From Rufibacter sp. DG15C (GTDB lineage: Bacteria > Bacteroidota > Bacteroidia > Cytophagales > Hymenobacteraceae), in assembly GCF_001577755.1 (NCBI RefSeq), contig NZ_CP010776.1, forward strand, positions 2,480,001 through 2,544,000: a DNA stretch of 64,000 nucleotides. Reading direction: 5' to 3'. Shown here in pieces: positions 1-64,000 of this stretch; position 1 is the stretch's first letter; every line of letters starts with the position of its first letter. Under the pieces are notes generated by a model. It saw only the letters and a program-made list of their open reading frames with translations, was not told where the DNA came from and ran no database searches. The translations under genes and the position numbers were made by a program.

Positions 1-488
1 GGCAGCCAATCCCGCTGGGGGTGCAGGTTGGGGTTAAAGTAGATGGTGTTGGCGAAGGAGAACGGCGGAAAAGCCACCGGCAACTGCCTGTACGGGATGC
101 CTTGGAACGCCGCCCGCCGGGACTTTCTGTGCAGCCGGTACAAAGACGCCATCTGCACTAACAGCCTTATGGCCATCACACCTACGCCCAGCCAGAAGAG
201 ATAAACTGGGATCTGCCAATAATCAAAAGCAGTTTCTTCACTTGCAGTAGTGGCTGGAAAGGTCCACGTACCCGAAAACGTAGCCAATGTCTGGAACACC
301 TGCTCATTTTTAATGAACAGAGAGGAGAAATCAAGCAACGGAAGGACGTTAGCCAGAACCAAGCCACCCGCCAGAAACCAGCGGTTCAGCTGATAGAACG
401 TGGTGGGGCGCAACAGCAGTTGGTAGGTGAGATACAAGAGGGCAATCCCAATATTCACCTGAAGCAGATAGAGGAGGAGCGCTGGCAT
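1..488 (-). CDS. BlaR1/MecR1-like M56 family antirepressor, N-terminal part (runs off window)
   Basis: I translated this from the reverse strand: it starts at the ATG at 488-486 and stays open to base 1. The visible 160 or so residues hold a hydrophobic start (MPALLLYLLQVNIGIALLY), further membrane segments near residues 35-55 and 90-110, and the phrase PFSFANTIYFNP, typical of the M56 family just before its zinc-protease motif, which lies outside the window. Family members sense an envelope signal and inactivate a BlaI-type repressor. The start is one base past the stop of the repressor gene (TGATATG), so the two are co-transcribed. In Bacteroidota such proteins often carry a TonB-like C-terminus, which cannot be checked here. 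Confidence 0.8.
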   Translation of the reverse strand, partial: MPALLLYLLQVNIGIALLYLTYQLLLRPTTFYQLNRWFLAGGLVLANVLPLLDFSSLFIKNEQVFQTLATFSGTWTFPATTASEETAFDYWQIPVYLFWLGVGVMAIRLLVQMASLYRLHRKSRRAAFQGIPYRQLPVAFPPFSFANTIYFNPNLHPQRDWL

Positions 489-489
489 A

Positions 490-855
490 TCAGTTGGATT
501 TTTGGTTTTCAATCATGTCCATGATTTCTTTCAGTTCCTGGGGGCTCAGCTGTTTCTCCTTCACGAAGAAGGCCACCAGCTCCTTGTAGGAGTTCTGGAA
601 GTAGTTGCCCACAAAGCCCTTCATGAACTTCTTCTTGTATTCTTCGGCTTTGATGAGGGGGGCGTAGCGGTAGGTGTTGCCCAGTTTCTCCCCCTGCACG
701 AAGGCTTTCTTCTCCAGGTTCTTGACGGTAGAGGCCAGCGTGGTATAGGGCGGCTTGGGCTCAGGGAGCTTGTCCAGAAAATCCTTGATGAAGCCGCCCT
801 GGGTTTCCCAGATGACCTGCATGGCTTCCTCTTCTTGTTGCGTCAGCTTTTCCAT
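490..855 (-). CDS. BlaI/MecI/CopY family transcriptional repressor
   Basis: This 121-residue protein has the usual length and layout of the BlaI family. An N-terminal winged helix (residues 1-75, opening MEKLTQQEEEAMQVIW) has a recognition helix around PPYTTLASTVKNLEKK. A helical dimerisation tail covers residues 80-121. These repressors bind dyad operators upstream of their own operon and are lifted when the partner M56 protease is activated. The partner begins one base downstream. No beta-lactamase gene is visible, so the regulon is unknown. The AT-rich 856-960 stretch is the likely operator and promoter region, but I cannot point to a certain operator. Confidence 0.9.
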   Translation of the reverse strand: MEKLTQQEEEAMQVIWETQGGFIKDFLDKLPEPKPPYTTLASTVKNLEKKAFVQGEKLGNTYRYAPLIKAEEYKKKFMKGFVGNYFQNSYKELVAFFVKEKQLSPQELKEIMDMIENQKSN

Positions 856-961
856 GAGTTTATTTTTATGCGAGATGTTCGTAGTGTTACGATTGTTTAG
901 TAATTCTACGAAATATTCGTAATAGGTAACAAGCTTTCAGGAAAAATATTTTCATATAAAA

Positions 962-1000
962 TCAAAAAGCCTCTTCTGGGTGTCAGAAGAGGCTTTTTGA
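962..1000 (-). terminator. Rho-independent terminator
   Basis: Perfect 16-base arms (TCAAAAAGCCTCTTCT and its complement) with a 7-base loop. An A tract precedes the stem and a T tract follows it on either strand. It lies about 110 bases past the stop of the NeuD-like gene and upstream of blaI, so it insulates the two. Confidence 0.8.
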
Positions 1001-1107
1001 GGAAATTTTAATTTTTTTTTGAATATGGTATTATGTAACAAAAAATTTATCAATAAGTGGTGAGAGCTTTTATTAAATATTGAGACTTTTAATTAAATGA
1101 TTTGAGC

Positions 1108-1779
1108 CTAAAGAAATTTTTCAGAGAATTTAATTTTTACGTTAGTGGGCATGTCTCTCCTTTTTGTTGGTGCATTTAAGTACACCTCGCCATTGCTTGT
1201 GTCATTCACTATTATACTTCCCATGCCAATAATATTAGCTTCACCGATATTAATATTCTCCTTCACCGCAACATTTAGTCCAATAAATGTACTATCACCC
1301 ACCTTAACATTACCAGCTAGTGTACATCCACTAATGAGAGTATGATTTCCAATAACCGAATGGTGTCCAACCCTTGCTCCGAAAAGAATCGAGTTGTCGC
1401 CGATTGTCACAAAGGGTTGAACTCCGGAAAGTTCAGTCACTAAAACGTTCTCGCCACACACTAAATCTGGCCACAATACTGCTCTGGAAGAAAGGTAAGA
1501 CAAACATGTAAAACCCATTGCTTTAACCTTTTTGAAAAGCCGTTCACGGAGGGCATTATTTCCTACTGCAATAAATACATGGAACTGACCGGGAGGATGT
1601 GACTCAAGCAAGCTTTCTAAAGTAATTATCTGAAGGCCAAATAATGTATTTGAATGTCCATTGAAAGCTGCTTCAACACTGAATGCTTCCACTTCATACA
1701 GGCTATCATGTGTAAGAGCCATGTACACGTACTCAGCAAGTTTACCAGTCCCAATGATGATTGCCTTTTGATTTTTCAT
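1108..1779 (-). CDS. NeuD/PglD-like sugar O-acyltransferase (left-handed beta helix)
   Basis: The first 80 residues form a PglD-like Rossmann subdomain (AIIIGTGKLAEYVY near the start). Residues 90-205 hold hexapeptide repeats of the left-handed beta-helix type, for example ENVLVT, GDNSILFGARVGHHSVIG and GDSTFIGLNVAVKENINIG. The 223-residue length fits acetyltransferases that modify sialic acid or UDP-linked amino sugars (NeuD, PglD). No surface-polysaccharide genes lie nearby, so the substrate is unknown. The gene is visibly more AT-rich than its neighbours, with many A/T third positions, which suggests transfer. The catalytic histidine is probably in the GHHSVIG stretch. An alternative role is a serine or perosamine acetyltransferase. 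Confidence 0.8.
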   Translation of the reverse strand: MKNQKAIIIGTGKLAEYVYMALTHDSLYEVEAFSVEAAFNGHSNTLFGLQIITLESLLESHPPGQFHVFIAVGNNALRERLFKKVKAMGFTCLSYLSSRAVLWPDLVCGENVLVTELSGVQPFVTIGDNSILFGARVGHHSVIGNHTLISGCTLAGNVKVGDSTFIGLNVAVKENINIGEANIIGMGSIIVNDTSNGEVYLNAPTKRRDMPTNVKIKFSEKFL

Positions 1780-1906
1780 GCAGATTTGGGCGCAGCCCTA
1801 TTGATATATGTAAATAGTTAGCAATTAGGGGAGACCAAAGGTAATCGCTAATTATGGTTAACCATTGATTTTTATCGCATGTTTCCAATGAATAGTTAGC
1901 ACTAAC

Positions 1907-3661
1907 TTATTGCACCGGCAACGCACCGCCTAGCCAGCGGGCCACAGGGTAGCGGTTATGCGTGTTCTCATAATGAGGGGTGTTGCGGTAGATGAAGTTG
2001 AGTTGGGCTTGGGCGCTTTTGGCCAGGTTGGGGTCTTTGGCTTTGGCTTCCTCCAGGGCGGCTTTCAACTTGGGGTCTTGCTTGAGGTACTGCGCGGCTA
2101 GGTCCTCAAACACGTAGGCAGAGAAATGCTCCTTCTGGCCCAGCACCGAGTCAAAGAAATTCCAGGCGAAGTAGGAGTCCGGGGCCTGCGGTTCCAGCAC
2201 TTCCATCAAAAAGCGGTTGGCCACCTGGTTCAGGTACACTACGTAGTCGCCGGCGTAATATTGGATAGGCTGCTGAGTTTTGCGCACCTGCACGTCAGTG
2301 TGCAGGTAATGGCCCTCGTACGGACGCTGGCCGGTTTTGTAATCTGTGATGTAATAGGTTTCTGGGGTCAACAACGTGTCTTTGCTGAGGCGCTTCAAAG
2401 TGACCTGGTTCTGCTGGAGGCGCTCAATGACTTCGGTCCAGGCCTGCGGAATAAGGTAGGCCACGGGCTTGCTCACCATCAAGGTTGGTTTAAAGGTGTC
2501 GAAGAACTTGACCGGACGCGTGAAGGGCGCTTTGCGGTCATAGTACAAACGCTCCAGGCCACTCACCTCGCTGGCTTTGTACTTGGCCTCGTAGCCTTTG
2601 AATTGGATGGTTTCTACCTGCGTAGTGTCTGGGGCCCAGTTCAAGGCAAACTGCTGTTGGCTGAGCAAAGCGGCGCGGTCCTGCTGGCGGGCTGTTTGGA
2701 TGGTCTTTCCGTTTTTGGCGGCGTAGTCCAGAAACTCCAACATGAGGTCATAGGTGGAGGCTACGCGCTTGTCAAACGATTTAAGCATGTGCGTCTCCGG
2801 GATGAAGCCCAGCGTCTGGAACAAGGTGGTATAGCCAGAGGCATAGCGCGGCAAATCTGCAAAACCGAAAATGCCGGTCTCCGGGGTCTCGCCGCGCGAG
2901 TTTACGTAGGGCACCAACGGCCATTTGCGCTTTTCCATGCCTTTATACAAAGCCGGGAGCATCTGTTGTTTCAAGTGCTTGCCCAGCGCGCCGCCCAGCT
3001 TGTTGTGCTGGGTAGGAATAAGCGTCATGGTGTACTGGTAGTCGGCGCCGTTGCTGGTGTGGTTGTCAATAAAAATTTCCGGGTCCCAGGTCCTGAAAAT
3101 GGTAGCGAAAGTCTTGGCGTTCCTAGAGTCCTCCTTGATGAAATCGCGGTTCAGGTCCAGGTTGCGGGCGTTGCCCCTGAAGCCGTAGCTCTCCGGGCCG
3201 TTCTGGTTGGTGCGCGTGTGGCTGTTTCTGTTTAAAGCGCCGCCCACATTGTAGATGGGGATGATGACCAGCACCACATTGTCCAGTTGGGCCTTCAGCT
3301 TTTTGTTCTGCATGAGGTCGCGGGCCAGCATCATGGTCGCGTCAATGCCTTCGGGCTCCCCCGGATGGATGCCGTTCTGAATCAAAATCACCGTTTTGCC
3401 TTTCTGGTGCACAGACACCGGGTCGAAGTCCTGGTCCGTGGAGATGACGACGGTGTGCAGTGGTTTGCCGGTATCGGTTAGGCCAATAAGCGACATCTTT
3501 ATCTCTGGATAGGCCTGGTTTAAGCGCTGATAATACCCAATACACTCCTCATAGGTGGCCGTCTGCGTCTTCTTACTTTTCTCATAAGGCGTTTGCCAGT
3601 CTTGGGCTGGTGAGGTTTGCAACAGGAAACTGGTGAGAAGGGAAAGAAGCGTGAGAAGCAT
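1907..3661 (-). CDS. Secreted M14 family zinc carboxypeptidase
   Basis: This 584-residue protein starts with a signal peptide (MLLTLLSLLTSFLLQTSPAQ). The M14 zinc ligands are clear: HPGEPEG (H99, E102) and the later histidine in DNHTSNGADYQY (H201). A substrate-binding NLDLNRDF lies between them, and E289 in GFIPETH is a good candidate for the general base. The rest, to residue 584, is a C-terminal domain typical of the longer Bacteroidota members. The enzyme should remove C-terminal residues from peptides outside the cytoplasm. It stands alone, with DoxX upstream on the same strand and a palindromic repeat between them. Substrate specificity cannot be read from the sequence. Confidence 0.88.
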   Translation of the reverse strand: MLLTLLSLLTSFLLQTSPAQDWQTPYEKSKKTQTATYEECIGYYQRLNQAYPEIKMSLIGLTDTGKPLHTVVISTDQDFDPVSVHQKGKTVILIQNGIHPGEPEGIDATMMLARDLMQNKKLKAQLDNVVLVIIPIYNVGGALNRNSHTRTNQNGPESYGFRGNARNLDLNRDFIKEDSRNAKTFATIFRTWDPEIFIDNHTSNGADYQYTMTLIPTQHNKLGGALGKHLKQQMLPALYKGMEKRKWPLVPYVNSRGETPETGIFGFADLPRYASGYTTLFQTLGFIPETHMLKSFDKRVASTYDLMLEFLDYAAKNGKTIQTARQQDRAALLSQQQFALNWAPDTTQVETIQFKGYEAKYKASEVSGLERLYYDRKAPFTRPVKFFDTFKPTLMVSKPVAYLIPQAWTEVIERLQQNQVTLKRLSKDTLLTPETYYITDYKTGQRPYEGHYLHTDVQVRKTQQPIQYYAGDYVVYLNQVANRFLMEVLEPQAPDSYFAWNFFDSVLGQKEHFSAYVFEDLAAQYLKQDPKLKAALEEAKAKDPNLAKSAQAQLNFIYRNTPHYENTHNRYPVARWLGGALPVQ

Positions 3662-3689
3662 TGCGTGTTTGTTAGAAGGAAGAAGGAAA

Positions 3690-3730
3690 TCCGTTTTTGG
3701 CCTGTTTTCCAGAAATCAGGCTAAAAACGA
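3690..3730. repeat. Intergenic palindromic repeat, copy 1
   Basis: Copy of the dispersed palindrome (left half CCGTTTTTGGCCTGTTTTC, right half slightly degraded). It lies 21 bases past the DoxX stop codon and upstream of the M14 gene. Confidence 0.85.
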
Positions 3731-3751
3731 AGGAAGTGATTAGGTATTTAG

Positions 3752-4189
3752 TTAGTACCGGCGCGCAGGCGAAGTTCCGAAAACGCTTTGATCTAAGCTG
3801 TAGCGGCCCGGTCCAATGAAGAGCAGGCTGAAGAACAGAATGGCCGCTTCCAAGGCATGGGAATAGCCTGCAAAACCGTCACCCGACACAAAGTGCATGT
3901 AGGCCGCTACCAACATGGTACAAAACATCAACACCATGGCCGGACGGAAAAACAAGCCCAGAATCATCAGCAATCCACCGCCTGCCTCGGCGAAGGAGGC
4001 TAAGAAGCCCCATATGACAGCGCCCTGCGTAATGCCTAGTGTGCCCATGGCTCCGCCTACTTTGGCCCACATCTCGGGACCGCCCGTTATTTTTGGCCAG
4101 CCGTGCACCATGAACATAATGCCAATGCCCACCCGGAGAATCAATAACCCGAGGTCTTGGTAGCGGTAGTTGTTTTTTAAAAGTTGCAT
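3752..4189 (-). CDS. DoxX family inner-membrane protein
   Basis: This is a 145-residue protein with about four membrane segments. The early block LGLLILRVGIGIMFMVHGWPKITGG, with its HGWPK signature, is characteristic of the DoxX/SURF4-like family. The C-terminus ends in a short charged tail after FIGPGRYSLD. DoxX proteins are small quinone-linked or redox-associated membrane proteins whose exact reaction is unsettled. The gene is transcribed away from the pentapeptide-repeat gene at 4382, with a shared 190-base upstream region. No partner genes (for example a DUF692 pair) are adjacent, so the function here is open. Confidence 0.88.
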   Translation of the reverse strand: MQLLKNNYRYQDLGLLILRVGIGIMFMVHGWPKITGGPEMWAKVGGAMGTLGITQGAVIWGFLASFAEAGGGLLMILGLFFRPAMVLMFCTMLVAAYMHFVSGDGFAGYSHALEAAILFFSLLFIGPGRYSLDQSVFGTSPARRY

Positions 4190-4381
4190 GTTAGTGTAGG
4201 AGCGGTGTTTGGTAGTGTGGTTAAGAATATCAGGCTAAAATCTGAAAAAAATCTTTACCATGGTGCATCCCTCTTCAGGAAACCCTGTCTTTAGACTACA
4301 AGCATCAAAAAAGTAAGAAAGCAGAAACCTAATCTGGAACTACTTTTAACCTGACTCACCAAAAACCAAAACCAAACGCAT

Positions 4382-5200
4382 ATGAAAAACTTGTTCTTTT
4401 TCCTGTTAGCTTTCATAGCAGTACCTGTATCATTGTGGGCACAGACCACGGTTCCTGCCTCTGAGGTGATTGCCAAAATTAACCGCGGTGAGCGCGTAAA
4501 CTACAAAAATGTAACCATCACTGGTCTTCTGGACCTGACACAGTTGCAGAACAAAACGCAGGTAACCAATATCAACAAAGGCAATGACGCCATTACCCCT
4601 CAACGCGAGTACCTGAGCAAGGTAACCGCGCCGCTTACCTTTGAGAACTGCACCTTTCAAGGCGACGTTCTAGCCTACTACAACCCAGACAACATAGAAG
4701 GGGAGAATATTAAACTAGAAAAACGCGACCTGAAGAATGAAATTTACAACACAGATTTTGAAGAAGCCGTGACGTTTGCCAATTGCGTGTTTGAGGGCAA
4801 GACTGCGTTCAAGTATTCCAAGTTTAAAGACGCCGTTTCCTTTGCCGGAAGCACCTTCAAAAAAGAGGCTCTGTTCAAGTACATGAAAGTGCAGGAGTCC
4901 GTGGATTTCAGCAAAGCCAAGTTCCTGGGCGATGCCACGTTCAAGTATGTCAAGTTTCCAGAGGCGGCTGCCTTCAATGGCGCCACGTTTGCAGATCTTG
5001 CCAATTTCAAATATGCTGAGTTCAACGACGGAGCAGATTTCCAGAAGGCTCGTTTCACCGGCTTCGCCGATTTTAAATACTCCCAGCTGAAAGGCAATGT
5101 GAAGTTTGCCGGCGCCACCCGCACGGGTGACTTGGATGTGAAATACGCCAAAGTCAACAACTCCAAGCCTAGCACTTCTATGATTGAAGTTGCTAAGTAA
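4382..5200 (+). CDS. Secreted pentapeptide-type solenoid protein with 22-residue FKY periods
   Basis: A signal peptide (MKNLFFFLLAFIAVPVSLWAQ) precedes a 250-residue mature protein. From about residue 140 to 260 it is built of 11-residue units with phenylalanines spaced 5 then 6 apart, as in the Pentapeptide_3-like repeats. Every second unit starts with FKY (FKYSKF, FKYMKV, FKYVKF, FKYAEF, FKYSQL, VKYAKV), giving a strict 22-residue period. Residues 25-125 are less regular, although LTFENCTFQGDV is similar. The expected structure is a right-handed beta helix in the periplasm or on the surface. No enzymatic residues are evident. A canonical terminator follows the stop codon. Confidence 0.82.
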   Translation: MKNLFFFLLAFIAVPVSLWAQTTVPASEVIAKINRGERVNYKNVTITGLLDLTQLQNKTQVTNINKGNDAITPQREYLSKVTAPLTFENCTFQGDVLAYYNPDNIEGENIKLEKRDLKNEIYNTDFEEAVTFANCVFEGKTAFKYSKFKDAVSFAGSTFKKEALFKYMKVQESVDFSKAKFLGDATFKYVKFPEAAAFNGATFADLANFKYAEFNDGADFQKARFTGFADFKYSQLKGNVKFAGATRTGDLDVKYAKVNNSKPSTSMIEVAK

Positions 5201-5213
5201 GATGTAAATAACA

Positions 5214-5253
5214 ACAGAAAGGGCGGCTACTGTGAAGTGGCCGCCCTTTCTGT
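5214..5253. terminator. Bidirectional Rho-independent terminator
   Basis: Perfect 14-base arms (ACAGAAAGGGCGGC and its complement) around a 12-base loop. It lies between the convergent solenoid gene and the lipoprotein gene and can serve both. Confidence 0.85.
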
Positions 5254-5271
5254 TTCTGAAGGATTTAGAAG

Positions 5272-5997
5272 TTAGAAAAGCATCACGCTGGTCACCTTAG
5301 TATCACCAGGCACGGTGTTTAGCTTCAGCTTTGACACTTCAGGGGCTGGCATACTACTTACATCCAACACAAAACTCATCTTGCTATCCTCTGAGATGGC
5401 TACAAAATTGCCTTCGCCTTGGGCTACACTTTTGATGTTCATAGCTGCCTTTAGGTCTTTGTAGGTAGAGCCGATGCCAATACCGCTTTGGGTTTTAAAA
5501 GCCGGGTTGAGTACGGTGATGCGCCAGACTTTGCAAGCCGTTCCTTTGCATTGCTGTTCCACGCGCATATCGGTGCGGTTGCGTTCGCCTAGCACTTCAT
5601 AGGCTTTCACGGCAGTGCCTTCCTGTTGCAGTTCCACTTCTTTGAGTTTGTTGTAGCCGTATTGTTTTTGCAGTTCTTCAATGGTCATCCCAATCTTAAC
5701 GGCGCCGGCCTGACCTTTCTGAATGCTCAGGTTAAATAGTGGGTTTTCTGCACTAGGCGCTTTGCTGGCCGAGGTAGAGGTGCCGGCAGAAACGTCCTCT
5801 GCAATGACGGCTTCCATGGCATTGTCGTCCATGGTTTCGGTCTCAGTAGCATCTGGTTCTGGCGTTAATTCTTCTTCTTTGGCTTCTTCAGCGGCGGCGG
5901 CAATTGAATCTTCTTGGGTAGTAGTGGTGGTCGCGTTGTCGGTGCCACAAGAGGCTATGAATAAGCAGGTGCCTAAAGCAAGGAGGGTCTTTCTCAT
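5272..5997 (-). CDS. Hypothetical lipoprotein
   Basis: I place the start at the second ATG (5997) because it gives a compact lipoprotein signal: MRKTLLALGTCLFIASC with a cysteine at the end of the lipobox, followed by a Thr-rich linker. Residues 25-75 are acidic and low in complexity (runs of E, A and T). Residues 75-240 form a globular part with a likely disulfide (QQCKGTACKVW) and a repeated fold theme, IKIGMTIEEL and GIGSTYKDL, as seen in small periplasmic DUF modules. The 241-residue protein is predicted to sit in the outer or inner membrane facing the periplasm. I do not recognise a function. Confidence 0.75.
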   Translation of the reverse strand: MRKTLLALGTCLFIASCGTDNATTTTTQEDSIAAAAEEAKEEELTPEPDATETETMDDNAMEAVIAEDVSAGTSTSASKAPSAENPLFNLSIQKGQAGAVKIGMTIEELQKQYGYNKLKEVELQQEGTAVKAYEVLGERNRTDMRVEQQCKGTACKVWRITVLNPAFKTQSGIGIGSTYKDLKAAMNIKSVAQGEGNFVAISEDSKMSFVLDVSSMPAPEVSKLKLNTVPGDTKVTSVMLF

Positions 5998-6132
5998 AGT
6001 GGTCAAAGTATTGGGCAGCATAAGTACGAGTTATAGAAAGATAACGCAAGGGTAGGAGGTAAGTTGCTTTGCTCTTTTTTGGCGATGGCGCGTATTCAAG
6101 GTAATTTGGCGTCGCATTTAATCCTTGAAGAC

Positions 6133-6966
6133 ATGGCAAAGAAGCCTCTGATTTTAGTATCTAATGATGATGGTATTACGGCACCGGGTATTCATACGCT
6201 GGTGAAAGTAATGCGCAAAATAGGTGACGTGGTAGTAGTAGCACCAGACGGACCGCAATCTGGCATGGGACACGCCATCACCATTGGTGACACTCTTCGT
6301 CTGGACCGTTCACTCATCTTTCCAGAGTTGGAGGCCTATGAATGCTCCGGCACGCCCGCCGATTGCGTCAAGATTGCCAAGCACCATGTCTTGAAGGATA
6401 GAAAACCCGACTTGGTAGTAAGCGGCATCAACCACGGTTCCAACTCCAGCATCAGCGTCTTGTATTCTGGAACTATGTCGGCAGCTATTGAGGCGGCCAT
6501 TGAAGGTCTGCCGGCCATTGGTTTCTCATTGTGTGACTACGGCCATGATATTGACTTCTCACATACAGAAAAGTACGTGGAAATGATTACGCGTCAGGCG
6601 CTGGAGTTTGGGATTCCGCACGGCGTTGCCTTGAACGTCAACTTCCCGAAGAAATCTGATAAACCCATTGCCGGGGTGCGGGTGTGCCGTCAGGCGCGCG
6701 CCAAATGGGAAGAGGAGTTTGACGAGCGCAAAGACCCCATGGGCCGAAGCTACTATTGGCTCACCGGTAACTTCGTGAACTTTGACAAGGGCGCCGACAC
6801 GGACGAGGCCGCCCTTGCCGAGAACTACGTCTCTGTAGTGCCCTGCCAGTTTGATATGACCGCCGCCTTCGCCATTGCCCAACTTAACAACGAGTGGAAC
6901 CTGAATCCAGAGGTAAAGCCTTTCAAAGGTTCCAAGACCATGGAAAGCGGTCACGAGGAGGGGTAA
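6133..6966 (+). CDS. surE: 5'/3'-nucleotidase SurE
   Basis: The product starts MAKKPLILVSNDDG, which carries the SurE metal-binding signature NDDG directly after the first strand. I therefore start at 6133 rather than at the upstream ATG at 6064. Further family marks are GPQSGMGHAIT, the SGTPADCVK block and VVSGINHGSNSS. The 277-residue protein is slightly longer than the usual 250. SurE removes phosphate from 5' and 3' nucleoside monophosphates and short polyphosphates in the cytoplasm, with a role in stationary-phase survival. A palindromic repeat begins one base past the stop codon, and a terminator follows it. Confidence 0.95.
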   Translation: MAKKPLILVSNDDGITAPGIHTLVKVMRKIGDVVVVAPDGPQSGMGHAITIGDTLRLDRSLIFPELEAYECSGTPADCVKIAKHHVLKDRKPDLVVSGINHGSNSSISVLYSGTMSAAIEAAIEGLPAIGFSLCDYGHDIDFSHTEKYVEMITRQALEFGIPHGVALNVNFPKKSDKPIAGVRVCRQARAKWEEEFDERKDPMGRSYYWLTGNFVNFDKGADTDEAALAENYVSVVPCQFDMTAAFAIAQLNNEWNLNPEVKPFKGSKTMESGHEEG

Positions 6967-6967
6967 T

Positions 6968-7007
6968 CCGTTTTTGACCTGTTTTCTAAAAAACAGGTCA
7001 AAAACGG
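6968..7007. repeat. Intergenic palindromic repeat, copy 2
   Basis: Near-perfect palindrome with both GGCC cores replaced symmetrically by GACC and GGTC. It begins one base after the surE stop codon, and a separate canonical terminator follows. Confidence 0.9.
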
Positions 7008-7040
7008 AATTGTTATCGAACTCTCTTCCGCCACTAAAAT

Positions 7041-7077
7041 AAAAAGGCTGCCCCATCTCTGGAGCAGCCTTTTTTTA
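7041..7077. terminator. Rho-independent terminator
   Basis: A hairpin of AAAAAGGCTGC against GCAGCCTTTTTTT lies between the convergent surE and metalloprotease genes. Confidence 0.85.
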
Positions 7078-7093
7078 TAAAGCTTGAATAAAA

Positions 7094-9658
7094 TTATCCT
7101 CTTGGGTTCAAGGCCTCTGTGATTCTGTCAGAAAGGTCTTGCAAGTGGTAGTTGCTCAAGGCATCTGTCTGGGTAGAAGCAGACTTGATCATGCTGTTGA
7201 TGTTGCGTAACTCAGCTTTAGCTACGGAAATCACATCACTCTGCCCGATGGCCATGGTGGGTGCAGCAGTACCTCTACCGGCACCAGCGGCTGCTTGCGC
7301 AGCGGTTGGGGCTGGAGCTGGTTTCACCAATTCAATCAGTTCTTCTACGTAGATCTTCTGAAGGTTACGACGGTACACGTCAATGGCTTGCTTGTTCTTC
7401 AGTTCTTTGAAGATAGAGCCGTTCATGTCGGTGAAGAAGTCGGTTACCTTGTAGGCTTTGTTACCATCCATGGCTTCAGCGGCAATCAGTTTAGTGAGCG
7501 TGTTCTGGCTTACCAATCTGTTCAAAACTGCCTGCTGGCTTCTAGAGATGATCACCATTGGGTTAGCACCGGTGTTGTTCAACACGGCCGGGCTTAACAA
7601 CCAAGTTGGCGTGGTAAACAATTGCTTATCTAGGAACGTCATGGCTTCTTTTTGGGTAGCCGCTGGCGTGCGCTCATAGATAAAGCCTTCTTGTTCTACC
7701 GTCTTCGGGTTCTCATAGATACCACCAATGTTTTTGGCCACGTGGCCCATGTAGCGGTTGAACTGACCGGTTAACTGACCATAGATGTTCTCCAGGTTCT
7801 CGTAGCCTTCGTTCTCAGACTTGGTCCACTCTGGCAACTTGGCCAACGTGCGCTGCAGGTTCTTGATACCGTACTCAGAGGCTTTCATGGCGTTGTCGCT
7901 CAAGTCTTCGTTCTGAGAGTGTGGATCATCTGGGTTAATCTCCGTCCCGAACCAGTTACGGCGGTTCTTCAATTTCTCCATGGTCATCTTGTTCAAGACC
8001 GGAATCTCATCCTGCGCATTCTTGGCGTTTGGCAACACGCGGTAGCCCCACTCAATGGCCCAGTTGTCATAGTCGCCAATTCTTGGGTAGATGCCTTTAG
8101 AAGAGATGTTGTCTTCTGGCTGTGCCACGTAGTTAAAGCGAGCGTAGTCCATGATAGAAGGCGTATGGCCATTGGCCTCAACCCACTTCTTATCACGCAG
8201 GTTTTCTGTAGGAACCGTTGAGCTTGAGCCGTAGTTGTGACGAAGGCCTAAAGTGTGACCCACTTCGTGTGAAGACACAAAACGGATCAAGTCACCCATC
8301 AATTCTTCAGAGAATTCCATTTTACGGGCACGTGGGTCAATAGCGGCGGCCTGGATAAAGTACCAGTCACGTACCAATTTCATCACGTTGTGGTACCAGT
8401 TAATGTGGCTTTCCATGATCTCGCCGCTGCGTGGGTCAGAGATAGACGGACCGCTGGCATTAGAGATTTCAGAAGGCTTGTATACAATGGCAGAGTGACG
8501 GGCATCGTCTAGACTCCAGTTTGGATTCTCTTTGGCGCTTGGGGCCATTTTACCAATGATGGCATTCTTGAAGCCGGCTTTCTCAAAGGCTTTCTGCCAG
8601 TCGTTCACACCTGCAATCAGGTAAGGCACCCACTGCTTAGGCGTAGCGGGGTCAATGTAGAAGATGATAGGTTTGATAGGCTCTACCAATTCGCCGCGCT
8701 TGTACTTGGCCATGTCCTCAGGCTTAGGCTCCAGTCTCCAGCGCTTCACCATTTCAATTTCCTTCACGCCTTGTGGGTTGGCGTCAAAGTCTGTGTACCC
8801 AACGGTGAAGTAACCCACGCGTGGGTCAAAGAATCTTGGCTGCATGGGCTTCTTAGGCAATACAACCATAGAGGTGTTGATCTCAATAGTAGAAGAACCG
8901 TTCAACGTAGAACCCGCCGCGCCACCTGCAGGGGCTGCCCCGAAACCAGTGGTGGGAGGCGTCAAGACATACGTCTTCACGGTAGTTACCTCAATGTTGG
9001 TAGGGTAGCTTCGAACGTTTTGGATGTAGCTACGGTCAGAGAGGAAGTTACCCAGTCTGAAACGGGTCTTGCCCGCCGCATTGCTGAAGGAGAAAATCTC
9101 GTTCTCGCCTTTGATGTAATCGGTTACATCTACCACCGTGCTCTTGTTGTTTGGTCCATAAGCGGCCACGTTGAAGGCGGCTACTATGGCCTGCACGTTA
9201 GAACGCTGTACACTCTGGTACATGCTCTTGGTGCTGTCTGGGCTGTAGGTGGCGTAAGAGATTTTGCGCATGAAGATGCGGTCATCCGGCCCTTTCTCAA
9301 ACATGATGACGGCAGAACCAATCTGGTCACCGGCGTAGCCAGAGGCAGAACGTACTTCGGCGCCGGCTTTGGAGATACGGTTTACTACCAATAGCTCACG
9401 ACCCAATACAGAGTCTGCCAGCTCAAAGAAGTACTTGTCATCTACTTTGTGCGTCTTGAAAAAACCGGCTTTTGACACGGCTTTGTCAGTGATCACGTCA
9501 GCGTATGGCTTCGGTTTGGCTTTGGTGTTGGCAGTGCCTGCCATGCCGGCGGCTCCAGCTACCCGGCGCGTTGAGTCGGCGGGCTGGGTGCGGCCTTGGG
9601 CCATAGTCGCTCCTGCAACAGAGCCAACCAAGCCGAGGGTTAATAAGAATTTCTTCAT
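7094..9658 (-). CDS. Secreted zinc-dependent metalloprotease (DUF5117/DUF5118 family)
   Basis: The start at 9658 yields a clean signal peptide (MKKFLLTLGLVGSVAGATMAQ); the longer in-frame extension looks non-coding. The 854-residue protein carries a metzincin-type zinc site HEVGHTLGLRHN near residue 465. The regions around it match the large Bacteroidota family with DUF5118 near the N-terminus and DUF5117 before the catalytic site. The downstream IMDYARFNYVAQPED provides the Met-turn-like IMDY. The C-terminal 300 residues form the family's own domain, with a Pro/Ala-rich patch near residue 800. It probably degrades proteins outside the cytoplasm. No accessory genes adjoin it. Confidence 0.9.
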   Translation of the reverse strand: MKKFLLTLGLVGSVAGATMAQGRTQPADSTRRVAGAAGMAGTANTKAKPKPYADVITDKAVSKAGFFKTHKVDDKYFFELADSVLGRELLVVNRISKAGAEVRSASGYAGDQIGSAVIMFEKGPDDRIFMRKISYATYSPDSTKSMYQSVQRSNVQAIVAAFNVAAYGPNNKSTVVDVTDYIKGENEIFSFSNAAGKTRFRLGNFLSDRSYIQNVRSYPTNIEVTTVKTYVLTPPTTGFGAAPAGGAAGSTLNGSSTIEINTSMVVLPKKPMQPRFFDPRVGYFTVGYTDFDANPQGVKEIEMVKRWRLEPKPEDMAKYKRGELVEPIKPIIFYIDPATPKQWVPYLIAGVNDWQKAFEKAGFKNAIIGKMAPSAKENPNWSLDDARHSAIVYKPSEISNASGPSISDPRSGEIMESHINWYHNVMKLVRDWYFIQAAAIDPRARKMEFSEELMGDLIRFVSSHEVGHTLGLRHNYGSSSTVPTENLRDKKWVEANGHTPSIMDYARFNYVAQPEDNISSKGIYPRIGDYDNWAIEWGYRVLPNAKNAQDEIPVLNKMTMEKLKNRRNWFGTEINPDDPHSQNEDLSDNAMKASEYGIKNLQRTLAKLPEWTKSENEGYENLENIYGQLTGQFNRYMGHVAKNIGGIYENPKTVEQEGFIYERTPAATQKEAMTFLDKQLFTTPTWLLSPAVLNNTGANPMVIISRSQQAVLNRLVSQNTLTKLIAAEAMDGNKAYKVTDFFTDMNGSIFKELKNKQAIDVYRRNLQKIYVEELIELVKPAPAPTAAQAAAGAGRGTAAPTMAIGQSDVISVAKAELRNINSMIKSASTQTDALSNYHLQDLSDRITEALNPRG

Positions 9659-9865
9659 ACTTGTGGTATGGGGTGTTTTGTTAGTAAAGGATTTGTTTGG
9701 TGTGATGGTGTTTTGCAACCTGGGTTGCAAGCAATAGACAAGCGCCCGCGTCAAAGGTTTAATGCCCAAACCCGCTTTTTGAAACTTTATTTTATAAAAT
9801 AAGTAGCGGTCTGCCGTTTAAGCCAAGCAAGCGTTAATCGTTTGACTTTGTATAGCTTAAAGGTG

Positions 9866-9911
9866 AAGTCGTTTTTGGCTTTTTTTCCAGAAAACAAGCC
9901 AAAAACGACTT
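9866..9911. repeat. Intergenic palindromic repeat, copy 3
   Basis: Outer arms are AAGTCG and CGACTT, which differ from the common CCG/CGG yet still pair. It sits between the metalloprotease promoter region and a terminator for the 98-residue gene. Confidence 0.88.
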
Positions 9912-9926
9912 GGTCTGTTAAAATAT

Positions 9927-9961
9927 AAAAAGCCCTAGCCAACATCTGGAAAGGGCTTTTT
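9927..9961 (-). terminator. Rho-independent terminator
   Basis: The stem AAAAAGCCCT against AGGGCTTTTT has a T run on both strands. It lies 22 bases past the stop of the 98-residue gene. Confidence 0.75.
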
Positions 9962-9983
9962 ATTGTATCGGGTTTTTAGGAAT

Positions 9984-10280
9984 CTAATTAGCGGAGATGG
10001 CTTTCACTTTCTTGAAGTTCTCTACGGGGCCAATGTGGGTTTTGCCCACCGTGAAAAAACTTCTTTTCAATTTCACTTCAATGGGAGCCAAGGCTTTGGT
10101 GATGTCTGAGGTAACCACTTTCTGGTAGAACTCTTTGGCCTCTTTAGAAGCACCTTTCTCAAAAGCGTGGGTAGAATGCTTTTTGGTGATAGGCTGGCCC
10201 GGAATGATTTGGTAAGAAGTAGTAATTACCTGGTACTTGGGTAAAAAGGGTTTGATGGCTTTGCGTAAGATTCGTTTCAT
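9984..10280 (-). CDS. Hypothetical small basic protein
   Basis: This open frame of 98 residues has its own terminator and a 300-base upstream gap, which supports a real single-gene unit. The protein is basic (MKRILRKAIKPFLPKYQV at the start) and has no signal peptide or membrane segment. A central alpha-helical stretch, EKGASKEAKEFYQKVVT, is followed by a beta-rich end. I do not recognise a family, and no neighbour suggests a role. Codon choice resembles that of nearby genes, so I treat it as native and not as a spurious frame. Confidence 0.6.
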   Translation of the reverse strand: MKRILRKAIKPFLPKYQVITTSYQIIPGQPITKKHSTHAFEKGASKEAKEFYQKVVTSDITKALAPIEVKLKRSFFTVGKTHIGPVENFKKVKAISAN

Positions 10281-10525
10281 ATTATACTTATATTCTTGTC
10301 TGCACTGGGAGTGCTATTGGTAAAGGTAATCCATAAATTTTCATTTTTAGTTCAGTGCCTCAGGACTCCAATGAAGATTCTTGTAAAGATGAAATAGAAT
10401 ATGACTTAATGAATATCTATGTTTTTATATATTGTTGAAGTTGAGCGATAAATGAATTTGCTGAAATTAGAAAGGATTAGACCATAGGTGCCGTTATGTA
10501 TTTTCTGATGGTTGTTTTTCTCAAC
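10281..10525. other. Intergenic region without recognised content
   Basis: This AT-rich gap lies upstream of the 98-residue gene and downstream of the BNR-repeat gene. I see no open frame, repeat copy or convincing promoter here. Confidence 0.5.
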
Positions 10526-10560
10526 AAAAAAGACCTGACGCAGTGAGCGCCAGGTCTTCT
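10526..10560 (-). terminator. Rho-independent terminator of the BNR-repeat gene
   Basis: Stem AGACCTG against CAGGTCT, with further pairing through GCG/CGC. On the minus strand a run of T follows. It lies 21 bases past the stop codon at 10581. Confidence 0.8.
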
Positions 10561-10580
10561 ATTTCTACAAATTAAGAGGT

Positions 10581-13500
10581 CTACTGGATAGCAGAATATT
10601 CCTTAAGGGTAGTCAGGGGGGTAGCTTGAACTTGGTTTCTGTATGCGGCCCACTGCGTGCTGAAGAAAGCGTTGATCTTGGCCAGCGTCTCGCGGGTGAG
10701 GGTTTCTGCCTGTTCCACCAGTTGGGTCTCTGTAGAGGTCAAGGGTTCAGTGCGTCCATTGATGTACGACCGTGCCTCGTTTAACTTAGTGATAGCCGTC
10801 TGGTAGAACGGACGGCCGTAGCCTTGCCTTTCCAAGCCTTTCCCGAAGAGCGATTCACGGTGTAGTTTAATGGAATCTTGCATGGCTTTGGTAGTACGCA
10901 GCAGCGCCGCCGTTTCTTTGCCAGATTTGTCCTTTAACTGGGCCAAGAGATTGTCAGTGGCTTCTGAGGCTTCCTGGATGCGATCTGCCGCCGTTGTAAT
11001 CTGTTTGATGCTGTTGTTCAAGCGTTCCTGCAGCGCTCTGCGGGCAAGCATGTTCTGCTGGTTGTACGGTACACGCGGGTCAGGCTTTACAGCTAACAGG
11101 GTAGAGTCTTTGGCCCCGGCATATTGGAACACCAGTTTGTAGGTGCCCGGCAGCACCTGGTTGCCAGACGGCTCACCACCGCCTCCGCCACCTCCGCGCT
11201 GGGGTTGGGTCCGGTTGACCGGCTGTTTGATGCCGCGCTCCGTCAGGTTCCAGCTAAACTTTTGTACGCCCAAGGTAGAGTCTGGCACCTGGCGCAAGGT
11301 CCTGATGAGTTGGTTGGCCTCATTGAATACACGCACAAACAGGGTGTCTTTTCTATTGGAGGTCTTGGGTGCCAACGTGTCTTTAGCCGGAAGTGAAACA
11401 GCCTGTACCGCACCCGTCTCCATGTTCTTGGTAGTGGTGGCTTTTGGCTTCTCCTTCTGCTTTCTCACGTCTGCGGCTTTGGCCACTGGCGTATTCCGTT
11501 TAGGCTGAATGTAATAGGTAATCTGCGCGCCCGAAGGACGGTTAGGTGCCTGGTACAAATTCTCTGACTCGTTCATGCTGCCCGGGGCCTGACCATAACT
11601 GGCCAAGAAAGCCTCTGAAGGAGCAAAAACCGCCAAAGGCTTTTCTAAAGTTTTTGCTTGGGTAGAAGCCAATTGACGCAACGGTCTGATGTTGTCTAAT
11701 ACATAAATGCCGCGGCCAAATGTGCCAATCACCAGATCCGCTTCTCTTTCCTGCATCACCAGGTCCATAGTAGGCACAGAAGGGTAACCGCTGGTCCACT
11801 GTGCCCAGTTCTTGCCTTCGTCTGTGCTTACCCATAAGCCATGTTCCGTGCCGGCAAACATCAGCTTGGGCTCCACGGGGTCTTGTAAGAAGGACAGCGC
11901 ATACCCACGCACCTGTTTCTCATTCACCAGACGCGTCCAGGTCTTGCCAAAGTCGGTGGTCCTGAAGATGTACGGGTTAAAGTCTTTGCCCATGCGGTAA
12001 TGGTTGGCTACTACAAAGGCCTCGCCGGCGCGGTGCTTAGAGGCGGTGATCTGCGGAATCCAGGCTTCTTTGGGGAGGCCTTTGATGCGGTCACGCACGT
12101 TGGTCCAGGTCTTGCCGCCGTCTTGGGTCAACTGCACATTACCATCATCGGTGCCCACCCAAATGACGCCTTGTTGTTTGGTGTTAGGCGCGATGGTTAA
12201 AATGGTATTGTGGTTCTCTGCACTGGTCACGTCCAAGCTTAATCCGCCGCTCAAATTCTGCTTGTGGTGCTCTGGGTTGTTCAAGGTCAAATCTGGAGAC
12301 ACTAGTTGCCACGTCATGCCTTTGTCTGTGGATTTGTGCAGGAACTGACTGCCGTAGTACAGGGTGCCGTTGGTGAACGGGTCAAGCGCAATGGCCGCGT
12401 TCCAGTTAAAGCGCAAACGCGTCTTCACATCTGGGTGCGTGGGTTTGATGTTGGTTGAGTTGTTAGTGACTTTGTCATAGCGGTTTAAGCTGCCGCCCTG
12501 TGACATGGCATAGCCGTAGCGCGCATTCTCCGGGTCTGGTACCACGTCAAAGCCGTCGCCGCCCAAAACGTTCATCCAGTGCAGGTTTCTAATGCCACCG
12601 TTGCTGAAGGTATACGCCGGACCGGTCCAAGATCCGTTGTCCTGCAGGCCGCCGTAGATATTGTAAGGTACTTCGTTGTCCACGTTCACGTGGTAGAATT
12701 GCCCAATAGGAAGTCCCTCTGGGTAATACCAGGTCTTGCCGCGGTCTTGACTAATAGCCACTCCGCCGTCGTTTCCATCAATGAGGTGGTTGGGGTTGTT
12801 GGGGTTGATCCAAAAGGCATGATGGTCGGCGTGAATCTGCTCCAGGGTGGCAATTACCTTGAAGGTTTTACCGGCGTCCTCACTCACCGCAATGGGCTGA
12901 TAAATCATGTAGACGCGGTTCTCATTCTGCGGATCCACAAAAATCTCATTGAAGTAGAAGGCGCGGTTGGTCACAATAGAAGGGTCTTCGGTGACTTTCG
13001 TCCATTTCTCGCCTCCGTCATCTGAGCGGTACAGTCCGTTCTTGGTGGCTTCAACTAAAGCGTAGATTCGGTTAGGCATGCTACGGCTAATGGCCAAGCC
13101 CAAACGCCCGAAGTCGCCGGCTGGCAAGCCGTCAGTCACGCCTTTCTTCTTCCAGGTCTTTCCGCCGTCATAGGTGATGTACAAGCCAGAACCCGGCCCG
13201 CCCGATTTGAAATCCCAAGGCGTACGGCGGTGTTCCCACATGTTCACCACCAGTTTGTTGGGGTTGCTAGGGTCCATGACCATTTCGGCCACGCCAGATT
13301 TCTCATTGGTGAACAAGATGCGCTCCCAAGACTGCCCGCCGTTGGTAGTTTTGTACACGCCGCGCTCTGGATGGTCACCAAACGGCAAGCCAATCACGCC
13401 CGCGTACACAACATCTGGGTTGGAGGGGTCAATGAGGATGCGGTGGATGTTAAAGGTCTTGTCCAGGCCCATGTGCTTCCAGGTACGGCCCCCGTCAATG

Positions 13501-13874
13501 GTTTTGTAGATGCCGTTGCCCATATTCACCGAGTTCCGGGGATTGCCTTCGCCGGTGCCCGCCCATACTACGCTGGGGTTGCTCTGCTGAATAGCCAGTG
13601 AGCCAATGTTGATGTTGGGTTGCTCATCAAAAACAGGATAGAAGGAGACGCCTCCGTTCTCGCTTTTCCAGACGCCGCCCGCGGCCGCGCCTACATAGAT
13701 GATCTCTGGGTTGCTGACCACGGCGTCAACGGTGGTGATGCGTCCGCTCATGGCGCCCGGCCCAATGTTGCGGGCCTTCATCTGCTGGAAAACGGCGGTG
13801 TTCAATTTCTGGGCCTGCGTCTGCCATACCCCCAAAAAGGACAACAGCAGAAACAACGAAGCGTGCTTCTTCAT
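10581..13874 (-). CDS. Secreted Sortilin/VPS10-like BNR-repeat protein
   Basis: The start at 13874 gives a signal peptide (MKKHASLFLLLSFLGVWQTQAQ) and a 1097-residue protein. Residues 30-780 form a ten-bladed-propeller-like array with about eleven Asp-box motifs, such as TIDGGRTW, TTNGGQSW, TYDGGKTW, SDDGGEKW and TQDGGKTW. This is the pattern of VPS10/Sortilin and sialidase-like exoproteins. The last 300 residues contain a Pro/Lys-rich linker, a Gly run (seven G) coded by a CCN/CCG-type trinucleotide tract near 11170, and a helical C-terminus. Family members are often called glycosyl hydrolases, but no catalytic residues can be assigned. A role in binding or exopolymer turnover is possible. 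Confidence 0.85.
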   Translation of the reverse strand: MKKHASLFLLLSFLGVWQTQAQKLNTAVFQQMKARNIGPGAMSGRITTVDAVVSNPEIIYVGAAAGGVWKSENGGVSFYPVFDEQPNINIGSLAIQQSNPSVVWAGTGEGNPRNSVNMGNGIYKTIDGGRTWKHMGLDKTFNIHRILIDPSNPDVVYAGVIGLPFGDHPERGVYKTTNGGQSWERILFTNEKSGVAEMVMDPSNPNKLVVNMWEHRRTPWDFKSGGPGSGLYITYDGGKTWKKKGVTDGLPAGDFGRLGLAISRSMPNRIYALVEATKNGLYRSDDGGEKWTKVTEDPSIVTNRAFYFNEIFVDPQNENRVYMIYQPIAVSEDAGKTFKVIATLEQIHADHHAFWINPNNPNHLIDGNDGGVAISQDRGKTWYYPEGLPIGQFYHVNVDNEVPYNIYGGLQDNGSWTGPAYTFSNGGIRNLHWMNVLGGDGFDVVPDPENARYGYAMSQGGSLNRYDKVTNNSTNIKPTHPDVKTRLRFNWNAAIALDPFTNGTLYYGSQFLHKSTDKGMTWQLVSPDLTLNNPEHHKQNLSGGLSLDVTSAENHNTILTIAPNTKQQGVIWVGTDDGNVQLTQDGGKTWTNVRDRIKGLPKEAWIPQITASKHRAGEAFVVANHYRMGKDFNPYIFRTTDFGKTWTRLVNEKQVRGYALSFLQDPVEPKLMFAGTEHGLWVSTDEGKNWAQWTSGYPSVPTMDLVMQEREADLVIGTFGRGIYVLDNIRPLRQLASTQAKTLEKPLAVFAPSEAFLASYGQAPGSMNESENLYQAPNRPSGAQITYYIQPKRNTPVAKAADVRKQKEKPKATTTKNMETGAVQAVSLPAKDTLAPKTSNRKDTLFVRVFNEANQLIRTLRQVPDSTLGVQKFSWNLTERGIKQPVNRTQPQRGGGGGGGEPSGNQVLPGTYKLVFQYAGAKDSTLLAVKPDPRVPYNQQNMLARRALQERLNNSIKQITTAADRIQEASEATDNLLAQLKDKSGKETAALLRTTKAMQDSIKLHRESLFGKGLERQGYGRPFYQTAITKLNEARSYINGRTEPLTSTETQLVEQAETLTRETLAKINAFFSTQWAAYRNQVQATPLTTLKEYSAIQ

Positions 13875-13948
13875 ATAAGTGAAGGAATAGGTTTGTTGGT
13901 TAGATTGGTGATTCAATATAGGTAAAGTTGTGAAGCGCAGACAAAAAG

Positions 13949-13995
13949 AAACCCGTTTTCAGCCTAGTTTCTAGATACTAGGCCGAAAACGGTTT
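13949..13995. repeat. Intergenic palindromic repeat, copy 4
   Basis: Variant copy with inner core GCCTAG/CTAGGC in place of GCCTG/CAGGC and outer arms AAACC/GGTTT. It lies 24 bases past the stop codon of the first TonB-domain gene. Confidence 0.85.
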
Positions 13996-14019
13996 ACGAT
14001 CTGATGTATAGTTGAATTA

Positions 14020-14901
14020 CTAATCTGTATTAGCAGGTGCTGTTACAGGTACTAGATTGGTTCTCTCTACCTCTAGCACTCTTCCGTTCTGGTCCAGCTT
14101 AATGGGGAAAATCAATTTGAAGGGAACAGCTTCTTTATTCTGGTAGGCCGGTGTAAACCGCTTGAGTTGATTGATTACTTCTACTAAACGGGCATCAATC
14201 ACTGGGTTAATTCCTTTTACTACTTTGGTTTCGCCAATATTAATAATGCCATCTGGTGTAAGAGTAGTGGTAATCAAGACCATGGGATTAGGCCCCAAAT
14301 ATGTTATTCCGCTAGGTGCCTGGTATTTGCGTTTAATGAAAAGGTTTAAATCATAATGGCCGCCGGGGTAGAGAGGAAGAATCTCAGTTACCATATACAC
14401 GCCCTCATCTGGGGTGATGGTAATCTCTGGAGATGGCGTCAGAGGCATTGGCTGTTTAGGTGGCGTTATTTTAAATGGTAGAGTAAACTTTACCCTTACG
14501 TTCTGGCCATTTTGCTGGCCGGGAGTCCAAGTGGGCATGCTTTGTAATGCACGTTCAGCTTCCTTCTCCAAAAGTTTAGGCCCACCCTTAAGTTTAATAA
14601 TGTCCGAGACTCTTCCGGTTGTGCCAATGATAAAGCTGTAGACAAGGTGTCCTGTGAAAGAATGGTTTGTCAACTCCTTTGGATATTTAAACTGTGAACT
14701 CAAGTATTGATGTAAACCTTCTCTGCCTCCCGGAAACTCAGGCATCTGCTCAACAGCTACATATACTTTTGTAGTATCTATTTGTGATTGAGCTAGAGTC
14801 TGCGTGGTGTCTTGCGCGTAAGCTTGGCTTGTGAACAGGAAGCAAAGTGCAAATGCCAGCGTGCGCAAATAAAACTTCGTAAATTGGGAGAAGGGTAGCA
14901 T
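14020..14901 (-). CDS. Periplasmic protein with two TonB C-terminal-like domains (paralogue A)
   Basis: The 293-residue protein has an N-terminal signal (FTKFYLRTLAFALCFLFTSQAYAQ). Two repeats of the TonB C-terminal fold follow. The first, about residues 50-145, has MPEFPGGREGLHQYL and LQSMPTWTPGQQNGQ. The second, about residues 165-275, has LYPGGHYDLNLFIK and LKRFTPAYQNKEAV. There is no membrane anchor kept after the signal peptide and no long proline-rich spacer, so it is unlikely to be a classical energy transducer. The adjacent gene at 15018 is a close paralogue with the same double-domain plan, which points to tandem duplication. The role may be protein-protein binding in the periplasm. 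Confidence 0.85.
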   Translation of the reverse strand: MLPFSQFTKFYLRTLAFALCFLFTSQAYAQDTTQTLAQSQIDTTKVYVAVEQMPEFPGGREGLHQYLSSQFKYPKELTNHSFTGHLVYSFIIGTTGRVSDIIKLKGGPKLLEKEAERALQSMPTWTPGQQNGQNVRVKFTLPFKITPPKQPMPLTPSPEITITPDEGVYMVTEILPLYPGGHYDLNLFIKRKYQAPSGITYLGPNPMVLITTTLTPDGIINIGETKVVKGINPVIDARLVEVINQLKRFTPAYQNKEAVPFKLIFPIKLDQNGRVLEVERTNLVPVTAPANTD

Positions 14902-14951
14902 ACAAGAGTGTGCTTTTGTTGGGTAGAGACAGATAATGACTTTGAAAGAAA

Positions 14952-14995
14952 AACCGTTTTCGGGCTGCTTTCCAGAAAACAGACCAAAAACGGTT
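14952..14995. repeat. Intergenic palindromic repeat, copy 5
   Basis: Outer arms AACCG and CGGTT pair; the inner left half is altered to CGGGCTGC. It lies 22 bases past the stop of paralogue B and upstream of paralogue A. Confidence 0.85.
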
Positions 14996-15017
14996 CTAAA
15001 GGTTTAAATTCTAAATA

Positions 15018-15848
15018 TTATTTCTGCGCGCCTTCCAGCACTTCTTTCACATGACCCTTGGCATCTACCTTGATGGGCAGTACCATTTTGTACACCACGT
15101 TCTCCCCGTTCTGCTTGGCCGGGGCAAAGCTAGGAAGCGAGTTCATCACTGTCACCATGCGCTCATCCATGCCGTAACCCATCCCTTTAAGAATCTTGGT
15201 TTCTTCCTTTCGTACAGAACCGTCTTTGTTGATAATGACGCTGAGAATGATGGTACCTTCCATCACCTTGTCCGTGAGTTGCATGGTGGGCTTAAAGTTC
15301 TTTTTCAAGTAAGAAGTGAGGTCCTTGTTGCCACCCGGAAAGGCAGGGGCTACCTCTGTGGCGATGTAGATTTTTTCTTCTGGGGCGCTGGCATTGGCTT
15401 CAGGTAGAGGAGTGCCGGGAATTTTATACGGAAGGGTGTATTTTACCCTTCTGGCCTTGCCGTTCTGCTGGCCTGGCGTCCAGGCGGGCATGTTCTGCAA
15501 GACCCTGGCAAACTCTGCATCTACCAAGGGATGCACGCCTTTGACTTTTTTAAGGTCATGTACCTTGCCCGTGGCCCCAACGGTAAAGGAAAACTGGATA
15601 GTGGTAGCCGTATTGTCATGCTGAAGGCTGGCAGGGTATTGAAAGCTGCTGTTCAAATACTGGTACAAGGCATCTTGTCCTCCCGGAAACTCGGGCATTT
15701 TCTCTACAAAGTTATAGACTCTGGAAGTGTCTTCTTGAGCAGTAGAGCTGGTGATGGAAGCAGCTGTTTGCGCCTGTGTGGCAAAAGAGAAACAAAGCAG
15801 CAAGGCCAGACTGGTAACTACAGCCTTAACGGGAGAAAGAGAAAGCAT
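15018..15848 (-). CDS. Periplasmic protein with two TonB C-terminal-like domains (paralogue B)
   Basis: This 276-residue protein has the same architecture as its downstream neighbour. A signal peptide ends near TQAQTA. A first TonB C-terminal-like domain spans residues 45-140 (MPEFPGGQDALYQYL, MPAWTPGQQNGKARRV) and a second residues 160-265 (PAFPGGNKDLTSYLKK, LPSFAPAKQNGENVV). Both domains keep the PGG turn and the PxxxPxxQNG end motif found in Bacteroidota TonB-domain proteins. The gene is separated from paralogue A by 116 bases with one palindromic repeat, so the pair may be one operon. The lack of a second hydrophobic anchor argues against a direct energy-transducing role. Confidence 0.85.
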   Translation of the reverse strand: MLSLSPVKAVVTSLALLLCFSFATQAQTAASITSSTAQEDTSRVYNFVEKMPEFPGGQDALYQYLNSSFQYPASLQHDNTATTIQFSFTVGATGKVHDLKKVKGVHPLVDAEFARVLQNMPAWTPGQQNGKARRVKYTLPYKIPGTPLPEANASAPEEKIYIATEVAPAFPGGNKDLTSYLKKNFKPTMQLTDKVMEGTIILSVIINKDGSVRKEETKILKGMGYGMDERMVTVMNSLPSFAPAKQNGENVVYKMVLPIKVDAKGHVKEVLEGAQK

Positions 15849-15912
15849 AGGGTTTGTTGTGATTTAGTCCTGAAAGATAAGAAAGAGAATCTTTAATCTC
15901 AGCCTTAGGCGC

Positions 15913-16218
15913 TTACTGTAATTTAAAATCTACCTGAAACCGCAATTGCCTGTCCCTTTTCAAGATATAGGACAGCACTTTTTTATCTGGTGACAATTGG
16001 ATCGTCCATTCATTAGTGGCTACTGCCGGAAGAAATTGGACCGTAAAAGCGTCTGCGGGAAAGCTTTGGCGAAGGAACAAACCATTGGTGGTAGGACCGT
16101 AATGCGCAGTCGCAAGGATACTTCTTACTGGAGAAATATCCCGAGTTCCTTGCCTGCAAAAGAAACACCGTAGTGCAGTAGAGGATTTATCGTGGTGATC
16201 TTTCAGGGCTTTAATAAA
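15913..16218 (-). pseudogene. Possible 3' remnant of a gene (about 100 open codons, no start)
   Basis: Reading the minus strand, an open frame of about 100 codons ends at the TAA at 15915-15913 and is preceded by an in-frame TAG at 16221. It contains no good start codon at its 5' end. The translation looks protein-like in its last part, with PTTNGLFLRQSFPADAF and TNEWTIQLSPDKKVLSY and a regular beta-strand pattern. I read it as a decayed gene end, but a chance open frame cannot be ruled out. It sits upstream of the TonB-domain pair, in an otherwise unexplained 600-base gap. Confidence 0.3.
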
Positions 16219-16358
16219 CTAGTTCTGGTCCTTGTAGAATGGAGCTTATGCTAGTCAGAGGTCCAACAAGGATTGAAGATTGAGGAACATGAAAGCTGGT
16301 TTGACAGACGGTGCAAAGTTTTGTAAATTATATTTGATTCTGATGGCCACTAGTTCTC

Positions 16359-16398
16359 CCGTTTTTAGCCTGATTTCTAGGAATAACTCCGAAAACGG
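16359..16398. repeat. Intergenic palindromic repeat, copy 6 (degraded)
   Basis: The outer arms CCGTTTT and AAAACGG remain, while the inner right half is changed (AACTCCG). It lies 56 bases upstream of the DUF1028 gene. Confidence 0.75.
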
Positions 16399-16454
16399 AA
16401 CGCTCACCGCACAGCCTTTTTCTGTATCTTCCCATTCAAACTCGCTCTATTCTT

Positions 16455-17459
16455 ATGAAAAAGATATTTTACTTATTAGGTATAGGCTCATTGTTAGCTA
16501 CCACGCCCGCCTTAGCGCAAACACCATCCGTCTACAAACCACAAGAGCCACTGGCGCATACCTATTCCATCGTGGCCCGTGACCCGGCCACCGGCGAGAT
16601 GGCAGTGGCTGTGCAGAGCCACTGGTTTTCGGTGGGTACCTCGGTGAGTTGGGGCGAGGCCGGCGTGGGCGTAGTAGCTACGCAGTCGTTCACGAACAAG
16701 TCCTTCGGGCCGCGTGGCTTGGCCTTGATGAAACAGGGAAAGTCTGCGCAGGAAACCTTAAAGATTCTGCTTTCTGATGATGAAGGCCGCGAAGTGCGCC
16801 AAGTCGCCATCCTGGATGCCAAAGGAAACGTAGCCACGCACACCGGCAACAAATGCATCAAGTATGCCGGGCACATCACGGGCAAACAGTTTTCGGTGCA
16901 GGCCAACATGATGCTCTCTGACCAAGTGTGGCCTGCCATGGCCAGAGCCTTTGAGCAAAACGCCCACCTCCCTTTGGCCGAACGCGTGCTAGCCGCCATG
17001 GATGCCGCCGAAGCCCAAGGTGGAGACATACGCGGCAAGCAGTCGGCGGCTTTGATAGTAGTATCTGGTAAAAAATCGGACCAGCCCTGGCAAGAGCGCC
17101 TCATTGACCTGCGCGTAGATGATAACCCCGTGCCCTTGAAAGAATTGCGGAGGTTATTGACTGTGCAACGCGCCTACCAGCACATGAACAACGGTGACTT
17201 GGCCGTGGAGAAGAACGACATGGCCCTGGCCATGAAAGAATACAGCGCCGCTGAAGCCCTTCAGCCCGACAACTTGGAAATGCAGTATTGGCATGGGGTC
17301 ACCTTGGCGAACACAGGGAAAGTAGATGAGGCAGTGAAGATTCTGGCGCCGGTGTTTAAGGCAGATAAGAATTGGCTCATTTTGACGGAGCGTCTGCCAG
17401 AAGTGGGGTTGTTGACGGTGTCGCCGGCGGATTATAAGAAGATTTTAAACGCGAAGTAA
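16455..17459 (+). CDS. DUF1028 domain-containing secreted protein
   Basis: A signal peptide (MKKIFYLLGIGSLLATTPALAQ) is followed by a DUF1028 domain at about residues 30-225. Its typical start is TYSIVARDPATGEMAVAVQSHWFSVG, with an Ntn-hydrolase-like fold expected in this family. Residues 235-330 form two or three helical TPR-like repeats (AYQHMNNGDLAVEKNDMALA, MQYWHGVTLANTGKVDEAVK), a common C-terminal add-on. The reaction of the family is not established. The gene is followed by a 600-base gap full of hairpins, not by a terminator that I can see. The M28 peptidase gene follows on the same strand, but operon linkage is unlikely across that gap. Confidence 0.85.
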   Translation: MKKIFYLLGIGSLLATTPALAQTPSVYKPQEPLAHTYSIVARDPATGEMAVAVQSHWFSVGTSVSWGEAGVGVVATQSFTNKSFGPRGLALMKQGKSAQETLKILLSDDEGREVRQVAILDAKGNVATHTGNKCIKYAGHITGKQFSVQANMMLSDQVWPAMARAFEQNAHLPLAERVLAAMDAAEAQGGDIRGKQSAALIVVSGKKSDQPWQERLIDLRVDDNPVPLKELRRLLTVQRAYQHMNNGDLAVEKNDMALAMKEYSAAEALQPDNLEMQYWHGVTLANTGKVDEAVKILAPVFKADKNWLILTERLPEVGLLTVSPADYKKILNAK

Positions 17460-17559
17460 AGCTTCATTAATTTGAGTCCCATCTGTTCACTTGGTTTGGC
17501 TGTTCGTGAGTATTGTGGCTTGTTCCGGTGCGTACTCACAGTCTTGTTTCATCTCTTCC

Positions 17560-17680
17560 GCTAAGCGCTCACGGCCGCGGGGCCTCGTCCTGGCCCTTCG
17601 CACTGCTGTTGTACTCTGGGCCTGTGGGGCCCCGCCCTGCCGGGCGACGAAACAACAGAGGCGCTCAGGACCAGGACTGG
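17560..17680. other. GC-rich foldable block of unknown nature
   Basis: This stretch is much richer in G and C than its surroundings. It contains GGGGCCCC, two GCGCTCA direct repeats (near 17566 and 17661) and an outer pair, CTGTTGT at 17606-17612 with ACAACAG at 17652-17658. Open frames here have no protein-like character. It could be a structured RNA, a repeat element or a remnant of a mobile element. Confidence 0.4.
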
Positions 17681-17761
17681 CTTGGGTTCCAGTTCTGTAA
17701 TGGCCTAATGGTGGGTTTGTTGCTTGTTGGTAAGTACGGGTACTGTCCCTGCAGAGGCATG

Positions 17762-17900
17762 CGTGCCAAGGCACGGTTTGCTTGATCTGCTTTACCGTGG
17801 CCATGGTTCAAGTCTGCGACTTGGACCCATGATAGGGCAGTTTGTAACTGCCTCGTAACACTTGCTTTTACCTGCGCATTCCGTCCCCCTTTGAAGGGGG
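17762..17900. repeat. Cluster of four short perfect hairpins
   Basis: In order: CGTGCC-AA-GGCACG (17762-17775); CAAGTC-TGC-GACTTG with extended arms (17805-17827); GGCAGTT-TGT-AACTGCC (17836-17852); CCCCCTT-TG-AAGGGGG (17885-17900). The second and third share the core AGTYTGYRACT with different paired outer arms, so they look like one repeat type. No gene lies in this stretch. Confidence 0.65.
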
Positions 17901-17945
17901 TAGGGGGATGACGAGCCCGTCTTTGATTTAGGCTTTCTGCTCCTT

Positions 17946-17985
17946 CGTTTTTAGCCTAATTCTCAGAAAATAGCCCGAAAACTGG
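17946..17985. repeat. Intergenic palindromic repeat, copy 7 (degraded)
   Basis: CGTTTTTAGCCTAATTCTC with a partly matching right half. It is the last element of the hairpin-rich gap, 100 bases upstream of the M28 peptidase gene. Confidence 0.75.
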
Positions 17986-18085
17986 AGTAGTGGGTAACGT
18001 GAGGCGGTATATTTTTAACTTTTTATTTCGCATTCAGAATTCTTCCTGCTAACTCGGGGCATAGAATTCAAGACGCAAGACTTTC

Positions 18086-19471
18086 ATGATATTTCCTTCT
18101 TTAAAACACTTGACGCTGGCGGGATTGCTGGCGGTTTCTTTGGGTGCTTCGGCGCAGAACCAAGACTCTTTGCACATCCGTAAAATTTACGACGAGGCGC
18201 TGGCCAACGGCAAGAGCTATGAGCAGTTGCGGTATTTGACCACCCGCATTGGCGGGCGTTTGAGCGGTTCTCCGCAGGCGGCCGCGGCCGTGGAGTGGGC
18301 CCGTCAGGAGATGGAGAAGATGGGCTTAGACCGGGTGTATTTGCAAGAGGTGATGGTGCCACACTGGCAACGCGGTGAGAAGGAGGAAGCCTACATTGTC
18401 AACTCCAAGATTTCGCCTAACCAGCAAGTGAATGTGATAGCCTTGGGTGGCTCGGTGCCTACGCCTTCGCAAGGCTTAACTACTGAGGTAATAGAAGTGA
18501 AAAGCCTGGACGAGTTGCAGAAACTGGGCAAACGCAAGGTGCAGGGCAAGATTGTGTTTTTCAGCAGGGCGTTTGACCAGACGCATATTCATACGGGCTT
18601 GGCGTACCGCGGGGCGGTAGACCAACGTTCGCAAGGACCATCTGCCGCGGCTAGACTTGGGGCGGTGGGTGTAGTGGTTCGGTCCATGTCTTCTGCCTTG
18701 GATGATGAGCCGCACACGGGCGGTTTGCGCTATGCCGAGGATGCGCCCAAGATTCCGGCGGTGGCCATCTCTACCAAAGGCGCCGAATTGCTGAGCAAGT
18801 TGTTAAGCGAAGACAAAGACTTGAAACTGCATTTAAAAGTCAATTCCAGATGGTTGCCTGACGTGCTCAGCTACAACGTGATTGGCGAAATCAAAGGCTC
18901 AGAAAGACCAGACGAAATCATAGTGGTAGGCGGTCACCTGGACAGCTGGGACAACGGCCAGGGCGCCCATGACGATGGCACCGGCTGTGTGCAGTCCATG
19001 GAAGTATTGCGCATGATGCGCGCCATGAACTACAAACCCAAGCGCACCATCCGGGCCGTTATGTTCATGAACGAGGAGAACGGTCTGCGCGGCGGAACCA
19101 AATACGCCCAAGAGGCCAAAGCCAAAAACGAAAAGCACATCGCCGCCTTGGAATCTGATGGGGGAGGGTTCACGCCAAGAGGCTTCAGCATGGATGCTAC
19201 ACCAGCCGTGTACCAGAAGATTGTCAGCTGGAAGCCTTTGCTGGCACCCTATGGCCTGCATGAAATCACCCAAGACGGAGGCGGGGCAGACGTGACGCCG
19301 CTCAAAGCCAACGGTGCCGCCGTCATGGAGTTTGTGCCCGACTCCCAACGCTATTTTGAGATTCACCACACCGCGGCAGACACCTTCGACAAAGTAAACC
19401 AGCGCGAACTGGAACTAGGCGGCGCCTCCATGGCCGCCTTGATTTACCTGATGGATAAGTACGGGTTGTAA
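18086..19471 (+). CDS. Secreted M28 family zinc exopeptidase
   Basis: The 461-residue protein has a signal peptide (MIFPSLKHLTLAGLLAVSLGASAQ) and a protease-associated-like insert around residues 110-250. The M28 catalytic domain carries the expected ligands: GGHLDSWDNGQGAHDDGTG (His and the bridging Asp), MNEENGLRGG (catalytic Glu and zinc Glu), ALESDGGGF (Asp) and the late HHTAADTFDKV (His). It resembles the plasma glutamate carboxypeptidase/CPQ branch. It should remove N- or C-terminal residues from peptides in the periplasm or outside. The start I use follows an AT-rich stretch and gives a normal signal peptide. Confidence 0.92.
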   Translation: MIFPSLKHLTLAGLLAVSLGASAQNQDSLHIRKIYDEALANGKSYEQLRYLTTRIGGRLSGSPQAAAAVEWARQEMEKMGLDRVYLQEVMVPHWQRGEKEEAYIVNSKISPNQQVNVIALGGSVPTPSQGLTTEVIEVKSLDELQKLGKRKVQGKIVFFSRAFDQTHIHTGLAYRGAVDQRSQGPSAAARLGAVGVVVRSMSSALDDEPHTGGLRYAEDAPKIPAVAISTKGAELLSKLLSEDKDLKLHLKVNSRWLPDVLSYNVIGEIKGSERPDEIIVVGGHLDSWDNGQGAHDDGTGCVQSMEVLRMMRAMNYKPKRTIRAVMFMNEENGLRGGTKYAQEAKAKNEKHIAALESDGGGFTPRGFSMDATPAVYQKIVSWKPLLAPYGLHEITQDGGGADVTPLKANGAAVMEFVPDSQRYFEIHHTAADTFDKVNQRELELGGASMAALIYLMDKYGL

Positions 19472-19520
19472 GAATTAAAAGAGTTTAACTTCAATTGCTA
19501 TTATCAACTGCATATTAGAA

Positions 19521-20198
19521 ATGATATACAAGAGTTTAGACGTAAGCGGTGAGCATAAAGTAATTGGGGTTAGAAATGGGTTTTACCAGATTGAACTTGA
19601 AAAGAAAAATTTTAAGAATATCAAAGGAGAGGACCAGTTTCACTTGCAGTTTCCACAGGACCCAAGAATAGAACTAGGGCTGGACAGGCCTTTACGGTAT
19701 AAGCTTCTAAGAGGTGGGAGGGTGAATGACTTCATGAATTTTTGCTACTACATCAAGGCCATTCCTTTCATGGTAAGTGAGAAGGTGGTAACTGTCTTAA
19801 CGGAACTGTCACTGCCAGATTATTCCTTGGTGGATGTGGACATCACTAACTATGATAGTGAGAGCAAGTTCTATTTATTAAGATTTCCTTTCACAGAATT
19901 AGATAGGGTCAACTGGCCAGAATCTGTGATTTACACGGGTTCTGAGCTTCTGGGGAAAAACTATCTTAATATTAGAAGCTATGATGATTATGTTGATTTT
20001 AGGCAGAAGTATCATAAAGTAACAGATTTTGAAAAGATAGTGCTTCATAATCTTCCGGCAGAATTTGACATCATATGGGTAAGAGGTGCGGGTATTTTTA
20101 TTTCACCAAATGCCGAAGAAATCTTTGAACTTAACAAACTTACTGGGATTGATATAGGATGGAAAAAGCCCCAAACTATTGAAATACTCTATCCTTAA
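19521..20198 (+). CDS. Immunity-like orphan protein (possible Imm11/DUF1629 type)
   Basis: The 225-residue protein has no signal peptide or membrane segment. Its N-terminal half has the phrase FMVSEKVVTVLTELSLPDYSLVDVDI, followed by a short spaced FYLLRF. This resembles the Imm11/DUF1629 group, in which a residue stretch after 'lpd' leads to paired aromatic strands. The C-terminal part ends IFISPNAEEIFELNKLTGI, as in many immunity proteins where a target-facing helix closes the domain. The DNA is AT-rich compared with the flanking genes. No toxin or secretion gene is beside it, so it would be an orphan, perhaps a guard against toxins of neighbours. The assignment is tentative. Confidence 0.55.
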   Translation: MIYKSLDVSGEHKVIGVRNGFYQIELEKKNFKNIKGEDQFHLQFPQDPRIELGLDRPLRYKLLRGGRVNDFMNFCYYIKAIPFMVSEKVVTVLTELSLPDYSLVDVDITNYDSESKFYLLRFPFTELDRVNWPESVIYTGSELLGKNYLNIRSYDDYVDFRQKYHKVTDFEKIVLHNLPAEFDIIWVRGAGIFISPNAEEIFELNKLTGIDIGWKKPQTIEILYP

Positions 20199-20227
20199 TG
20201 GTACCCTTGCCTAAAAATTAAATAATA

Positions 20228-20260
20228 GAAAAGCCGGTGACCCAATCACCGGCTTTTTCT
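20228..20260. terminator. Bidirectional Rho-independent terminator
   Basis: Stem AAGCCGGTGA against TCACCGGCTT with a 5-base loop. It lies between the convergent immunity-like gene and the AraC gene and touches the AraC stop codon. Confidence 0.85.
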
Positions 20261-21140
20261 ATTTAGCCTTCTGCCTGAATTTCTCTGGCGTGGTGCCGGT
20301 CTGTTTCTTGAAAAACCTACTAAAGTAGGAATTGTCCTCAAACCCAAGCTGGCTGGCAATCTGCGAAATGGTCAAGTGCGGAGAATGGGTGAGGAGGCGT
20401 TTGGCTTCCAAGACGAGGCGCTCCTGTAAGAGGTCAGACGTGGTTTTGCCCAGGTTGTGCTTGCAGAGTTCGTTGAGGTATTTGGGCGTTAGGTGCAAGG
20501 CCTCGGCGTAAAAGGAGATAGGCTGGTGTTCCAGGTAATGCTGTTCCACCAGGCTCTCTAACTGGTACAACTGGAACGGCCAATTCTGTTCGTCTGGTTG
20601 GACAGTAGCCACAGGATAAAGTCTTGCCAGTTGAATCAAAAGCAGTTCCAGATAACCCCTTAATGCTTCTTGTTGGAATAGTTTTGCCTGCACGTATTCT
20701 TGTTGCATCTGTTGGAGCAATGCTACGGCGGGTTGCACGACTTCTGCGGTGGAGAATAAGACCGGTTCATGTTGCCAGGACTGAAAGAAAGGAAAACGCC
20801 GCAGAGTATCATTGGAGTAAGCGCCCTGGTAAAATTCTGCGGTGAAGAATAGAAGCGTGCCTTGGGTATCTGGTGATAATTCCCAGGCGTGTACTTGGCC
20901 GGGCGTCAGGAAGTAGAAGCTGTTGGCTTGGACGGGATACTCTGTGAAGTCAATGGTGTGCGTGCCTTTCCCTGTAGCAACGTGTAACAGCAGGTAGAAA
21001 TCATGCTTGTGCGGGGCCTGCACAAAGGCGTGTTTCTCGCGGTGCGCCTGCAAGTCCACAATATGGAAACCCCGGGCCAGGGCCTTGGCGGCGGTAAAGT
21101 CTGGGATGCGGTAAACGGGCAGTTTCTGAGGCATAGGCAC
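20259..21140 (-). CDS. AraC family transcriptional regulator
   Basis: This 293-residue regulator has an N-terminal cupin-like sensor (about residues 20-120, with FVQAPHKHDFYLLLHVATGKG). A C-terminal AraC DNA-binding domain covers residues 190-290. The two helix-turn-helix units are visible in ISFYAEALHLTPKYLNELCK and ISQIASQLGFEDNSYFSRFF. Such proteins usually bind a small ligand and activate a nearby operon. The closest genes are DUF983 (same strand, upstream) and the immunity-like gene, so its target is not obvious. The start could also be six bases later (MPQKLP). The DNA-binding part is well conserved, so the class is certain. Confidence 0.93.
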   Translation of the reverse strand: MPMPQKLPVYRIPDFTAAKALARGFHIVDLQAHREKHAFVQAPHKHDFYLLLHVATGKGTHTIDFTEYPVQANSFYFLTPGQVHAWELSPDTQGTLLFFTAEFYQGAYSNDTLRRFPFFQSWQHEPVLFSTAEVVQPAVALLQQMQQEYVQAKLFQQEALRGYLELLLIQLARLYPVATVQPDEQNWPFQLYQLESLVEQHYLEHQPISFYAEALHLTPKYLNELCKHNLGKTTSDLLQERLVLEAKRLLTHSPHLTISQIASQLGFEDNSYFSRFFKKQTGTTPEKFRQKAK

Positions 21141-21156
21141 ATCTGCACATGTAGTG

Positions 21157-21195
21157 CCGATTTTGGCCTAATTTCAGAAAAATAGCCTAAAAACG
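21157..21195. repeat. Intergenic palindromic repeat, copy 8
   Basis: Left half CCGATTTTGGCCTAATTTC with a shifted right half ATAGCCTAAAAACG. It lies 8 bases past the DUF983 stop codon. Confidence 0.78.
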
Positions 21196-21203
21196 AAGCA
21201 AAA

Positions 21204-21608
21204 TTAATGCCCCCGGGCCTGCGGACTAGCAGCCGCGGTAGGGTCGTAGCCAATGAAGATGTTGATCCAGATGGCGCGCGAAAGCTTGAAGATGGCCGGC
21301 AAAAACAACAACAAGGACACCAGCAAAGCACCAATAAACATCCAGAGGGTAATTTCTTGTGAGAACAGCATCATCAAGCCCACCACTGCCAGCGTAGGAC
21401 CGGCCGTCAAGGCGTAACTCACAAACATGGCGCCGTAGTAATAGCCGGGTTCTGGTTCATAGACTTGCTGGCAAACAGGGCAGTTGGGCAGCATCTCAGA
21501 CATCTTGCGCCAGCTCAGTAAACTGTTGTTTACAAACAAGTCACCCTCGTGGCAGCGGGGGCATTTGAGTCTGGCAATGCTGTAGAGTTTAGAACCTTTT
21601 CCTAACAT
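21204..21608 (-). CDS. DUF983 family membrane protein
   Basis: I place the start at 21608, which gives a 134-residue protein with the normal DUF983 layout; the longer frame reads through a palindrome copy. It has two CxxC pairs (CPRCHEGDLF near residue 13 and CPVCQQVYEPEPG near residue 42), probably a zinc ribbon. YYYGAMFVSYAL follows, then two or three membrane helices. The family is widespread in Bacteroidota, but its function is unknown. It lies alone between the barrel receptor and the AraC gene, with palindromic repeats on both sides. Confidence 0.88.
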   Translation of the reverse strand: MLGKGSKLYSIARLKCPRCHEGDLFVNNSLLSWRKMSEMLPNCPVCQQVYEPEPGYYYGAMFVSYALTAGPTLAVVGLMMLFSQEITLWMFIGALLVSLLLFLPAIFKLSRAIWINIFIGYDPTAAASPQARGH

Positions 21609-21717
21609 TTTTTCTGGGCGTTTGTCTTCTACAAAGGTACGTGCATTTTTGGGCGGCGGATAGGACAAAAGTCGGGTGTTGCGGTAGTTTCTGGTGTCTG
21701 ACTTTTTTAACAAGTGA

Positions 21718-21777
21718 AAGCGCTCCTCTGTTTTTGGCCTGTTTTCTTGAAAACAGGCCAAAAACAGAGGAGCGCTT
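21718..21777. repeat. Intergenic palindromic repeat, copy 9 (longest: 29-base perfect arms)
   Basis: The core is extended outward by AAGCGCTCCTCTG and its complement, giving 29 perfect paired bases with a 2-base TT centre. It lies 23 bases past the stop of the barrel receptor gene. Confidence 0.95.
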
Positions 21778-21800
21778 GTGTACATGAACAGCTATGAGGT

Positions 21801-24230
21801 TTAGTTAGACACGCGGTTCTCTTCCTCAGAGGTGCTGGTTTTTCTGCTGCGGGCGGTCTTTATTTTGCTGTTGCCAAACTTGTAGTCAAACGTGAGGTTG
21901 AGGCGACGACTCTCCCATTCGTTTTCCCAGTACATGTCTACGTTGTTGTACTGGAGGTTGGCTCTAAAACGGGCGGTGTCAAAGATGTCATTCAGTTTCA
22001 CGCTCACGGTGGCGCGGCCACTCAAAAACGTCTTCTTGGCGCCAATGGTCATCAAATACGCTTCCTTGTTTTGGAACAGCCCAGACACGGATGGGGAGCT
22101 GTAATACGCGGAGTACTGAAGGCTAAAATCTTTGGGCAGGGTGAAGTTATTGTCGGTGCTGAAGTCCCAGGAGAATTGCTCCTGGTTGTAGTGGTCGCCT
22201 TGCACGGGGGTGGTGACTTTGTTTAAACTGCCTTGTACCTGCACGCTGGCGTTCCACCATTTACGCACCGGTATGCTTCCGCCGCTGCTCACGCTCAGAA
22301 AACGCGCGCGGCTCAGGTTCTGCGGCATGCTAATGCTCTCTTTAGTGACATCGTTCTGGCGCACCACTTCCACTACAAAGTCTTTCTGCTGCAAGTAACT
22401 CACGCTCAGTAACTGGAAGTTCTTAAACGTGTAGCTGAACTGTAGGGAGTTAGAGAAAGACGGCTGTAAAAACGGGTTTCCACGCAGACCCATGTACGGA
22501 TCTGAGAAGAAGGTAAAGGGGTTCAAACTTTTGTAATTGGGTCTGCTGATACGGCGGCTGTACGAGGTGGAGAATTGATGGTCCTCAGACGGAGTATAGC
22601 TCACGAACATGCTCGGGAACAACTGCCAATAGTTGCGGTCTACGGCATCCTCTGTGGTATAAGAATTACCCTGTGAGATGGTTTGCTCGGCCCGTAGGCC
22701 TGCCTTTACGCTAATTTCTTTGGTTACTTTTTTGCTCAGGCTTACATACCCGGCATTGATGTTTTCATCATATAAAAAGTGGTTGGTGCGGCGGGTGTCA
22801 TTGTACCAGGTGCCTTCTTCTTTGCGCTCAAACCTAATGTCAGAATCGTTGCGAACCCAGCTGCTCTTCCAACCGGTTTCGGCTTTCCAGTTGTGGCCCA
22901 GCGGGTGCACGTAATCCAGTTTTAGAGCATAAATCCGGACCGGTGCATCAGAGTAGCTTCTCAGTTCTTCAAAGGTTTTGTTGCCTACCACGGCCTCCGC
23001 GAAGTACTCATTGGTGAACAACTCATCCGCGGTGTTTCTGAACTGGACCAAGTCGGCGTCAAAGGTGAGGGAGCGGCCGGTAGTGTCCAAGTCAAATTTG
23101 TAGTTGAAGTTAAGGCTGTAGTTATTGGAAGAAATATCGCGGGGGTTACGCATGTGCACGCTGCCAATGGCGTTGCCCGGTATGTCATAGTTCACTGAGT
23201 TGCTTGTGGTGATCACGTCTTGCGGCGAGGTGTACCCTTTGATCATAAAACCTACGGTGTGCATTTTATTGAGGAAATAATCGGCGCCGGCCACTACGTT
23301 CACGCTTTTGGTAATGGGGTGCCAGTAGTTCACAGAACGGTACAGGCTGTCCCGGATGGTGCGCTCCATTGTAAGCTTGTTGTAAGAGTTGGAGTGGCTA
23401 GTATTGAGGCGGGTGTAAAAACTTACCTTGCCCAGGTTGTAATTGAGGTTGATGCCCGCCCAGGCTTTTTCATAGGTGCCGTAGCCAGTGCCCACGTTCA
23501 GGCTTCCGTTCATGCCTTGGGTGAGTTCTCGTTTCAGTTGCAGGTTGATGATGCCCGCCGTGCCCGCCGCGTCATAAGAAGCCGGCGGGTTGGCAATGAG
23601 TTCTACCTTGCTCAGCGCCGAGGCGGGCAATGACTTAAGGTAAGCACTTAGTTCTGCACCGCTCATATAAGTCATCTTGCCATTGATCAGCACGTTCACG
23701 CTGCCACTGCCGCGGTAAATGATGTTGTCATCCTTATCCAGACGTACGCCCGGCGCATTCTTCAAAACCTCCAGGGCGTTGTCTCCGGCGGTGTTCAGTT
23801 TCTCCACGTTTAACACCAGGCGGTCTGCCTGTTGCTCCAGCAATGGCCGCTGGCCCTGCACTACCACTTCTTTCAAGGCTGTGGCTTTCTCTGGCGTCAC
23901 CAAGGCAAGCACCTGCACGGGCTGGGTGCTTACGTCAAAAGGTGCGCTCACGGCGGCATTCACGTCAATGCGCGTGGCCTTCACCAGGTATCTCCCGGCC
24001 AGTACTTTGTCAAAGGCATAGGTGCCCGTCTCGTCGGCCATTTGGGAATGCGCAATGCTGGAATCTGGCAAGTGGAGGAGAAGAATGGTGGCAAAGCCTA
24101 GCGGTTGCTGCCGGGCATCTTGCACGCTTCCTTTCACGGTGGTGCCTTGCTGGGCTAGGGCAGAAAAGGAAAGCAGGAGGGAGGCGAGGGCCAATAGCCA
24201 GCGTTGGGGAAGGGTAGAGAATGGTTTCAT
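21801..24230 (-). CDS. TonB-linked outer-membrane beta-barrel receptor
   Basis: This 809-residue protein begins with a signal peptide (LLALASLLLSFSALAQ). A carboxypeptidase-regulatory-like beta-sandwich covers residues 30-110 (GSVQDARQQPLGFATILL). A plug domain at 125-230 includes EVLKNAPGVRLDKDDNIIYRG and VELIANPPASYDAAG. The rest is a 3-fold repeat-rich beta-barrel of the outer_membrane_beta-barrel type ending at about residue 790, with a short basic tail. It is likely to import or bind a ligand using TonB. It is divergent from the LytS/LytTR pair, with a shared 210-base region, so those regulators may control it. The ligand is unknown. Confidence 0.88.
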   Translation of the reverse strand: MKPFSTLPQRWLLALASLLLSFSALAQQGTTVKGSVQDARQQPLGFATILLLHLPDSSIAHSQMADETGTYAFDKVLAGRYLVKATRIDVNAAVSAPFDVSTQPVQVLALVTPEKATALKEVVVQGQRPLLEQQADRLVLNVEKLNTAGDNALEVLKNAPGVRLDKDDNIIYRGSGSVNVLINGKMTYMSGAELSAYLKSLPASALSKVELIANPPASYDAAGTAGIINLQLKRELTQGMNGSLNVGTGYGTYEKAWAGINLNYNLGKVSFYTRLNTSHSNSYNKLTMERTIRDSLYRSVNYWHPITKSVNVVAGADYFLNKMHTVGFMIKGYTSPQDVITTSNSVNYDIPGNAIGSVHMRNPRDISSNNYSLNFNYKFDLDTTGRSLTFDADLVQFRNTADELFTNEYFAEAVVGNKTFEELRSYSDAPVRIYALKLDYVHPLGHNWKAETGWKSSWVRNDSDIRFERKEEGTWYNDTRRTNHFLYDENINAGYVSLSKKVTKEISVKAGLRAEQTISQGNSYTTEDAVDRNYWQLFPSMFVSYTPSEDHQFSTSYSRRISRPNYKSLNPFTFFSDPYMGLRGNPFLQPSFSNSLQFSYTFKNFQLLSVSYLQQKDFVVEVVRQNDVTKESISMPQNLSRARFLSVSSGGSIPVRKWWNASVQVQGSLNKVTTPVQGDHYNQEQFSWDFSTDNNFTLPKDFSLQYSAYYSSPSVSGLFQNKEAYLMTIGAKKTFLSGRATVSVKLNDIFDTARFRANLQYNNVDMYWENEWESRRLNLTFDYKFGNSKIKTARSRKTSTSEEENRVSN

Positions 24231-24327
24231 AGCGGTAGCGATTTGTCAAACAGATGCCCAAAGGTGAAGATCCTCGCATTCCCTTGAAAAAATATAATCC
24301 CAACGCCCTCAACAATTATCCCAACCA

Positions 24328-24367
24328 CCGTTTTTAAGCTATTTTCCAGAAAAGAGGCCAAAAACGG
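24328..24367. repeat. Intergenic palindromic repeat, copy 10
   Basis: Here the degraded half is on the left (AAGCTA) and the good half on the right (GAGGCC), the reverse of most copies. It lies in the divergent promoter region between the receptor and the histidine kinase gene. Confidence 0.82.
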
Positions 24368-24440
24368 CGGTTCGCATCAAAAACCAGGGGATTGGGATAA
24401 AATTAGTGCGCAGGCGCTGCGTGATTTTTAGCTTTGGGAC

Positions 24441-25460
24441 ATGAAGACGAGCAAAACCATTCTCTACCACCTCTTGGCTTGGGCCCTGTACATTGGCTAC
24501 AGCCTTTTTGCAGAGCATGTGGAGAATCCCAATAAGCCTAGCTGGACCTACCTACTCCTGCTTACCTATTTTGGGAGCATAGCCATCACGTTCTATTTCT
24601 GTTACCTGGTGGTTTACCCCCGCTTCCTGAAACGCGAGAAGATAGTACCCCTGATCCTCTGCCTGGCTTTTGCCCCGTTCCTGTTCACCTTCACCCGCTA
24701 TTTTCTGGAGGAGATGATGTATCCGTTCTTGTTCGGTTTCAGAAACTATGGGCCCAACACGGCTTTCTCTTATTACCTGAGTGACAATCTCTTCAGGGCG
24801 TTCCCTTTGATGGCCATTAGCGCCGTGGTGTGGAACGTGCAGGACGCCTTCAAAAAAGAGAAGGAAAACAAACTGCTCCGGGCCGAAAAGACGCAGGCTG
24901 AACTGGCCTTTCTGAAATCTCAGGTGAATCCGCACTTTCTCTACAACACGCTCAACTACCTGTACGCGCAGGCCTATCCCGTTTCTGAGAAGCTCGCCGA
25001 GGCCATTCTCAAACTCTCTGAGATGATGCGGTACATGCTGCATGAAAGCCCCAACGGCAAAGTAGAACTCCAAAAAGAGGTAGACTACCTGCGCAGCTTT
25101 GTAGACATCTTCAGGCTTAGGTTTGAAGACCGGTTTTTTGTGAATTTTACGGTAGAAGGAGAAGTAGACAGCCAGCAGATTGGCGCCCTGGTCTTGATTC
25201 CGTTTGTAGAAAACGCGTTCAAGCACGGCATCGCGGATGATCCTTCGGCTCCCATCCAAATCACCTTGCACGCCTCACCTAACAGTCTGCAGTTTACCGT
25301 CATCAACCGCATCTCAAATCATCAGAAAGACCAGACCACCGGCATTGGCCTGAGCAACATCAGGAGAAGGTTGGAACTGCTGTATCCTAATCAATATGAA
25401 CTAATTGTCAAAAATGACGGCCACGTACATGAGGCCCATCTGGAACTGAAGAATCTGTAA
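24441..25460 (+). CDS. LytS/YehU-type membrane sensor histidine kinase
   Basis: The 339-residue protein has about four membrane helices in residues 1-130. A His_kinase domain follows with its phosphoacceptor in QVNPHFLYNTLNY (H165), then an ATPase domain with the N-box PFVENAFKHG and GIGLSNIRRRL. It lacks a large periplasmic sensor, so it senses within or near the membrane. The response regulator gene follows 114 bases later with one palindromic repeat between, so they form a unit. A small dyad, CGCAG-GCG-CTGCG (24409-24421), lies just upstream and may be an operator. The target is probably the divergent receptor or the pair itself. Confidence 0.93.
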   Translation: MKTSKTILYHLLAWALYIGYSLFAEHVENPNKPSWTYLLLLTYFGSIAITFYFCYLVVYPRFLKREKIVPLILCLAFAPFLFTFTRYFLEEMMYPFLFGFRNYGPNTAFSYYLSDNLFRAFPLMAISAVVWNVQDAFKKEKENKLLRAEKTQAELAFLKSQVNPHFLYNTLNYLYAQAYPVSEKLAEAILKLSEMMRYMLHESPNGKVELQKEVDYLRSFVDIFRLRFEDRFFVNFTVEGEVDSQQIGALVLIPFVENAFKHGIADDPSAPIQITLHASPNSLQFTVINRISNHQKDQTTGIGLSNIRRRLELLYPNQYELIVKNDGHVHEAHLELKNL

Positions 25461-25461
25461 G

Positions 25462-25505
25462 AATCGTTTTTGGCCTCTTTTCATGAAAAGAGGCCAAAAA
25501 CGATT
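25462..25505. repeat. Intergenic palindromic repeat, copy 11
   Basis: Outer arms AATCG and CGATT pair, and the inner cores are GGCCTC and GAGGCC. It begins two bases after the histidine kinase stop codon, inside the kinase-regulator unit. Confidence 0.92.
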
Positions 25506-25574
25506 TGTTCGCTTGCTAGTTCCTTTTTGCGCGTTTCCTTATCTTCCTTTCCACATCCGTAATTCATTAAGAAC

Positions 25575-26315
25575 ATGATCAGGTGCATTTGTGTAGACGA
25601 CGAGGCCTATGCGTCTAGCCTTCTCAAGGCCTACATTGACAAGGTTCCGTTTCTGGAGTTTGTGGGCAGCACCACCAGTCCCATTGAGGCCTTGGGTTGG
25701 GTAAGTGAAAACCGCGCCGATCTGGTGTTCTTAGACATTCAAATGCCTGAACTGACCGGCCTACAGTTCTTGAAACTGGCCGGCAATAAATGCAAAGTCA
25801 TCCTCACTACTGCCTACCCAGAATATGCACTAGAAGGCTATGAGCATGATGTGGTAGACTACCTACTCAAGCCCATCGCCTTTGACCGTTTCTTAAAAGC
25901 CGTACAAAAAGCGCAGGCTATTCTGCAACCAATCGTAGGCATTGCGGTTTCCTCTGCTTCTACTCCACCAACTGTTCAGAACAGCCACGCAGAGTACATG
26001 TTTGTGAAAGGCGAAAGCAAGAACAAGTTCCTGCGCATCAACTACGCAGACATTCTCTACATTGAAGGCCTCAAGAACTACGTGTCTTTGTACCTGCCGC
26101 AGCAACGCGTTGTCACATATCAAACCCTGCGCGATCTGGAAGAGCAACTCCCTCAGCCGCCGTTTTACCGGGTGCACAAATCCTACATCATCTCCATTGA
26201 CAAGGTGAGCATGGTAGACGGCCATACTCTTTACATTCAAGACAAGCAGATTCCCATTGGCGAAACTTTCCGGGAGGGATTCTTCAAGCTGATTCGGGAA
26301 AAGGACGCTACGTAA
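25575..26315 (+). CDS. LytTR family response regulator
   Basis: This 246-residue protein combines a receiver domain (residues 1-118, with the phosphoacceptor D54 in VFLDIQMP and the conserved KP at KPIAFDRF) with a C-terminal LytTR DNA-binding domain. The LytTR part spans about residues 140-245 (ILYIEGLKNYVSLYL, FYRVHKSYIISIDKV, IPIGETFREGF). LytTR domains bind direct repeats upstream of regulated genes. Its partner kinase lies directly upstream. The gene ends with a canonical hairpin that overlaps a palindrome copy. It is expected to act on the divergent receptor promoter. Confidence 0.94.
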   Translation: MIRCICVDDEAYASSLLKAYIDKVPFLEFVGSTTSPIEALGWVSENRADLVFLDIQMPELTGLQFLKLAGNKCKVILTTAYPEYALEGYEHDVVDYLLKPIAFDRFLKAVQKAQAILQPIVGIAVSSASTPPTVQNSHAEYMFVKGESKNKFLRINYADILYIEGLKNYVSLYLPQQRVVTYQTLRDLEEQLPQPPFYRVHKSYIISIDKVSMVDGHTLYIQDKQIPIGETFREGFFKLIREKDAT

Positions 26316-26335
26316 CCAGGATGAGACAGGTAGTA

Positions 26336-26376
26336 GAAAGAGGAGCGCTCACCCACGTGGGTAAGGCTCCTCTTTC
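26336..26376 (+). terminator. Rho-independent terminator of the two-component pair
   Basis: Stem GAAAGAGGAGC against GCTCCTCTTTC around a 19-base loop, with a T run that is the first arm of the adjoining palindrome copy. It lies 20 bases past the regulator stop codon. Confidence 0.8.
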
Positions 26377-26416
26377 GTTTTTGGCCTGTTTTCTAGAATT
26401 CAGGCCAAAAACGAAA
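26373..26416. repeat. Intergenic palindromic repeat, copy 12
   Basis: Outer arms TTTCG and CGAAA pair; the inner cores are GGCCTG and CAGGCC. It overlaps the end of the terminator hairpin, so a canonical terminator and this element are joined here. The rest of the 366-base gap up to the M16 gene holds only a promoter candidate. Confidence 0.9.
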
Positions 26417-26590
26417 ACTGATGCGGTCCTTGCTGTGGCTTAGAAAGAAAGGGGCAATTTCTTTGGCAACTGCTGTAAGAAACGGAACACTTACGCTACT
26501 AATGGTGAAATGACCTGCAACGGTCATTCACACAAGAAACGGGCTTTTAAAAAAAGTACCTTGTTGGCACTTTACAAGTAAAAAATATTC

Positions 26591-26622
26591 TTTCATTTAG
26601 GAATAGTCTTCCGGTAGATTTG
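26591..26622 (+). promoter_or_regulatory. Candidate Bacteroidota-type promoter of the M16 gene pair
   Basis: TAGATTTG (26615-26622) matches the Bacteroidota -7 consensus TANNTTTG. TTTC at 26591-26594, 20 bases upstream, is close to the -33 TTTG/TTG box. The expected start site is about 53 bases before the ATG. This is inference from consensus only. Confidence 0.45.
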
Positions 26623-26681
26623 CCCATCTTCGTCTTAACAATCGCAGCAACATTTTCAATTACACAACCAAACACAACCCT

Positions 26682-28019
26682 ATGTTTTCAAAGAAGCATT
26701 TTTTCGCTGCGGCAGCAGCGGCCATGCTCTCTTCTACCGCGGCGCAGGCCCAGAAGGTAGAGTTCACAGAGTATGATTTACCCAATGGCTTACACGTGAT
26801 TCTGCACCAGGACAAATCTGCCCCCGTAGTGGCAGTGTCTGTGATGTACCATGTAGGCTCCAAAAACGAACAAGTGGGCCGCTCTGGCTTCGCGCACTTC
26901 TTTGAGCATTTGCTATTTGAGGGTTCTGAGAACATCAAGCGCGGCGAATTCATGAAACTGGTGTCCAGCAACGGCGGCCAGAACAATGCCAACACCTCGC
27001 ATGACCGCACCTTCTACTATGAGGTGTTCCCCAGCAACCAGTTAAAGCTGGGCTTGTGGCTGGAGAGCGAAAGAATGCTGCACCCGGTCATCAATGAGGT
27101 GGGCGTGAAGACCCAGAACGAGGTAGTTAAAGAAGAAAAACGCCTACGTATTGACAACCAACCTTACGGCCATTTCTCCAATGAAATCTTCAAGCGCTTG
27201 TTCACCAAGCACCCGTACCGTTGGCAGCCCATCGGGTCTATGGAAGACCTTGACGCCGCCAAGCTGTCTGAGTTCCAGGCGTTCTTCAAGAAATTCTACG
27301 TGCCCAACAACGCCGTCCTTTCCATTGCCGGCGACATTGACATTGCCCAGACCAAAGAGTTGGTAAACGCTTACTTCAGCGCCGTCCCGAAGGGCGAGCC
27401 GGTGGTGTACCAGAAGATGGAAGAGGCGCCTATCACGCAGATGGTGGTAGACACTGCCTATGACGCCAACATCCAGATTCCGGCTATCATGTCGGCGTAC
27501 CGGGTGCCGGGCATGAGCACCAAGGACTCCAAGACCATGCAGATGATTACATCTATCTTGTCGGGCGGGGCCAGCTCCAAGCTGTACAAGAAAATGGTAG
27601 ATGAGAAGAAAAACGCCTTGCAGGTGGGGGCCTTCAACTTCGCGCTGGAGGACTATGGCGCGTACATCACTTTCGCCTTGCCTAACAACAACACCCCATT
27701 GCCTACGCTTTTGAAAGACGTGGACGAGGAAATCACCAAGCTGCAGAACAACCTCATCTCTGAGGAGGATTACAAGAAAATCCAGAATCAGTTTGAGAAC
27801 AACTACGTGACCGCCAACTCAACTATGTTGGGCGTAGCGGAGAACCTGGCCAGCGGCTACACCTTCTACAACAAGAACACCAACAACGTGAACCAGGAGT
27901 TGGAGACCATTAGAAGCATTACGCGCCAGGACATCCAGAACGCGGCCAAGAAATACCTGCAGCCTAACGCCCGCGTGGTCTTGTATTACCTGCCAGCCCC
28001 CGCCAAAAGCGCTAACTAA
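26682..28019 (+). CDS. M16 family zinc peptidase, catalytic member
   Basis: The 445-residue protein has a signal peptide (FFAAAAAAMLSSTAAQAQ). It carries the inverted zinc motif HFFEH at residues 72-76, with the third ligand in KEEKRL near E152. NANTSHDRTFYYE and the C-terminal RQDIQNAAKKYLQPNARVV complete the M16 fold (two half-domains). It should form a heterodimeric or tandem chamber with the product of the next gene, as in other bacterial M16B pairs where one partner keeps the zinc site and the other lost it. Both are probably periplasmic or outer-membrane linked. The pair is likely transcribed from the promoter at 26591-26622. Confidence 0.93.
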   Translation: MFSKKHFFAAAAAAMLSSTAAQAQKVEFTEYDLPNGLHVILHQDKSAPVVAVSVMYHVGSKNEQVGRSGFAHFFEHLLFEGSENIKRGEFMKLVSSNGGQNNANTSHDRTFYYEVFPSNQLKLGLWLESERMLHPVINEVGVKTQNEVVKEEKRLRIDNQPYGHFSNEIFKRLFTKHPYRWQPIGSMEDLDAAKLSEFQAFFKKFYVPNNAVLSIAGDIDIAQTKELVNAYFSAVPKGEPVVYQKMEEAPITQMVVDTAYDANIQIPAIMSAYRVPGMSTKDSKTMQMITSILSGGASSKLYKKMVDEKKNALQVGAFNFALEDYGAYITFALPNNNTPLPTLLKDVDEEITKLQNNLISEEDYKKIQNQFENNYVTANSTMLGVAENLASGYTFYNKNTNNVNQELETIRSITRQDIQNAAKKYLQPNARVVLYYLPAPAKSAN

Positions 28020-28034
28020 TTTCAAAAGTATTTT

Positions 28035-28070
28035 GCCGCCCCCTTGCTCATAGGGCAGGAGAGAGGCGGC
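28035..28070 (+). other. Intercistronic hairpin between the two M16 genes
   Basis: GCCGCC (28035-28040) can pair with GGCGGC (28065-28070), and CCCT with AGGG inside. No T run follows, so it is not a terminator. It may tune expression of the second gene or protect the message. Confidence 0.35.
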
Positions 28071-28087
28071 TCAACCTAGAACCAACC

Positions 28088-30181
28088 ATGAAGAAATATA
28101 TTTTGATTGCCGCCAGTGCGTTGTTGCTGTTTAGTGCAGAGGCGCAGGTGAAAGTAGACAGAAGCAAAAAACCAGCGGCCGGCCCGGCCCCGGTCATCAC
28201 GTTAAAAGACCCGGTTACCTTTAAACTGAAGAACGGCATCACGGTGTTGGTGGTGGAAGACCACAAACTGCCCAAGGTGAGTGCCTCTTACTTTATTGAC
28301 GCCGGTCCTATCACCGAAGGTTCTAAAGCCGGTGTGGTGGGCTTGATGGGCCTGATGCTGAACGAAGGCACCAAAGACATGACCAAGGCCCAGTTTGACG
28401 AGGCGGTGGACAAGATGGGCGCCGATGTGGGACTTACTGCCTCAGGCGGAAGCGCCTCTGCCTTGACGCGTTATTTCAACGAAGCTTTTGCCTTGATGGG
28501 CAAGGGCCTGAAGAACCCGGCTTTCACCCAGGAGTCGTTTGACAAGCTCAAGACGACGACCTTGACGGGTATGAAGAGCGAGGAGAAAAGCGTGAAAGCC
28601 ATCTCGGGCCGTGTGGTGAACGCCTTGACCTATGGCAAAAACCACCCAAGCGGCGAGTTCGCCACCGAGGAAACCATCAAAAGCCTGACCTTGGCTGATG
28701 TAAAAGCAGCCTACGCCAAATACATCACGCCATCCAGAGGCTACCTCACCATCATTGGGGACATCAAGCCAGACGCCGCCAAGAAACTGGCCGAGTCTGT
28801 CCTGGGTGACTTGAAAGGCCCGGCCCTGACGCTTCCTAAACTGGCTTCAGTGCCAAACCCAGCCAAGACGGAGATCAACGTAGTGGACATGTCCAATGCG
28901 GTGCAGTCGGAGATCACGGTGACCAATTTGGTGGACCTGAAGATGAACAACCCAGACTACTTCCCGGTGTTGCTAGCCAACCAGATTCTGGGTGGCGGGT
29001 CTGAAAGCCGTTTGTTCAACAACCTGCGGGAGAAACACGGCTTTACCTACGGTGCTTATTCTAGCATCGGCTCCGGTAGATTCCAAACAGATTTCTCGGC
29101 CAGCGCTTCTGTAAGAACCGCCAAGACCGACAGCGCGGTAGTGGAATTCATTAATGAAATCAACAAGCTGCGCACCGAGAAAGTAGCCGATGATGAGTTG
29201 GCCAGTGCCAAAGCATTGTACAACGGCTCTTTTGCATTGGGTCTGGAAAACAAAGGATTGACGGCAACGTTTGCCCGTAACATCTTGATCAATGACCTGC
29301 CCAAGGATTTCTACAGAACCTACCTGCAGCGCGTGAATGCGGTGACCAAAGAAGACATTCAGCGTGTGGCTCAGAAGTATTTCAACAGCACCAACACCCG
29401 CGTGGTGGTGGTAGGCAACGCCTCTCAGATGCTGGACAACCTCAAGAAACTGAACTACCCGGTTAAGCAGTATGACACCTTCGCCAATGCCATGGCAGCC
29501 GCTGGTGCTTCTTCGGCGGCGGCTACGGCCAATGTAAAAGCTACAGATATCTTCAACAACTACATCAAAGCATTAGGTGGCGAGGCCGAGCTGAGAAAAG
29601 TAAAGTCTATTGCCTCTAACATGACCATGAACATGCAAGGCGCCAGCTTAGCGGTAGAAGCCAAATACATGGCACCTAACTATGAAGCCATGACCATGTC
29701 CATGGGGGGTAACCCGGTCATTAAAACACGTTTCAACGGCAAGGCTGGTTACCAGGAGCAAATGGGCCAGAAAAAGGACATGACCGCTGATGAGATCAAA
29801 GAAAAAGCAGATGTGACCAGTTTGTTTGAGCAACTGGATTACGTGAAGAACCCAGCCTTCAAAGCTGAGGTGAAAGGCGTAGAAAAAGTAAACGGTTCTG
29901 ATGCCTACAAAGTAGTGGTGGTCTACCCGGCTGGTAAAACCAAAACCGAGTTCTATGACTTGGCTAGCAAACTGTTGGTGAAAAGCGAAGAATCCACTAC
30001 CACCAACAACATGACCGTGAGCAACAGCACCGAGTACACAGACTACAAGAAAGTGGGCAGCATCTTGTACCCACATACCATCACCTTGACTGTGAACGCA
30101 GCTGGTCAACAGCAAGTACTAGAAATGAAAGCCCAATCCGTGAAATTGAACGAAGGCGTAACTGCCGCTGACTTCAACTAA
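28088..30181 (+). CDS. M16 family peptidase-like partner with extra C-terminal domain
   Basis: The 697-residue protein has a signal peptide (MKKYILIAASALLLFSAEAQ) and two M16 half-domains (residues 35-440). The zinc site is lost: where HxxEH is expected the sequence reads VVGLMGLMLNEGTKDM. The C-terminal half-domain keeps the Arg/Tyr substrate-binding pair region LREKHGFTYGAYSS. Residues about 480-697 form an added beta-rich domain (LGGEAELRKVKSIASNMTM, KTEFYDLASKLLVKSEES) like the lipoprotein-sorting LolA/outer-membrane-carrier fold. This plan is typical of Bacteroidota M16B partner subunits. It starts 68 bases after the catalytic gene. Confidence 0.88.
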   Translation: MKKYILIAASALLLFSAEAQVKVDRSKKPAAGPAPVITLKDPVTFKLKNGITVLVVEDHKLPKVSASYFIDAGPITEGSKAGVVGLMGLMLNEGTKDMTKAQFDEAVDKMGADVGLTASGGSASALTRYFNEAFALMGKGLKNPAFTQESFDKLKTTTLTGMKSEEKSVKAISGRVVNALTYGKNHPSGEFATEETIKSLTLADVKAAYAKYITPSRGYLTIIGDIKPDAAKKLAESVLGDLKGPALTLPKLASVPNPAKTEINVVDMSNAVQSEITVTNLVDLKMNNPDYFPVLLANQILGGGSESRLFNNLREKHGFTYGAYSSIGSGRFQTDFSASASVRTAKTDSAVVEFINEINKLRTEKVADDELASAKALYNGSFALGLENKGLTATFARNILINDLPKDFYRTYLQRVNAVTKEDIQRVAQKYFNSTNTRVVVVGNASQMLDNLKKLNYPVKQYDTFANAMAAAGASSAAATANVKATDIFNNYIKALGGEAELRKVKSIASNMTMNMQGASLAVEAKYMAPNYEAMTMSMGGNPVIKTRFNGKAGYQEQMGQKKDMTADEIKEKADVTSLFEQLDYVKNPAFKAEVKGVEKVNGSDAYKVVVVYPAGKTKTEFYDLASKLLVKSEESTTTNNMTVSNSTEYTDYKKVGSILYPHTITLTVNAAGQQQVLEMKAQSVKLNEGVTAADFN

Positions 30182-30204
30182 ATTGGGGGAAGTTATTCAA
30201 AAAT

Positions 30205-30242
30205 AAAAAGGGAGCAGTCCATTTGGACTTGCTCCCTTTTTT
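30205..30242 (+). terminator. Rho-independent terminator of the M16 pair
   Basis: Stem AAAAAGGGAGC against GCTCCCTTTTT with inner GTCC/GGAC pairing, 24 bases past the stop codon. Confidence 0.88.
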
Positions 30243-30248
30243 ATGCCT

Positions 30249-30288
30249 CCGTTTTTAGGTTATTTTCTGGAAATCAGGCCAAAAACGG
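30249..30288. repeat. Intergenic palindromic repeat, copy 13
   Basis: The good half is on the right (CAGGCC) and the degraded half on the left (AGGTTA). It lies 5 bases past the stop of the T9SS cargo gene, on the minus strand. Confidence 0.85.
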
Positions 30289-30293
30289 ATACG

Positions 30294-32051
30294 TTATCTT
30301 TCCACGACCAACCTCTGAACCCATTGGCCTTGACTAGTTTGTAACTTGATGATGTACATTCCCTGGGCTAATCCTTTAACAGAATAGCTATAGCCTTCAC
30401 CAGATTTCTGAGCAGTAAGTGATTGTATTCTCTGTCCTTGTACGGTGAACACCTCGGCTTCATAAATTTTAATGAAAGCAGTTGTCCTTACCTGGAAAAA
30501 GTCCTTGGTTGGATTAGGGTAAAAAGTGATTTGCAGTGGTAGCTCGTCTGTTAACCCCGTAATGGTACTGCCTATCTCAGTAGAGGCTAAGCTTTTTCCG
30601 CCGGCAGGTTCATCAAAGTCTGCATAGATGCGGTAATAGTAAGTTTTGTCTGCCGGAAGCCCTTGGCCATTGTTGCTGTCCAAGAAAGAAGTAACGTTGG
30701 CAGTCACCTCACCCACCTTGATGAAACCGCTACTGGCCGGAATACCCGTTTCACACCCAGCTGGTGAGAACGTGGAAGGACCTTCTTTTCTGTAAATGTG
30801 AATGTTTCTGGCATTGGCACAGGCATAATTCTGCCAGTTCACTTGTATGCTGTTGTTGGTCTGTCTCACCACAGAAGAAATCACTGGGGCTGGACCCACC
30901 ACGGTAATGCGCCAAGCCTGTACATCTGCCAGTGGTTGGACGCCAGCCTGTGAAACGTCTACTGCTCTAAACACTACTTGGTACGGTTGCCGGCGTACGG
31001 CCAGACATTCTGTGGGCCAGGTGAACGTGTATGCATTTTGTTCATTGGTAGACCTTATAAGAGTAGAGCCAGATATTCCGCCGGGGTAAGAACTAATGTC
31101 AACACGTTGACCTTCTGCATCAGTGGCTTTGATGATTTGTTGCAGAGGGGTCCCCGCCACCAGGCAAAGGTCCTGGGGTATCAACAGCCTGGGAGGTTTG
31201 TTGGGAATGTCCTTTACTAGAATCTGCATGTCCCGCACCACGCGGCCAATGAGGCGTCGGTTCCGCCACTCTTCTACCACAAACGCTATGTTGTACTCTC
31301 CCCACCTGTTTGGGGAATTCCAGGTCAACTGGCCCGTTGTGGCGTTCAGCCCGAAGGAAGCTGTAGTGTTCTCTGCCGGGGTTCCCAGGAAGTTCTCCAA
31401 CCCTAAATATTCCGGGGCCACCACAGAGGTAGGCTCTCCGCAAGCGTTATTATTCCCACTAATGCGGGGCTCAGTCATCCTAAAAACCAGGCTATCCCCG
31501 TCTGGGTCATAGGCACCAGGGTTGTGCACGAAGATGCTGTTGATGGCTGCCACGTCAATGGGCGGCACCTGCAGGATTGGTGATCTGTTCAAGCCCAGGA
31601 ACTGGTCAATGGTGATGGTAGTAGTGAGGAGGAAGGTCTGCTGCACGGAGTTGGACAGGTTGACGATCCCCGCGTTCCGGTTTTCGCCTACAAAGGACAC
31701 GGTGAAAGCCCCCTCACTGGCATAGGTGTGCTCAAAGTAATACGTATTAGTCCAAGTGTTATTTTCTCCGTTCTGCAACATTACTCTGGCAGTTCTTGCC
31801 GCCGTCTGTGGTGCGCTGCAGTCCCCAAAGTACAGGGTAGACTGCTCATCCTCAATGCCGCCCACTACAGAATAGGTAACAAGTTTAAAGAAATACCGAA
31901 ACGGATTCTTGGCGGCGGTAGTATCACTTTTGGTAAAAATGTTTCCGGCCCGTATGTGGGTAGCCTGAGCAGTTAAGCTAAAAATAAGACAGGCCATGAT
32001 CAAGGCCGACTTTGCAAAGGCATGCGGTTTAGGTAGGTAAATGTTTCGCAT
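30294..32051 (-). CDS. Type IX secretion cargo protein with type A sorting domain
   Basis: The 585-residue protein starts with a signal peptide (ALIMACLIFSLTAQATHIRAG). It contains beta-sandwich regions (residues 30-420) and a fibronectin-like segment near residues 385-490. The last 80 residues are a T9SS type A sorting domain: the conserved FYPNPTKDFFQV, then VFTVQGQRIQSL and the final LAQGMYIIKLQTSQGQWVQRLVVER. Such proteins are exported to the surface and anchored or released. The start THIRAG is common in gliding-type surface proteins of this order. No enzyme motif is seen; a binding or adhesive role is possible. Confidence 0.88.
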   Translation of the reverse strand: MRNIYLPKPHAFAKSALIMACLIFSLTAQATHIRAGNIFTKSDTTAAKNPFRYFFKLVTYSVVGGIEDEQSTLYFGDCSAPQTAARTARVMLQNGENNTWTNTYYFEHTYASEGAFTVSFVGENRNAGIVNLSNSVQQTFLLTTTITIDQFLGLNRSPILQVPPIDVAAINSIFVHNPGAYDPDGDSLVFRMTEPRISGNNNACGEPTSVVAPEYLGLENFLGTPAENTTASFGLNATTGQLTWNSPNRWGEYNIAFVVEEWRNRRLIGRVVRDMQILVKDIPNKPPRLLIPQDLCLVAGTPLQQIIKATDAEGQRVDISSYPGGISGSTLIRSTNEQNAYTFTWPTECLAVRRQPYQVVFRAVDVSQAGVQPLADVQAWRITVVGPAPVISSVVRQTNNSIQVNWQNYACANARNIHIYRKEGPSTFSPAGCETGIPASSGFIKVGEVTANVTSFLDSNNGQGLPADKTYYYRIYADFDEPAGGKSLASTEIGSTITGLTDELPLQITFYPNPTKDFFQVRTTAFIKIYEAEVFTVQGQRIQSLTAQKSGEGYSYSVKGLAQGMYIIKLQTSQGQWVQRLVVER

Positions 32052-32208
32052 CAGGCTGTTAGCATGAGAATGGAAGAAATAGTCTGCCTCTCTGTGAAGA
32101 TAGAAGCACAGATAGCAAAACCTTCTAATAGGACAGGTGAATACGCTTTGATACCCGCTGTCCCTTAAAGGTAAATGTAAGGCGGTTTAAAACGCTTAAT
32201 GTGCCTGC

Positions 32209-32246
32209 CATTTTTAGGCTATTACACAGAAAATAGCCTAAAAATA
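32209..32246. repeat. Intergenic palindromic repeat, copy 14 (degraded)
   Basis: CATTTTTAGGCTATT with AATAGCCTAAAAAT. The GC outer bases are lost. It lies in the gap between the T9SS gene and the oxidoreductase gene, and the right arm runs close to the start of a short open frame. Confidence 0.72.
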
Positions 32247-32258
32247 AATATTTATGGC

Positions 32259-32351
32259 TTGGCAGGAAGTCTGGTCGGCTTCCTGCTGGGCATGCTCTGG
32301 CCCCGGAAAGAAGTACCCGTTTCTTTGGAACAGGAACGGGCCTATCAATAG
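32259..32351 (+). CDS. Possible small membrane protein or gene remnant (30 residues)
   Basis: An open frame from a TTG at 32259 to TAG at 32349-32351 encodes about 30 residues. One hydrophobic stretch (GSLVGFLLGMLW) is followed by a charged tail (PRKEVPVSLEQERAYQ). The frame also stays open upstream, through palindrome copy 14, without an ATG. Copy 15 starts directly at the stop codon, a position typical for real gene ends. It may be a truncated gene rather than an intact one. Confidence 0.35.
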   Translation: MAGSLVGFLLGMLWPRKEVPVSLEQERAYQ

Positions 32352-32390
32352 CCGTTTTTGGCCAGTTTACGCGAAAAAGGCAAAAAACGG
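32352..32390. repeat. Intergenic palindromic repeat, copy 15
   Basis: CCGTTTTTGGCC with a degraded right half (AGGCAAAAAACGG). It abuts the stop codon of the short open frame. Confidence 0.82.
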
Positions 32391-32500
32391 TTAGGTGGTA
32401 TCCCTAAAGCCACTTACCCTATTGTACCTTATCGTGGGCAGACGCGTTTTTGTATAAACCACAACGCCGCGGCCTTGTCTCTATACCTTAAAAAGAACCC

Positions 32501-33499
32501 ATGGAAATTACCCAGATAGTCTTGGCCAGCCGGCCGAAAGGAACCCCCAGTAAAGAGAATTTCAGGTTTGAGAAAGTAGAATTGCCTGCCTTGCAAGACG
32601 GACAGGTATTGCTGGCGCCGCAGTTCTTCTCCGTAGACCCGTACATGCGCGGGCGCATGAACGATGCAAAATCCTACACCCCGCCCTTTCAAGTAGACGC
32701 GCCGCTAGAAGGTGGCGTGATAGCCAAAGTAGCGGAGTCTAAAAGCGAGGCCCTGAAACCCGGCGATGTGGTACTGGGCGCTCTCCCTTGGGCCACGCAG
32801 GCCATAGCGGAGGCGAAGAAGCTCCAGAAGATTGATACCAACCTGGCGCAGGCCAGTTATTACCTAGGAATTCTGGGTATGCCCGGCTTAACCGCCTACT
32901 TCGGGTTGTTAGACATAGGTCAGCCGAAGGAAGAGGAGACGGTAGTAGTGTCTGGCGCAGCCGGGGCTGTAGGCATGGTGGTAGGCCAGATTGCCAAACT
33001 AAAGGGCTGCCGCGTAGTAGGCTTGGCCGGCTCTGATGAGAAAGCCGACCTGCTGAAAAAAGAGTTTGGGTATGATGAAGTAATCAATTACAAAACCACT
33101 CAGAACCTGCGCGCAGATTTAAAAGCGGCCTGCCCAAACGGAGTAGACGTGTATTTTGACAACGTGGGCGGCGAGATCACTGATGCCGTCATTTCATTGA
33201 TCAACTTTCACGCCCGCCTCATCATCTGCGGCCAGATTGCCCATTACAACGACCAGCAGCCACAGATGGGACCTCGTTTCTTACCCCTCATCTTAACCCG
33301 CAGCGCCCTCATCAAAGGCTTTATCGTGAGCAACTACCACGCCCGCTTCCCAGAGGGAATGCAACAATTAGCCACTTGGGTGAAGGAAGGGAAACTGCAT
33401 TACCAGGAAACCATTGTCAACGGTTTTGAGCAACTCCCAGAAGCATTTCTAGGCCTATTTACTGGCCAGAACCAAGGAAAAATGTTGGTGAAGGTTTAA
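32501..33499 (+). CDS. NADP-dependent medium-chain oxidoreductase (CurA/PTGR-like)
   Basis: This 332-residue protein belongs to the zinc-free MDR group. The N-terminal GroES-like part (residues 1-130) has VDPYMRGRMNDAKSY, a mark of the leukotriene-B4-dehydrogenase/CurA type. A Rossmann domain with SGAAGAVGMVVGQIAK follows, with NADP-selective residues after it. The later FDNVGGEITDAVISLI and KGFIVSNYHARFPEG are typical of the family. It should reduce alpha,beta-unsaturated ketones or aldehydes with NADPH in the cytoplasm, perhaps for detoxification. It stands alone, with a hairpin and palindrome downstream and no evident operon partners. Confidence 0.92.
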   Translation: MEITQIVLASRPKGTPSKENFRFEKVELPALQDGQVLLAPQFFSVDPYMRGRMNDAKSYTPPFQVDAPLEGGVIAKVAESKSEALKPGDVVLGALPWATQAIAEAKKLQKIDTNLAQASYYLGILGMPGLTAYFGLLDIGQPKEEETVVVSGAAGAVGMVVGQIAKLKGCRVVGLAGSDEKADLLKKEFGYDEVINYKTTQNLRADLKAACPNGVDVYFDNVGGEITDAVISLINFHARLIICGQIAHYNDQQPQMGPRFLPLILTRSALIKGFIVSNYHARFPEGMQQLATWVKEGKLHYQETIVNGFEQLPEAFLGLFTGQNQGKMLVKV

Positions 33500-33515
33500 G
33501 TTTGGGATTCGGTTG

Positions 33516-33565
33516 AAAATGAGGAAGCCTCTTGAACTAGTATGTCCAAGAGGCTTCCTCATTTT
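33516..33565 (+). terminator. Rho-independent terminator
   Basis: Stem AATGAGGAAGCCTCTTG against CAAGAGGCTTCCTCATT with a 12-base loop and a T run. Its last bases overlap palindrome copy 16. It lies 17 bases past the oxidoreductase stop codon and may serve argH from the other side. Confidence 0.85.
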
Positions 33566-33598
33566 TGACTTGTTTTCTGGAAAACAGGCCAAAAACGG
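33560..33598. repeat. Intergenic palindromic repeat, copy 16
   Basis: The left arm is the T run of the terminator; the right arm GAAAACAGGCCAAAAACGG is perfect. It ends one base before the argH stop codon. Confidence 0.82.
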
Positions 33599-33599
33599 T

Positions 33600-34931
33600 C
33601 TACGCCAGCAACTCCTTTATCGCTTTGTCTACCTTCTCAAATTGGAAGCCGCTCAGCACCTCGTCCATCAGGCCTTTAATTTCCGCTGTGCACAAGTTGC
33701 CTATGCTGCCTTCGTGGGTGTGATGCACTTTCTCTGGGCGCTCAAATTCGCCTTTCTCAATGGCCAGCCCCACGTTCTTGTAAGCATCCCGGAATGGCAC
33801 GCCGCTTAAGACCTGGTTGTTCACCACCTCTACGCTGAAGAGGTACTGGTATTTCTCGTCCTTAAGGATATCGGGGTTCAGTTTCAGGTGGGGCAGCATG
33901 AAGGTCATCATCTCCAGGCAATTCCTGATCTCGGTGAAGGCCGGGAAGAAGCTTTCCTTGAGCAGTTGCAGCTCACGGTGATACCCCGAGGGCAGGTTGC
34001 CTAGGAGCATCTGGATTTCTGTGGGCAAGGCCTGCAGGCGGTTGCACTTGCCGCGTATGATTTCAAACACGTCTGGGTTTTTCTTGTGCGGCATGATGCT
34101 GGAGCCGGTGGTCAGCTCATCGGGCAGGGTCACAAACGCGAAGTTCTGGCTCATGTACAGGCACACGTCCATGGCCATGCGTCCCACCGTGCTGGCGATG
34201 GATGCCAAGGCCATGCTCACGCTCCGCTCTGTTTTGCCACGACCCATCTGGGCGTACACCACATTATAGTTAAGTGCCTCAAAACCCAGCAAATCGGTGG
34301 TCATCTGTCGGTTCAACGGGAAGGAACTGCCGTATCCGGCTGCCGAGCCCAAAGGGTTCTTGTTGCTGATTTTATAAGCCGCCTGCAAGAGTTGCAAATC
34401 ATCTACCAGGCTCTCAGCATACGCACCAAACCACAAGCCAAAGGAAGAAGGCATGGCCACCTGCAAGTGCGTGTAGCCGGGTAGCAAGATGTCTTTATTC
34501 TTCTCGCTGAGTTCCTGCAAGGTGTTGAAGAGCGTATGCACGGCCTCTACTGTTTGTCTAATCTCATAACGGATGAACAGCTTCAAATCCACCAGCACCT
34601 GGTCATTGCGCGAGCGGCCGCTGTGGATTTTCTTTCCGGCTTCGCCCAAACAGCGGGTCAACAGCAACTCCACCTGCGAGTGCACGTCTTCCACGCCCGG
34701 CTCAATTTCAAATTCGCCGCGTTCAATGCTCTGGTAAATGGCTTTGAGTTCGCGCTGGACGGCGACCAGGTCTTCTGGTTCCATCAACCCGATGCTTTCC
34801 AGCATGCGCGTGTGCGCCAGGGAGCCCAGCACATCAAAAGGCGCCAGTTGCAAGTCCATTTCGGCGTCTTTGCCCACGGTGAATTTTTCAACGTTCCGGG
34901 CCACGGAGGTTTCTTTTTGCCAGAGTTTCAT
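33600..34931 (-). CDS. argH: Argininosuccinate lyase
   Basis: The last gene of the arginine operon encodes a 443-residue enzyme that splits argininosuccinate into arginine and fumarate in the cytoplasm. The fumarase/lyase superfamily signature GSSIMPHKKNPD is present at about residue 270, and HSGRSRNDQV (residues 104-113) supplies the substrate-contacting stretch. The start ATG lies one base past the argE stop (TAGCATG), so translation is probably coupled. The C-terminus is normal in length. A palindrome copy follows directly and overlaps a terminator that faces it. Confidence 0.96.
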   Translation of the reverse strand: MKLWQKETSVARNVEKFTVGKDAEMDLQLAPFDVLGSLAHTRMLESIGLMEPEDLVAVQRELKAIYQSIERGEFEIEPGVEDVHSQVELLLTRCLGEAGKKIHSGRSRNDQVLVDLKLFIRYEIRQTVEAVHTLFNTLQELSEKNKDILLPGYTHLQVAMPSSFGLWFGAYAESLVDDLQLLQAAYKISNKNPLGSAAGYGSSFPLNRQMTTDLLGFEALNYNVVYAQMGRGKTERSVSMALASIASTVGRMAMDVCLYMSQNFAFVTLPDELTTGSSIMPHKKNPDVFEIIRGKCNRLQALPTEIQMLLGNLPSGYHRELQLLKESFFPAFTEIRNCLEMMTFMLPHLKLNPDILKDEKYQYLFSVEVVNNQVLSGVPFRDAYKNVGLAIEKGEFERPEKVHHTHEGSIGNLCTAEIKGLMDEVLSGFQFEKVDKAIKELLA

Positions 34932-34932
34932 G

Positions 34933-35997
34933 CTAAGCGGTAATAACGGGTGTCAATAATTGTATGTACAGGGCAATGCCCTCTTCCAGTTCGGAAAGAT
35001 AAATAAATTCATCGGCGGTATGCGACCGTGCCGAGTCGCCGGGACCCACCTTCACCGACGGGATATCCAACAGCGCCTGGTCAGAGGTGGTAGGGGAGCC
35101 GTACAGATTCCTGCCTAACTTTATCCCAGACTGCACAATGGGGTGTTCCCGGTCAATACTTGATGGCTTTAACCGGGTAGACCGCGGCGTCACCTCACTT
35201 TTTACGTGCTCTCTTATGATACTCAACAATTCCTCGGGCCCGTAAGCATCCGTCATGCGCACGTCTACAGTGAATTTACATTGGTCCGGCACTACGTTGT
35301 GCTGCGAACCCGCCTGAATTACGGTCACGCTCATTTTTACTGGCCCTAGAAAGCTGCTTTCCTTCGGGAAGCGGAATGTGCGGAACCATTCAATATCGGG
35401 CAGTGCCTCATAGATGGCGTTGATGCCTTCCTCGCGCGCGGCGTGTCCGCCCTGGCCATGGGCCACACAGTCCAGTACCATAAGGCCTTTCTCGGCCACG
35501 GCCAGATGCATCTGGGTGGGTTCGCCTATGATGGCAAATGCTATTTCGCCCAATTCTGGGTACACCAGTTCAATGCCGTTTTTCCCGGAGATTTCCTCTT
35601 CGGCGGTAGCCGCCAGCACTAGGTTATAGGTTAAATCCTGCCGCTCATAAAAGTGTACGAACGTGGCGATCAACGACACCAGACAGCCGCCTGCGTCATT
35701 ACTGCCTAGGCCATAGAGTTTGCCGTCCTTAACGGTGGGCGTGAACGGGTCAAAGGTCCAACTGGGGTGGGGCTTTACGGTATCATGATGCGAGTTGAGG
35801 AGCACCGTAGGCAGGGCAGGGTTGTAATGCTTATTGAACGCCCAGACGTTGTGCTCCTGGCGGTGAGTTTGTACTCCCCGCGCCTGCAGAAACTTCGCAA
35901 TCGCCTCCGCCGTTCCTGCCTCCTCGCGGCTGAACGATTGGATAGAAATCAACTGGTGCAGCAGGGTTAAAGCGTCTTGGTATAAGGTGTTGGTCAT
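34933..35997 (-). CDS. argE: M20 deacylase of the arginine pathway (ArgE-like; N-acyl-citrulline deacylase)
   Basis: The 354-residue M20 metallo-hydrolase has the zinc residues in NSHHDTVKPHPSW (His and Asp), GLGSNDAGGC (Asp) and ATAEEEISG (the Glu pair), and a later GEPTQMHLAVAEKG. In this operon the transcarbamylase is of the N-acyl-ornithine type, so the deacylation step most likely acts on N-acetyl- or N-succinyl-citrulline rather than on acetylornithine. This is an inference from the neighbours. It precedes argH with only one base between them. I give the symbol argE as the usual name of the family. Confidence 0.9.
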   Translation of the reverse strand: MTNTLYQDALTLLHQLISIQSFSREEAGTAEAIAKFLQARGVQTHRQEHNVWAFNKHYNPALPTVLLNSHHDTVKPHPSWTFDPFTPTVKDGKLYGLGSNDAGGCLVSLIATFVHFYERQDLTYNLVLAATAEEEISGKNGIELVYPELGEIAFAIIGEPTQMHLAVAEKGLMVLDCVAHGQGGHAAREEGINAIYEALPDIEWFRTFRFPKESSFLGPVKMSVTVIQAGSQHNVVPDQCKFTVDVRMTDAYGPEELLSIIREHVKSEVTPRSTRLKPSSIDREHPIVQSGIKLGRNLYGSPTTSDQALLDIPSVKVGPGDSARSHTADEFIYLSELEEGIALYIQLLTPVITA

Positions 35998-36065
35998 ATT
36001 AACGAAGTGGTTTTTCTAATCTCCATTTACTGGGAGAAGCCGCCGCTTATTAGTTAAGTGAAATG

Positions 36066-36105
36066 CCGTTTTTGGCCTGTTTTCTGGAAAGTAGCCTGAA
36101 AACGG
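36066..36105. repeat. Intergenic palindromic repeat, copy 17
   Basis: The left half CCGTTTTTGGCCTGTTTTC is perfect; the right half reads GTAGCCTGAAAACGG. It lies 10 bases past the argB stop codon, inside the operon. Confidence 0.85.
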
Positions 36106-36115
36106 AAGCCGCCTT

Positions 36116-36913
36116 TTATAATGTAATCTTAGTGCCCGCCTTCTCGCCGGCGGCGATGCCCAAAATGTCCGCTGAGTCCCCGATGATCACAGCGTTTACC
36201 CCTTGCTGAAGCGCCGCAAACGCGTTGTCCAGCTTGGGCAGCATGCCGGCGAAGATGGCGCCTTTTTCTTTTAGGGTAGCGTAGGACTCAGGCTGGAGGT
36301 GGTGGATGACGCTGGTTTCATCTTCTACATTCAAGAGCACACCTTTCTTCTCGAAGCAGTACACCAAATTCACCTCAAACTGGCGGCTCAAGGCCACGGC
36401 TAGGGTAGAGGCGATGGTGTCGGCGTTGGTGTTGAGCAGGCTGCCTTCGCCGTCATGGGTGAGGGCAGCAAACACCGGCACAATACCCTGTTGGGCCAGC
36501 GACGCCAGAAACGCCACGTTCACCTGGTCCGGGCTCTCCACATCGCCCACGAATCCGTAATTGACGTCTTTCACGGGGCGCTTGTGGGCGGGAATGACGT
36601 TGGCATCGGCGCCGGTCAATCCTAGGGCATTGCATTTTCTTGCCTGTAGTTGCGCCACCAAATTCTTGTTAAGCAGACCGCCATAGACCATGGTCACCAA
36701 GTGCAGGGTGTTGGCATCCGTGACACGGCGGCCGTTGATCATCATCGGCTCTATGCCCATTTTCTTGCCAATCTCCGAGGCGATGGTGCCCCCGCCGTGC
36801 ACCAGCACCTTCAACCCCGGCACCAAGGAAAAATCGGTCAGAAACCGCTCCAGGTTGTCGGCGTTGTCCAGGACGTTACCGCCTATTTTGATGACGCTTA
36901 TTTTTTGAGGCAC
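36116..36913 (-). CDS. argB: Acetylglutamate kinase
   Basis: The 265-residue enzyme phosphorylates N-acetylglutamate with ATP, the second step of arginine synthesis. The start KISVIKIGGNVL is the amino-acid-kinase beta strand with the phosphate-binding glycines. HGGGTIASEIGKKMG is the second glycine loop, and GRRVTDANTLHLVTMV follows as in known ArgB proteins. It lacks the N-terminal extension that marks arginine-inhibited hexameric forms, so feedback inhibition is doubtful (family knowledge). It lies between argF' and argE, with a palindrome copy on either side. Confidence 0.95.
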   Translation of the reverse strand: MPQKISVIKIGGNVLDNADNLERFLTDFSLVPGLKVLVHGGGTIASEIGKKMGIEPMMINGRRVTDANTLHLVTMVYGGLLNKNLVAQLQARKCNALGLTGADANVIPAHKRPVKDVNYGFVGDVESPDQVNVAFLASLAQQGIVPVFAALTHDGEGSLLNTNADTIASTLAVALSRQFEVNLVYCFEKKGVLLNVEDETSVIHHLQPESYATLKEKGAIFAGMLPKLDNAFAALQQGVNAVIIGDSADILGIAAGEKAGTKITL

Positions 36914-37055
36914 TAGCTATTGGGCGTTAAATTCTAGATTATTTGGTGGCACAATTTACTTGCAGCGCAGATTTTTAGGCTTTCTCAATTCTCCTATGCC
37001 AACCTGAAAGGACCTTATGAGCTAGTTAGCAGGCGGTGACTATTCACCTTGGGAG

Positions 37056-37092
37056 CGTTTTTGGCCTGTTTTCCAGAAAATGGACCAAAACG
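37056..37092. repeat. Intergenic palindromic repeat, copy 18
   Basis: The left half CGTTTTTGGCCTGTTTTC is intact; the right half has lost one base (GGACCAAAACG). It lies 18 bases past the argF' stop codon. Confidence 0.8.
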
Positions 37093-37110
37093 ATTCTTCG
37101 CGTTTAGCCT

Positions 37111-38064
37111 TTAGACAATGCCTTGCAGTAACCGTTTTAATACCACTTGCGCCGCAAATTCTCGGTTGGCGGCGGTTTGGACCACCAGAGAGTTAGGGCC
37201 GTCCAGAATCTCATCGCTCAGTTCCACGTTGCGGCGCACGGGCAGGCAGTGCATGACTTTGGCGTTGTTGGTGTTGGCCAGGTGCTGGTTGGTAAGCATC
37301 CAGCTGGCGTCTTGGGTGAGCACCTGCCCGTAAGGCTGGTAAGTAGACCAATTCTTTACGTAGATGAAATCCGCGCCTTCCAGGGCCTCTTGCTGGTTGT
37401 AGGTGATGGTGGCGCCGTTGGTGAACTGCGGGTCCAGTTCGTAACCCTTGGGGTGGGTGATGACGAAGTCCACGTCGGCAGCGTTCATCCACTCGGCAAA
37501 CGAGTTTGGTACGGCCTGCGGCAAGGCTTTCACGTGTGGCCCCCAGGTCAAGACCACCTTCGGCCGGCGGTCTTCAGGGGTATGTTCCATAATGGTCACT
37601 AAGTCTGCCAAACTCTGCAGCGGGTGGCGCGTGGCAGATTCCAAGCTTACAAACGGCACGTTGGCGTACTGGATGAATTTGGTCAGAATCTCCTCGGAGT
37701 AGTCTTCTTCTACGCTCTGCAGCTTAGGAAACGACCGAAGGCCCAGCACATCGCAGTACTGGCCCATCACGGCGGCGGCGTCTTTGATGTGCTCCACGGT
37801 GGTACCGTTCATGATGGCGCCGTCCTGGGTTTCCAGCGCCCAGCCTTCCTGGCCCATGTTCATCACCATCACGTTCATGCCCAGGCTCTGCGCGGCTTTC
37901 TGCGTGCTCAGGCGGGTCCGCAAACTGGGGTTCAGGAAAATAAGGCCCAGGGTTTTGTGCTTGCCCAAGCTCTCATATGCGTACGGATGCTGCTTTAACA
38001 CCAGGGCTTCGCGCACCAGGGACTCTAAATCTTCTACATCGTGAACGGAGGTGAATTGCTTCAT
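37111..38064 (-). CDS. argF': N-acyl-ornithine carbamoyltransferase (acetyl or succinyl type)
   Basis: The 317-residue protein has FLNPSLRTRLSTQKAA (residues 43-58), the N-acyl-ornithine version of the carbamoyl-phosphate loop rather than the STRT loop of ordinary ornithine transcarbamylases. ATRHPLQSLADL and HCLPVRRN are also present. KNWSTYQPYGQ in the second domain again matches the acyl-ornithine group. The residue expected to decide succinyl (Pro) versus acetyl (Glu) preference aligns with V90 in GTTVEHIKD, so the natural substrate is uncertain. The gene lies between argD and argB in the operon. Confidence 0.92.
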   Translation of the reverse strand: MKQFTSVHDVEDLESLVREALVLKQHPYAYESLGKHKTLGLIFLNPSLRTRLSTQKAAQSLGMNVMVMNMGQEGWALETQDGAIMNGTTVEHIKDAAAVMGQYCDVLGLRSFPKLQSVEEDYSEEILTKFIQYANVPFVSLESATRHPLQSLADLVTIMEHTPEDRRPKVVLTWGPHVKALPQAVPNSFAEWMNAADVDFVITHPKGYELDPQFTNGATITYNQQEALEGADFIYVKNWSTYQPYGQVLTQDASWMLTNQHLANTNNAKVMHCLPVRRNVELSDEILDGPNSLVVQTAANREFAAQVVLKRLLQGIV

Positions 38065-38143
38065 TTTTATGGGATATCAAGTATCGCGCGGCAAATAGCA
38101 CGACACCAGGTTAGACAAAAAAATATAATCTTAATACGTGCTG

Positions 38144-39280
38144 CTATGCGCCGCGGGATACTAACTCAGCAAACGCTTCCAGGAATCTGTATAGCTCCAC
38201 CTGGGTCACATTGAGGGCTGGTAGCACCCGGATGGTGTTCTTGTTGGACGCGGAGCCGGTGAAAATGCGGTACTCGTCCAGCAGGGCTTTTCGGAGCGGG
38301 GCGCAGGGTTGCTCCAGTTCGATGCCCACCATCAGGCCCTGGCCACGTACCTCGCGCACGCCCGGTAGTGCCTTTGCTTTCTCCATCAGGTAATCGCCCA
38401 TCTTGGCTGCGTTCTCCACCAGGTTTTCCTGCTCCATCACTTCCAGCACCGCCAGAGCGGCGGCACAGGCCAGATAATTCCCCCCGAAGGTGGTGCCCAG
38501 CATGCCGTGTTTGGCCGAAATCTCCGGTGAAATCAATACGCCCCCCACCGGGAAACCGTTGCCCATGCCTTTGGCGATGGTGATCAGATCAGGCTTGATG
38601 CCGGCGTGCTGGTGCGCGAAGAACTTCCCAGAGCGCCCGTACCCCGACTGAATCTCGTCCAGGATCAACAGCGCGCCGTGTTTCTTGGCCAGCTTCTCCA
38701 AATCCTGCAAAAATTGCATGGTGGGGATGTTCACGCCGCCCACGCCCTGGATGCCTTCCACGATGATGGCCGCCACCTCGTTCTTCGCCAAGGCTTCTTC
38801 CACCGCGGCAGAGTCATTGAACGGCAGGAACAGAATGTTGTCCGTCTCGTTTACCGGCGCAATCAGGCTGCGGTCATCCGTGGCGGCCACCACCGCCGAG
38901 GTCCTGCCGTGGAAGGATTTGCTGAACGAGATCACTTTCTTGCGGCCCGTGTGGAAGGATGCCAGTTTCAAGGCGTTCTCGTTGGCCTCAGCGCCGGAGT
39001 TGATCATGAAGAACTGGTAGTCCGGGTAGCCGCTCAGTTGGCCCAGCTTGTCCGCCAGTTCCTGCTGCTGTGGAATTTTCACGGAGTTGGAATAGAAGCC
39101 GATGTTGTTCAGCTGCTCAGTTAACCGCTGCACGTAATGCGGATGGCTGTGCCCGATGGAAATCACCGCGTGACCGCCGTACAGGTCCAGGTATTCAATG
39201 CCGTTTTCGTCCCAGAGCTTGGAGCCGAGGGCCTTCACGGGCGTTATATCAAATAGGGGGTAAACGTCAAAAAGATTCAT
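38144..39280 (-). CDS. argD: Acyl-ornithine aminotransferase (class III, PLP)
   Basis: I place the start at 39280 (MNLFDVYPLFD), giving 378 residues. The PLP lysine lies in LITIAKGMGNGFPVGG, with LILDEIQSGYGRSG just before it (the Asp that contacts the pyridine nitrogen), and the N-terminal GGHAVISIGHSHPHYV marks the class. The enzyme moves an amino group from glutamate to the N-acylated glutamate semialdehyde, giving N-acylornithine. Some members act on lysine or succinyl-ornithine too. It lies between argC and argF', with a palindrome copy on the argC side. Confidence 0.93.
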   Translation of the reverse strand: MNLFDVYPLFDITPVKALGSKLWDENGIEYLDLYGGHAVISIGHSHPHYVQRLTEQLNNIGFYSNSVKIPQQQELADKLGQLSGYPDYQFFMINSGAEANENALKLASFHTGRKKVISFSKSFHGRTSAVVAATDDRSLIAPVNETDNILFLPFNDSAAVEEALAKNEVAAIIVEGIQGVGGVNIPTMQFLQDLEKLAKKHGALLILDEIQSGYGRSGKFFAHQHAGIKPDLITIAKGMGNGFPVGGVLISPEISAKHGMLGTTFGGNYLACAAALAVLEVMEQENLVENAAKMGDYLMEKAKALPGVREVRGQGLMVGIELEQPCAPLRKALLDEYRIFTGSASNKNTIRVLPALNVTQVELYRFLEAFAELVSRGA

Positions 39281-39313
39281 GTTATAGACGTAAAATGCAA
39301 GACAAATGACTTT

Positions 39314-39356
39314 TCCGTTTTTTGGCCTGCTTTTCAGAAAACAGGCCAAAAACGGA
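39314..39356. repeat. Intergenic palindromic repeat, copy 19
   Basis: Outer arms TCCG and CGGA; GGCCTG and CAGGCC inside, with one extra T in the left arm. It lies 4 bases past the argC stop codon. Confidence 0.9.
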
Positions 39357-39360
39357 GGTG

Positions 39361-40362
39361 TTAGAACCCGATGGCCTTCAACTGCAGACCGGCCCTTTCG
39401 TCCAGCCCGAACAGCAGGTTCATGTTCTGCACGGCTTGGCCTGAGGCACCCTTCAGGAGGTTGTCAATCAGGCTGGTGATGACCAGTTGATCATCGTGCT
39501 TTTCTATGTATAATAGGCACTTGTTGGTGTTTACCACCTGTTTCAGGTCAGGGTTTTTGTCAGTGACGATGGTGTACGGGTGGCCTTCGTAGAACTGCCG
39601 GTACAGGGCTTGGGCTTCCTCCAGACTTAAATCTGAAGTCAGGTAGGTGGTGCACAGAATGCCCCGGCTGAAGTTACCGCGGTAAGGCACGAACCTTATG
39701 GCTGTGTCCACTCCATTTTGCAGCGATTGCAAGCTTTCGGTAATCTCCAGCAAATGCTGGTGCCCGAACACTTTGTAGCTGGAGATGTTGTTGTTGCGCC
39801 AGCTGAAGTGTGAAGTATCGGCTAGTTTCTGGCCAGCGCCCGTGGAACCTGTGATGCCGCTCACGTGCACTTCTGCAGGTAGCGAACTGTTCTCCGCCAG
39901 CGGCAGTAAGGCCAACTGAATCGCCGTCGCGAAGCAGCCCGGGTTGGCAACGTTGGCCGCGGTTTTAATCCCCTCGCGGTTCAGTTCCGGCAGACCGTAT
40001 ACAAACTGGCGGTTGCCTAAAGTGGATTTTTGCGTTAACCTGAAATCCTGGCTCAGATCGATAATTTTCACCTCGTCCGGGAGTGGATTGGCCTCCAGAA
40101 ACTTCCGGGCATCGCCGTGGCCCACGCAGAGGAAGAGCACGTCTACATCGGTGCCCAGCTTGTTGGTGAAGACCAACTCCGTGTCGCCCAGTAAATCAGT
40201 ATGGGTGTCTACCACCGGTTTGCCGGCCTGGCTTTGGCTATGCACAAAACTGATGGTTACGTTCGGGTGGTGCACCAGCAGGCGCAGGAGTTCACCGCCT
40301 GTGTAGCCCGCGCCTCCCACAATACCTACTTTAATGAGATTACTTTGCGCCATCTTCGCCAT
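39361..40362 (-). CDS. argC: N-acetyl-gamma-glutamyl-phosphate reductase
   Basis: The 333-residue enzyme uses NADPH to reduce N-acetylglutamyl phosphate. The Rossmann start KVGIVGGAGYTGGELLRLL and the active-site cysteine in NVANPGCFATAIQLALLP are clear. The C-terminal half has VSGITGSTGAGQKL, typical of ArgC. The start overlaps the end of argG by 23 bases (or 14 if the second ATG is used), a strong sign of translational coupling. The operon order argG-argC-argD is common in Bacteroidota. Confidence 0.95.
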   Translation of the reverse strand: MAKMAQSNLIKVGIVGGAGYTGGELLRLLVHHPNVTISFVHSQSQAGKPVVDTHTDLLGDTELVFTNKLGTDVDVLFLCVGHGDARKFLEANPLPDEVKIIDLSQDFRLTQKSTLGNRQFVYGLPELNREGIKTAANVANPGCFATAIQLALLPLAENSSLPAEVHVSGITGSTGAGQKLADTSHFSWRNNNISSYKVFGHQHLLEITESLQSLQNGVDTAIRFVPYRGNFSRGILCTTYLTSDLSLEEAQALYRQFYEGHPYTIVTDKNPDLKQVVNTNKCLLYIEKHDDQLVITSLIDNLLKGASGQAVQNMNLLFGLDERAGLQLKAIGF

Positions 40363-41536
40363 TGATTAACCGGTACATCATGGTCTGGTTCCCGAAGATT
40401 TTGGAGAAGCCTTTCACGTCCTCGCCAGACCAAGCGTTATTCATCTCACCGTACGATCCGAATTTTGACGACATCAAATCATGGTCTGACTCAATGCCTT
40501 CCACCTGGAAGCGGTAAGGCGCCAGCAGCACGTGCACTTTGCCCGTCACGGTTTTCTGTGTGTCTGCCATGAACGTCTCAATGTTGCGCATGGTGGGATC
40601 CAGGAACTGGCCTTCGTGCATCCAGTTGCCGTACCAGGTAGCCAGGCTGTCTTTCCAGTACAGCTGCCATTTGGTGAGCGTGTGTTTCTCAAGAGCGTGG
40701 TGCGCTTTGATGATGATCATCGGGGCCGCCGCCTCAAACCCTACGCGCCCTTTGATGCCAATAATGGTATCGCCCACGTGAATGTCGCGGCCGATGGCGA
40801 AAGCACCGGCGATCTCCTGCAGCTTCTGGATCACGTGCACTGGGTTGTCAAACATTTCCTCGTTCAAGCCAACCGGCTCCCCGTTTTTGAAATGCAAGGT
40901 AATGCGCTCCGGCGTTTCTTTAGAAAGCTGAGTAGGGTAAGCCGATTCTGGCAGCGCCTGATGAGAGGTCAAGGTTTCCTTTCCACCTACGGATGTTCCC
41001 CAAATGCCTTTGTTGATGGAGTACTGCGCCTTCTGGAAATCCATCTCCACGCCACGCTCTTTCAGGTAGGCGATCTCCTCCTCACGGGACAGTTTCAAGT
41101 CGCGGATGGGGGTGATGATCTCCACGTTGGGGATGAGGATGTTGAATACCATGTCAAACCGTACCTGGTCATTGCCGGCACCGGTGCTACCGTGGGCCAC
41201 GGCCTCAGCGCCCACTTCCTGTGCATACTTGGCGATGGCCACCGCCTGGGAGATCCGCTCGGCGCTCACTGATAGGGGGTAGGTGTTGTTTTTCAGCACA
41301 TTCCCGAAGATCAGGTACTTCAGGCAGGTCTGGTAGTAGTTGTCGGTTTCGTCTAAGGTTACGTGGTGGGCCACGCCCAGATTCTCGGCCCTTCGGGCGA
41401 TTTCCGCCAGTTCCTCCTCAGAGAAGCCGCCGGTGTTCACAATGGCCGAATAGATTTCATAACCTTGTTCCAGCAGGTACTTCACACAAAACGATGTGTC
41501 TAAGCCGCCACTGAACGCGAGAACTACTTTTTTCAT
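40340..41536 (-). CDS. argG: Argininosuccinate synthase
   Basis: I take the start at 41536 (MKKVVLAFSGGLDTSFCV), where the PP-loop SGGLDTS follows directly. Upstream in-frame codons run through a repeat-rich hairpin and are unlikely to be translated. The 398-residue enzyme joins citrulline and aspartate using ATP, in the cytoplasm. Later motifs include AHGSTGAGNDQVRFD and the C-terminal GEDVKGFSKIFGNQ. Its 3' end overlaps argC. It is the second gene of the operon and follows the GNAT gene with a 108-base spacer that contains a long inverted repeat. Confidence 0.95.
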   Translation of the reverse strand: MKKVVLAFSGGLDTSFCVKYLLEQGYEIYSAIVNTGGFSEEELAEIARRAENLGVAHHVTLDETDNYYQTCLKYLIFGNVLKNNTYPLSVSAERISQAVAIAKYAQEVGAEAVAHGSTGAGNDQVRFDMVFNILIPNVEIITPIRDLKLSREEEIAYLKERGVEMDFQKAQYSINKGIWGTSVGGKETLTSHQALPESAYPTQLSKETPERITLHFKNGEPVGLNEEMFDNPVHVIQKLQEIAGAFAIGRDIHVGDTIIGIKGRVGFEAAAPMIIIKAHHALEKHTLTKWQLYWKDSLATWYGNWMHEGQFLDPTMRNIETFMADTQKTVTGKVHVLLAPYRFQVEGIESDHDLMSSKFGSYGEMNNAWSGEDVKGFSKIFGNQTMMYRLINGEDGAK

Positions 41537-41583
41537 GTTGGTAATGAGTGATTGAGAAATTGAATGATTGAGGGAGTTTTTAT

Positions 41584-41651
41584 TGAGTGATTGAGTGGTT
41601 AAATGAATGGGAATCTTTATTCTCCCATTCATTCAACCACTCAATCACTCA
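41584..41651. repeat. Long inverted repeat in the GNAT-argG spacer
   Basis: Arms of 29 bases (41584-41612 and 41623-41651) pair with one mismatch around a 10-base loop. The arms are built of TGAGTGATTGAG-like units, a third copy of which lies at 41545. The right arm contains the GNAT stop codon. In the message it would form a strong hairpin without a T run, so control or processing of the operon is possible. Confidence 0.8.
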
Positions 41652-42244
41652 TTGTCTTTGGCCGGAACGAAGAGCATGGCCGTGCAGAGGCAGTTGCTGC
41701 GGTCTTTGGCCGTGAGAATATCAAAGTTCACGCAGCTGCGGCAGCCTTTCCAGAACTCCTCGTCGTTGGTGAGCTCAGAATAGGTCACGGGACGGTAGCC
41801 CAGATCTGAGTTGATTTTCATCACCGCCAGCGCTGTGGTGAGCCCGAAGATTTTGGCATGCGGGTATTTGGTGCGGGAAAGCTCAAACACCTTTTCCTTG
41901 ATGCGCTTGGCCAAACCGCTTTTGCGCAGGTGCGGCGACACGATCAACCCGGAGTTGGCCACATACTCGCCGTGGCCCCAGGTTTCAATGTAGCAGAACC
42001 CAGCCCAGGCGCCTTGTGCGTCAAACGCGATGACGGCCTTACCTTCGGTCATTTTCTGAGCTACATATAGCGGTGAGCGTTTGGCAATGCCAGTGCCCCG
42101 CGCTTTGGCAGAGGCTTCCATCTCATCACAGATTTGCTGGGCGAAGGGGGTGTGCTCTTGTGAGGCTACCACCACTGTAAAATCAGGTTGTACTTCCATG
42201 AAGACAGGGGCAATAGGCAACGACTGTATAGCCGAAGCGTTCAT
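41645..42244 (-). CDS. GNAT N-acetyltransferase leading the arginine operon (candidate N-acetylglutamate synthase)
   Basis: I choose the start at 42244 (MNASAIQSL); 42199 (MEVQPDF) is also possible, while the longer frame adds a doubtful hydrophobic lead. The 199-residue protein has GNAT motif A in ANSGLIVSPHLRKSGLAKRIKEK, with the acetyl-CoA loop RKSGLA. The C-terminal end has four cysteines spaced CX2CX13CXC (CRSC then CLC), possibly a metal site. As first gene of an arginine operon that has no other argA or argJ, it may make N-acetylglutamate. The stop codon is within the inverted repeat before argG. Confidence 0.82.
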   Translation of the reverse strand: MNASAIQSLPIAPVFMEVQPDFTVVVASQEHTPFAQQICDEMEASAKARGTGIAKRSPLYVAQKMTEGKAVIAFDAQGAWAGFCYIETWGHGEYVANSGLIVSPHLRKSGLAKRIKEKVFELSRTKYPHAKIFGLTTALAVMKINSDLGYRPVTYSELTNDEEFWKGCRSCVNFDILTAKDRSNCLCTAMLFVPAKDNE

Positions 42245-42325
42245 ACGCAATGGTATTAAAATTGATAAATAGAAGAATAAGAGAAATCCTTGCAGCCGCA
42301 GTTTTAGACGGGCATAAAGGGGCAT

Positions 42326-42687
42326 CCGGTATGGTTACGCTTAGTAACCTGGGCCATCCGGTGGCCTAGCGCCTGGATCGGGTAGGAGTAAAGGCAGATA
42401 TAAAAACTGCTCTGGAAAGAACAGAAAAAAGCGCACCCCCTGTTGAGGAGTGTTTTACCGTTGCGGGCACAACTGATAAAATAGACTTTTTTTTCATTTA
42501 GGTAATTGAAGCTAAAGAGCAGAATGCTCTGTTGCGTAAAGTTTTCAGATAAAAAATGAGAATTGCAAAATCTTAGTTCATTTTTCCAGTGTTAGTCCAC
42601 ATTATGTGAGTTAGGTTTTACTAAATGTGGAAGGAGTACAATTCTGGAGTTTAACCTTGATTGTAAAATTAGGATAGGGGTTAAAAG
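42326..42687. other. Upstream region of the arginine operon; no gene seen
   Basis: This 360-base region lies between the arginine operon start and the SusD terminator. I see no open frame. A small hairpin (GGTTAC with GTAACC near 42335-42351) sits in the presumed leader. I could not identify an arginine operator or a convincing promoter box. Confidence 0.4.
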
Positions 42688-42716
42688 CAAAGAGCCAAGC
42701 ATTGCCTGGCTCTTTG
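42688..42716 (-). terminator. Rho-independent terminator of the SusCD pair
   Basis: Stem CAAAGAGCCA against TGGCTCTTTG with a 9-base loop, 24 bases past the SusD stop; on the minus strand it is followed by a short T run. Confidence 0.78.
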
Positions 42717-42740
42717 AAAACTAAAAAGAATTTTGATGGA

Positions 42741-44267
42741 CTAGTTTACATCCCACCAAACTCTTGATGTATTAGTGTTGGTAGCAGGAGTAAGACCTTT
42801 GATACCTCCAGCTAAACCATCTCTGTTTAGAGTAGATTCGTTAGTTGGATAAATGTATCTAGTTACAATCTTGCCATCGTTTAAAGCATCAGTAGCAGGT
42901 TGAAGGTTTGGATAACCTGTTCTTCTCCACTCAGCCCATGCATCAAATGCATTTGGAAATAAAGCTTTCCATTTTTCTTCGGCAATTACTTGAAGCATTC
43001 CACCAGGGACAGTAAGTGCGTCAGCAAGTCTTGCAGTAGCATAAGCAGGACCTGCCTCACTGATGTTACTGATCTTAGTAACTTCTGCAGCTGTTAAAGT
43101 TCTAGCCTTATCAATTGATTTAGTTTCCCAAGATTCAAAAGAAAGTTCTATTCCTTTACGAAGCATTGTTGCTGCTACCTCATTTGTCCAGCCGCGTTGT
43201 GCAGCTTCAGCTCTGTTAAGGTAGGTATAAGAAGCAGTCATCAATGGAAGTGAAGCAGTTGCATTCCAAACGTAGTTGGCATTTACTTTAGATCTGCCAG
43301 CACCAGTCTCATTAGCATATCCATATGGAATACCTTCAATGGTAGCACTTGTAGCAAATACCTTAAGTCTATCATCAACGGTTCTGTTAGAAGTTGGGTT
43401 TAAGCCTGCATCTCCTTGGAAAGCGTCAACAAACTCACCTGATAAACCATAGTCAGCTCTTCTGTTTGGAGCAAAAGGATTTTGGTACGCGGCAACACTT
43501 TCGTATTTGAACCAAGCCTCTTCGCTTACTTCATCAATTACTCCACCTGGATTGGTCAAGGCTTCATTGAATACAGCAACTGCATCAATAGAAGTTTTTG
43601 AGTCAACTCCAGAAAGCTGCATTGCAACTTGAAGCAATACAGAGTTTGCTAGTTTTCTCCAGTTAGTAACATTACCATTGTAATACAAGTCACCAATAGG
43701 AGCTCTACCTGAATTAAGCATATCTCTACCAGTGGTAAGATCCTTAATGATAGCTTGGTAGATTTTCTCCTGTGAATCATAAGCAGGAGTTAGGTTTTCT
43801 AACCCTTTGAATGCTTCTGAATATGGAACATCACCCCAAGTATCAGTTAATCTTTTTAGAACAATAGCTCTAAAAATCATAGCTATACCAGCTTGGTTTG
43901 CAGGATCACCTTGATTCAACAATGCAGGAGAGTGATTTGCCTCGTTCATGTTAAATTCTATAACAGTATTCAAGTTTGGAAGAATACGGGTATAGTAGTT
44001 AGCCCAAGAAGCAGGAGACTCTGCATACAACATCTCATCCGTGTAGGTGATCTGTGATTGATATTGCACGTACAAAGTTGGGTTTAAGAAACCTTCTCTG
44101 CCTGTCTGAGTAGCAAAAGTCTGCATAGCACCCGATAACAAACCTGCAGGATAAACCTCCTGAGGACCATTAGGGTTTTCATTCATATCTCCAAAGTCTA
44201 CCGTATCGCAAGAAACAACACTTTGCGCTAGAGCTAAACTTAGAAGTACATATACAATTTTTTTCAT
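42741..44267 (-). CDS. SusD/RagB-like nutrient-binding outer-membrane lipoprotein
   Basis: The 508-residue protein starts with a lipoprotein signal (MKKIVYVLLSLALAQSVVSC) whose cysteine is the lipid site. It is of the SusD_2-like group: NENPNGPQEV follows closely, then an RGY-like segment AIVLKRLTDTWGDVPYSEAF that is a family hallmark. The C-terminal part has AEEKWKALFPNAFDAWAEWRRTGYP, the SusD-family end. Together with SusC (12 bases upstream on the same strand) it should capture a substrate and hand it to the TonB-linked channel. No glycan-degrading genes are near, and the substrate could be a peptide. The pair is AT-rich. Confidence 0.93.
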   Translation of the reverse strand: MKKIVYVLLSLALAQSVVSCDTVDFGDMNENPNGPQEVYPAGLLSGAMQTFATQTGREGFLNPTLYVQYQSQITYTDEMLYAESPASWANYYTRILPNLNTVIEFNMNEANHSPALLNQGDPANQAGIAMIFRAIVLKRLTDTWGDVPYSEAFKGLENLTPAYDSQEKIYQAIIKDLTTGRDMLNSGRAPIGDLYYNGNVTNWRKLANSVLLQVAMQLSGVDSKTSIDAVAVFNEALTNPGGVIDEVSEEAWFKYESVAAYQNPFAPNRRADYGLSGEFVDAFQGDAGLNPTSNRTVDDRLKVFATSATIEGIPYGYANETGAGRSKVNANYVWNATASLPLMTASYTYLNRAEAAQRGWTNEVAATMLRKGIELSFESWETKSIDKARTLTAAEVTKISNISEAGPAYATARLADALTVPGGMLQVIAEEKWKALFPNAFDAWAEWRRTGYPNLQPATDALNDGKIVTRYIYPTNESTLNRDGLAGGIKGLTPATNTNTSRVWWDVN

Positions 44268-44278
44268 TTTTGTTGAAT

Positions 44279-47200
44279 TTAGAACGTTAATCTAACATTT
44301 ACACCGTAGCTTCTGGTTCCTGGTAATTGAGAGTTCTCACCAAAGGTGTTGGACAACTCAGATGGATCCCAACGGTTTTTGTTATCATCAGCAACAGAGA
44401 TCAACCATAGGTTTCTACCTACTAATCCAATAGTTGCTCCTTTAACAAATTTGTTCTTCAGGATTCCCTCTTTCAAGAAACCAGAGAAGTCATATGATAA
44501 ATTAACATCTCTTAGTTTAAGGTAGCTAGCATCATGGATAAATGGCTCAGCTAACGTATTTGCTTGGAACTGCATGAAATAAGTCATTGCATCTACATAC
44601 GTGTCAACTTTAGTTCCATCAGCTTTCACACCTACAACGTGTACTCCACCACCTTCAGCAACATCATCACGTACGTTTTTACCTCTATCGTTCATAGCAG
44701 CAGTTTCTTCTGTCAAGCCAGAATAACCACCCCATTGTTCAGTTAGAGAGAAGAATTTACCACCTTTCTGGAAGTCAATTGCTGCAGTAAGTGACAAACC
44801 TTTGTAGCTGATTCTGTTTAAGAAACCACCAGTAAAGTCTGGAAGTACAGTTCCGAAATATTTGTTATCCTCAACTTCATAAAGGCCATTCTCCTGAACG
44901 ATTCTGTTTCCAGCATCATCAGTAGCATAACCTCTACCTCTTAATTGACCCCAGTTGTTGCCTAACTCGTGTACAACAGTTACATAGTTCCAGTCATCGC
45001 TTCCACCAGGAGCAGAGATTGCCTGAAGACCATCTGGAAGTGCATCTACTGTAGTTCTGTTTCTAGCATAGTTAACAAGTAGGTTCCAGTTAAAACCGCT
45101 TTCTGTTCTGATGATGTCACCATCTAAAGCAAGTTCAATACCTTTTCTAGAAGAAGAACCTGCGTTAGTTAAGAATTGGCTATAACCTGTCGTTTGAGAG
45201 ATACTTACAGGGATGATTTCATCATCTCTTTTCTCATTGTAATACGTCAAACTGAAACCAATTCTATTGTTGATAAACTTAAGGTCAATACCTGCTTCAA
45301 ATGAAGAGTTGATGGCTGGTACAAGGTTTGGATCAACTAACAAAGTACGGCTGTAAACCAATAGATCTGTTCCACCAAATGGTTGAGGTCCAGTTCCGTA
45401 AGCAGGGTTGATTCTTTGAGCTGGTAAGTCATTACCAACTTGTGCCCAACCTGCTCTTAATTTACCAAATGACAAGGCATTGATTCCTTTCATTACATCA
45501 AGCTCTGTGAAAATAAAGCTTGCTCCTACACCAGGGTAACCGTATCCATTTTTGTTTGAAGGTAAGGCTGAGCTATAGTCTCTTCTGTAGCTAAAGTCCA
45601 AATAAGCCATGTCTCTGAAACCAAAGTTGGCGTTACCGTAGACGCTATTCACCTGCTTCTTGCTGATGTTTGTCTGAGCTACCGGTACAATACCTGCGTT
45701 ACCGAAGGTATACAAATCTGGAATGATCAAGCCACCAGTGTTAGCGTTTACGTTCATGCGAGAGGAGAAGCTAGAGTAGTCTTCTCTTCTGATGTTACCA
45801 CCAACAAATGCAGTTAGCTCAAAATCTCCAAAATTGTTTTCATATCTCAAATCAGAGCTGAAGTTGTTTTCTGTGCTTGTAATCTCTGTTCTACCAAAGC
45901 CGTTAATCCACGGGTTATAAGCATCTGGTGCTGCAGAGTTAGCCAAAGAGAACGGGAAATACTCTTCAAAACGGTAGTTTGTAGCTGTTCTTGCCGCAGT
46001 GGCAGTAACTTTCCAATGGTCAGTTAGGCTATAAGCAGTTGACAAGCTACCAGTCAGGTTGTTATTGTTTCTGATTTGCTGATGCGCATCAAGGTAGGTG
46101 TAAGGGTTAAACCAGAAAGCTGGTTTCTCATAAAATCCACCCAACGTATAATAGTCAGGTCCCCACCAGTTCCAAGAAGCAGAATAACCATTAAGAGTTT
46201 TTAAATCTTTCAACTCTCTTAGTTTCTCAATTTCAACGTTTCTGTTAAACCAAGAGTTGAATGATCCAGAAGTTTGGTTACTGTAATCATCCGCTTGGTC
46301 ACCTCTGATTCTAGAAGTAGTATAACGTAAATTGGCATCTACTCTCAACTTAGGTGTTACTTCATACCCAAATGCAGTAGAAAGGAAGTGTTTCTGTAAG
46401 TCAGTTGAAGGAGTAATACCTTGCTGATCTAGGTTAGTGTAGGCTACACGAGCATTGAATTTGTCTGTGCTACCTCCAAAAGAGATAGTATTCTTTTTTG
46501 ACAAGGCAACATCATAGAAGTTTTTGATGTTGTCTGGCTGAGCCTCATATCTTGCGGTTTTACCGTAATATGGGTTAGGATTCTCAGCAGTTCCTGGCCA
46601 CCATGCATACCATGGAACGTACTCTTGGCCATCAAATTTAGGACCCCAGCTTTCATCTGCATAGTTGTTGTCAAACAACAAATAGCGTTTGCCGTCAAAT
46701 ACTTTCCACTCTTCTGGATAAGCATCAGCTTCAAAATCAAAAGTTCCAAATGAAGCATCACCTTCATAACCACCACCATATTGGTTTTGGTATTTAGGAA
46801 GATAAGCAACTCTGTCCCATGTAGCTGAACCAACATATTCAACTGACAATCCGCCAGTGCCTTTTTTAGTAGTGATTACAACCACACCTGCCTCAGCTCT
46901 TTGACCATAAAGGGACGTTGCGTTTGGCCCTTTTAGAACGTTAACAGACTCAACGTTCTCCATGTCTACATCATTTGGGTCTGCCACAGGCACACCATCC
47001 ACAACGTAAAGAGGATCCAAGTCAGAAGTTAATGAGATAGCACCTCTAATACGGATTTTGCCAAATTGTCCAAGTTTAGAACCTGCTTGTCCATTTATCT
47101 GAACACCTGCAACTTTACCAGCAAGAGCATCTTTGATGTTGTTGTTCTGAGTAATGTTAAGGTCTTCTGCTTTTACTTCTTGTGTAGCATAAGTAACAGT

Positions 47201-47554
47201 TCTAGCTTCTCTCTCAATGCCAAGAGCTGTTACCACTACTTCTTGTAAAACCTTGGTGTCAGTAGCCAAAGCAACGTTGATAGTAGTAGAGTTACCTACT
47301 GCGCGTTCCTGAGCAACATATCCAATGTAATTGAATACCAAAGTGGCGTTGCCTGCTGGAATAGATAACTGGAAGTTACCATTCGCATCAGTGGAGGCGC
47401 CATTAGACGTGCCCTTCACCAAAACGGTAACACCTGGCAACCCTTCGTTGTTGCCAGCATCTGTCACCCTTCCTGTGATAGTCCTATTTTGTGCCATTGC
47501 TTCGTTAAGAAGCACAGACAACAAGAAAAGACTTAAGAGTAAGATTTTTTTCAT
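44279..47554 (-). CDS. SusC/RagA family TonB-linked outer-membrane channel
   Basis: The 1091-residue protein has a signal peptide (MKKILLLSLFLLSVLLNEAMAQ) and a carboxypeptidase-like domain (NRTITGRVTDAGNNEGLPGV, residues 22-110). The plug (residues 115-230) has the SusC phrase SLYGQRAEAGVVVITTKKG, and the rest is a large barrel ending with GENSQLPGTRSYGVNVRLTF. It forms the channel of the SusCD pair; the SusD gene follows 12 bases later. The codon choice is AT-rich (TCT, GTA, AGA), unlike the GC-richer neighbours, either from recent transfer or from strong expression. The ligand cannot be deduced. Confidence 0.94.
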   Translation of the reverse strand: MKKILLLSLFLLSVLLNEAMAQNRTITGRVTDAGNNEGLPGVTVLVKGTSNGASTDANGNFQLSIPAGNATLVFNYIGYVAQERAVGNSTTINVALATDTKVLQEVVVTALGIEREARTVTYATQEVKAEDLNITQNNNIKDALAGKVAGVQINGQAGSKLGQFGKIRIRGAISLTSDLDPLYVVDGVPVADPNDVDMENVESVNVLKGPNATSLYGQRAEAGVVVITTKKGTGGLSVEYVGSATWDRVAYLPKYQNQYGGGYEGDASFGTFDFEADAYPEEWKVFDGKRYLLFDNNYADESWGPKFDGQEYVPWYAWWPGTAENPNPYYGKTARYEAQPDNIKNFYDVALSKKNTISFGGSTDKFNARVAYTNLDQQGITPSTDLQKHFLSTAFGYEVTPKLRVDANLRYTTSRIRGDQADDYSNQTSGSFNSWFNRNVEIEKLRELKDLKTLNGYSASWNWWGPDYYTLGGFYEKPAFWFNPYTYLDAHQQIRNNNNLTGSLSTAYSLTDHWKVTATAARTATNYRFEEYFPFSLANSAAPDAYNPWINGFGRTEITSTENNFSSDLRYENNFGDFELTAFVGGNIRREDYSSFSSRMNVNANTGGLIIPDLYTFGNAGIVPVAQTNISKKQVNSVYGNANFGFRDMAYLDFSYRRDYSSALPSNKNGYGYPGVGASFIFTELDVMKGINALSFGKLRAGWAQVGNDLPAQRINPAYGTGPQPFGGTDLLVYSRTLLVDPNLVPAINSSFEAGIDLKFINNRIGFSLTYYNEKRDDEIIPVSISQTTGYSQFLTNAGSSSRKGIELALDGDIIRTESGFNWNLLVNYARNRTTVDALPDGLQAISAPGGSDDWNYVTVVHELGNNWGQLRGRGYATDDAGNRIVQENGLYEVEDNKYFGTVLPDFTGGFLNRISYKGLSLTAAIDFQKGGKFFSLTEQWGGYSGLTEETAAMNDRGKNVRDDVAEGGGVHVVGVKADGTKVDTYVDAMTYFMQFQANTLAEPFIHDASYLKLRDVNLSYDFSGFLKEGILKNKFVKGATIGLVGRNLWLISVADDNKNRWDPSELSNTFGENSQLPGTRSYGVNVRLTF

Positions 47555-48081
47555 GTTGGTTTGGTTTAATGGTTTGTGTAAATAAATGAATGGTTAATGA
47601 TAAGAAGAATTCACCTAAAACAAAAATTTTCTGGTAAATCCTTTGGCGGAGCGTGGTTGTTTGTGGCGAATATTCTGAAATGAGATGTGATTTGCCTGGT
47701 ATTTTAATTAAGCCTTTAATTAAAAAGAAAATTGAATTGTAACTACGCTAAACTTTAGAAAGTCTGACAACAGATCCAGAAATATACAAAATTTGTATTA
47801 TAGGGGTAAAACGGCTCTTTGCTTGCTTGAGGGTAAAATCGGATTGGTTAGGTATAATACAATCTTAGTTCTATCTAATGAACAACCTCGGATTAGGAAA
47901 GGTAAGTAGTGGGAGGGAAGGGCGAAGTAAAGCGGGTACAGTTTATGATTTTGTATTTTACATAATATTTATTCTAAAATTGTTTTAACATTTAAGAATA
48001 AATTCGCTAATTGTTTTTGTAAAATCAATGTTTTATTAAACGAATTACTAGGTAAATAGTTTGTAATTAATTGTAAATAAA
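47555..48081. other. AT-rich upstream region of SusCD; no gene seen
   Basis: This 530-base gap is very AT-rich and holds no open frame of note. It must include the SusCD promoter, but I found no good TANNTTTG box on the minus strand. A few short AT palindromes (for example TTAATTAA) occur. No palindrome copy of the dispersed family lies here. Confidence 0.4.
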
Positions 48082-48125
48082 AATGCCTTAATTAAACATA
48101 ATATATTATGTTTAATTAAGGCATT
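48082..48125 (-). terminator. Perfect 44-base palindrome acting as terminator
   Basis: Two 22-base arms (AATGCCTTAATTAAACATAATA and its complement) without a loop. On the minus strand it is followed by TTTATTT, 17 bases past the stop of the ABC gene. The all-AT middle and absence of any loop base are unusual for a terminator. Confidence 0.7.
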
Positions 48126-48142
48126 AACTATAGCTTGTTTAT

Positions 48143-49963
48143 CTACCTGTGGTCAAACTGAAGACGTAGCAGATTGGCATACATGCCGTTAGGGTCTGAG
48201 GAAAGCTGGTCATGAGTGCCTTGTTCTGCAATCTGGCCCTTATCAATCACCAAAATCTTGTCTACTTTCCTGATGGTAGCTAACCTGTGCGCGATAATTA
48301 TGGTGGTTCTGTTCTTCATTAATTCATCCATAGCCTCTTGCACTAATTTCTCAGATTCAGAATCAAGAGAGCTCGTAGCTTCATCTAGAATTAAAATAGC
48401 CGGATTCTTTAAAATAGCTCTGGCAATGGCCACGCGTTGGCGCTGACCACCAGATAATTTAATGCCGCGCTCACCCACTACGGTATCAAAAGCCTCTGGG
48501 AATGACTGGATGAATTGAAGGGCATTCGCTTTTTGAGCGGCTTCCCAAATTTCTTCCTCAGTAGCGTCTGGCCGGCCGTAAGCAATATTCTCCCGGATGG
48601 TACCCCCAAATAAAAGTATTTCTTGCGGCACGATGCCAATGTTATGGCGCAGTTCATGTAAAGGCAATGAGGCAATGTTTCTGCCGTCCAAAGAAATAGT
48701 GCCTTGGTCAACCGCATAAAACTTCATGAGCAATTGCACAATGGTAGATTTACCGGCACCGCTTGGTCCAACCAAGGCAATCTTCTCACCAGCCGCAATT
48801 TCAAAATCAATGTTCTGTAACACTGCCAAGTCTGGCCGGGTAGGGTAGGAGAAGCCCACATGGTTGTAAGAAACGTGTCCATCCAGTCGCAATTGGGGAG
48901 GCGTAGTCATTTCTAGTTCTGGCTGCTCTGTTTCCTGCTCCAGGATTTCCAGAATTCGTTCAGAGGCTCCAATAGAAACCTGCACTTTGGCGTACAAATC
49001 TCCCAGCCCCGCCACCGAAGCGCCAATAAACGTAGTGTACAGGATAAAGGAGGTCAATTGACCTATGGTTAGTTCACCGCGCTGCACCAAGGTGGCGCCG
49101 TACCAGATCACCAAAATGATGCCGCCAAACAAGCCCACAATAATAAAGGAGATAAAGGCCCCCCGGTAGAAAGATGTGCTGATGGCCGTCTTCACAGATT
49201 TGCTGAGAGCGTTACCGTATCTTCTAATTTCAAACAACTCGTTGGTAAAGGCCTTCACCACTTGAATGGCTTGCAAGGTCTCTTCTACAATCACATTGGT
49301 AGAAGCCAGCTCATCCTGCGTTTTCCTGGAAAGCTTCTTCAGCTTTTTGCCAAAGACCATGGCCAGAATGATAAGCAATGGGAAGGTGGCCAGCATGAAA
49401 AAGGACAGCTTCACAGAGATGTACATGATAAAGCCAATGCCTACCAATAAGGTGGTTACCTGCCTGAACAATTCTGCCAGCGTGATGGAAAAGCCGTCTT
49501 GGATATAACTCACGTCTGAGGTGATGCGGCTGGTGATTTCGCCTACGCGGCGCTGCTCATAGAACGTGATGGGCAGCCCCATGAACTTGGAGTACAGGCT
49601 TCTTCTAATGTCTGCGATGGAGTTCTCACTAACCTGCGCAAAGAAGTACACTCTGAAAAACGAGAAAATCCCCTGCAAGAGAATTACGCCAAATAAAACC
49701 AGCGCGATGGTGTCTAAGTCTTGGGTAAAGAAGTTGGCATTGCCCACTGCGGCATCCAAGAGAATGCCGGTCACGGCCGGAAACGCCATGAACGTCAAAC
49801 TGGAGAAAAGCAGGAAGATAAGGCCAATGATGAAATTGCGCTTGTAAGGAAGCACGAACCGGAAGATGCTCAAGCCCCGACGAAGATTCTCTTTGTTCAG
49901 TTTTGCCTTGCCCTCTGTCTCAGGTCCTGAAGCCGTGCCTGGCCCAAATCCGCGTTTTGCCAT
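48143..49963 (-). CDS. MsbA-like ABC exporter (fused permease and ATPase)
   Basis: I place the start at 49963 (MAKRGFGPGTASG), giving 606 residues. The permease part (residues 25-330, six membrane helices) is followed by an ATPase with Walker A GPSGAGKSTIVQLL, signature LSGGQRQRVAIARAI, Walker B AILILDEATSSLDSES and H-loop IIIAHRLAT. The protein should form a homodimer that exports a lipid or hydrophobic compound across the inner membrane. The MsbA-like class is certain; lipid A transport is only a guess. The gene has its own terminator and an upstream palindrome copy. Confidence 0.93.
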   Translation of the reverse strand: MAKRGFGPGTASGPETEGKAKLNKENLRRGLSIFRFVLPYKRNFIIGLIFLLFSSLTFMAFPAVTGILLDAAVGNANFFTQDLDTIALVLFGVILLQGIFSFFRVYFFAQVSENSIADIRRSLYSKFMGLPITFYEQRRVGEITSRITSDVSYIQDGFSITLAELFRQVTTLLVGIGFIMYISVKLSFFMLATFPLLIILAMVFGKKLKKLSRKTQDELASTNVIVEETLQAIQVVKAFTNELFEIRRYGNALSKSVKTAISTSFYRGAFISFIIVGLFGGIILVIWYGATLVQRGELTIGQLTSFILYTTFIGASVAGLGDLYAKVQVSIGASERILEILEQETEQPELEMTTPPQLRLDGHVSYNHVGFSYPTRPDLAVLQNIDFEIAAGEKIALVGPSGAGKSTIVQLLMKFYAVDQGTISLDGRNIASLPLHELRHNIGIVPQEILLFGGTIRENIAYGRPDATEEEIWEAAQKANALQFIQSFPEAFDTVVGERGIKLSGGQRQRVAIARAILKNPAILILDEATSSLDSESEKLVQEAMDELMKNRTTIIIAHRLATIRKVDKILVIDKGQIAEQGTHDQLSSDPNGMYANLLRLQFDHR

Positions 49964-50002
49964 GTAATACTTAAGAGTAAAAGAATTGGTGGCTGCTGGA
50001 GG

Positions 50003-50040
50003 CGTTTTCGGCCTGATTTCCGGAAAATAGCCCAAAAACG
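50003..50040. repeat. Intergenic palindromic repeat, copy 20
   Basis: GCGTTTTCGGCCTGATTTC with GGAAAATAGCCCAAAAACG. It lies between the first symporter and the ABC gene start. Confidence 0.8.
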
Positions 50041-50100
50041 GGCCGTCCATCCAGACACAGCAACTCGCAAAGGTAGAGAATCCTATTGATTTGCCACAAA

Positions 50101-51573
50101 CTACTTATTCAGGGGTATAGGTTGATTTCTTGATTCAGAGGCTGAGACTAACCACAACCCAACAAAAGCCAGCATCCCGTTTAACAGCAAAACTTCAAAG
50201 CCAAACTCATATCCACCCAACCACTCTTTAGAGTTTGCCGCCAACACATAGGTTAAGATAGGAGCCAAAACGCAAATAAGCGGTACCCACCGGTCCTTCA
50301 CCGTGCGGTGAGTAAGCAAACCAAAGGCAAAAAGCCCTAACAGCGGCCCATACGTGTAACCGGTAATCTTGAACAGTAAAAGAATGAGGCTCTCATTCTG
50401 TGAGGCCCTGAAAAGCAGGATGAACATTATCAACACCACAGAAAAGCCCAGATGCACCCAGTTCTTGATTTTAATGCGCTGCGGCTCAGGTCGGCTTTTA
50501 AAGGATAAGAAATCCACGCAAAAGGCGGTGGTCAAGGCGGTCAAGGCAGAATCTGCGGAGGCATACGTAATGGCCGTGATGCCCAGAATGAACGCGATGG
50601 CCGCCAAGGCAGAGAAATGATGTAAGGCCAGGAACGGGAACACATCATCCCCTTTGTCAGGTAGGGCAATTCCTTTGGTGTTAGCATACAGGTACAACAA
50701 GGCGCCCAATCCCAGAAAGAGCAGGTTGACCATCACTAGAATGACCGTAAACCAACCCATGTTTTTCTGAGATTCGCCCAAGGTTCTGCAACTGAGGTTC
50801 TTCTGCATCATGTCTTGGTCTAGGCCGGTCATGACAATGGTAATAAAGGCACCAGATACTACCTGTTTCAAGAAGTAGCTAGGCGAATTCACTTCCCACT
50901 CAAATACTTTAGAATAAGGGCTGTCTGCAATGGTAGAGAAAACACCGGTAAACGAAAGGTCTAAGTCTTGGGAAATCAGGTAAATACTAATGCCTAGGCA
51001 CACCAGCATGGCCGTAGTTTGCAGCGTATCGGTCCAGATGATGGTTTTCATGCCGCCCCTAAACGTGTACAGCCAGATAAATCCGATGGTCAAACACACC
51101 GAAACGCCAAACGGAACTCCCAAGGGATCAAATACGGCCAACTGCAGCACGCCTGCCACCAAGTACAAGCGCAACGAAGCGCTCAAAGTCCTGGAAAGTA
51201 AGAAAAACGCCGAACCCGACCGGTAGGACCATTTCCCCAGCCGCTGCTCCAGATACGTGTAGATAGAAACCGACTGCAACCTATAATACAGTGGCAACAG
51301 CACGGTGGCAATCACCAGGTAGCCCAGCACGTACCCAAACACCACTTGCAAATAGGTAAACTGTGCCTTCTGGACCATGCCCGGTATAGACACAAAGGTG
51401 ATTCCAGACAGGGTAGTGCCAATCATCCCAAACGCCACCACGTACCACGGCGACTGTCTATTGGCCAGAAAAAAACTATTGGTAGACTCACCTTTCTTAC
51501 TGGTCAAGAAAGAAACACCCAGTAAGAGGCAGAAGTAAGCAATTATTATCCCAAGGATGAGTAATGGTGACAT
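50101..51573 (-). CDS. Sodium:solute symporter, paralogue A
   Basis: With a start at 51573 (MSPLLILGIIIAYF) the protein is 490 residues long, with about 13 membrane helices. It is of the SSF type: TSKKGESTNSFFLANRQSPWYVVAFGMIGTTLSG in the first part, the GYVLGYLVIATVLLPLYYRL segment, and ADSALTALTTAFCVDFLSF later. The next gene is a paralogue of exactly equal length with many identical blocks, so the two arose by tandem duplication. Substrate is unknown (the family covers sugars, amino acids and others). A palindrome copy separates them. Confidence 0.92.
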   Translation of the reverse strand: MSPLLILGIIIAYFCLLLGVSFLTSKKGESTNSFFLANRQSPWYVVAFGMIGTTLSGITFVSIPGMVQKAQFTYLQVVFGYVLGYLVIATVLLPLYYRLQSVSIYTYLEQRLGKWSYRSGSAFFLLSRTLSASLRLYLVAGVLQLAVFDPLGVPFGVSVCLTIGFIWLYTFRGGMKTIIWTDTLQTTAMLVCLGISIYLISQDLDLSFTGVFSTIADSPYSKVFEWEVNSPSYFLKQVVSGAFITIVMTGLDQDMMQKNLSCRTLGESQKNMGWFTVILVMVNLLFLGLGALLYLYANTKGIALPDKGDDVFPFLALHHFSALAAIAFILGITAITYASADSALTALTTAFCVDFLSFKSRPEPQRIKIKNWVHLGFSVVLIMFILLFRASQNESLILLLFKITGYTYGPLLGLFAFGLLTHRTVKDRWVPLICVLAPILTYVLAANSKEWLGGYEFGFEVLLLNGMLAFVGLWLVSASESRNQPIPLNK

Positions 51574-51664
51574 GCAATTAGAAAGGAATGAAAAAGCTGG
51601 GCATCCGGCCACGTGGCGAATGGCCCGCAAAAGTAGGGCAGAAGGAGGCTCAGCTTAAATGAAA

Positions 51665-51718
51665 ACCGCCTTCGTTTTTGGGCTGTTTTCTGGAAAACAG
51701 CCCAAAAACGAAGGCGGT
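51665..51718. repeat. Intergenic palindromic repeat, copy 21 (26-base perfect arms)
   Basis: Outer extension ACCGCCTTCG and CGAAGGCGGT, and a symmetrical core change to GGGCTG/CAGCCC. Two-base TG centre. It lies 13 bases past the stop of symporter B and upstream of symporter A. Confidence 0.95.
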
Positions 51719-51731
51719 AAAATAGGTTCGG

Positions 51732-53204
51732 CTAGGCCTCAGCCAGCGTATCAATAAATTCGGTCTTCTTGTAAGAAACAGAGAGCAAGCCTAAGAAAGT
51801 GAGAATGCCATTCAGGATCAACACCTCAAACCCAAACTCATATCCCCAAAGCCATTCCACTGAGTTTGAACTGATGATGTACGTCAAGATGGGCGCCAAT
51901 ACACAGATAATCGGCACAATTCTATCACGCACCGCCAGTCGGGTGAAGACCCCAAAGGCGTATAAGCCCAGCAATGGACCGTAGGTATAGCCTGCCACCT
52001 TGAACACGGCCTGCACTACACTCTCGCTGTTCAAATACTTAAAGGCAATGATGATGAGGCCCATCAAAAGCGAGAAGCCCAAGTGTACCCAGTTCTTCAT
52101 CCGGATGCGCTGCGTCTCAGGGCGGTTCTTGAAATCAAGGAAGTCTACGCAGAAAGAGGTGGTCAAGGCCGTCAAGGCAGAGTCTGCCGAGGCATACGTA
52201 ATGGCCGTGATGCCCAGAATGAACGCGATGGCCGCAAACGAAGAGAAGTAGTTAAGCGCCAGGAACGGGAACACGTTATCGCCTTTTTCTGGTAGACCAA
52301 TGCCTTTGGCACCCGCATACAGATACAACAGCGCGCCCAGGCTCAGGAACAGAATGTTCACAATCATGATGATGACCGTAAACGTGAACATGTTTTTCTG
52401 TGCCTCCTTCAGGTTCTTGCAGCTCAGGTTCTTCTGCATCATGTCCTGGTCCAGACCCACCATTACAATAGAAATGAAAGCGCCAGAGAAGAACTGCTTG
52501 AAGAAATAACGCGGGTCCTTCACGTCCCAGAAAAACACTTGTGAGTACTTGCTGTTGCTAACGGTGTCTACCATGCTGGAGAACGTCAGGTTTAGCTCAG
52601 AAGAAATCATGGAGATACTAATGCCCACGCAGATGAGCATGGCCAGCGTCTGGAAAGTGTCTGTCCAGATGATGGTCTTCATACCGCCCCTAAACGTGTA
52701 CACCCAAATCAAGGCAATGGTGATGGCTACGGATACCTCGAACGGAACGCCCAAATCATCAAACACCGCCAACTGCAAGACGCCGGCCACCAGGTACATT
52801 CTAATAGAAGCGCCTAATGTACGAGAGAGCAGGAAAAACGCCGCACCGGTTTTATAAGACCAGAAGCCAAATCGTTCTTCAAGATAAGTATAGATAGAAA
52901 CCAGGTTGAGACGGTAATACAGGGGCATCAACACCAAGGCCACCACAAAATAGCCCAGCATGTTGCCAAAGATGAGTTGCAGGTAAGAGAACTGCGCCTT
53001 CTCCACCATACCCGGTATGGAAATGAACGTCACCCCAGACAAGGAGGTGCCAATCATCCCGAAGGCCACCACGTACCACGGCGACTGCCGGTTGGCTAAA
53101 AAGAAGCTGTCTGTAGATTCTCCCTTTTTACTGGTCAAAAAGGAAATCAAGATAAGTATACAGAAATAGGCCGAAATAATGCCTAAAATGAGCGTTGACG
53201 ACAT
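51732..53204 (-). CDS. Sodium:solute symporter, paralogue B
   Basis: This is the second copy of the duplicated symporter, also 490 residues, with about 13 helices. It shares SLTSKKGESTDSFFLANRQ-like and WVYTFRGGMKTIIWTDTFQT-like blocks with paralogue A. It differs in the loops and the C-terminal end (ETEFIDTLAEA-like tail), so the two may differ in substrate or regulation. The upstream gap holds a canonical terminator for the next gene. Both are likely co-transcribed, as they lie on the same strand 158 bases apart. Confidence 0.92.
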   Translation of the reverse strand: MSSTLILGIISAYFCILILISFLTSKKGESTDSFFLANRQSPWYVVAFGMIGTSLSGVTFISIPGMVEKAQFSYLQLIFGNMLGYFVVALVLMPLYYRLNLVSIYTYLEERFGFWSYKTGAAFFLLSRTLGASIRMYLVAGVLQLAVFDDLGVPFEVSVAITIALIWVYTFRGGMKTIIWTDTFQTLAMLICVGISISMISSELNLTFSSMVDTVSNSKYSQVFFWDVKDPRYFFKQFFSGAFISIVMVGLDQDMMQKNLSCKNLKEAQKNMFTFTVIIMIVNILFLSLGALLYLYAGAKGIGLPEKGDNVFPFLALNYFSSFAAIAFILGITAITYASADSALTALTTSFCVDFLDFKNRPETQRIRMKNWVHLGFSLLMGLIIIAFKYLNSESVVQAVFKVAGYTYGPLLGLYAFGVFTRLAVRDRIVPIICVLAPILTYIISSNSVEWLWGYEFGFEVLILNGILTFLGLLSVSYKKTEFIDTLAEA

Positions 53205-53323
53205 ATGATAGTCAATGTTGGAGCGTGGATCTGCCTAAAATGAAGCAGGGCATAAAGGCAAATATAACCAAAAAATGATACCGTGTTTACAGTTCGTTGC
53301 TCTTACGCCAGTTGCCTGTAAAG

Positions 53324-53361
53324 CAAAAAACTCCTCTAAGTCTCTACTTAGAGGAGTTTTG
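53324..53361 (-). terminator. Rho-independent terminator
   Basis: Perfect stem AAAACTCCTCTAAG against CTTAGAGGAGTTTT with a 6-base loop and a T run on the minus strand. It lies 40 bases past the stop of the outer-membrane protein gene. Confidence 0.88.
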
Positions 53362-53400
53362 TCAAAGGGCATAGGTGCCAAAAGAAGAGATCTGTATTAC

Positions 53401-54063
53401 TTAGAAAGGATTCCCGAAGGCAGAGCCGTTGTTGTAAAAGCTGCTTGGGCCACCGAAGTAGCCGGATTGGCCAGTGCCGTACCGAACGCCACCAGAAATG
53501 GTCACGTTAGGCGCCAACTGGTATTTCGCCTGGAAGTTGAAGCCCTGCTCTGGATAGCCGCCATACATAAAAGGGTTGGCCATGTAGCGCGCCGGCGAAG
53601 TAGGCCCAATGCTCTTCCAAACGCTTCCAGAAAGCATCAGCTTCTCGGTCATGGCATAAGAACCGCCTACGTGCACTAAGTACTGGCGCGAGGCCGGCGA
53701 GTTCATGAAAGAAGTAGCAGCACCGCCCTCACGGCTGGTAGAACCAAACGTTGCCCCGCCCCAAGCCTGAATCATCATCACACTGCTGAAGACGCTGAAC
53801 CTGGGCGTTACGTGGTATTGCACTCTGGGCTCAAGGTAAGAGGCAGACCCAAAACTGCTGAACGCCGCACCGGCAGACAGACTGTAGCTCACCTTCGGCA
53901 TTTTAGCCCTAGCTGGTAATTGCACGGAATCTGCTTTGGCAACGGCTACCGTTGGTTGGCCTGTTACTTCCGGTAGGTGGGTGATGTCTTGCGCCTGCAC
54001 CAAATTCCCACTCAATAGGAAGACAGTGAGTAAGGTAGTATAGAAAGAGAATTTTTTAGTCAT
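53401..54063 (-). CDS. Putative outer-membrane beta-barrel protein (hypothetical)
   Basis: The start at 54063 (MTKKFSFYTTLLTVFLLSGNLVQAQ) gives a signal peptide and a 220-residue protein. From residue 60 on it shows alternating hydrophobic and polar residues with many Gly, Tyr and Phe, as in eight-stranded barrels (SYSLSAGAAFSSFGS, RVQYHVTPRFSVFSSVMM, SYAMTEKLMLSGSVWKS, KYQLAPNVTISGGVRYG). The C-terminus ends in NGSAFGNPF; a terminal aromatic residue is common in barrels. I do not know a specific function. The gene sits between the symporters and the M61 peptidase on the same strand. Confidence 0.75.
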   Translation of the reverse strand: MTKKFSFYTTLLTVFLLSGNLVQAQDITHLPEVTGQPTVAVAKADSVQLPARAKMPKVSYSLSAGAAFSSFGSASYLEPRVQYHVTPRFSVFSSVMMIQAWGGATFGSTSREGGAATSFMNSPASRQYLVHVGGSYAMTEKLMLSGSVWKSIGPTSPARYMANPFMYGGYPEQGFNFQAKYQLAPNVTISGGVRYGTGQSGYFGGPSSFYNNGSAFGNPF

Positions 54064-54133
54064 AGTCTTGACACCCACAGGGGTTTCTACAAATCTAACG
54101 AAAATAGCCCGCAAAATTGTTTAATCTTGAACA

Positions 54134-54172
54134 TCGTTTTTGGCCTGTTTTCTAGAAATGAGACCAAAAATG
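54134..54172. repeat. Intergenic palindromic repeat, copy 22 (degraded right half)
   Basis: CGTTTTTGGCCTGTTTTC with GAGACCAAAAATG on the right. It lies 6 bases past the stop codon of the M61 gene. Confidence 0.78.
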
Positions 54173-54178
54173 AACGTC

Positions 54179-56023
54179 TTACTGAACCGTCTTGCTGCCT
54201 AGCCAGGCCTCGCGGCGGGCTTTCACCTCTGGCGTGAGGGTCTGTCCGGTTTTCTCCAAAAGCACCATTTCAATCTTAGGATCCTGCATCAAGGTCACAG
54301 CTACCTGTTTTTTCACGCCTTTCTGTTCTATGTCTAGTTGCACGGTCTGACCGGGCTTGTATTTGGCTAAAACCTCATTAAGGGTTTTCTGGTCTTTCAG
54401 TTTTTTGCCGTTGATGGCCAGTAAAATGTCCTCACGTTCCAGGCCGGCTTTGTAGAGCGGGCTGCCAATGTGTGTGCCGCTCATGAGCGTGGCTTGGTCA
54501 TTGGCGAACTGCAAAGCTTCCATCGCCAGTTCGGCTTTACCCGGACGCGCAAGGCGCAACACCACGCCCATGTTCTTGGCCAACGACTCATACGGCATCA
54601 ATTCTTTGCCGTACACATGACGCTGGAAGAAATCCTTGGCGAAAGCTGGGTCTTTGGTCAGATCTGCTAAAGCTTGCTCTAAGTCTGGCAACGTGTAGGG
54701 CTTCTCTGGCTTACCATGGCGCTGCCACAACAGACGCATGTAATCATCTAAAGACACGCCCTGAAACCTGGTGCGCAAGGTCAAATCCAAGCCAAAACCC
54801 ACCGCGCTCCCGAAGGTGTAATACGAGATATAGGTGTTATGTCTATTCACGGGGTCCACCGACCTGGAGGCATCCACAAACGGGGCCTGCATGCTCATCT
54901 CTACTGGTGAGAAATAGTTCTTGCCCGGCGCGTACAGCACATAGCCCACCTCATCTGCGGCAGCTTGCAGGTATTCGTCGGGGTTGATGATGCCGGCGCG
55001 GTGCATGAGCAGGTCTGTGTAGTAACTAGTAAAGCCTTCGGCTAGCCAAAGTTCCCCGCTCATGTTGGCGTCTGCAAAATTGAACGGCTCCAAGCTCTTA
55101 GGCCTGATGCGCTCCACATTCCAGGCATGGAAGAATTCATGCGCCAGGGTACCCAGGTTGCCACTCATGCCGGTGCGTAAGGGCCTTGAACTGGTGATGC
55201 TGGTAGAATTGCGGTGCTCCATGCCATCACCGGGTGTGCCGGGCATGTAGCAGGCTAAAAAGGTATAAGTGCCAAAGTCAAACGAAGGAAGCTCCCCATA
55301 CACCGCCTGGGCCTGCGTTACCAAACGCTTGGCTTTGGTGGTGTAGTCTTCCAGTTCCTGCTCGGTGCCTTGGTGGTGCATGGCAATCCTGATTTGCTGC
55401 GTGCGGCCTTTGTCCTCTACGTTCCACTCGCGCCATTGCAAGTTGGCCAGCTCGGTGGGGCTGTCCATGAGGTACTGGAAGTTGGGCGCCGTAAATACCA
55501 GTTTGTTGTTGGGTTCGGGTTTTAGCTGCGTGGCGGCGGTCCACTGGGTTTTATCACCGGTTTTAAACTCAACTCTTGCCGGGGCCTGCTCAAAGCCGTT
55601 GGCATAAAGAAAGGTGGCAGGAGCGTTCAACTTAGCATGATGGGCGTCTACGCCTGCGTACGTACCATCGGGCCTATCAGCGAAGAGGGTGTAGGTAATC
55701 CTGACCGTTCCGTCATGGCCAGATACGTTCCATTGGTGTAGGTTGGGTCTGGAGATGGCTAAGGGCTTTCCCTGGCTGTCAAAGGCTTGCACGCTGTACA
55801 CGTTCTTGGCAAACTCATGCAGCGCATAGCGTCCCGGCGAGGAACGGCTCATGCGCACTTCCAGCACCGGCGTCTTCACGCCCTGGAAAACCGCTTGGAT
55901 TTGCGCCTCATGGTGCACGGCGTTCTCAAAGGAAACGGTGTAGTTGACTTGCTGCTGGGCTAAGGCAGGCGAGGAGAAACCCCATATGGCGACCGCTACC
56001 GCGGCACAGATGCTCTTTTTCAT
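54179..56023 (-). CDS. Secreted M61 family glycyl aminopeptidase with PDZ domain
   Basis: The 614-residue protein has a signal peptide (MKKSICAAVAVAIWGFSSPALAQ). The M61 N-terminal beta domain and the zinc motif HEFFHAWNVERIRP follow (about residue 295). The third ligand region GELWLAEGFTSYYTDL lies about 40 residues later. A PDZ domain occupies residues 480-590 (GSPLYKAGLEREDILLAING, LKDQKTLNEVL). The family cleaves N-terminal glycine or alanine from peptides. A longer spacer precedes it, and a methyltransferase gene lies upstream on the same strand. Location is likely periplasmic. Confidence 0.92.
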   Translation of the reverse strand: MKKSICAAVAVAIWGFSSPALAQQQVNYTVSFENAVHHEAQIQAVFQGVKTPVLEVRMSRSSPGRYALHEFAKNVYSVQAFDSQGKPLAISRPNLHQWNVSGHDGTVRITYTLFADRPDGTYAGVDAHHAKLNAPATFLYANGFEQAPARVEFKTGDKTQWTAATQLKPEPNNKLVFTAPNFQYLMDSPTELANLQWREWNVEDKGRTQQIRIAMHHQGTEQELEDYTTKAKRLVTQAQAVYGELPSFDFGTYTFLACYMPGTPGDGMEHRNSTSITSSRPLRTGMSGNLGTLAHEFFHAWNVERIRPKSLEPFNFADANMSGELWLAEGFTSYYTDLLMHRAGIINPDEYLQAAADEVGYVLYAPGKNYFSPVEMSMQAPFVDASRSVDPVNRHNTYISYYTFGSAVGFGLDLTLRTRFQGVSLDDYMRLLWQRHGKPEKPYTLPDLEQALADLTKDPAFAKDFFQRHVYGKELMPYESLAKNMGVVLRLARPGKAELAMEALQFANDQATLMSGTHIGSPLYKAGLEREDILLAINGKKLKDQKTLNEVLAKYKPGQTVQLDIEQKGVKKQVAVTLMQDPKIEMVLLEKTGQTLTPEVKARREAWLGSKTVQ

Positions 56024-56081
56024 AGAAGCGTAGATTAGTGCCTCAAGTTACACAGGATTGATATAGCGCGCCATACTCTTT

Positions 56082-56747
56082 TTAGGCGTTCGGTTTCCGG
56101 TATTTCTGGCCGCCAATGAAGTCACCGTAATAAAAAGCCTCGCTTTCTAGCTGCAGACCCAGTTCCTGAAAAAGCCTGTCAAACGGAGGCAGTTTCTGTC
56201 CGGAGATATGACTTACCAATCTAAAGAAGCGGTACATGGTCCAAAGCATAGGTGTTTGCCAAAGCCTGTGCAGCACGTCTTTGCTTGCATGGAAGTCTGT
56301 GTGCAGCCAGAGCCCGTTGGATAGTAGATGGGCGGCTAGTTTTTGCATCATGCTTCTGGCCTCCTCCAAAGAGAATAAATCCAGCACAAAAGGCGTCATT
56401 ACCACGTGGAACCTCTCCTCTGGCAAAAGGTCAACCTCAGTGCCAAGCCTGAAGATTACCTCACTCTCGTTAGACACAGACATCTGTTGAAGCCTGGCCT
56501 GCGCTTGCTGCAGCATCTTCTCTGAGGCTTCCAGAAACAATACCTGCCTGGGTTGGGTCACGCGCAACAGCTCCGTCAAAATCCAGCCGGTGCCACCACC
56601 AACTATGAGCACGTTGGCACCTTCTGGGATGGAAGATAAAAAACGCGATTGTGCTTGTTGCTGAGCCCGGCCGTAGACCAACTTCGCCAGTGGGTCATAC
56701 ACGGGCGCAATCAGGTCAAAGTTGGAGGAAGGGGTTTGTTTGGGCAT
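56082..56747 (-). CDS. Class I SAM-dependent methyltransferase
   Basis: The 221-residue protein has the SAM-binding motif I in NVLIVGGGTGWILTELL and a following acidic strand end, RQVLFLEASEKMLQQAQARL. HVVMTPFVLDLFSLEEARSMM and a C-terminal YYGDFIGGQKYRK follow. It resembles the UbiE/quinone or small-molecule methyltransferases, but the N-terminal start (NFDLIAPVYDPLAKLVYG) is the 'DxxAxxYD' type that many Bacteroidota methyltransferases share. The substrate is not clear. It lies just downstream of the CinA gene, on the same strand, with a palindrome copy between. Confidence 0.85.
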   Translation of the reverse strand: MPKQTPSSNFDLIAPVYDPLAKLVYGRAQQQAQSRFLSSIPEGANVLIVGGGTGWILTELLRVTQPRQVLFLEASEKMLQQAQARLQQMSVSNESEVIFRLGTEVDLLPEERFHVVMTPFVLDLFSLEEARSMMQKLAAHLLSNGLWLHTDFHASKDVLHRLWQTPMLWTMYRFFRLVSHISGQKLPPFDRLFQELGLQLESEAFYYGDFIGGQKYRKPNA

Positions 56748-56762
56748 AAGCTGTACAGGAAT

Positions 56763-56800
56763 CCGTTTTGAGCTCTTTTCTCAAAAGTAAGCCAAAAACG
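56763..56800. repeat. Intergenic palindromic repeat, copy 23
   Basis: CCGTTTTGAGCTCTTTTC with AAAAGTAAGCCAAAAACG. Several arm bases do not pair. It lies 34 bases past the CinA stop codon. Confidence 0.72.
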
Positions 56801-56834
56801 AAAGGCAGATAAGCAGACTTATAAAACCTTGTGG

Positions 56835-57353
56835 TTAGTCATGCAGAAAATGCCGTTCCAGCGTATCTGACAGCTTCTGGAAGATGAACGCCACCGTTTG
56901 ATCCCTCATTTTCTCAGGTGATCCTTTGAACACCTCGCGGTACTCTTCTACTTTCTTCTGAAAAAGAATGGACACAAAGACAGTGCCCACGGGTTTCTCC
57001 ACGGTCTCAGAGGCGCCGCCACCAAATAGTCCTGTGACGGCTACACAGACATCGGCTTTGAGCAAACTGTGCACACCCAAGACCATCTCATTGGTGACCT
57101 GCTGGCTTTCGGCGGTGTAGAGGTCCAGGGTCTTTTTTTTGACCTTGAGCACTTTCTGCTTGACGGCTTCGTCATAGGTGACCATGCTGCCCAGAAAGAC
57201 GCCGTTGGTGCCGGTGGCTTTGGTGATTTCGGCGGCCAGACTGCCCGCGGTACAGCTCTCCGCGAAGGCCAGCGTAAGGTTGCGGTCTTTCAGTTTCAAT
57301 ACCAGGGGCGTCAGGTCCTTCGGTTTCATGGGCAAGGCATGTTGGGTTGCCAA
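56835..57353 (-). CDS. CinA family nicotinamide-nucleotide amidohydrolase (PncC type)
   Basis: The 172-residue protein is the single-domain C-terminal CinA form. It has the active-site region AFAESCTAGSLAAEITKATG with the family-specific serine, and later VTGLFGGGASETVEKPVGTVFVS. It should remove the amide from nicotinamide mononucleotide during NAD recycling. The start could be 24 bases later (MKPKDLT). The gene is divergent from the first PAP2 gene at 57503 and may share the palindrome-bearing region 57354-57502 with it. Confidence 0.92.
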   Translation of the reverse strand: MATQHALPMKPKDLTPLVLKLKDRNLTLAFAESCTAGSLAAEITKATGTNGVFLGSMVTYDEAVKQKVLKVKKKTLDLYTAESQQVTNEMVLGVHSLLKADVCVAVTGLFGGGASETVEKPVGTVFVSILFQKKVEEYREVFKGSPEKMRDQTVAFIFQKLSDTLERHFLHD

Positions 57354-57436
57354 AACATACTCTTTTTAGCCTGTGTGGGTTGTCTGTGCTTAGAATAAGT
57401 CCAACGTACGGCCCAGATACACGTACTTTAGGAATT

Positions 57437-57484
57437 GCTTCCGTTTTTAGCCTGTTTTCTGGAAACTAGCCCAAAAACGGAAGC
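57437..57484. repeat. Intergenic palindromic repeat, copy 24
   Basis: Outer arms GCTTCCG and CGGAAGC pair; the inner left reads AGCCTG and the inner right CTAGCCC. It lies in the divergent promoter region of CinA and the first PAP2 gene. Confidence 0.88.
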
Positions 57485-57502
57485 CAGAGCCTTACAACTG
57501 CT

Positions 57503-58222
57503 ATGACAAAAAGAATAAGAAAATTTCTGGCCTCCTCAGCTTTGTTCACACTGGAGCTGGTAGTCATTTATATAGTATTTCTTTTGTGCCTGGTGGTATT
57601 CTTCTGGTTGGCCAAGGAAGTTCTGCCGGGCAATGAACTGGGGTTTGACAGGCGCGCCTTTGCCTGGGCAGATAGCATCAACAGCGTCTTTCTCACGGAG
57701 CTTATCAAAGGTGTCACGTTTCTGGCGTCCAGGAATTTTATCACAGGCGCGGCGCTCATGCTTATTGCGTATTTCTTGTTCGTGAAAAAGCACAAGTGGT
57801 ATTCCTTGAAAGTGCCGGTGATTGCCGTGGGCAGCATTTCCTTGAACCTCATGCTGAAATACCTGTTCAACCGGCCCCGGCCTTTGATTCCGCATTTGGT
57901 GCAGTCTTATGGGTTGAGCTTTCCCAGCGGGCATGCCATGATTAGTGCCTCCTTTTATGGCCTGTTGATTTACCTGGTCTATAAAAACGTTGAGAACGAC
58001 CTGTTGCGCTGGGGCTTGATCACCCTGTTGAGTGCCTTGATTATGTTCATTGGCTTTAGCCGGGTGTATCTGCACGTGCACTACGCTACTGATGTGCTGG
58101 CAGGATTGGCCGCTGGTCTGGGCTGGGTGATTCTGGCGGTGCGGTTGTTGCGCCTCATGGAAAAATACTCCAAGCGCAACCTCAACCCGGTGGTCATAGA
58201 CGGCGAACTGCCCGTAGCCTAA
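57503..58222 (+). CDS. PAP2 family membrane phosphatase, paralogue A
   Basis: The 239-residue protein has about five to six membrane helices and the three PAP2 motifs: KYLFNRPRPL, SFPSGHAMISA and the long GFSRVYLHVHYATDVLAG, with the catalytic histidines in the last two. It likely dephosphorylates lipid phosphates (phosphatidic acid, undecaprenyl pyrophosphate or lipid A) on the periplasmic side. A second copy lies about 640 bases away, with tRNA-Leu and a small gene between. The first helices begin near TLELVVIYIVFLLCLVVFFW. Confidence 0.92.
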   Translation: MTKRIRKFLASSALFTLELVVIYIVFLLCLVVFFWLAKEVLPGNELGFDRRAFAWADSINSVFLTELIKGVTFLASRNFITGAALMLIAYFLFVKKHKWYSLKVPVIAVGSISLNLMLKYLFNRPRPLIPHLVQSYGLSFPSGHAMISASFYGLLIYLVYKNVENDLLRWGLITLLSALIMFIGFSRVYLHVHYATDVLAGLAAGLGWVILAVRLLRLMEKYSKRNLNPVVIDGELPVA

Positions 58223-58318
58223 GCTAAAATTCTTTTAAAATAGTCCTGCATCACGCTTTGTAGGTTTTTAGAAACTGTTACCTTTGTGCTCCCTGCTGCA
58301 AACGGTGGGGCATTTCTT

Positions 58319-58400
58319 GCGCTGGTGGCGAAATTGGTAGACGCACTGTCTTCAGGTGGCAGCGCCTTCGGGTGTGGGAGTTCGAGTCTCCCCCAGCGCA
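58319..58400 (+). tRNA. tRNA-Leu (anticodon CAG)
   Basis: An 82-base cloverleaf with a GCGCTGG acceptor stem pairing with CCAGCGC and a long variable arm. The anticodon stem is CTGTC/GGCAG around the loop TTCAGGT, placing the anticodon CAG at 58353-58355. The T arm carries GTTCGAGTC. The discriminator base is A (58400), and the terminal CCA is not encoded. A strong terminator follows. Confidence 0.97.
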
Positions 58401-58404
58401 CAAC

Positions 58405-58438
58405 AAAAAAGCCGATCTCTTAAGAGGTCGGCTTTTTT
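58405..58438 (+). terminator. Rho-independent terminator of tRNA-Leu
   Basis: Arms of 16 bases, AAAAAAGCCGATCTCT with AGAGGTCGGCTTTTTT (one G-T pair), no more than two loop bases, and T runs on both sides. It also faces the small gene at 58474. Confidence 0.88.
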
Positions 58439-58473
58439 GTTATAAGGAATTTCAGTTTTTTGCGGCCTATATT

Positions 58474-58743
58474 CTAATGCGGAAGCAGCTGATTCACATT
58501 GACATGGGCCACGTAGCCTTCTAAAGCAGAAGTATCTGTAACCGCTGTGATTTTCTCCGTTTTATGGTATGTTTTGGAGGAATATACCTCCACTAAAAAA
58601 TGCCTGGTCCAGTAAAGCCGCACCGTTTGTTCCTGTTCTGTTCTAAGCATCAGAAACCTACCGTGCGTCAAGAGAAAATCTGCACGACCGGCCAAATCTG
58701 AGCATAGAAAGTGAACAAGGGGTATCATGCCATACATACGCAC
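58474..58743 (-). CDS. Small hypothetical cytoplasmic protein
   Basis: This 89-residue protein has no signal peptide. The pattern DFLLTHGRFLMLRTEQEQTVRLYWTRHFLVEVYSSK, with EKITAVTDTSALEGYVAHVNV after it, matches a type of short protein I have seen often in Cytophagales: a beta-rich half with a 'VxLYxLxxFFVEVYYDxxxNxI' core, then a short 'LEPYL' motif. The function is not known. It may begin at a second ATG a few codons later. It lies on the opposite strand to its neighbours, after the tRNA terminator. Confidence 0.6.
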   Translation of the reverse strand: MRMYGMIPLVHFLCSDLAGRADFLLTHGRFLMLRTEQEQTVRLYWTRHFLVEVYSSKTYHKTEKITAVTDTSALEGYVAHVNVNQLLPH

Positions 58744-58865
58744 TGCCCATTCTTACTGGATGTTGAAGCGCTTGTTTTCTTATTTCACAGAAGCCTTCTG
58801 CCAGTTAGCCCGTATATAATTTCTAGTAAAACCATGCCGTTTTTGTGTCAACCTAACCCCGATAC

Positions 58866-59618
58866 ATGCCACATCCACAATCTAAAAGAGACCATTGGGC
58901 CAGAAGAATAGGGGCGTTATTTGCCACGCTTACCCTAGAGGTGCTGTTGCTCTGGTTGGTGTTTGTGGGGTCTGCGCTGTTGTTTTTCTGGATGGCCACC
59001 AAGGTCTTTGTGGAACAGGAGAAAGCCTTGGACCAGGCCGCCTTTGCGTTTGTAGGAGATTTTACCACGCCTGAGCTCACAGACGCCATGTATTTTGTGA
59101 CGTTCTTCGGGTCAAAGTATTTCTTGATCTTCGGGTCCTTGGGACTGGCGCTCTTCTTCCTTGTTTTTAAGAAATGGCGGTTCTATGCCATTAAAATCAT
59201 TGCCATTGCCGCCACTACCACGCTGTTCAACCAAACCATGAAATGGCTTTTTGGTAGACCCCGGCCAGAAACGGCCTTTCTAGAGCAAGGCGGCAATAGC
59301 TTCCCGAGCGGGCATGCCATGATTGGCGGGGCTTTTTGGGGCCTGCTGCTGTACCTGATTTGGACCAACGTGAAACATACAGGCTTACGGTGGTTTTTGA
59401 GCGGCCTGTTTCTGCTCTGGATTCTTTTGATTGGCTTTAGCCGGGTGTACTTGAACGTGCACTATGCGTCAGACGTGTTAGCTGGCTGGGGCGCAGGGTT
59501 CTTCTGGCTGGTCATTGCCATTGCCCTGTTAAAAAAGCTGCAGAAACGCATGGGCCGCAAAATTGAAGAGGAAGTAAGCGACGAAGATATTTCAGAGGAG
59601 ACCTTTCAAAGGGAGTAA
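58866..59618 (+). CDS. PAP2 family membrane phosphatase, paralogue B
   Basis: The 250-residue protein keeps the same three motifs as paralogue A: KWLFGRPRPETAF, SFPSGHAMIGGAFWG and GFSRVYLNVHYASDVLAG, plus five or six membrane helices. The C-terminus is a charged, glutamate-rich tail (EEEVSDEDISEE), absent from paralogue A. The two copies probably came from a duplication that now has tRNA-Leu and a small gene inserted between them. Its N-terminal start MPHPQSKRDHWARRIG follows a leader without a clear ribosome-binding site. The substrate is likely a lipid phosphate. Confidence 0.92.
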   Translation: MPHPQSKRDHWARRIGALFATLTLEVLLLWLVFVGSALLFFWMATKVFVEQEKALDQAAFAFVGDFTTPELTDAMYFVTFFGSKYFLIFGSLGLALFFLVFKKWRFYAIKIIAIAATTTLFNQTMKWLFGRPRPETAFLEQGGNSFPSGHAMIGGAFWGLLLYLIWTNVKHTGLRWFLSGLFLLWILLIGFSRVYLNVHYASDVLAGWGAGFFWLVIAIALLKKLQKRMGRKIEEEVSDEDISEETFQRE

Positions 59619-59648
59619 ATCAAGCAAGGCTCGTAGCTTGTAGAAAGT

Positions 59649-59686
59649 CGTTTTTGGGTTGTTTTCCAGGGAATAGGCCAAAAACG
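59649..59686. repeat. Intergenic palindromic repeat, copy 25
   Basis: Outer arms AGTCG and CGGCT pair with one G-T wobble; the cores are altered (GGGTTG, AGGCC). It lies 30 bases past the stop of PAP2 paralogue B. Confidence 0.82.
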
Positions 59687-59721
59687 GCTTTTTACTTGAA
59701 AGACACACTCTCATGCCTTTG

Positions 59722-60255
59722 TTAAAGCCTATTCTTTAAAAGCTTTTGGTACAAGCCCAGGTTTTCTGCGTCAAAGACCACAAAGGAGACTTCTAGTGGA
59801 AAGGCGTGGTTTTCTAAGTACTCCTGCACCGTCTCTACCGCAACTTTGGCGGCCTGGTCTTTGGGATAACCATAAATGCCCGTGCTAATGTTGGGGAACG
59901 CGATGGACTTGACATCATGCTTGGCCGCTAACAAGAGAGAATTACGGTAGCAGTTGGCCAGGAGGATTGGTTCGTTTTTGTGGCCTCCGTTCCAGACGGG
60001 GCCCACGGTGTGAATGACATACCTGGCAGGCAGGTGACCAGCGGTGGTAATGACGGCCTCGCCGGTTTTACAGCCACCTTGTTTGGCGACAATCTTTCGG
60101 CAGTCTTCTAAAATGGCCGGCCCGCCTGCTCTATGAATGGCCCCGTCAACGCCGCCGCCGCCCAGTAGACTGGTATTGGCCGCGTTCACAATGGCCTCTG
60201 TATGAACCTTGGTGATGTCGCCTTGGACAAGGTGGATGCGGTGGCTGTTTGGCAT
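59722..60255 (-). CDS. Macro-domain O-acetyl-ADP-ribose deacetylase
   Basis: The 177-residue protein is a single macro domain (MacroD type). [24 protein letters not shown] supplies the adenosine-binding and catalytic loop, and [12 protein letters not shown] binds the phosphates. It should hydrolyse O-acetyl-ADP-ribose or remove ADP-ribose from acidic residues. The start [17 protein letters not shown] is typical. It stands between palindrome copies 25 and 26, and the GAF protein gene lies downstream on the other side of copy 26. No ADP-ribosyl transferase is seen nearby. Confidence 0.93.
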
Positions 60256-60257
60256 GG

Positions 60258-60295
60258 CGTTTTTGGGTTGTTTTCTGGAAAATAGGCTAAAAACG
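60258..60295. repeat. Intergenic palindromic repeat, copy 26
   Basis: CGTTTTTGGGTTGTTTTC with GAAAATAGGCTAAAAACG. It lies between the macro-domain start and the stop of the GAF gene. Confidence 0.78.
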
Positions 60296-60348
60296 ATTCT
60301 CTACCGATCACTCATTCTACAGTTCTTTCAATGCCATCTAATAGATAG

Positions 60349-62676
60349 CTAGCACTTCACTTTTACGCGCAAGGCTTTTAAACCGCTCACGCCTTGCAGG
60401 TCTTCAATCTCCAGTTGTTCTACGTCGTCGGTTAGAATGTTTTTGTTCTGGAGGTATTCAATGTACTCCAGGTATTCATTGGCTTCGCGGGCCTGGGAGT
60501 AGACAATGGCAATCTTGCCGGGCTGCGTGAGGCGTTCATCTGTGGTGCGCACCAAGGCCTTGTCCACACGCTTTTTGACAATCTCATAGCGGATGTTGTA
60601 GGCGCCGTCCACGTCAAATTTGCGTTCATCCTGCCTAAACCTGATGGCCAGGGGTTGGCTGTGCATCAAGATTAGCTGCGTGGTTTCTAGCGGGACTTCC
60701 AGTTGCGGTTTGAGGGCGGCGGTGAGGCGCGTCACTTCGCACATGACCATGAGTTGCCACAGGCGCAGGTTGCGCAGGAACATGATGTCAAAAGGCTGTT
60801 TTTCCTCCAGAGAAGAGCCCACGTAGATGTTGAATTCCACCCCGTCCGTCTTGAACTTCTCAAAATAATGCGGGTACATTTCCTGGGCCTTCAGTTCTTC
60901 CTGCTCAATGTAGTTAGAGATGGTCTCATTGATAAGGGTGAGGCTTTCTTCAAAAGCTTTGCGGCGTTTGTACAAGATGCCCAGCTGCGGGTCCATGGCG
61001 TTGCGGTAGTTCTGGATGTAGGGCACCAGGTCCTCGTGCGTGGCCTCTAAGAAGGTAAACATGGGCTCTACCTGCGTGCGCAGCATCTCAAAAATCAAGA
61101 TACCATCCTGGAGCAGAACGCCTTTCTTTAACTGTCGCAAATGCTTGGACACGGAGAAACGCAACTCGTCCAGAATGGGCAGGGTGTGCACCTCAATGGC
61201 TTTCTTTAAGATGCGCTCTGCCAGATGCAGGTGCTCGGCTAAATCGCCTTGAATGGCGGTGTTTCTTTCTGTGCTGGAACTACGCACGTCTGCCACGGCG
61301 TACAGCGGGTACACGTCTTTAAACACAATCGGCTCCATTTCGGCGGGGCCATTGAGTTGATTGGCTTTGTTGAGCATGTTCAAGGCCGCTTCTCTAAAAC
61401 GCCACTCCAGCACTGGATGGATGGCCGTGAACTTCTCCCGGATGACCGCCTGCACCCGTGATTCTACCTCCTCAGAATTTCTATTGACCGCCACCGCAAA
61501 CAAAGGCAGGAACTGGTCCATTTTGGCCAGGGAAAAGTTGTCCAAGTCCCCAGGGTTAGGCGAACCCAATTCCAGGATGCCAATGGGCTCATCACCGTAG
61601 CGCAAAAGGGCTAGGATGATGTTTTTGATGCCCATGCCCAGCATTTCTTCGCGCACGCCGTCTGGCAGCAGCTGGGTCACAGATACGTCTTTGATGACCA
61701 ACGGCTTGCCGTCCCGCACCAGGTTGTCATAGATAGACTTAAAGCCAGCGTAGCTGCTGCTGTCTGGGTCGCTCTGCAACAAGAAACTGTGGTTGATCTT
61801 ATTCCCGAAGTTCACAAACGTACTCCGGTTCTTGTGAAAAGCGGCCACACCCAGTTGTAAGTGCGGACGTTTAAAGAAGATGCGCACCTTTTCCTGTAAC
61901 TGCTCAAAGCGGTCTGGAGCCAGCATTACATCACGCTCTAGCAAATCATTCTTAAGCGAAGACAAAACCTCCTGTACGGTTACGTCTACCAAATGCAAAG
62001 TGTAGAAACCGCTAATCTCAAACAGCTCTGGCGGCAAGGCCTGCATCCAGAGGTCCATGTCCCGAATGTTGTCCAGCATGAACTGAATGTCTGACTCGGC
62101 TAGTTCTGGGAGCTCATGCCTGGCGGTTATCTCCAGAAACTGGGTGTTAATCTCCACATTGAAGTGGCGGTACAAGCCCAATTGGTAGTCTGGAACAGTG
62201 TAAATCAAGAACTCCTCATGGGGCACCTGCACGCCGTAAAACTTCTCCAGCACCAAAAAATAGACCATGCGCACGCGGTTGAACAACATGCGATTCTCAT
62301 CAATGTTGAGCGGGCGTTTTAGGTGGTTTTGGTCCGTGAGGATAATCTGCTTAAACAGGTCTGTATGGTAAAAGCTGGCATCATACAAAGGGCCCACGGT
62401 ACCAATAGCCTCTACCTCTTGCGTGGCCGGCGGAAAGATGGCCGTCATCAATAAATCAATGAGACACTGGTGCTTCTCCAGAATGCTTAAATCTGTGATG
62501 GGCTGCAGGAGTTCTGGTGCGGCTTTGAGTTGCCGCTTAATTTCATCGGCGCAAAGAGAAAAGCTGCTTCGGCAGCCAGTTTGCTCATTTTGCCAGTAAG
62601 TAATTATAGGTATCAGGCTGAAATGCGCCTTAAAGGGAAACGTAGAAACGCTTATCTGGTGTTCTTGGGAGTGCAT
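60349..62676 (-). CDS. GAF domain-containing protein (hypothetical function)
   Basis: This 775-residue cytoplasmic protein has no signal peptide or membrane helix. A GAF-like domain lies at about residues 245-395, with NFGNKINHSFLLQSDPDSS, PLVIKDVSV and ALLRYGDEPIGILELGSPN. The N-terminal 240 residues and the C-terminal 370 residues are mostly alpha-helical and match no domain that I can name. The C-terminal part has a helical array (ILKKAIEVHTLPILDELRF, RRKAFEESLTLINETISNY). GAF domains bind small ligands or act in dimers, so a signalling role is likely, but no output domain is seen. It is a single gene. Confidence 0.8.
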   Translation of the reverse strand: MHSQEHQISVSTFPFKAHFSLIPIITYWQNEQTGCRSSFSLCADEIKRQLKAAPELLQPITDLSILEKHQCLIDLLMTAIFPPATQEVEAIGTVGPLYDASFYHTDLFKQIILTDQNHLKRPLNIDENRMLFNRVRMVYFLVLEKFYGVQVPHEEFLIYTVPDYQLGLYRHFNVEINTQFLEITARHELPELAESDIQFMLDNIRDMDLWMQALPPELFEISGFYTLHLVDVTVQEVLSSLKNDLLERDVMLAPDRFEQLQEKVRIFFKRPHLQLGVAAFHKNRSTFVNFGNKINHSFLLQSDPDSSSYAGFKSIYDNLVRDGKPLVIKDVSVTQLLPDGVREEMLGMGIKNIILALLRYGDEPIGILELGSPNPGDLDNFSLAKMDQFLPLFAVAVNRNSEEVESRVQAVIREKFTAIHPVLEWRFREAALNMLNKANQLNGPAEMEPIVFKDVYPLYAVADVRSSSTERNTAIQGDLAEHLHLAERILKKAIEVHTLPILDELRFSVSKHLRQLKKGVLLQDGILIFEMLRTQVEPMFTFLEATHEDLVPYIQNYRNAMDPQLGILYKRRKAFEESLTLINETISNYIEQEELKAQEMYPHYFEKFKTDGVEFNIYVGSSLEEKQPFDIMFLRNLRLWQLMVMCEVTRLTAALKPQLEVPLETTQLILMHSQPLAIRFRQDERKFDVDGAYNIRYEIVKKRVDKALVRTTDERLTQPGKIAIVYSQAREANEYLEYIEYLQNKNILTDDVEQLEIEDLQGVSGLKALRVKVKC

Positions 62677-62997
62677 ACACGGCTTTAAACGGAAATTCTA
62701 CAAGTATGTCCGAAAAAAGCACCATTTACTTTCCGCATTTTCAGAGATGTTTTTCAAGGGAAGCCGGTCTTAGAAAAAGAAGGCTTTGGTGCCGCCTTTT
62801 ATCAGATAGGCTTGGTAGGGAGACTGATTAATATTAGCTGGTGTAAAAGTTTTCTAATTATTGCGATTAAAATTAAGTTGAATTAACTTATTTAGTTATC
62901 CTTAAAAAGGATGAAATATGCTAAACAGTTGAATTTTAATTATGTTTTAATCTGGTTAATGAAACGAGTTAATAGCGGAAATAAACTCTAGTTTATA
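62677..62997. other. Intergenic region, AT-rich; no gene seen
   Basis: This stretch upstream of the GAF gene contains no open frame or palindrome copy. It is strongly AT-rich from 62820 to 62997 and likely holds the GAF gene promoter, which I could not place. Confidence 0.4.
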
Positions 62998-63031
62998 AAA
63001 AAAACAGCCCACTAAAAGTGAGCTGTTTTTT
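62998..63031 (-). terminator. Rho-independent terminator of the fasciclin gene
   Basis: AAACAGCCCACT with AGTGAGCTGTTT (one mismatch) and a long A/T tract on either side. It lies 23 bases past the fasciclin stop codon. Confidence 0.72.
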
Positions 63032-63054
63032 CTGCTAATGTAAATCTGTCAAGA

Positions 63055-63621
63055 TTACATGGTTGGTAAAACTACAGCATCAATTACATGGGTAACGCCA
63101 TTGCTAGAGATAACATCTGCAATAGAAACTGTGGCTCCGTTGATCATGACCATGTTGCCCTTGCGGGTAACAGTTAAGGTTTCTCCATTCACAGTTTTTA
63201 GTTTCTGTCCGTTTTTCAGGTCTTTGGCCTGCAATCTGCCTGGTACTACGTGATAGGTCAACACGGCTGTCAACTTGGCTTTGTTTTCAGGGAGTAAAAG
63301 CGACTCTACCGTGCCAGCTGGCAGTTTCTCAAAGGCAGCGTTGGTAGGAGCAAACACCGTGAAAGGACCTGGGCCCATCAAGGTTTCTACCAAACCAGCG
63401 GCTTTAACAGCGGCTACCAGGGTAGTATGATCGCTGGAGCCAAGAGCGTTGGCCACAATATTTTTAGAAGGCACCATCATGGCGCCACCCACTAGCACAC
63501 CTTCTTTCTTCTCCATACCCGTGGTTTTGTCCATCTTGGTTTTAGAAGTAGTTTGGGCAGAGGCATCAAAGGTGAAGAAAGCAGTTCCGGCTAAGGCAAA
63601 TAATACAATAGACTTTTTCAT
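63055..63621 (-). CDS. Secreted fasciclin domain protein
   Basis: The 188-residue protein has a signal peptide (MKKSIVLFALAGTAFFTFDASAQ), a short charged linker (residues 24-50) and one fasciclin domain (about residues 55-188). Its motifs are clear: NIVANALGSSDHTTLVAAVKAAGL, GPFTVFAPTNAAFEKLP and the closing NGVTHVIDAVVLPTM. Such domains mediate adhesion at cell surfaces in bacteria. The gene is AT-poor and follows its own terminator. No other adhesion or export gene is adjacent. Confidence 0.94.
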   Translation of the reverse strand: MKKSIVLFALAGTAFFTFDASAQTTSKTKMDKTTGMEKKEGVLVGGAMMVPSKNIVANALGSSDHTTLVAAVKAAGLVETLMGPGPFTVFAPTNAAFEKLPAGTVESLLLPENKAKLTAVLTYHVVPGRLQAKDLKNGQKLKTVNGETLTVTRKGNMVMINGATVSIADVISSNGVTHVIDAVVLPTM

Positions 63622-63944
63622 AATGATTAGGATGGCTTTTATGTGTGTAATGCCTCACTTACGAAGCTCCCTATATCACCGGATTTTGGAATTGAAAAAA
63701 TATTTTATTCAGTACTTAATTGCTTTAGAATTGTATGATGTATTTAAACCGAATTAAAGCTTTGTATTAGACGGAAAAATAAAAATTGTATAGATATAAA
63801 AGTGGAAAGGCTTGCGCAGATGCTATACGTTTCCTTGGGAGTAAATATGTCATGAGGGTTTGTGAACCAAGTGAATGGTTTGACTCAAAGGTGCACAACA
63901 AGCTGTCCAAAGCTTCCTGACTAAGGCAACGGCATACCGAAATT
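63622..63944. other. Upstream region of the fasciclin gene; no gene seen
   Basis: About 320 AT-rich bases with no convincing open frame. The fasciclin promoter should lie here, but I see no clear box. The last dispersed palindrome copy follows directly. Confidence 0.4.
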
Positions 63945-63988
63945 AACCGATTTTGGCCTGGTTTCCAGAAAATAGCCCGAAAACGGTT
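63945..63988. repeat. Intergenic palindromic repeat, copy 27
   Basis: AACCGATTTTGGCCTGGTTTCC with a right half ending GAAAACGGTT. It lies 12 bases from the window end, so the neighbouring gene is not visible. Confidence 0.8.
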
Positions 63989-64000
63989 TTACTCCATCTT

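What the first reader, a model, noticed from the sequence alone, without database searches (positions are those of the whole stretch)
3690..63988. Family of about 27 dispersed intergenic palindromes, one per 2.4 kb
Seen directly: near-identical palindromes with half-site CCGTTTTTGGCCTGTTTTC and its complement, around a 2-base centre, at the 27 positions listed as repeats. None falls inside a coding gene that I accept. Repeats of this density suggest a REP-like or MITE-like family, but no RAYT-type or other transposase is present in the window. It could be a conserved nucleoprotein or RNA element specific to this genus. I know of no published description of this motif, but I cannot search.
Basis: partly seen in the sequence, partly recalled or inferred. 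Interest (0 to 1): 0.85.

Follow-up and report, generated by a model that had tools for sequence, protein, structure and literature searches.

The report
Genus-wide 40-bp palindromes at gene junctions
One genus of bacteria carries on the order of 1,700 copies per genome of a 40-letter DNA palindrome, usually one per gap between genes and held at fixed places by selection, which looks like the landing site of an unidentified DNA-binding protein.

Summary
The window has 27 copies of a 40-bp dyad (two 19-bp arms, 2-bp centre). A 464-kb sample of the same chromosome, window included, has 194, against 0 in reversed sequence; that scales to about 1,700 per genome. The 16 genomes of the genus that were drawn have 809-2249 matches to a sparse geometry pattern, controls 3-15; other genera are at or near control. 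Named contigs point to Rufibacter.

It is not a REP/RAYT family: no Y1 transposase match in this genome, no REP tag. The arms vary independently, so hairpin pairing is not what is conserved. Copies stay at the same junctions in relative G017: 65 both, 41 neither, 6 discordant of 112. Selection falls on T/A pairs one helical turn apart. Species have their own dialects, also at two sites inside genes.

Best reading: binding site for an unidentified symmetric DNA-binding protein, nearly always one per short junction, probably architectural or insulating. The protein was not found. A link to transcription termination is weak and shrank when I corrected my own test.

The parts
3691..3730 (.). 40-bp dyad site; conserved at the aligned place in relative G017
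6968..7007 (.). 40-bp dyad site, convergent junction; site in the same interval in G017
9869..9908 (.). 40-bp dyad site; aligned site in G017
13953..13992 (.). 40-bp dyad site; maps to the same G017 site as 14954
14954..14993 (.). 40-bp dyad site; maps to the same G017 site as 13953
16359..16398 (.). 40-bp dyad site, divergent junction; aligned site in G017
17945..17984 (.). weak 40-bp dyad site; no counterpart found in G017
21157..21196 (.). 40-bp dyad site; aligned sites in G017, G048, G006, G045, none found in G012
21728..21767 (.). perfect 19-bp arms inside a flush 10-bp outer stem; an outer stem is also present, with different letters, in G017
24328..24367 (.). 40-bp dyad site, divergent junction; aligned sites in G017, G048, G045
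25464..25503 (.). 40-bp dyad site, perfect arms; aligned sites in G017, G048, G045
26375..26414 (.). 40-bp dyad site; site in the same interval in G017
30249..30288 (.). 40-bp dyad site, convergent junction; aligned site in G017
32208..32247 (.). weak 40-bp dyad site
32352..32391 (.). weak 40-bp dyad site; aligned site in G012
33559..33598 (.). 40-bp dyad site, convergent junction, next to a terminator-like hairpin
36066..36105 (.). 40-bp dyad site; a site is kept in G017 although the flanks have diverged
37055..37094 (.). 40-bp dyad site; no counterpart in G017
39316..39355 (.). 40-bp dyad site; aligned sites in all five relatives compared
50002..50041 (.). 40-bp dyad site; aligned site in G017
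51672..51711 (.). perfect 19-bp arms with a flush 7-bp outer stem; an outer stem is also present, with changed letters, in G017
54134..54173 (.). 40-bp dyad site; aligned site in G017
56762..56801 (.). weak 40-bp dyad site
57441..57480 (.). 40-bp dyad site, divergent junction; aligned sites in G017 and G048
59648..59687 (.). 40-bp dyad site, convergent junction
60257..60296 (.). 40-bp dyad site
63947..63986 (.). 40-bp dyad site

Best explanation
The element is a DNA-level, dyad-symmetric binding site. Shown: the arms are conserved independently of pairing, the site has no preferred strand, it is held at fixed chromosomal positions by selection on specific bases, it is confined to one genus as far as searched, and short gene junctions almost never carry more than one. 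Inferred: a dedicated protein, probably a homodimer or a dimer of dimers, grips each site through pairs of T/A tracts one helical turn apart in each arm. Also inferred: it marks gene junctions as an architectural, insulating or supercoil-holding anchor rather than as a classical repressor. Species have shifted their preferred inner letters, and the sites, including two inside genes, have followed.
For: Pairing between arms matches the shuffled expectation at most of 20 column pairs over 194 sites. RNA energy of 160 sites in co-directional junctions is -13.50 against -13.41 for arm-swapped controls, and 1 of 20 positions differs by strand at p<0.05. Isolated half-sites are at control level (12 against 11 at 12 bits). 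Orthologous copies in G000 and G017 are 96-100% identical at positions 5, 6, 16, 17, 24, 25, 35 and 36, and 56-67% at 9, 11, 12, 14, 20, 21, while flanks are about 77%. Of 112 orthologous junctions 65 have the site in both, 41 in neither, 6 differ. Of 260 junctions of 60-300 bp, 1 carries two sites. Two in-gene sites are kept in 9 of 9 (copA-type) and 10 of 10 genus members scored with their own species profile; the first at the same locus coordinate, the second at the same codon and phase. Both are absent from the two sister-genus genomes. Genus restriction. A named Rufibacter plasmid has 2 sites in 100 kb.
Against: No binding protein was identified. Some column pairs do depart from independence: 8/33 (z 6.0) and 17/24 (z 3.0) towards pairing, the centre 20/21 (z -5.7) away from it. 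The information content, 49.8 bits, far exceeds the 11.2 bits needed to find one site per 2.4 kb; this hints at an origin by copying. The one candidate binder family tested, ParB, has no extra paralogue. Spacing along the chromosome is not more regular than expected for sites dealt among junctions. Promoter-like motifs are no commoner in co-directional junctions with a site (44 of 171) than without (28 of 132, p 0.41), so the site does not simply mark transcription-unit starts. The plasmid was scanned with profiles of other species, so its own dialect might be missed.
Confidence: 0.5

Rival explanations
1. A bidirectional transcription terminator or roadblock: the bound site stops RNA polymerase at the end of transcription units and partly replaces hairpin terminators.
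For: Highest occupancy at convergent junctions of 60 bp or more (32 of 41, against 104 of 189 co-directional and 23 of 43 divergent). Median 33 bp after the upstream stop in co-directional junctions. Convergent 3' ends at junctions with a site have a hairpin terminator in 75 of 140, against 32 of 40 without a site (p 0.003) and 35 of 48 in other genera (p 0.03). In 26 cases among roughly 550 sites a hairpin touches a site, and in 16 of them its stem runs at least 5 bases into the site's outer T tract.
Against: Two sites lie inside coding genes and are kept across the genus, where a terminator would harm. About half of divergent junctions have one. The effect is absent in co-directional junctions once the hairpin tail may use the site (70 of 242 against 55 of 176, p 0.67), and counting hairpins alone it is not significant against site-free convergent ends (76 of 140 against 27 of 40, p 0.15). 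The stronger figure came from masking the site.
Confidence: 0.15
2. A DNA uptake signal for natural transformation, kept uniform by biased uptake and recombination.
For: Species dialects at conserved places, a copy number like that of known uptake signals (recalled), scarcity on the named plasmid, and sites in genes where tolerated.
Against: Known signals are about 10-12 bp, occur singly and often in genes (recalled); here there are no single half-sites above control, the site is 40 bp and 192 of 194 are not inside a called gene. Competence was not tested.
Confidence: 0.15
3. An old REP- or MITE-like mobile family that spread once in the genus ancestor and has since been frozen or co-opted.
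For: 49.8 bits per site against 11.2 needed suggests that the copies were first made by copying; palindromic, mostly intergenic and numerous.
Against: No Y1 transposase match in this genome; no REP tag; no clean empty site among the 5 discordant junctions listed, of which one was printed as an alignment; nearly always one per short junction; selection on particular bases; no net length change against the sister genus at the copA-type site. It may still describe the origin.
Confidence: 0.15
4. An RNA hairpin acting on mRNA 3' ends.
For: Palindrome near stop codons; 8 of 194 sites have flush outer stems of at least 6 bp; two column pairs lean towards pairing.
Against: No general covariation, folding no better than arm-swapped controls, no Rfam match in the window, presence in divergent junctions.
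Confidence: 0.05

Closest known systems
REP/BIME elements with TnpA_REP (RAYT)
   Same: Short palindromes in high copy, mostly between genes, near stop codons.
   Different: No Y1 transposase match in this genome, no GTAG/CGTC tag, no general hairpin covariation, almost no doubled copies in short junctions, fixed positions, common in divergent junctions.
DNA uptake sequences (DUS/USS; features recalled)
   Same: High copy, species dialects, scarce on the one plasmid examined.
   Different: 40-bp obligate dyad instead of a short single core; nearly all outside genes; uptake untested.
Noc/ParB and other chromosome-organising sites (NBS, parS, matS; recalled)
   Same: Palindromic sites for a dimeric protein spread over the chromosome; the inner GTTTTC-YR-GAAAAC resembles parS in style only.
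   Different: About 1,700 copies; one ParB match in each of the 18 genomes searched, so no Noc-like paralogue.
HIP1 of cyanobacteria (recalled)
   Same: Highly iterated palindrome restricted to a clade, function unknown.
   Different: HIP1 is an octamer and common in genes; this is a 40-bp site between genes.

Membership tests
REP/RAYT | Y1 (TnpA_REP-type) transposase in the genome | tested here: not met
   PF01797: 0 matches in G000; 1-6 matches in each of the 15 other genus members searched, and matches in 10 of 12 genomes of other genera that lack the element, so no link with it
REP/RAYT | GTAG or CGTC tag at one end (PMC3733652: abstract in a search listing, passages, and section 15 seen) | tested here: not met
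   19 GTAG and 7 CGTC in 388 10-nt flanks, 21.2 expected for each
REP/RAYT | Hairpin kept by paired changes | tested here: not met
   no general covariation, exceptions 8/33 and 17/24; folding equals arm-swapped controls
REP/RAYT | Mainly convergent and unidirectional junctions | tested here: inconclusive
   Convergent favoured (32 of 41) but 23 of 43 divergent junctions of 60 bp or more occupied
MITE | Insertion polymorphism with target duplication | tested here: inconclusive
   6 discordant of 112 junctions; a repeat listed 5 and printed one alignment, not a clean insertion
DNA uptake sequence | Preferential uptake of DNA carrying it | not testable with these tools
   needs a transformation assay
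DNA uptake sequence | Short core that occurs singly (recalled) | tested here: not met
   isolated half-sites at control level
Intrinsic terminator | Stable stem followed by a U tract | tested here: not met
   no pairing signal; T content at most 0.37 in the bins after the site. A minority of sites adjoin a separate hairpin
Noc/ParB site | A ParB-family paralogue | tested here: not met
   one PF02195 match in each of 18 genomes, 10 of them genus members
Nucleoid-protein binding site | Occupied by a protein in vivo | not testable with these tools
   needs ChIP or pull-down

The most novel reading that the evidence does not exclude
A chromosome-wide marking system invented in one bacterial genus. 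A single DNA-binding protein occupies well over a thousand fixed 40-bp dyads, nearly always one per short gene junction, and drags them along when its specificity drifts, even through coding sequence. This would be a bacterial boundary or insulator system with no counterpart that I know of.
Probability: 0.4. Interest if true: 0.95.

Novelty: new variant of a known kind. Interest (0 to 1): 0.82.

Why it matters
About 1,700 sites of 50 bits each at fixed gene junctions are a very strong shared non-coding signal, and the listings of my nine literature searches showed no description of it. If one protein binds them, it is a whole-chromosome organiser that arose within a single genus, and the dialects offer a natural experiment on how a protein and more than a thousand sites change together. 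It also gives a direct way into how bacteria insulate neighbouring transcription units.

Tried and rejected
RNA element: rejected as the main reading. Active mobile family: rejected for the present day. Noc-like ParB paralogue: none in 18 genomes. Regular spacing along the chromosome: not found. Promoter motif enrichment in junctions with a site: not found. A similar dyad in other Hymenobacteraceae genera: 6 genomes, 60-80 kb each, showed no dyad of comparable geometry and number, but the test is insensitive: it found the motif only weakly in G006 and not in the 20-kb G057 stretch, both of which carry it; one of the six (G002) gave no usable table because runs of N filled it; G007 showed another repeat and G009 AT-rich palindromes. 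Viral contigs: one exact pattern, 0 matches.

Two of my own results were corrected. Terminator depletion looked strong when the site was masked (convergent 51 of 140 against 32 of 40); letting the hairpin tail use the site reduced it to 75 of 140 and removed it in co-directional junctions. The 'flush hairpin' peak was largely an artefact of cutting the flank at the site edge: in 22 of 26 cases the stem runs on into the site by 1 base or more. Gene calls are from my own Markov-model caller, not a standard tool, and junctions longer than 300 bp may hide small genes. Profile thresholds differed between scripts (12-20 bits), so site counts per region vary slightly (102 and 104 for the same 264 kb).
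Full report
Observation. The half-site is present 36 times in the window at up to 3 mismatches against 0.05 expected. Built into a 40-bp profile it gives 27 sites in the window and 194 in a 464-kb sample of the same chromosome (window plus 20 evenly spaced stretches), with none in the reversed sequence and almost no intermediate scores: 192 at 25 bits or more, 197 at 8 or more. The whole genome, 4,143,738 bases in one contig, has 805 + 835 half-site matches at up to 2 mismatches with 0 in the control. Scaling the sample gives about 1,700 copies.

Where it occurs. With a pattern that fixes only the geometry (GTTT-N9-TTT-N4-AAA-N9-AAAC, one mismatch), the 16 genus members have 809-2249 matches against 3-15 in the control, while the six other-genus genomes of that call have 3-28 against 0-15. 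Over 241 genomes of the order, 3 of them genus members, the largest count outside the genus is 222 against 48 (G302, apparently a different palindrome), and G325 has 37 against 5; the rest are at or near their controls. In 200 family genomes the half-site has 40-2074 matches in the 16 genus members and at most 4 in the 184 others. These groups were drawn from larger ones, so other carriers may exist. An exact search of named genomes found two contigs, both Rufibacter; the genus name rests on that.

DNA, not RNA. Across 194 sites the pairing between arms is what independent arms give at most of 20 column pairs; 8/33 (z 6.0) and 17/24 (z 3.0) lean towards pairing and the centre 20/21 (z -5.7) away from it. 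The two halves' scores are uncorrelated (r 0.05). Folding energy of the 160 sites in co-directional junctions equals that of arm-swapped controls. The centre is mostly pyrimidine-purine (149 of 194). Half-sites do not occur alone above control, and the spacing is nearly fixed (184 of 189 facing pairs at 2 bp). Relative to transcription, 1 of 20 positions differs between the two halves (p 0.018).

Selection at fixed places. In 264 kb compared with 260 kb of G017 (mean 88% protein identity at the junction genes), of 104 sites 78 align with a site, 11 have one in the same interval, 2 have none, 13 could not be mapped. Identity along the site is sharply patterned: 96-100% at positions 5, 6, 16, 17 and their mirror positions, and 56-67% at 9, 11, 12, 14, 20 and 21; flanks are about 77%. 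At 112 orthologous junctions 65 have the site in both, 41 in neither, 6 differ. More distant pairs mostly agree but with small numbers (5-20 junctions), and G048 has several extra sites, for example 5 of 20 against G012.

Dialects. Species have their own inner letters (for example TTTTTGGCCTG in G000, TTTAGGGGCTg in G045, TTTTcGGcCTCa in G048). Of nine species pairs, five have orthologous copies less alike than random copies within either species (for example G048-G045: orthologous 0.71, within 0.76 and 0.72). Three, all with the degenerate G006, are mixed. In G000-G017, the closest pair and the only one with many junctions (54), orthologues are more alike (0.81 against 0.75 and 0.78). The other eight pairs rest on 5-8 junctions each, and in all nine the orthologues are more alike than random cross-species pairs. 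So the concerted change is supported but by small numbers.

Sites in genes. Two of the 194 lie inside real genes: a copper-type P-ATPase and a secretion-tail-type protein (names by my reading of the sequence). The first is present in 9 of 9 genus members scored with their own profile, at the same locus coordinate on the coding sequence; a tenth, G063, scores 20 with the G000 profile. It is absent from two sister-genus genomes and four paralogues, and the aligned sister proteins have the same length there. The second is found in 10 of 10 genus members tested, starting at the same codon and phase without alignment gaps, and in neither sister-genus genome (scored with the G000 profile). So the letters are kept as DNA even under a protein code, and at copA the site arose without a net insertion.

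Junction rule. 217 of 378 junctions of 60 bp or more are occupied and 19 have two sites; 18 of these 19 are 300 bp or longer, leaving 1 of 260 below that. Occupancy is highest at convergent junctions. In divergent junctions the sites keep at least 41 bp from either start. In co-directional junctions a Bacteroidota-type -7 motif (recalled consensus) lies downstream of the site 39 times and upstream 6, partly because there is more room downstream, and is no commoner with a site than without (44 of 171 against 28 of 132, p 0.41). Spacing along the chromosome fits random dealing among junctions.

Terminators. Convergent 3' ends at junctions with a site carry fewer hairpin terminators (75 of 140) than those without (32 of 40; p 0.003) or than other genera (35 of 48; p 0.03); co-directional ends do not differ (70 of 242 against 55 of 176), and hairpins counted without a tail give 76 of 140 against 27 of 40 (p 0.15). 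In 26 cases a hairpin touches the site, and in 16 its stem runs 5 bases or more into it. This suggests cooperation with 3'-end formation in a minority. Sites inside genes and in divergent junctions argue against a general stop signal.

Minor anatomy. 8 of 194 sites continue flush into unrelated outer stems of 6-10 bp, as snap-back copying at a palindrome might make (inference). Two of them have outer stems in G017 as well, with different letters.

Mechanism and comparison. The T/A pairs one turn apart in each arm, mirrored about a pyrimidine-purine centre, fit a symmetric protein contacting one face of the helix (inference). The excess information (49.8 against 11.2 bits) suggests that copies first spread by a copying process and were then kept (inference). 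Nine literature searches listed no paper whose title or abstract start describes such an element. I saw passages and section 15 of PMC3733652 and only listings of the rest, and subscription journals are mostly not held.

Noticed in passing
genome G302, e.g. C226:7426-7461, C232:1939-1974: Another genome of the same order shows an excess (222 against 48) for the geometry pattern through what looks like a different palindrome, GTTTTGGGCA..TGCCCAAAAC.
   Followed up: no
genome G325: 37 matches against 5 in the control for the same geometry pattern; sequences not inspected.
   Followed up: no
L032-L034 (G006): CGAGC-N5-GCTCG occurs 8 times in 60 kb against 0.01 expected, a separate repeat.
   Followed up: no
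L067-L070 (G007, sister genus): AGATG-N14-CATCT occurs 7 times in 80 kb against 0.04 expected.
   Followed up: no
L013 (G000:C1:2000001-2020000): Only 2 sites in 20 kb and 7 called genes; possibly an acquired island.
   Followed up: partly
window 21728-21767 and 51672-51711: Sites embedded in longer perfect palindromes with outer stems that differ in letters but still pair in G017.
   Followed up: partly
L083, L084 (Rufibacter tibetensis plasmid 1): Only 2 sites in 100 kb of plasmid, about 42 expected at the chromosomal density of G000; scanned with the G000 profile, and L083 with four others.
   Followed up: partly
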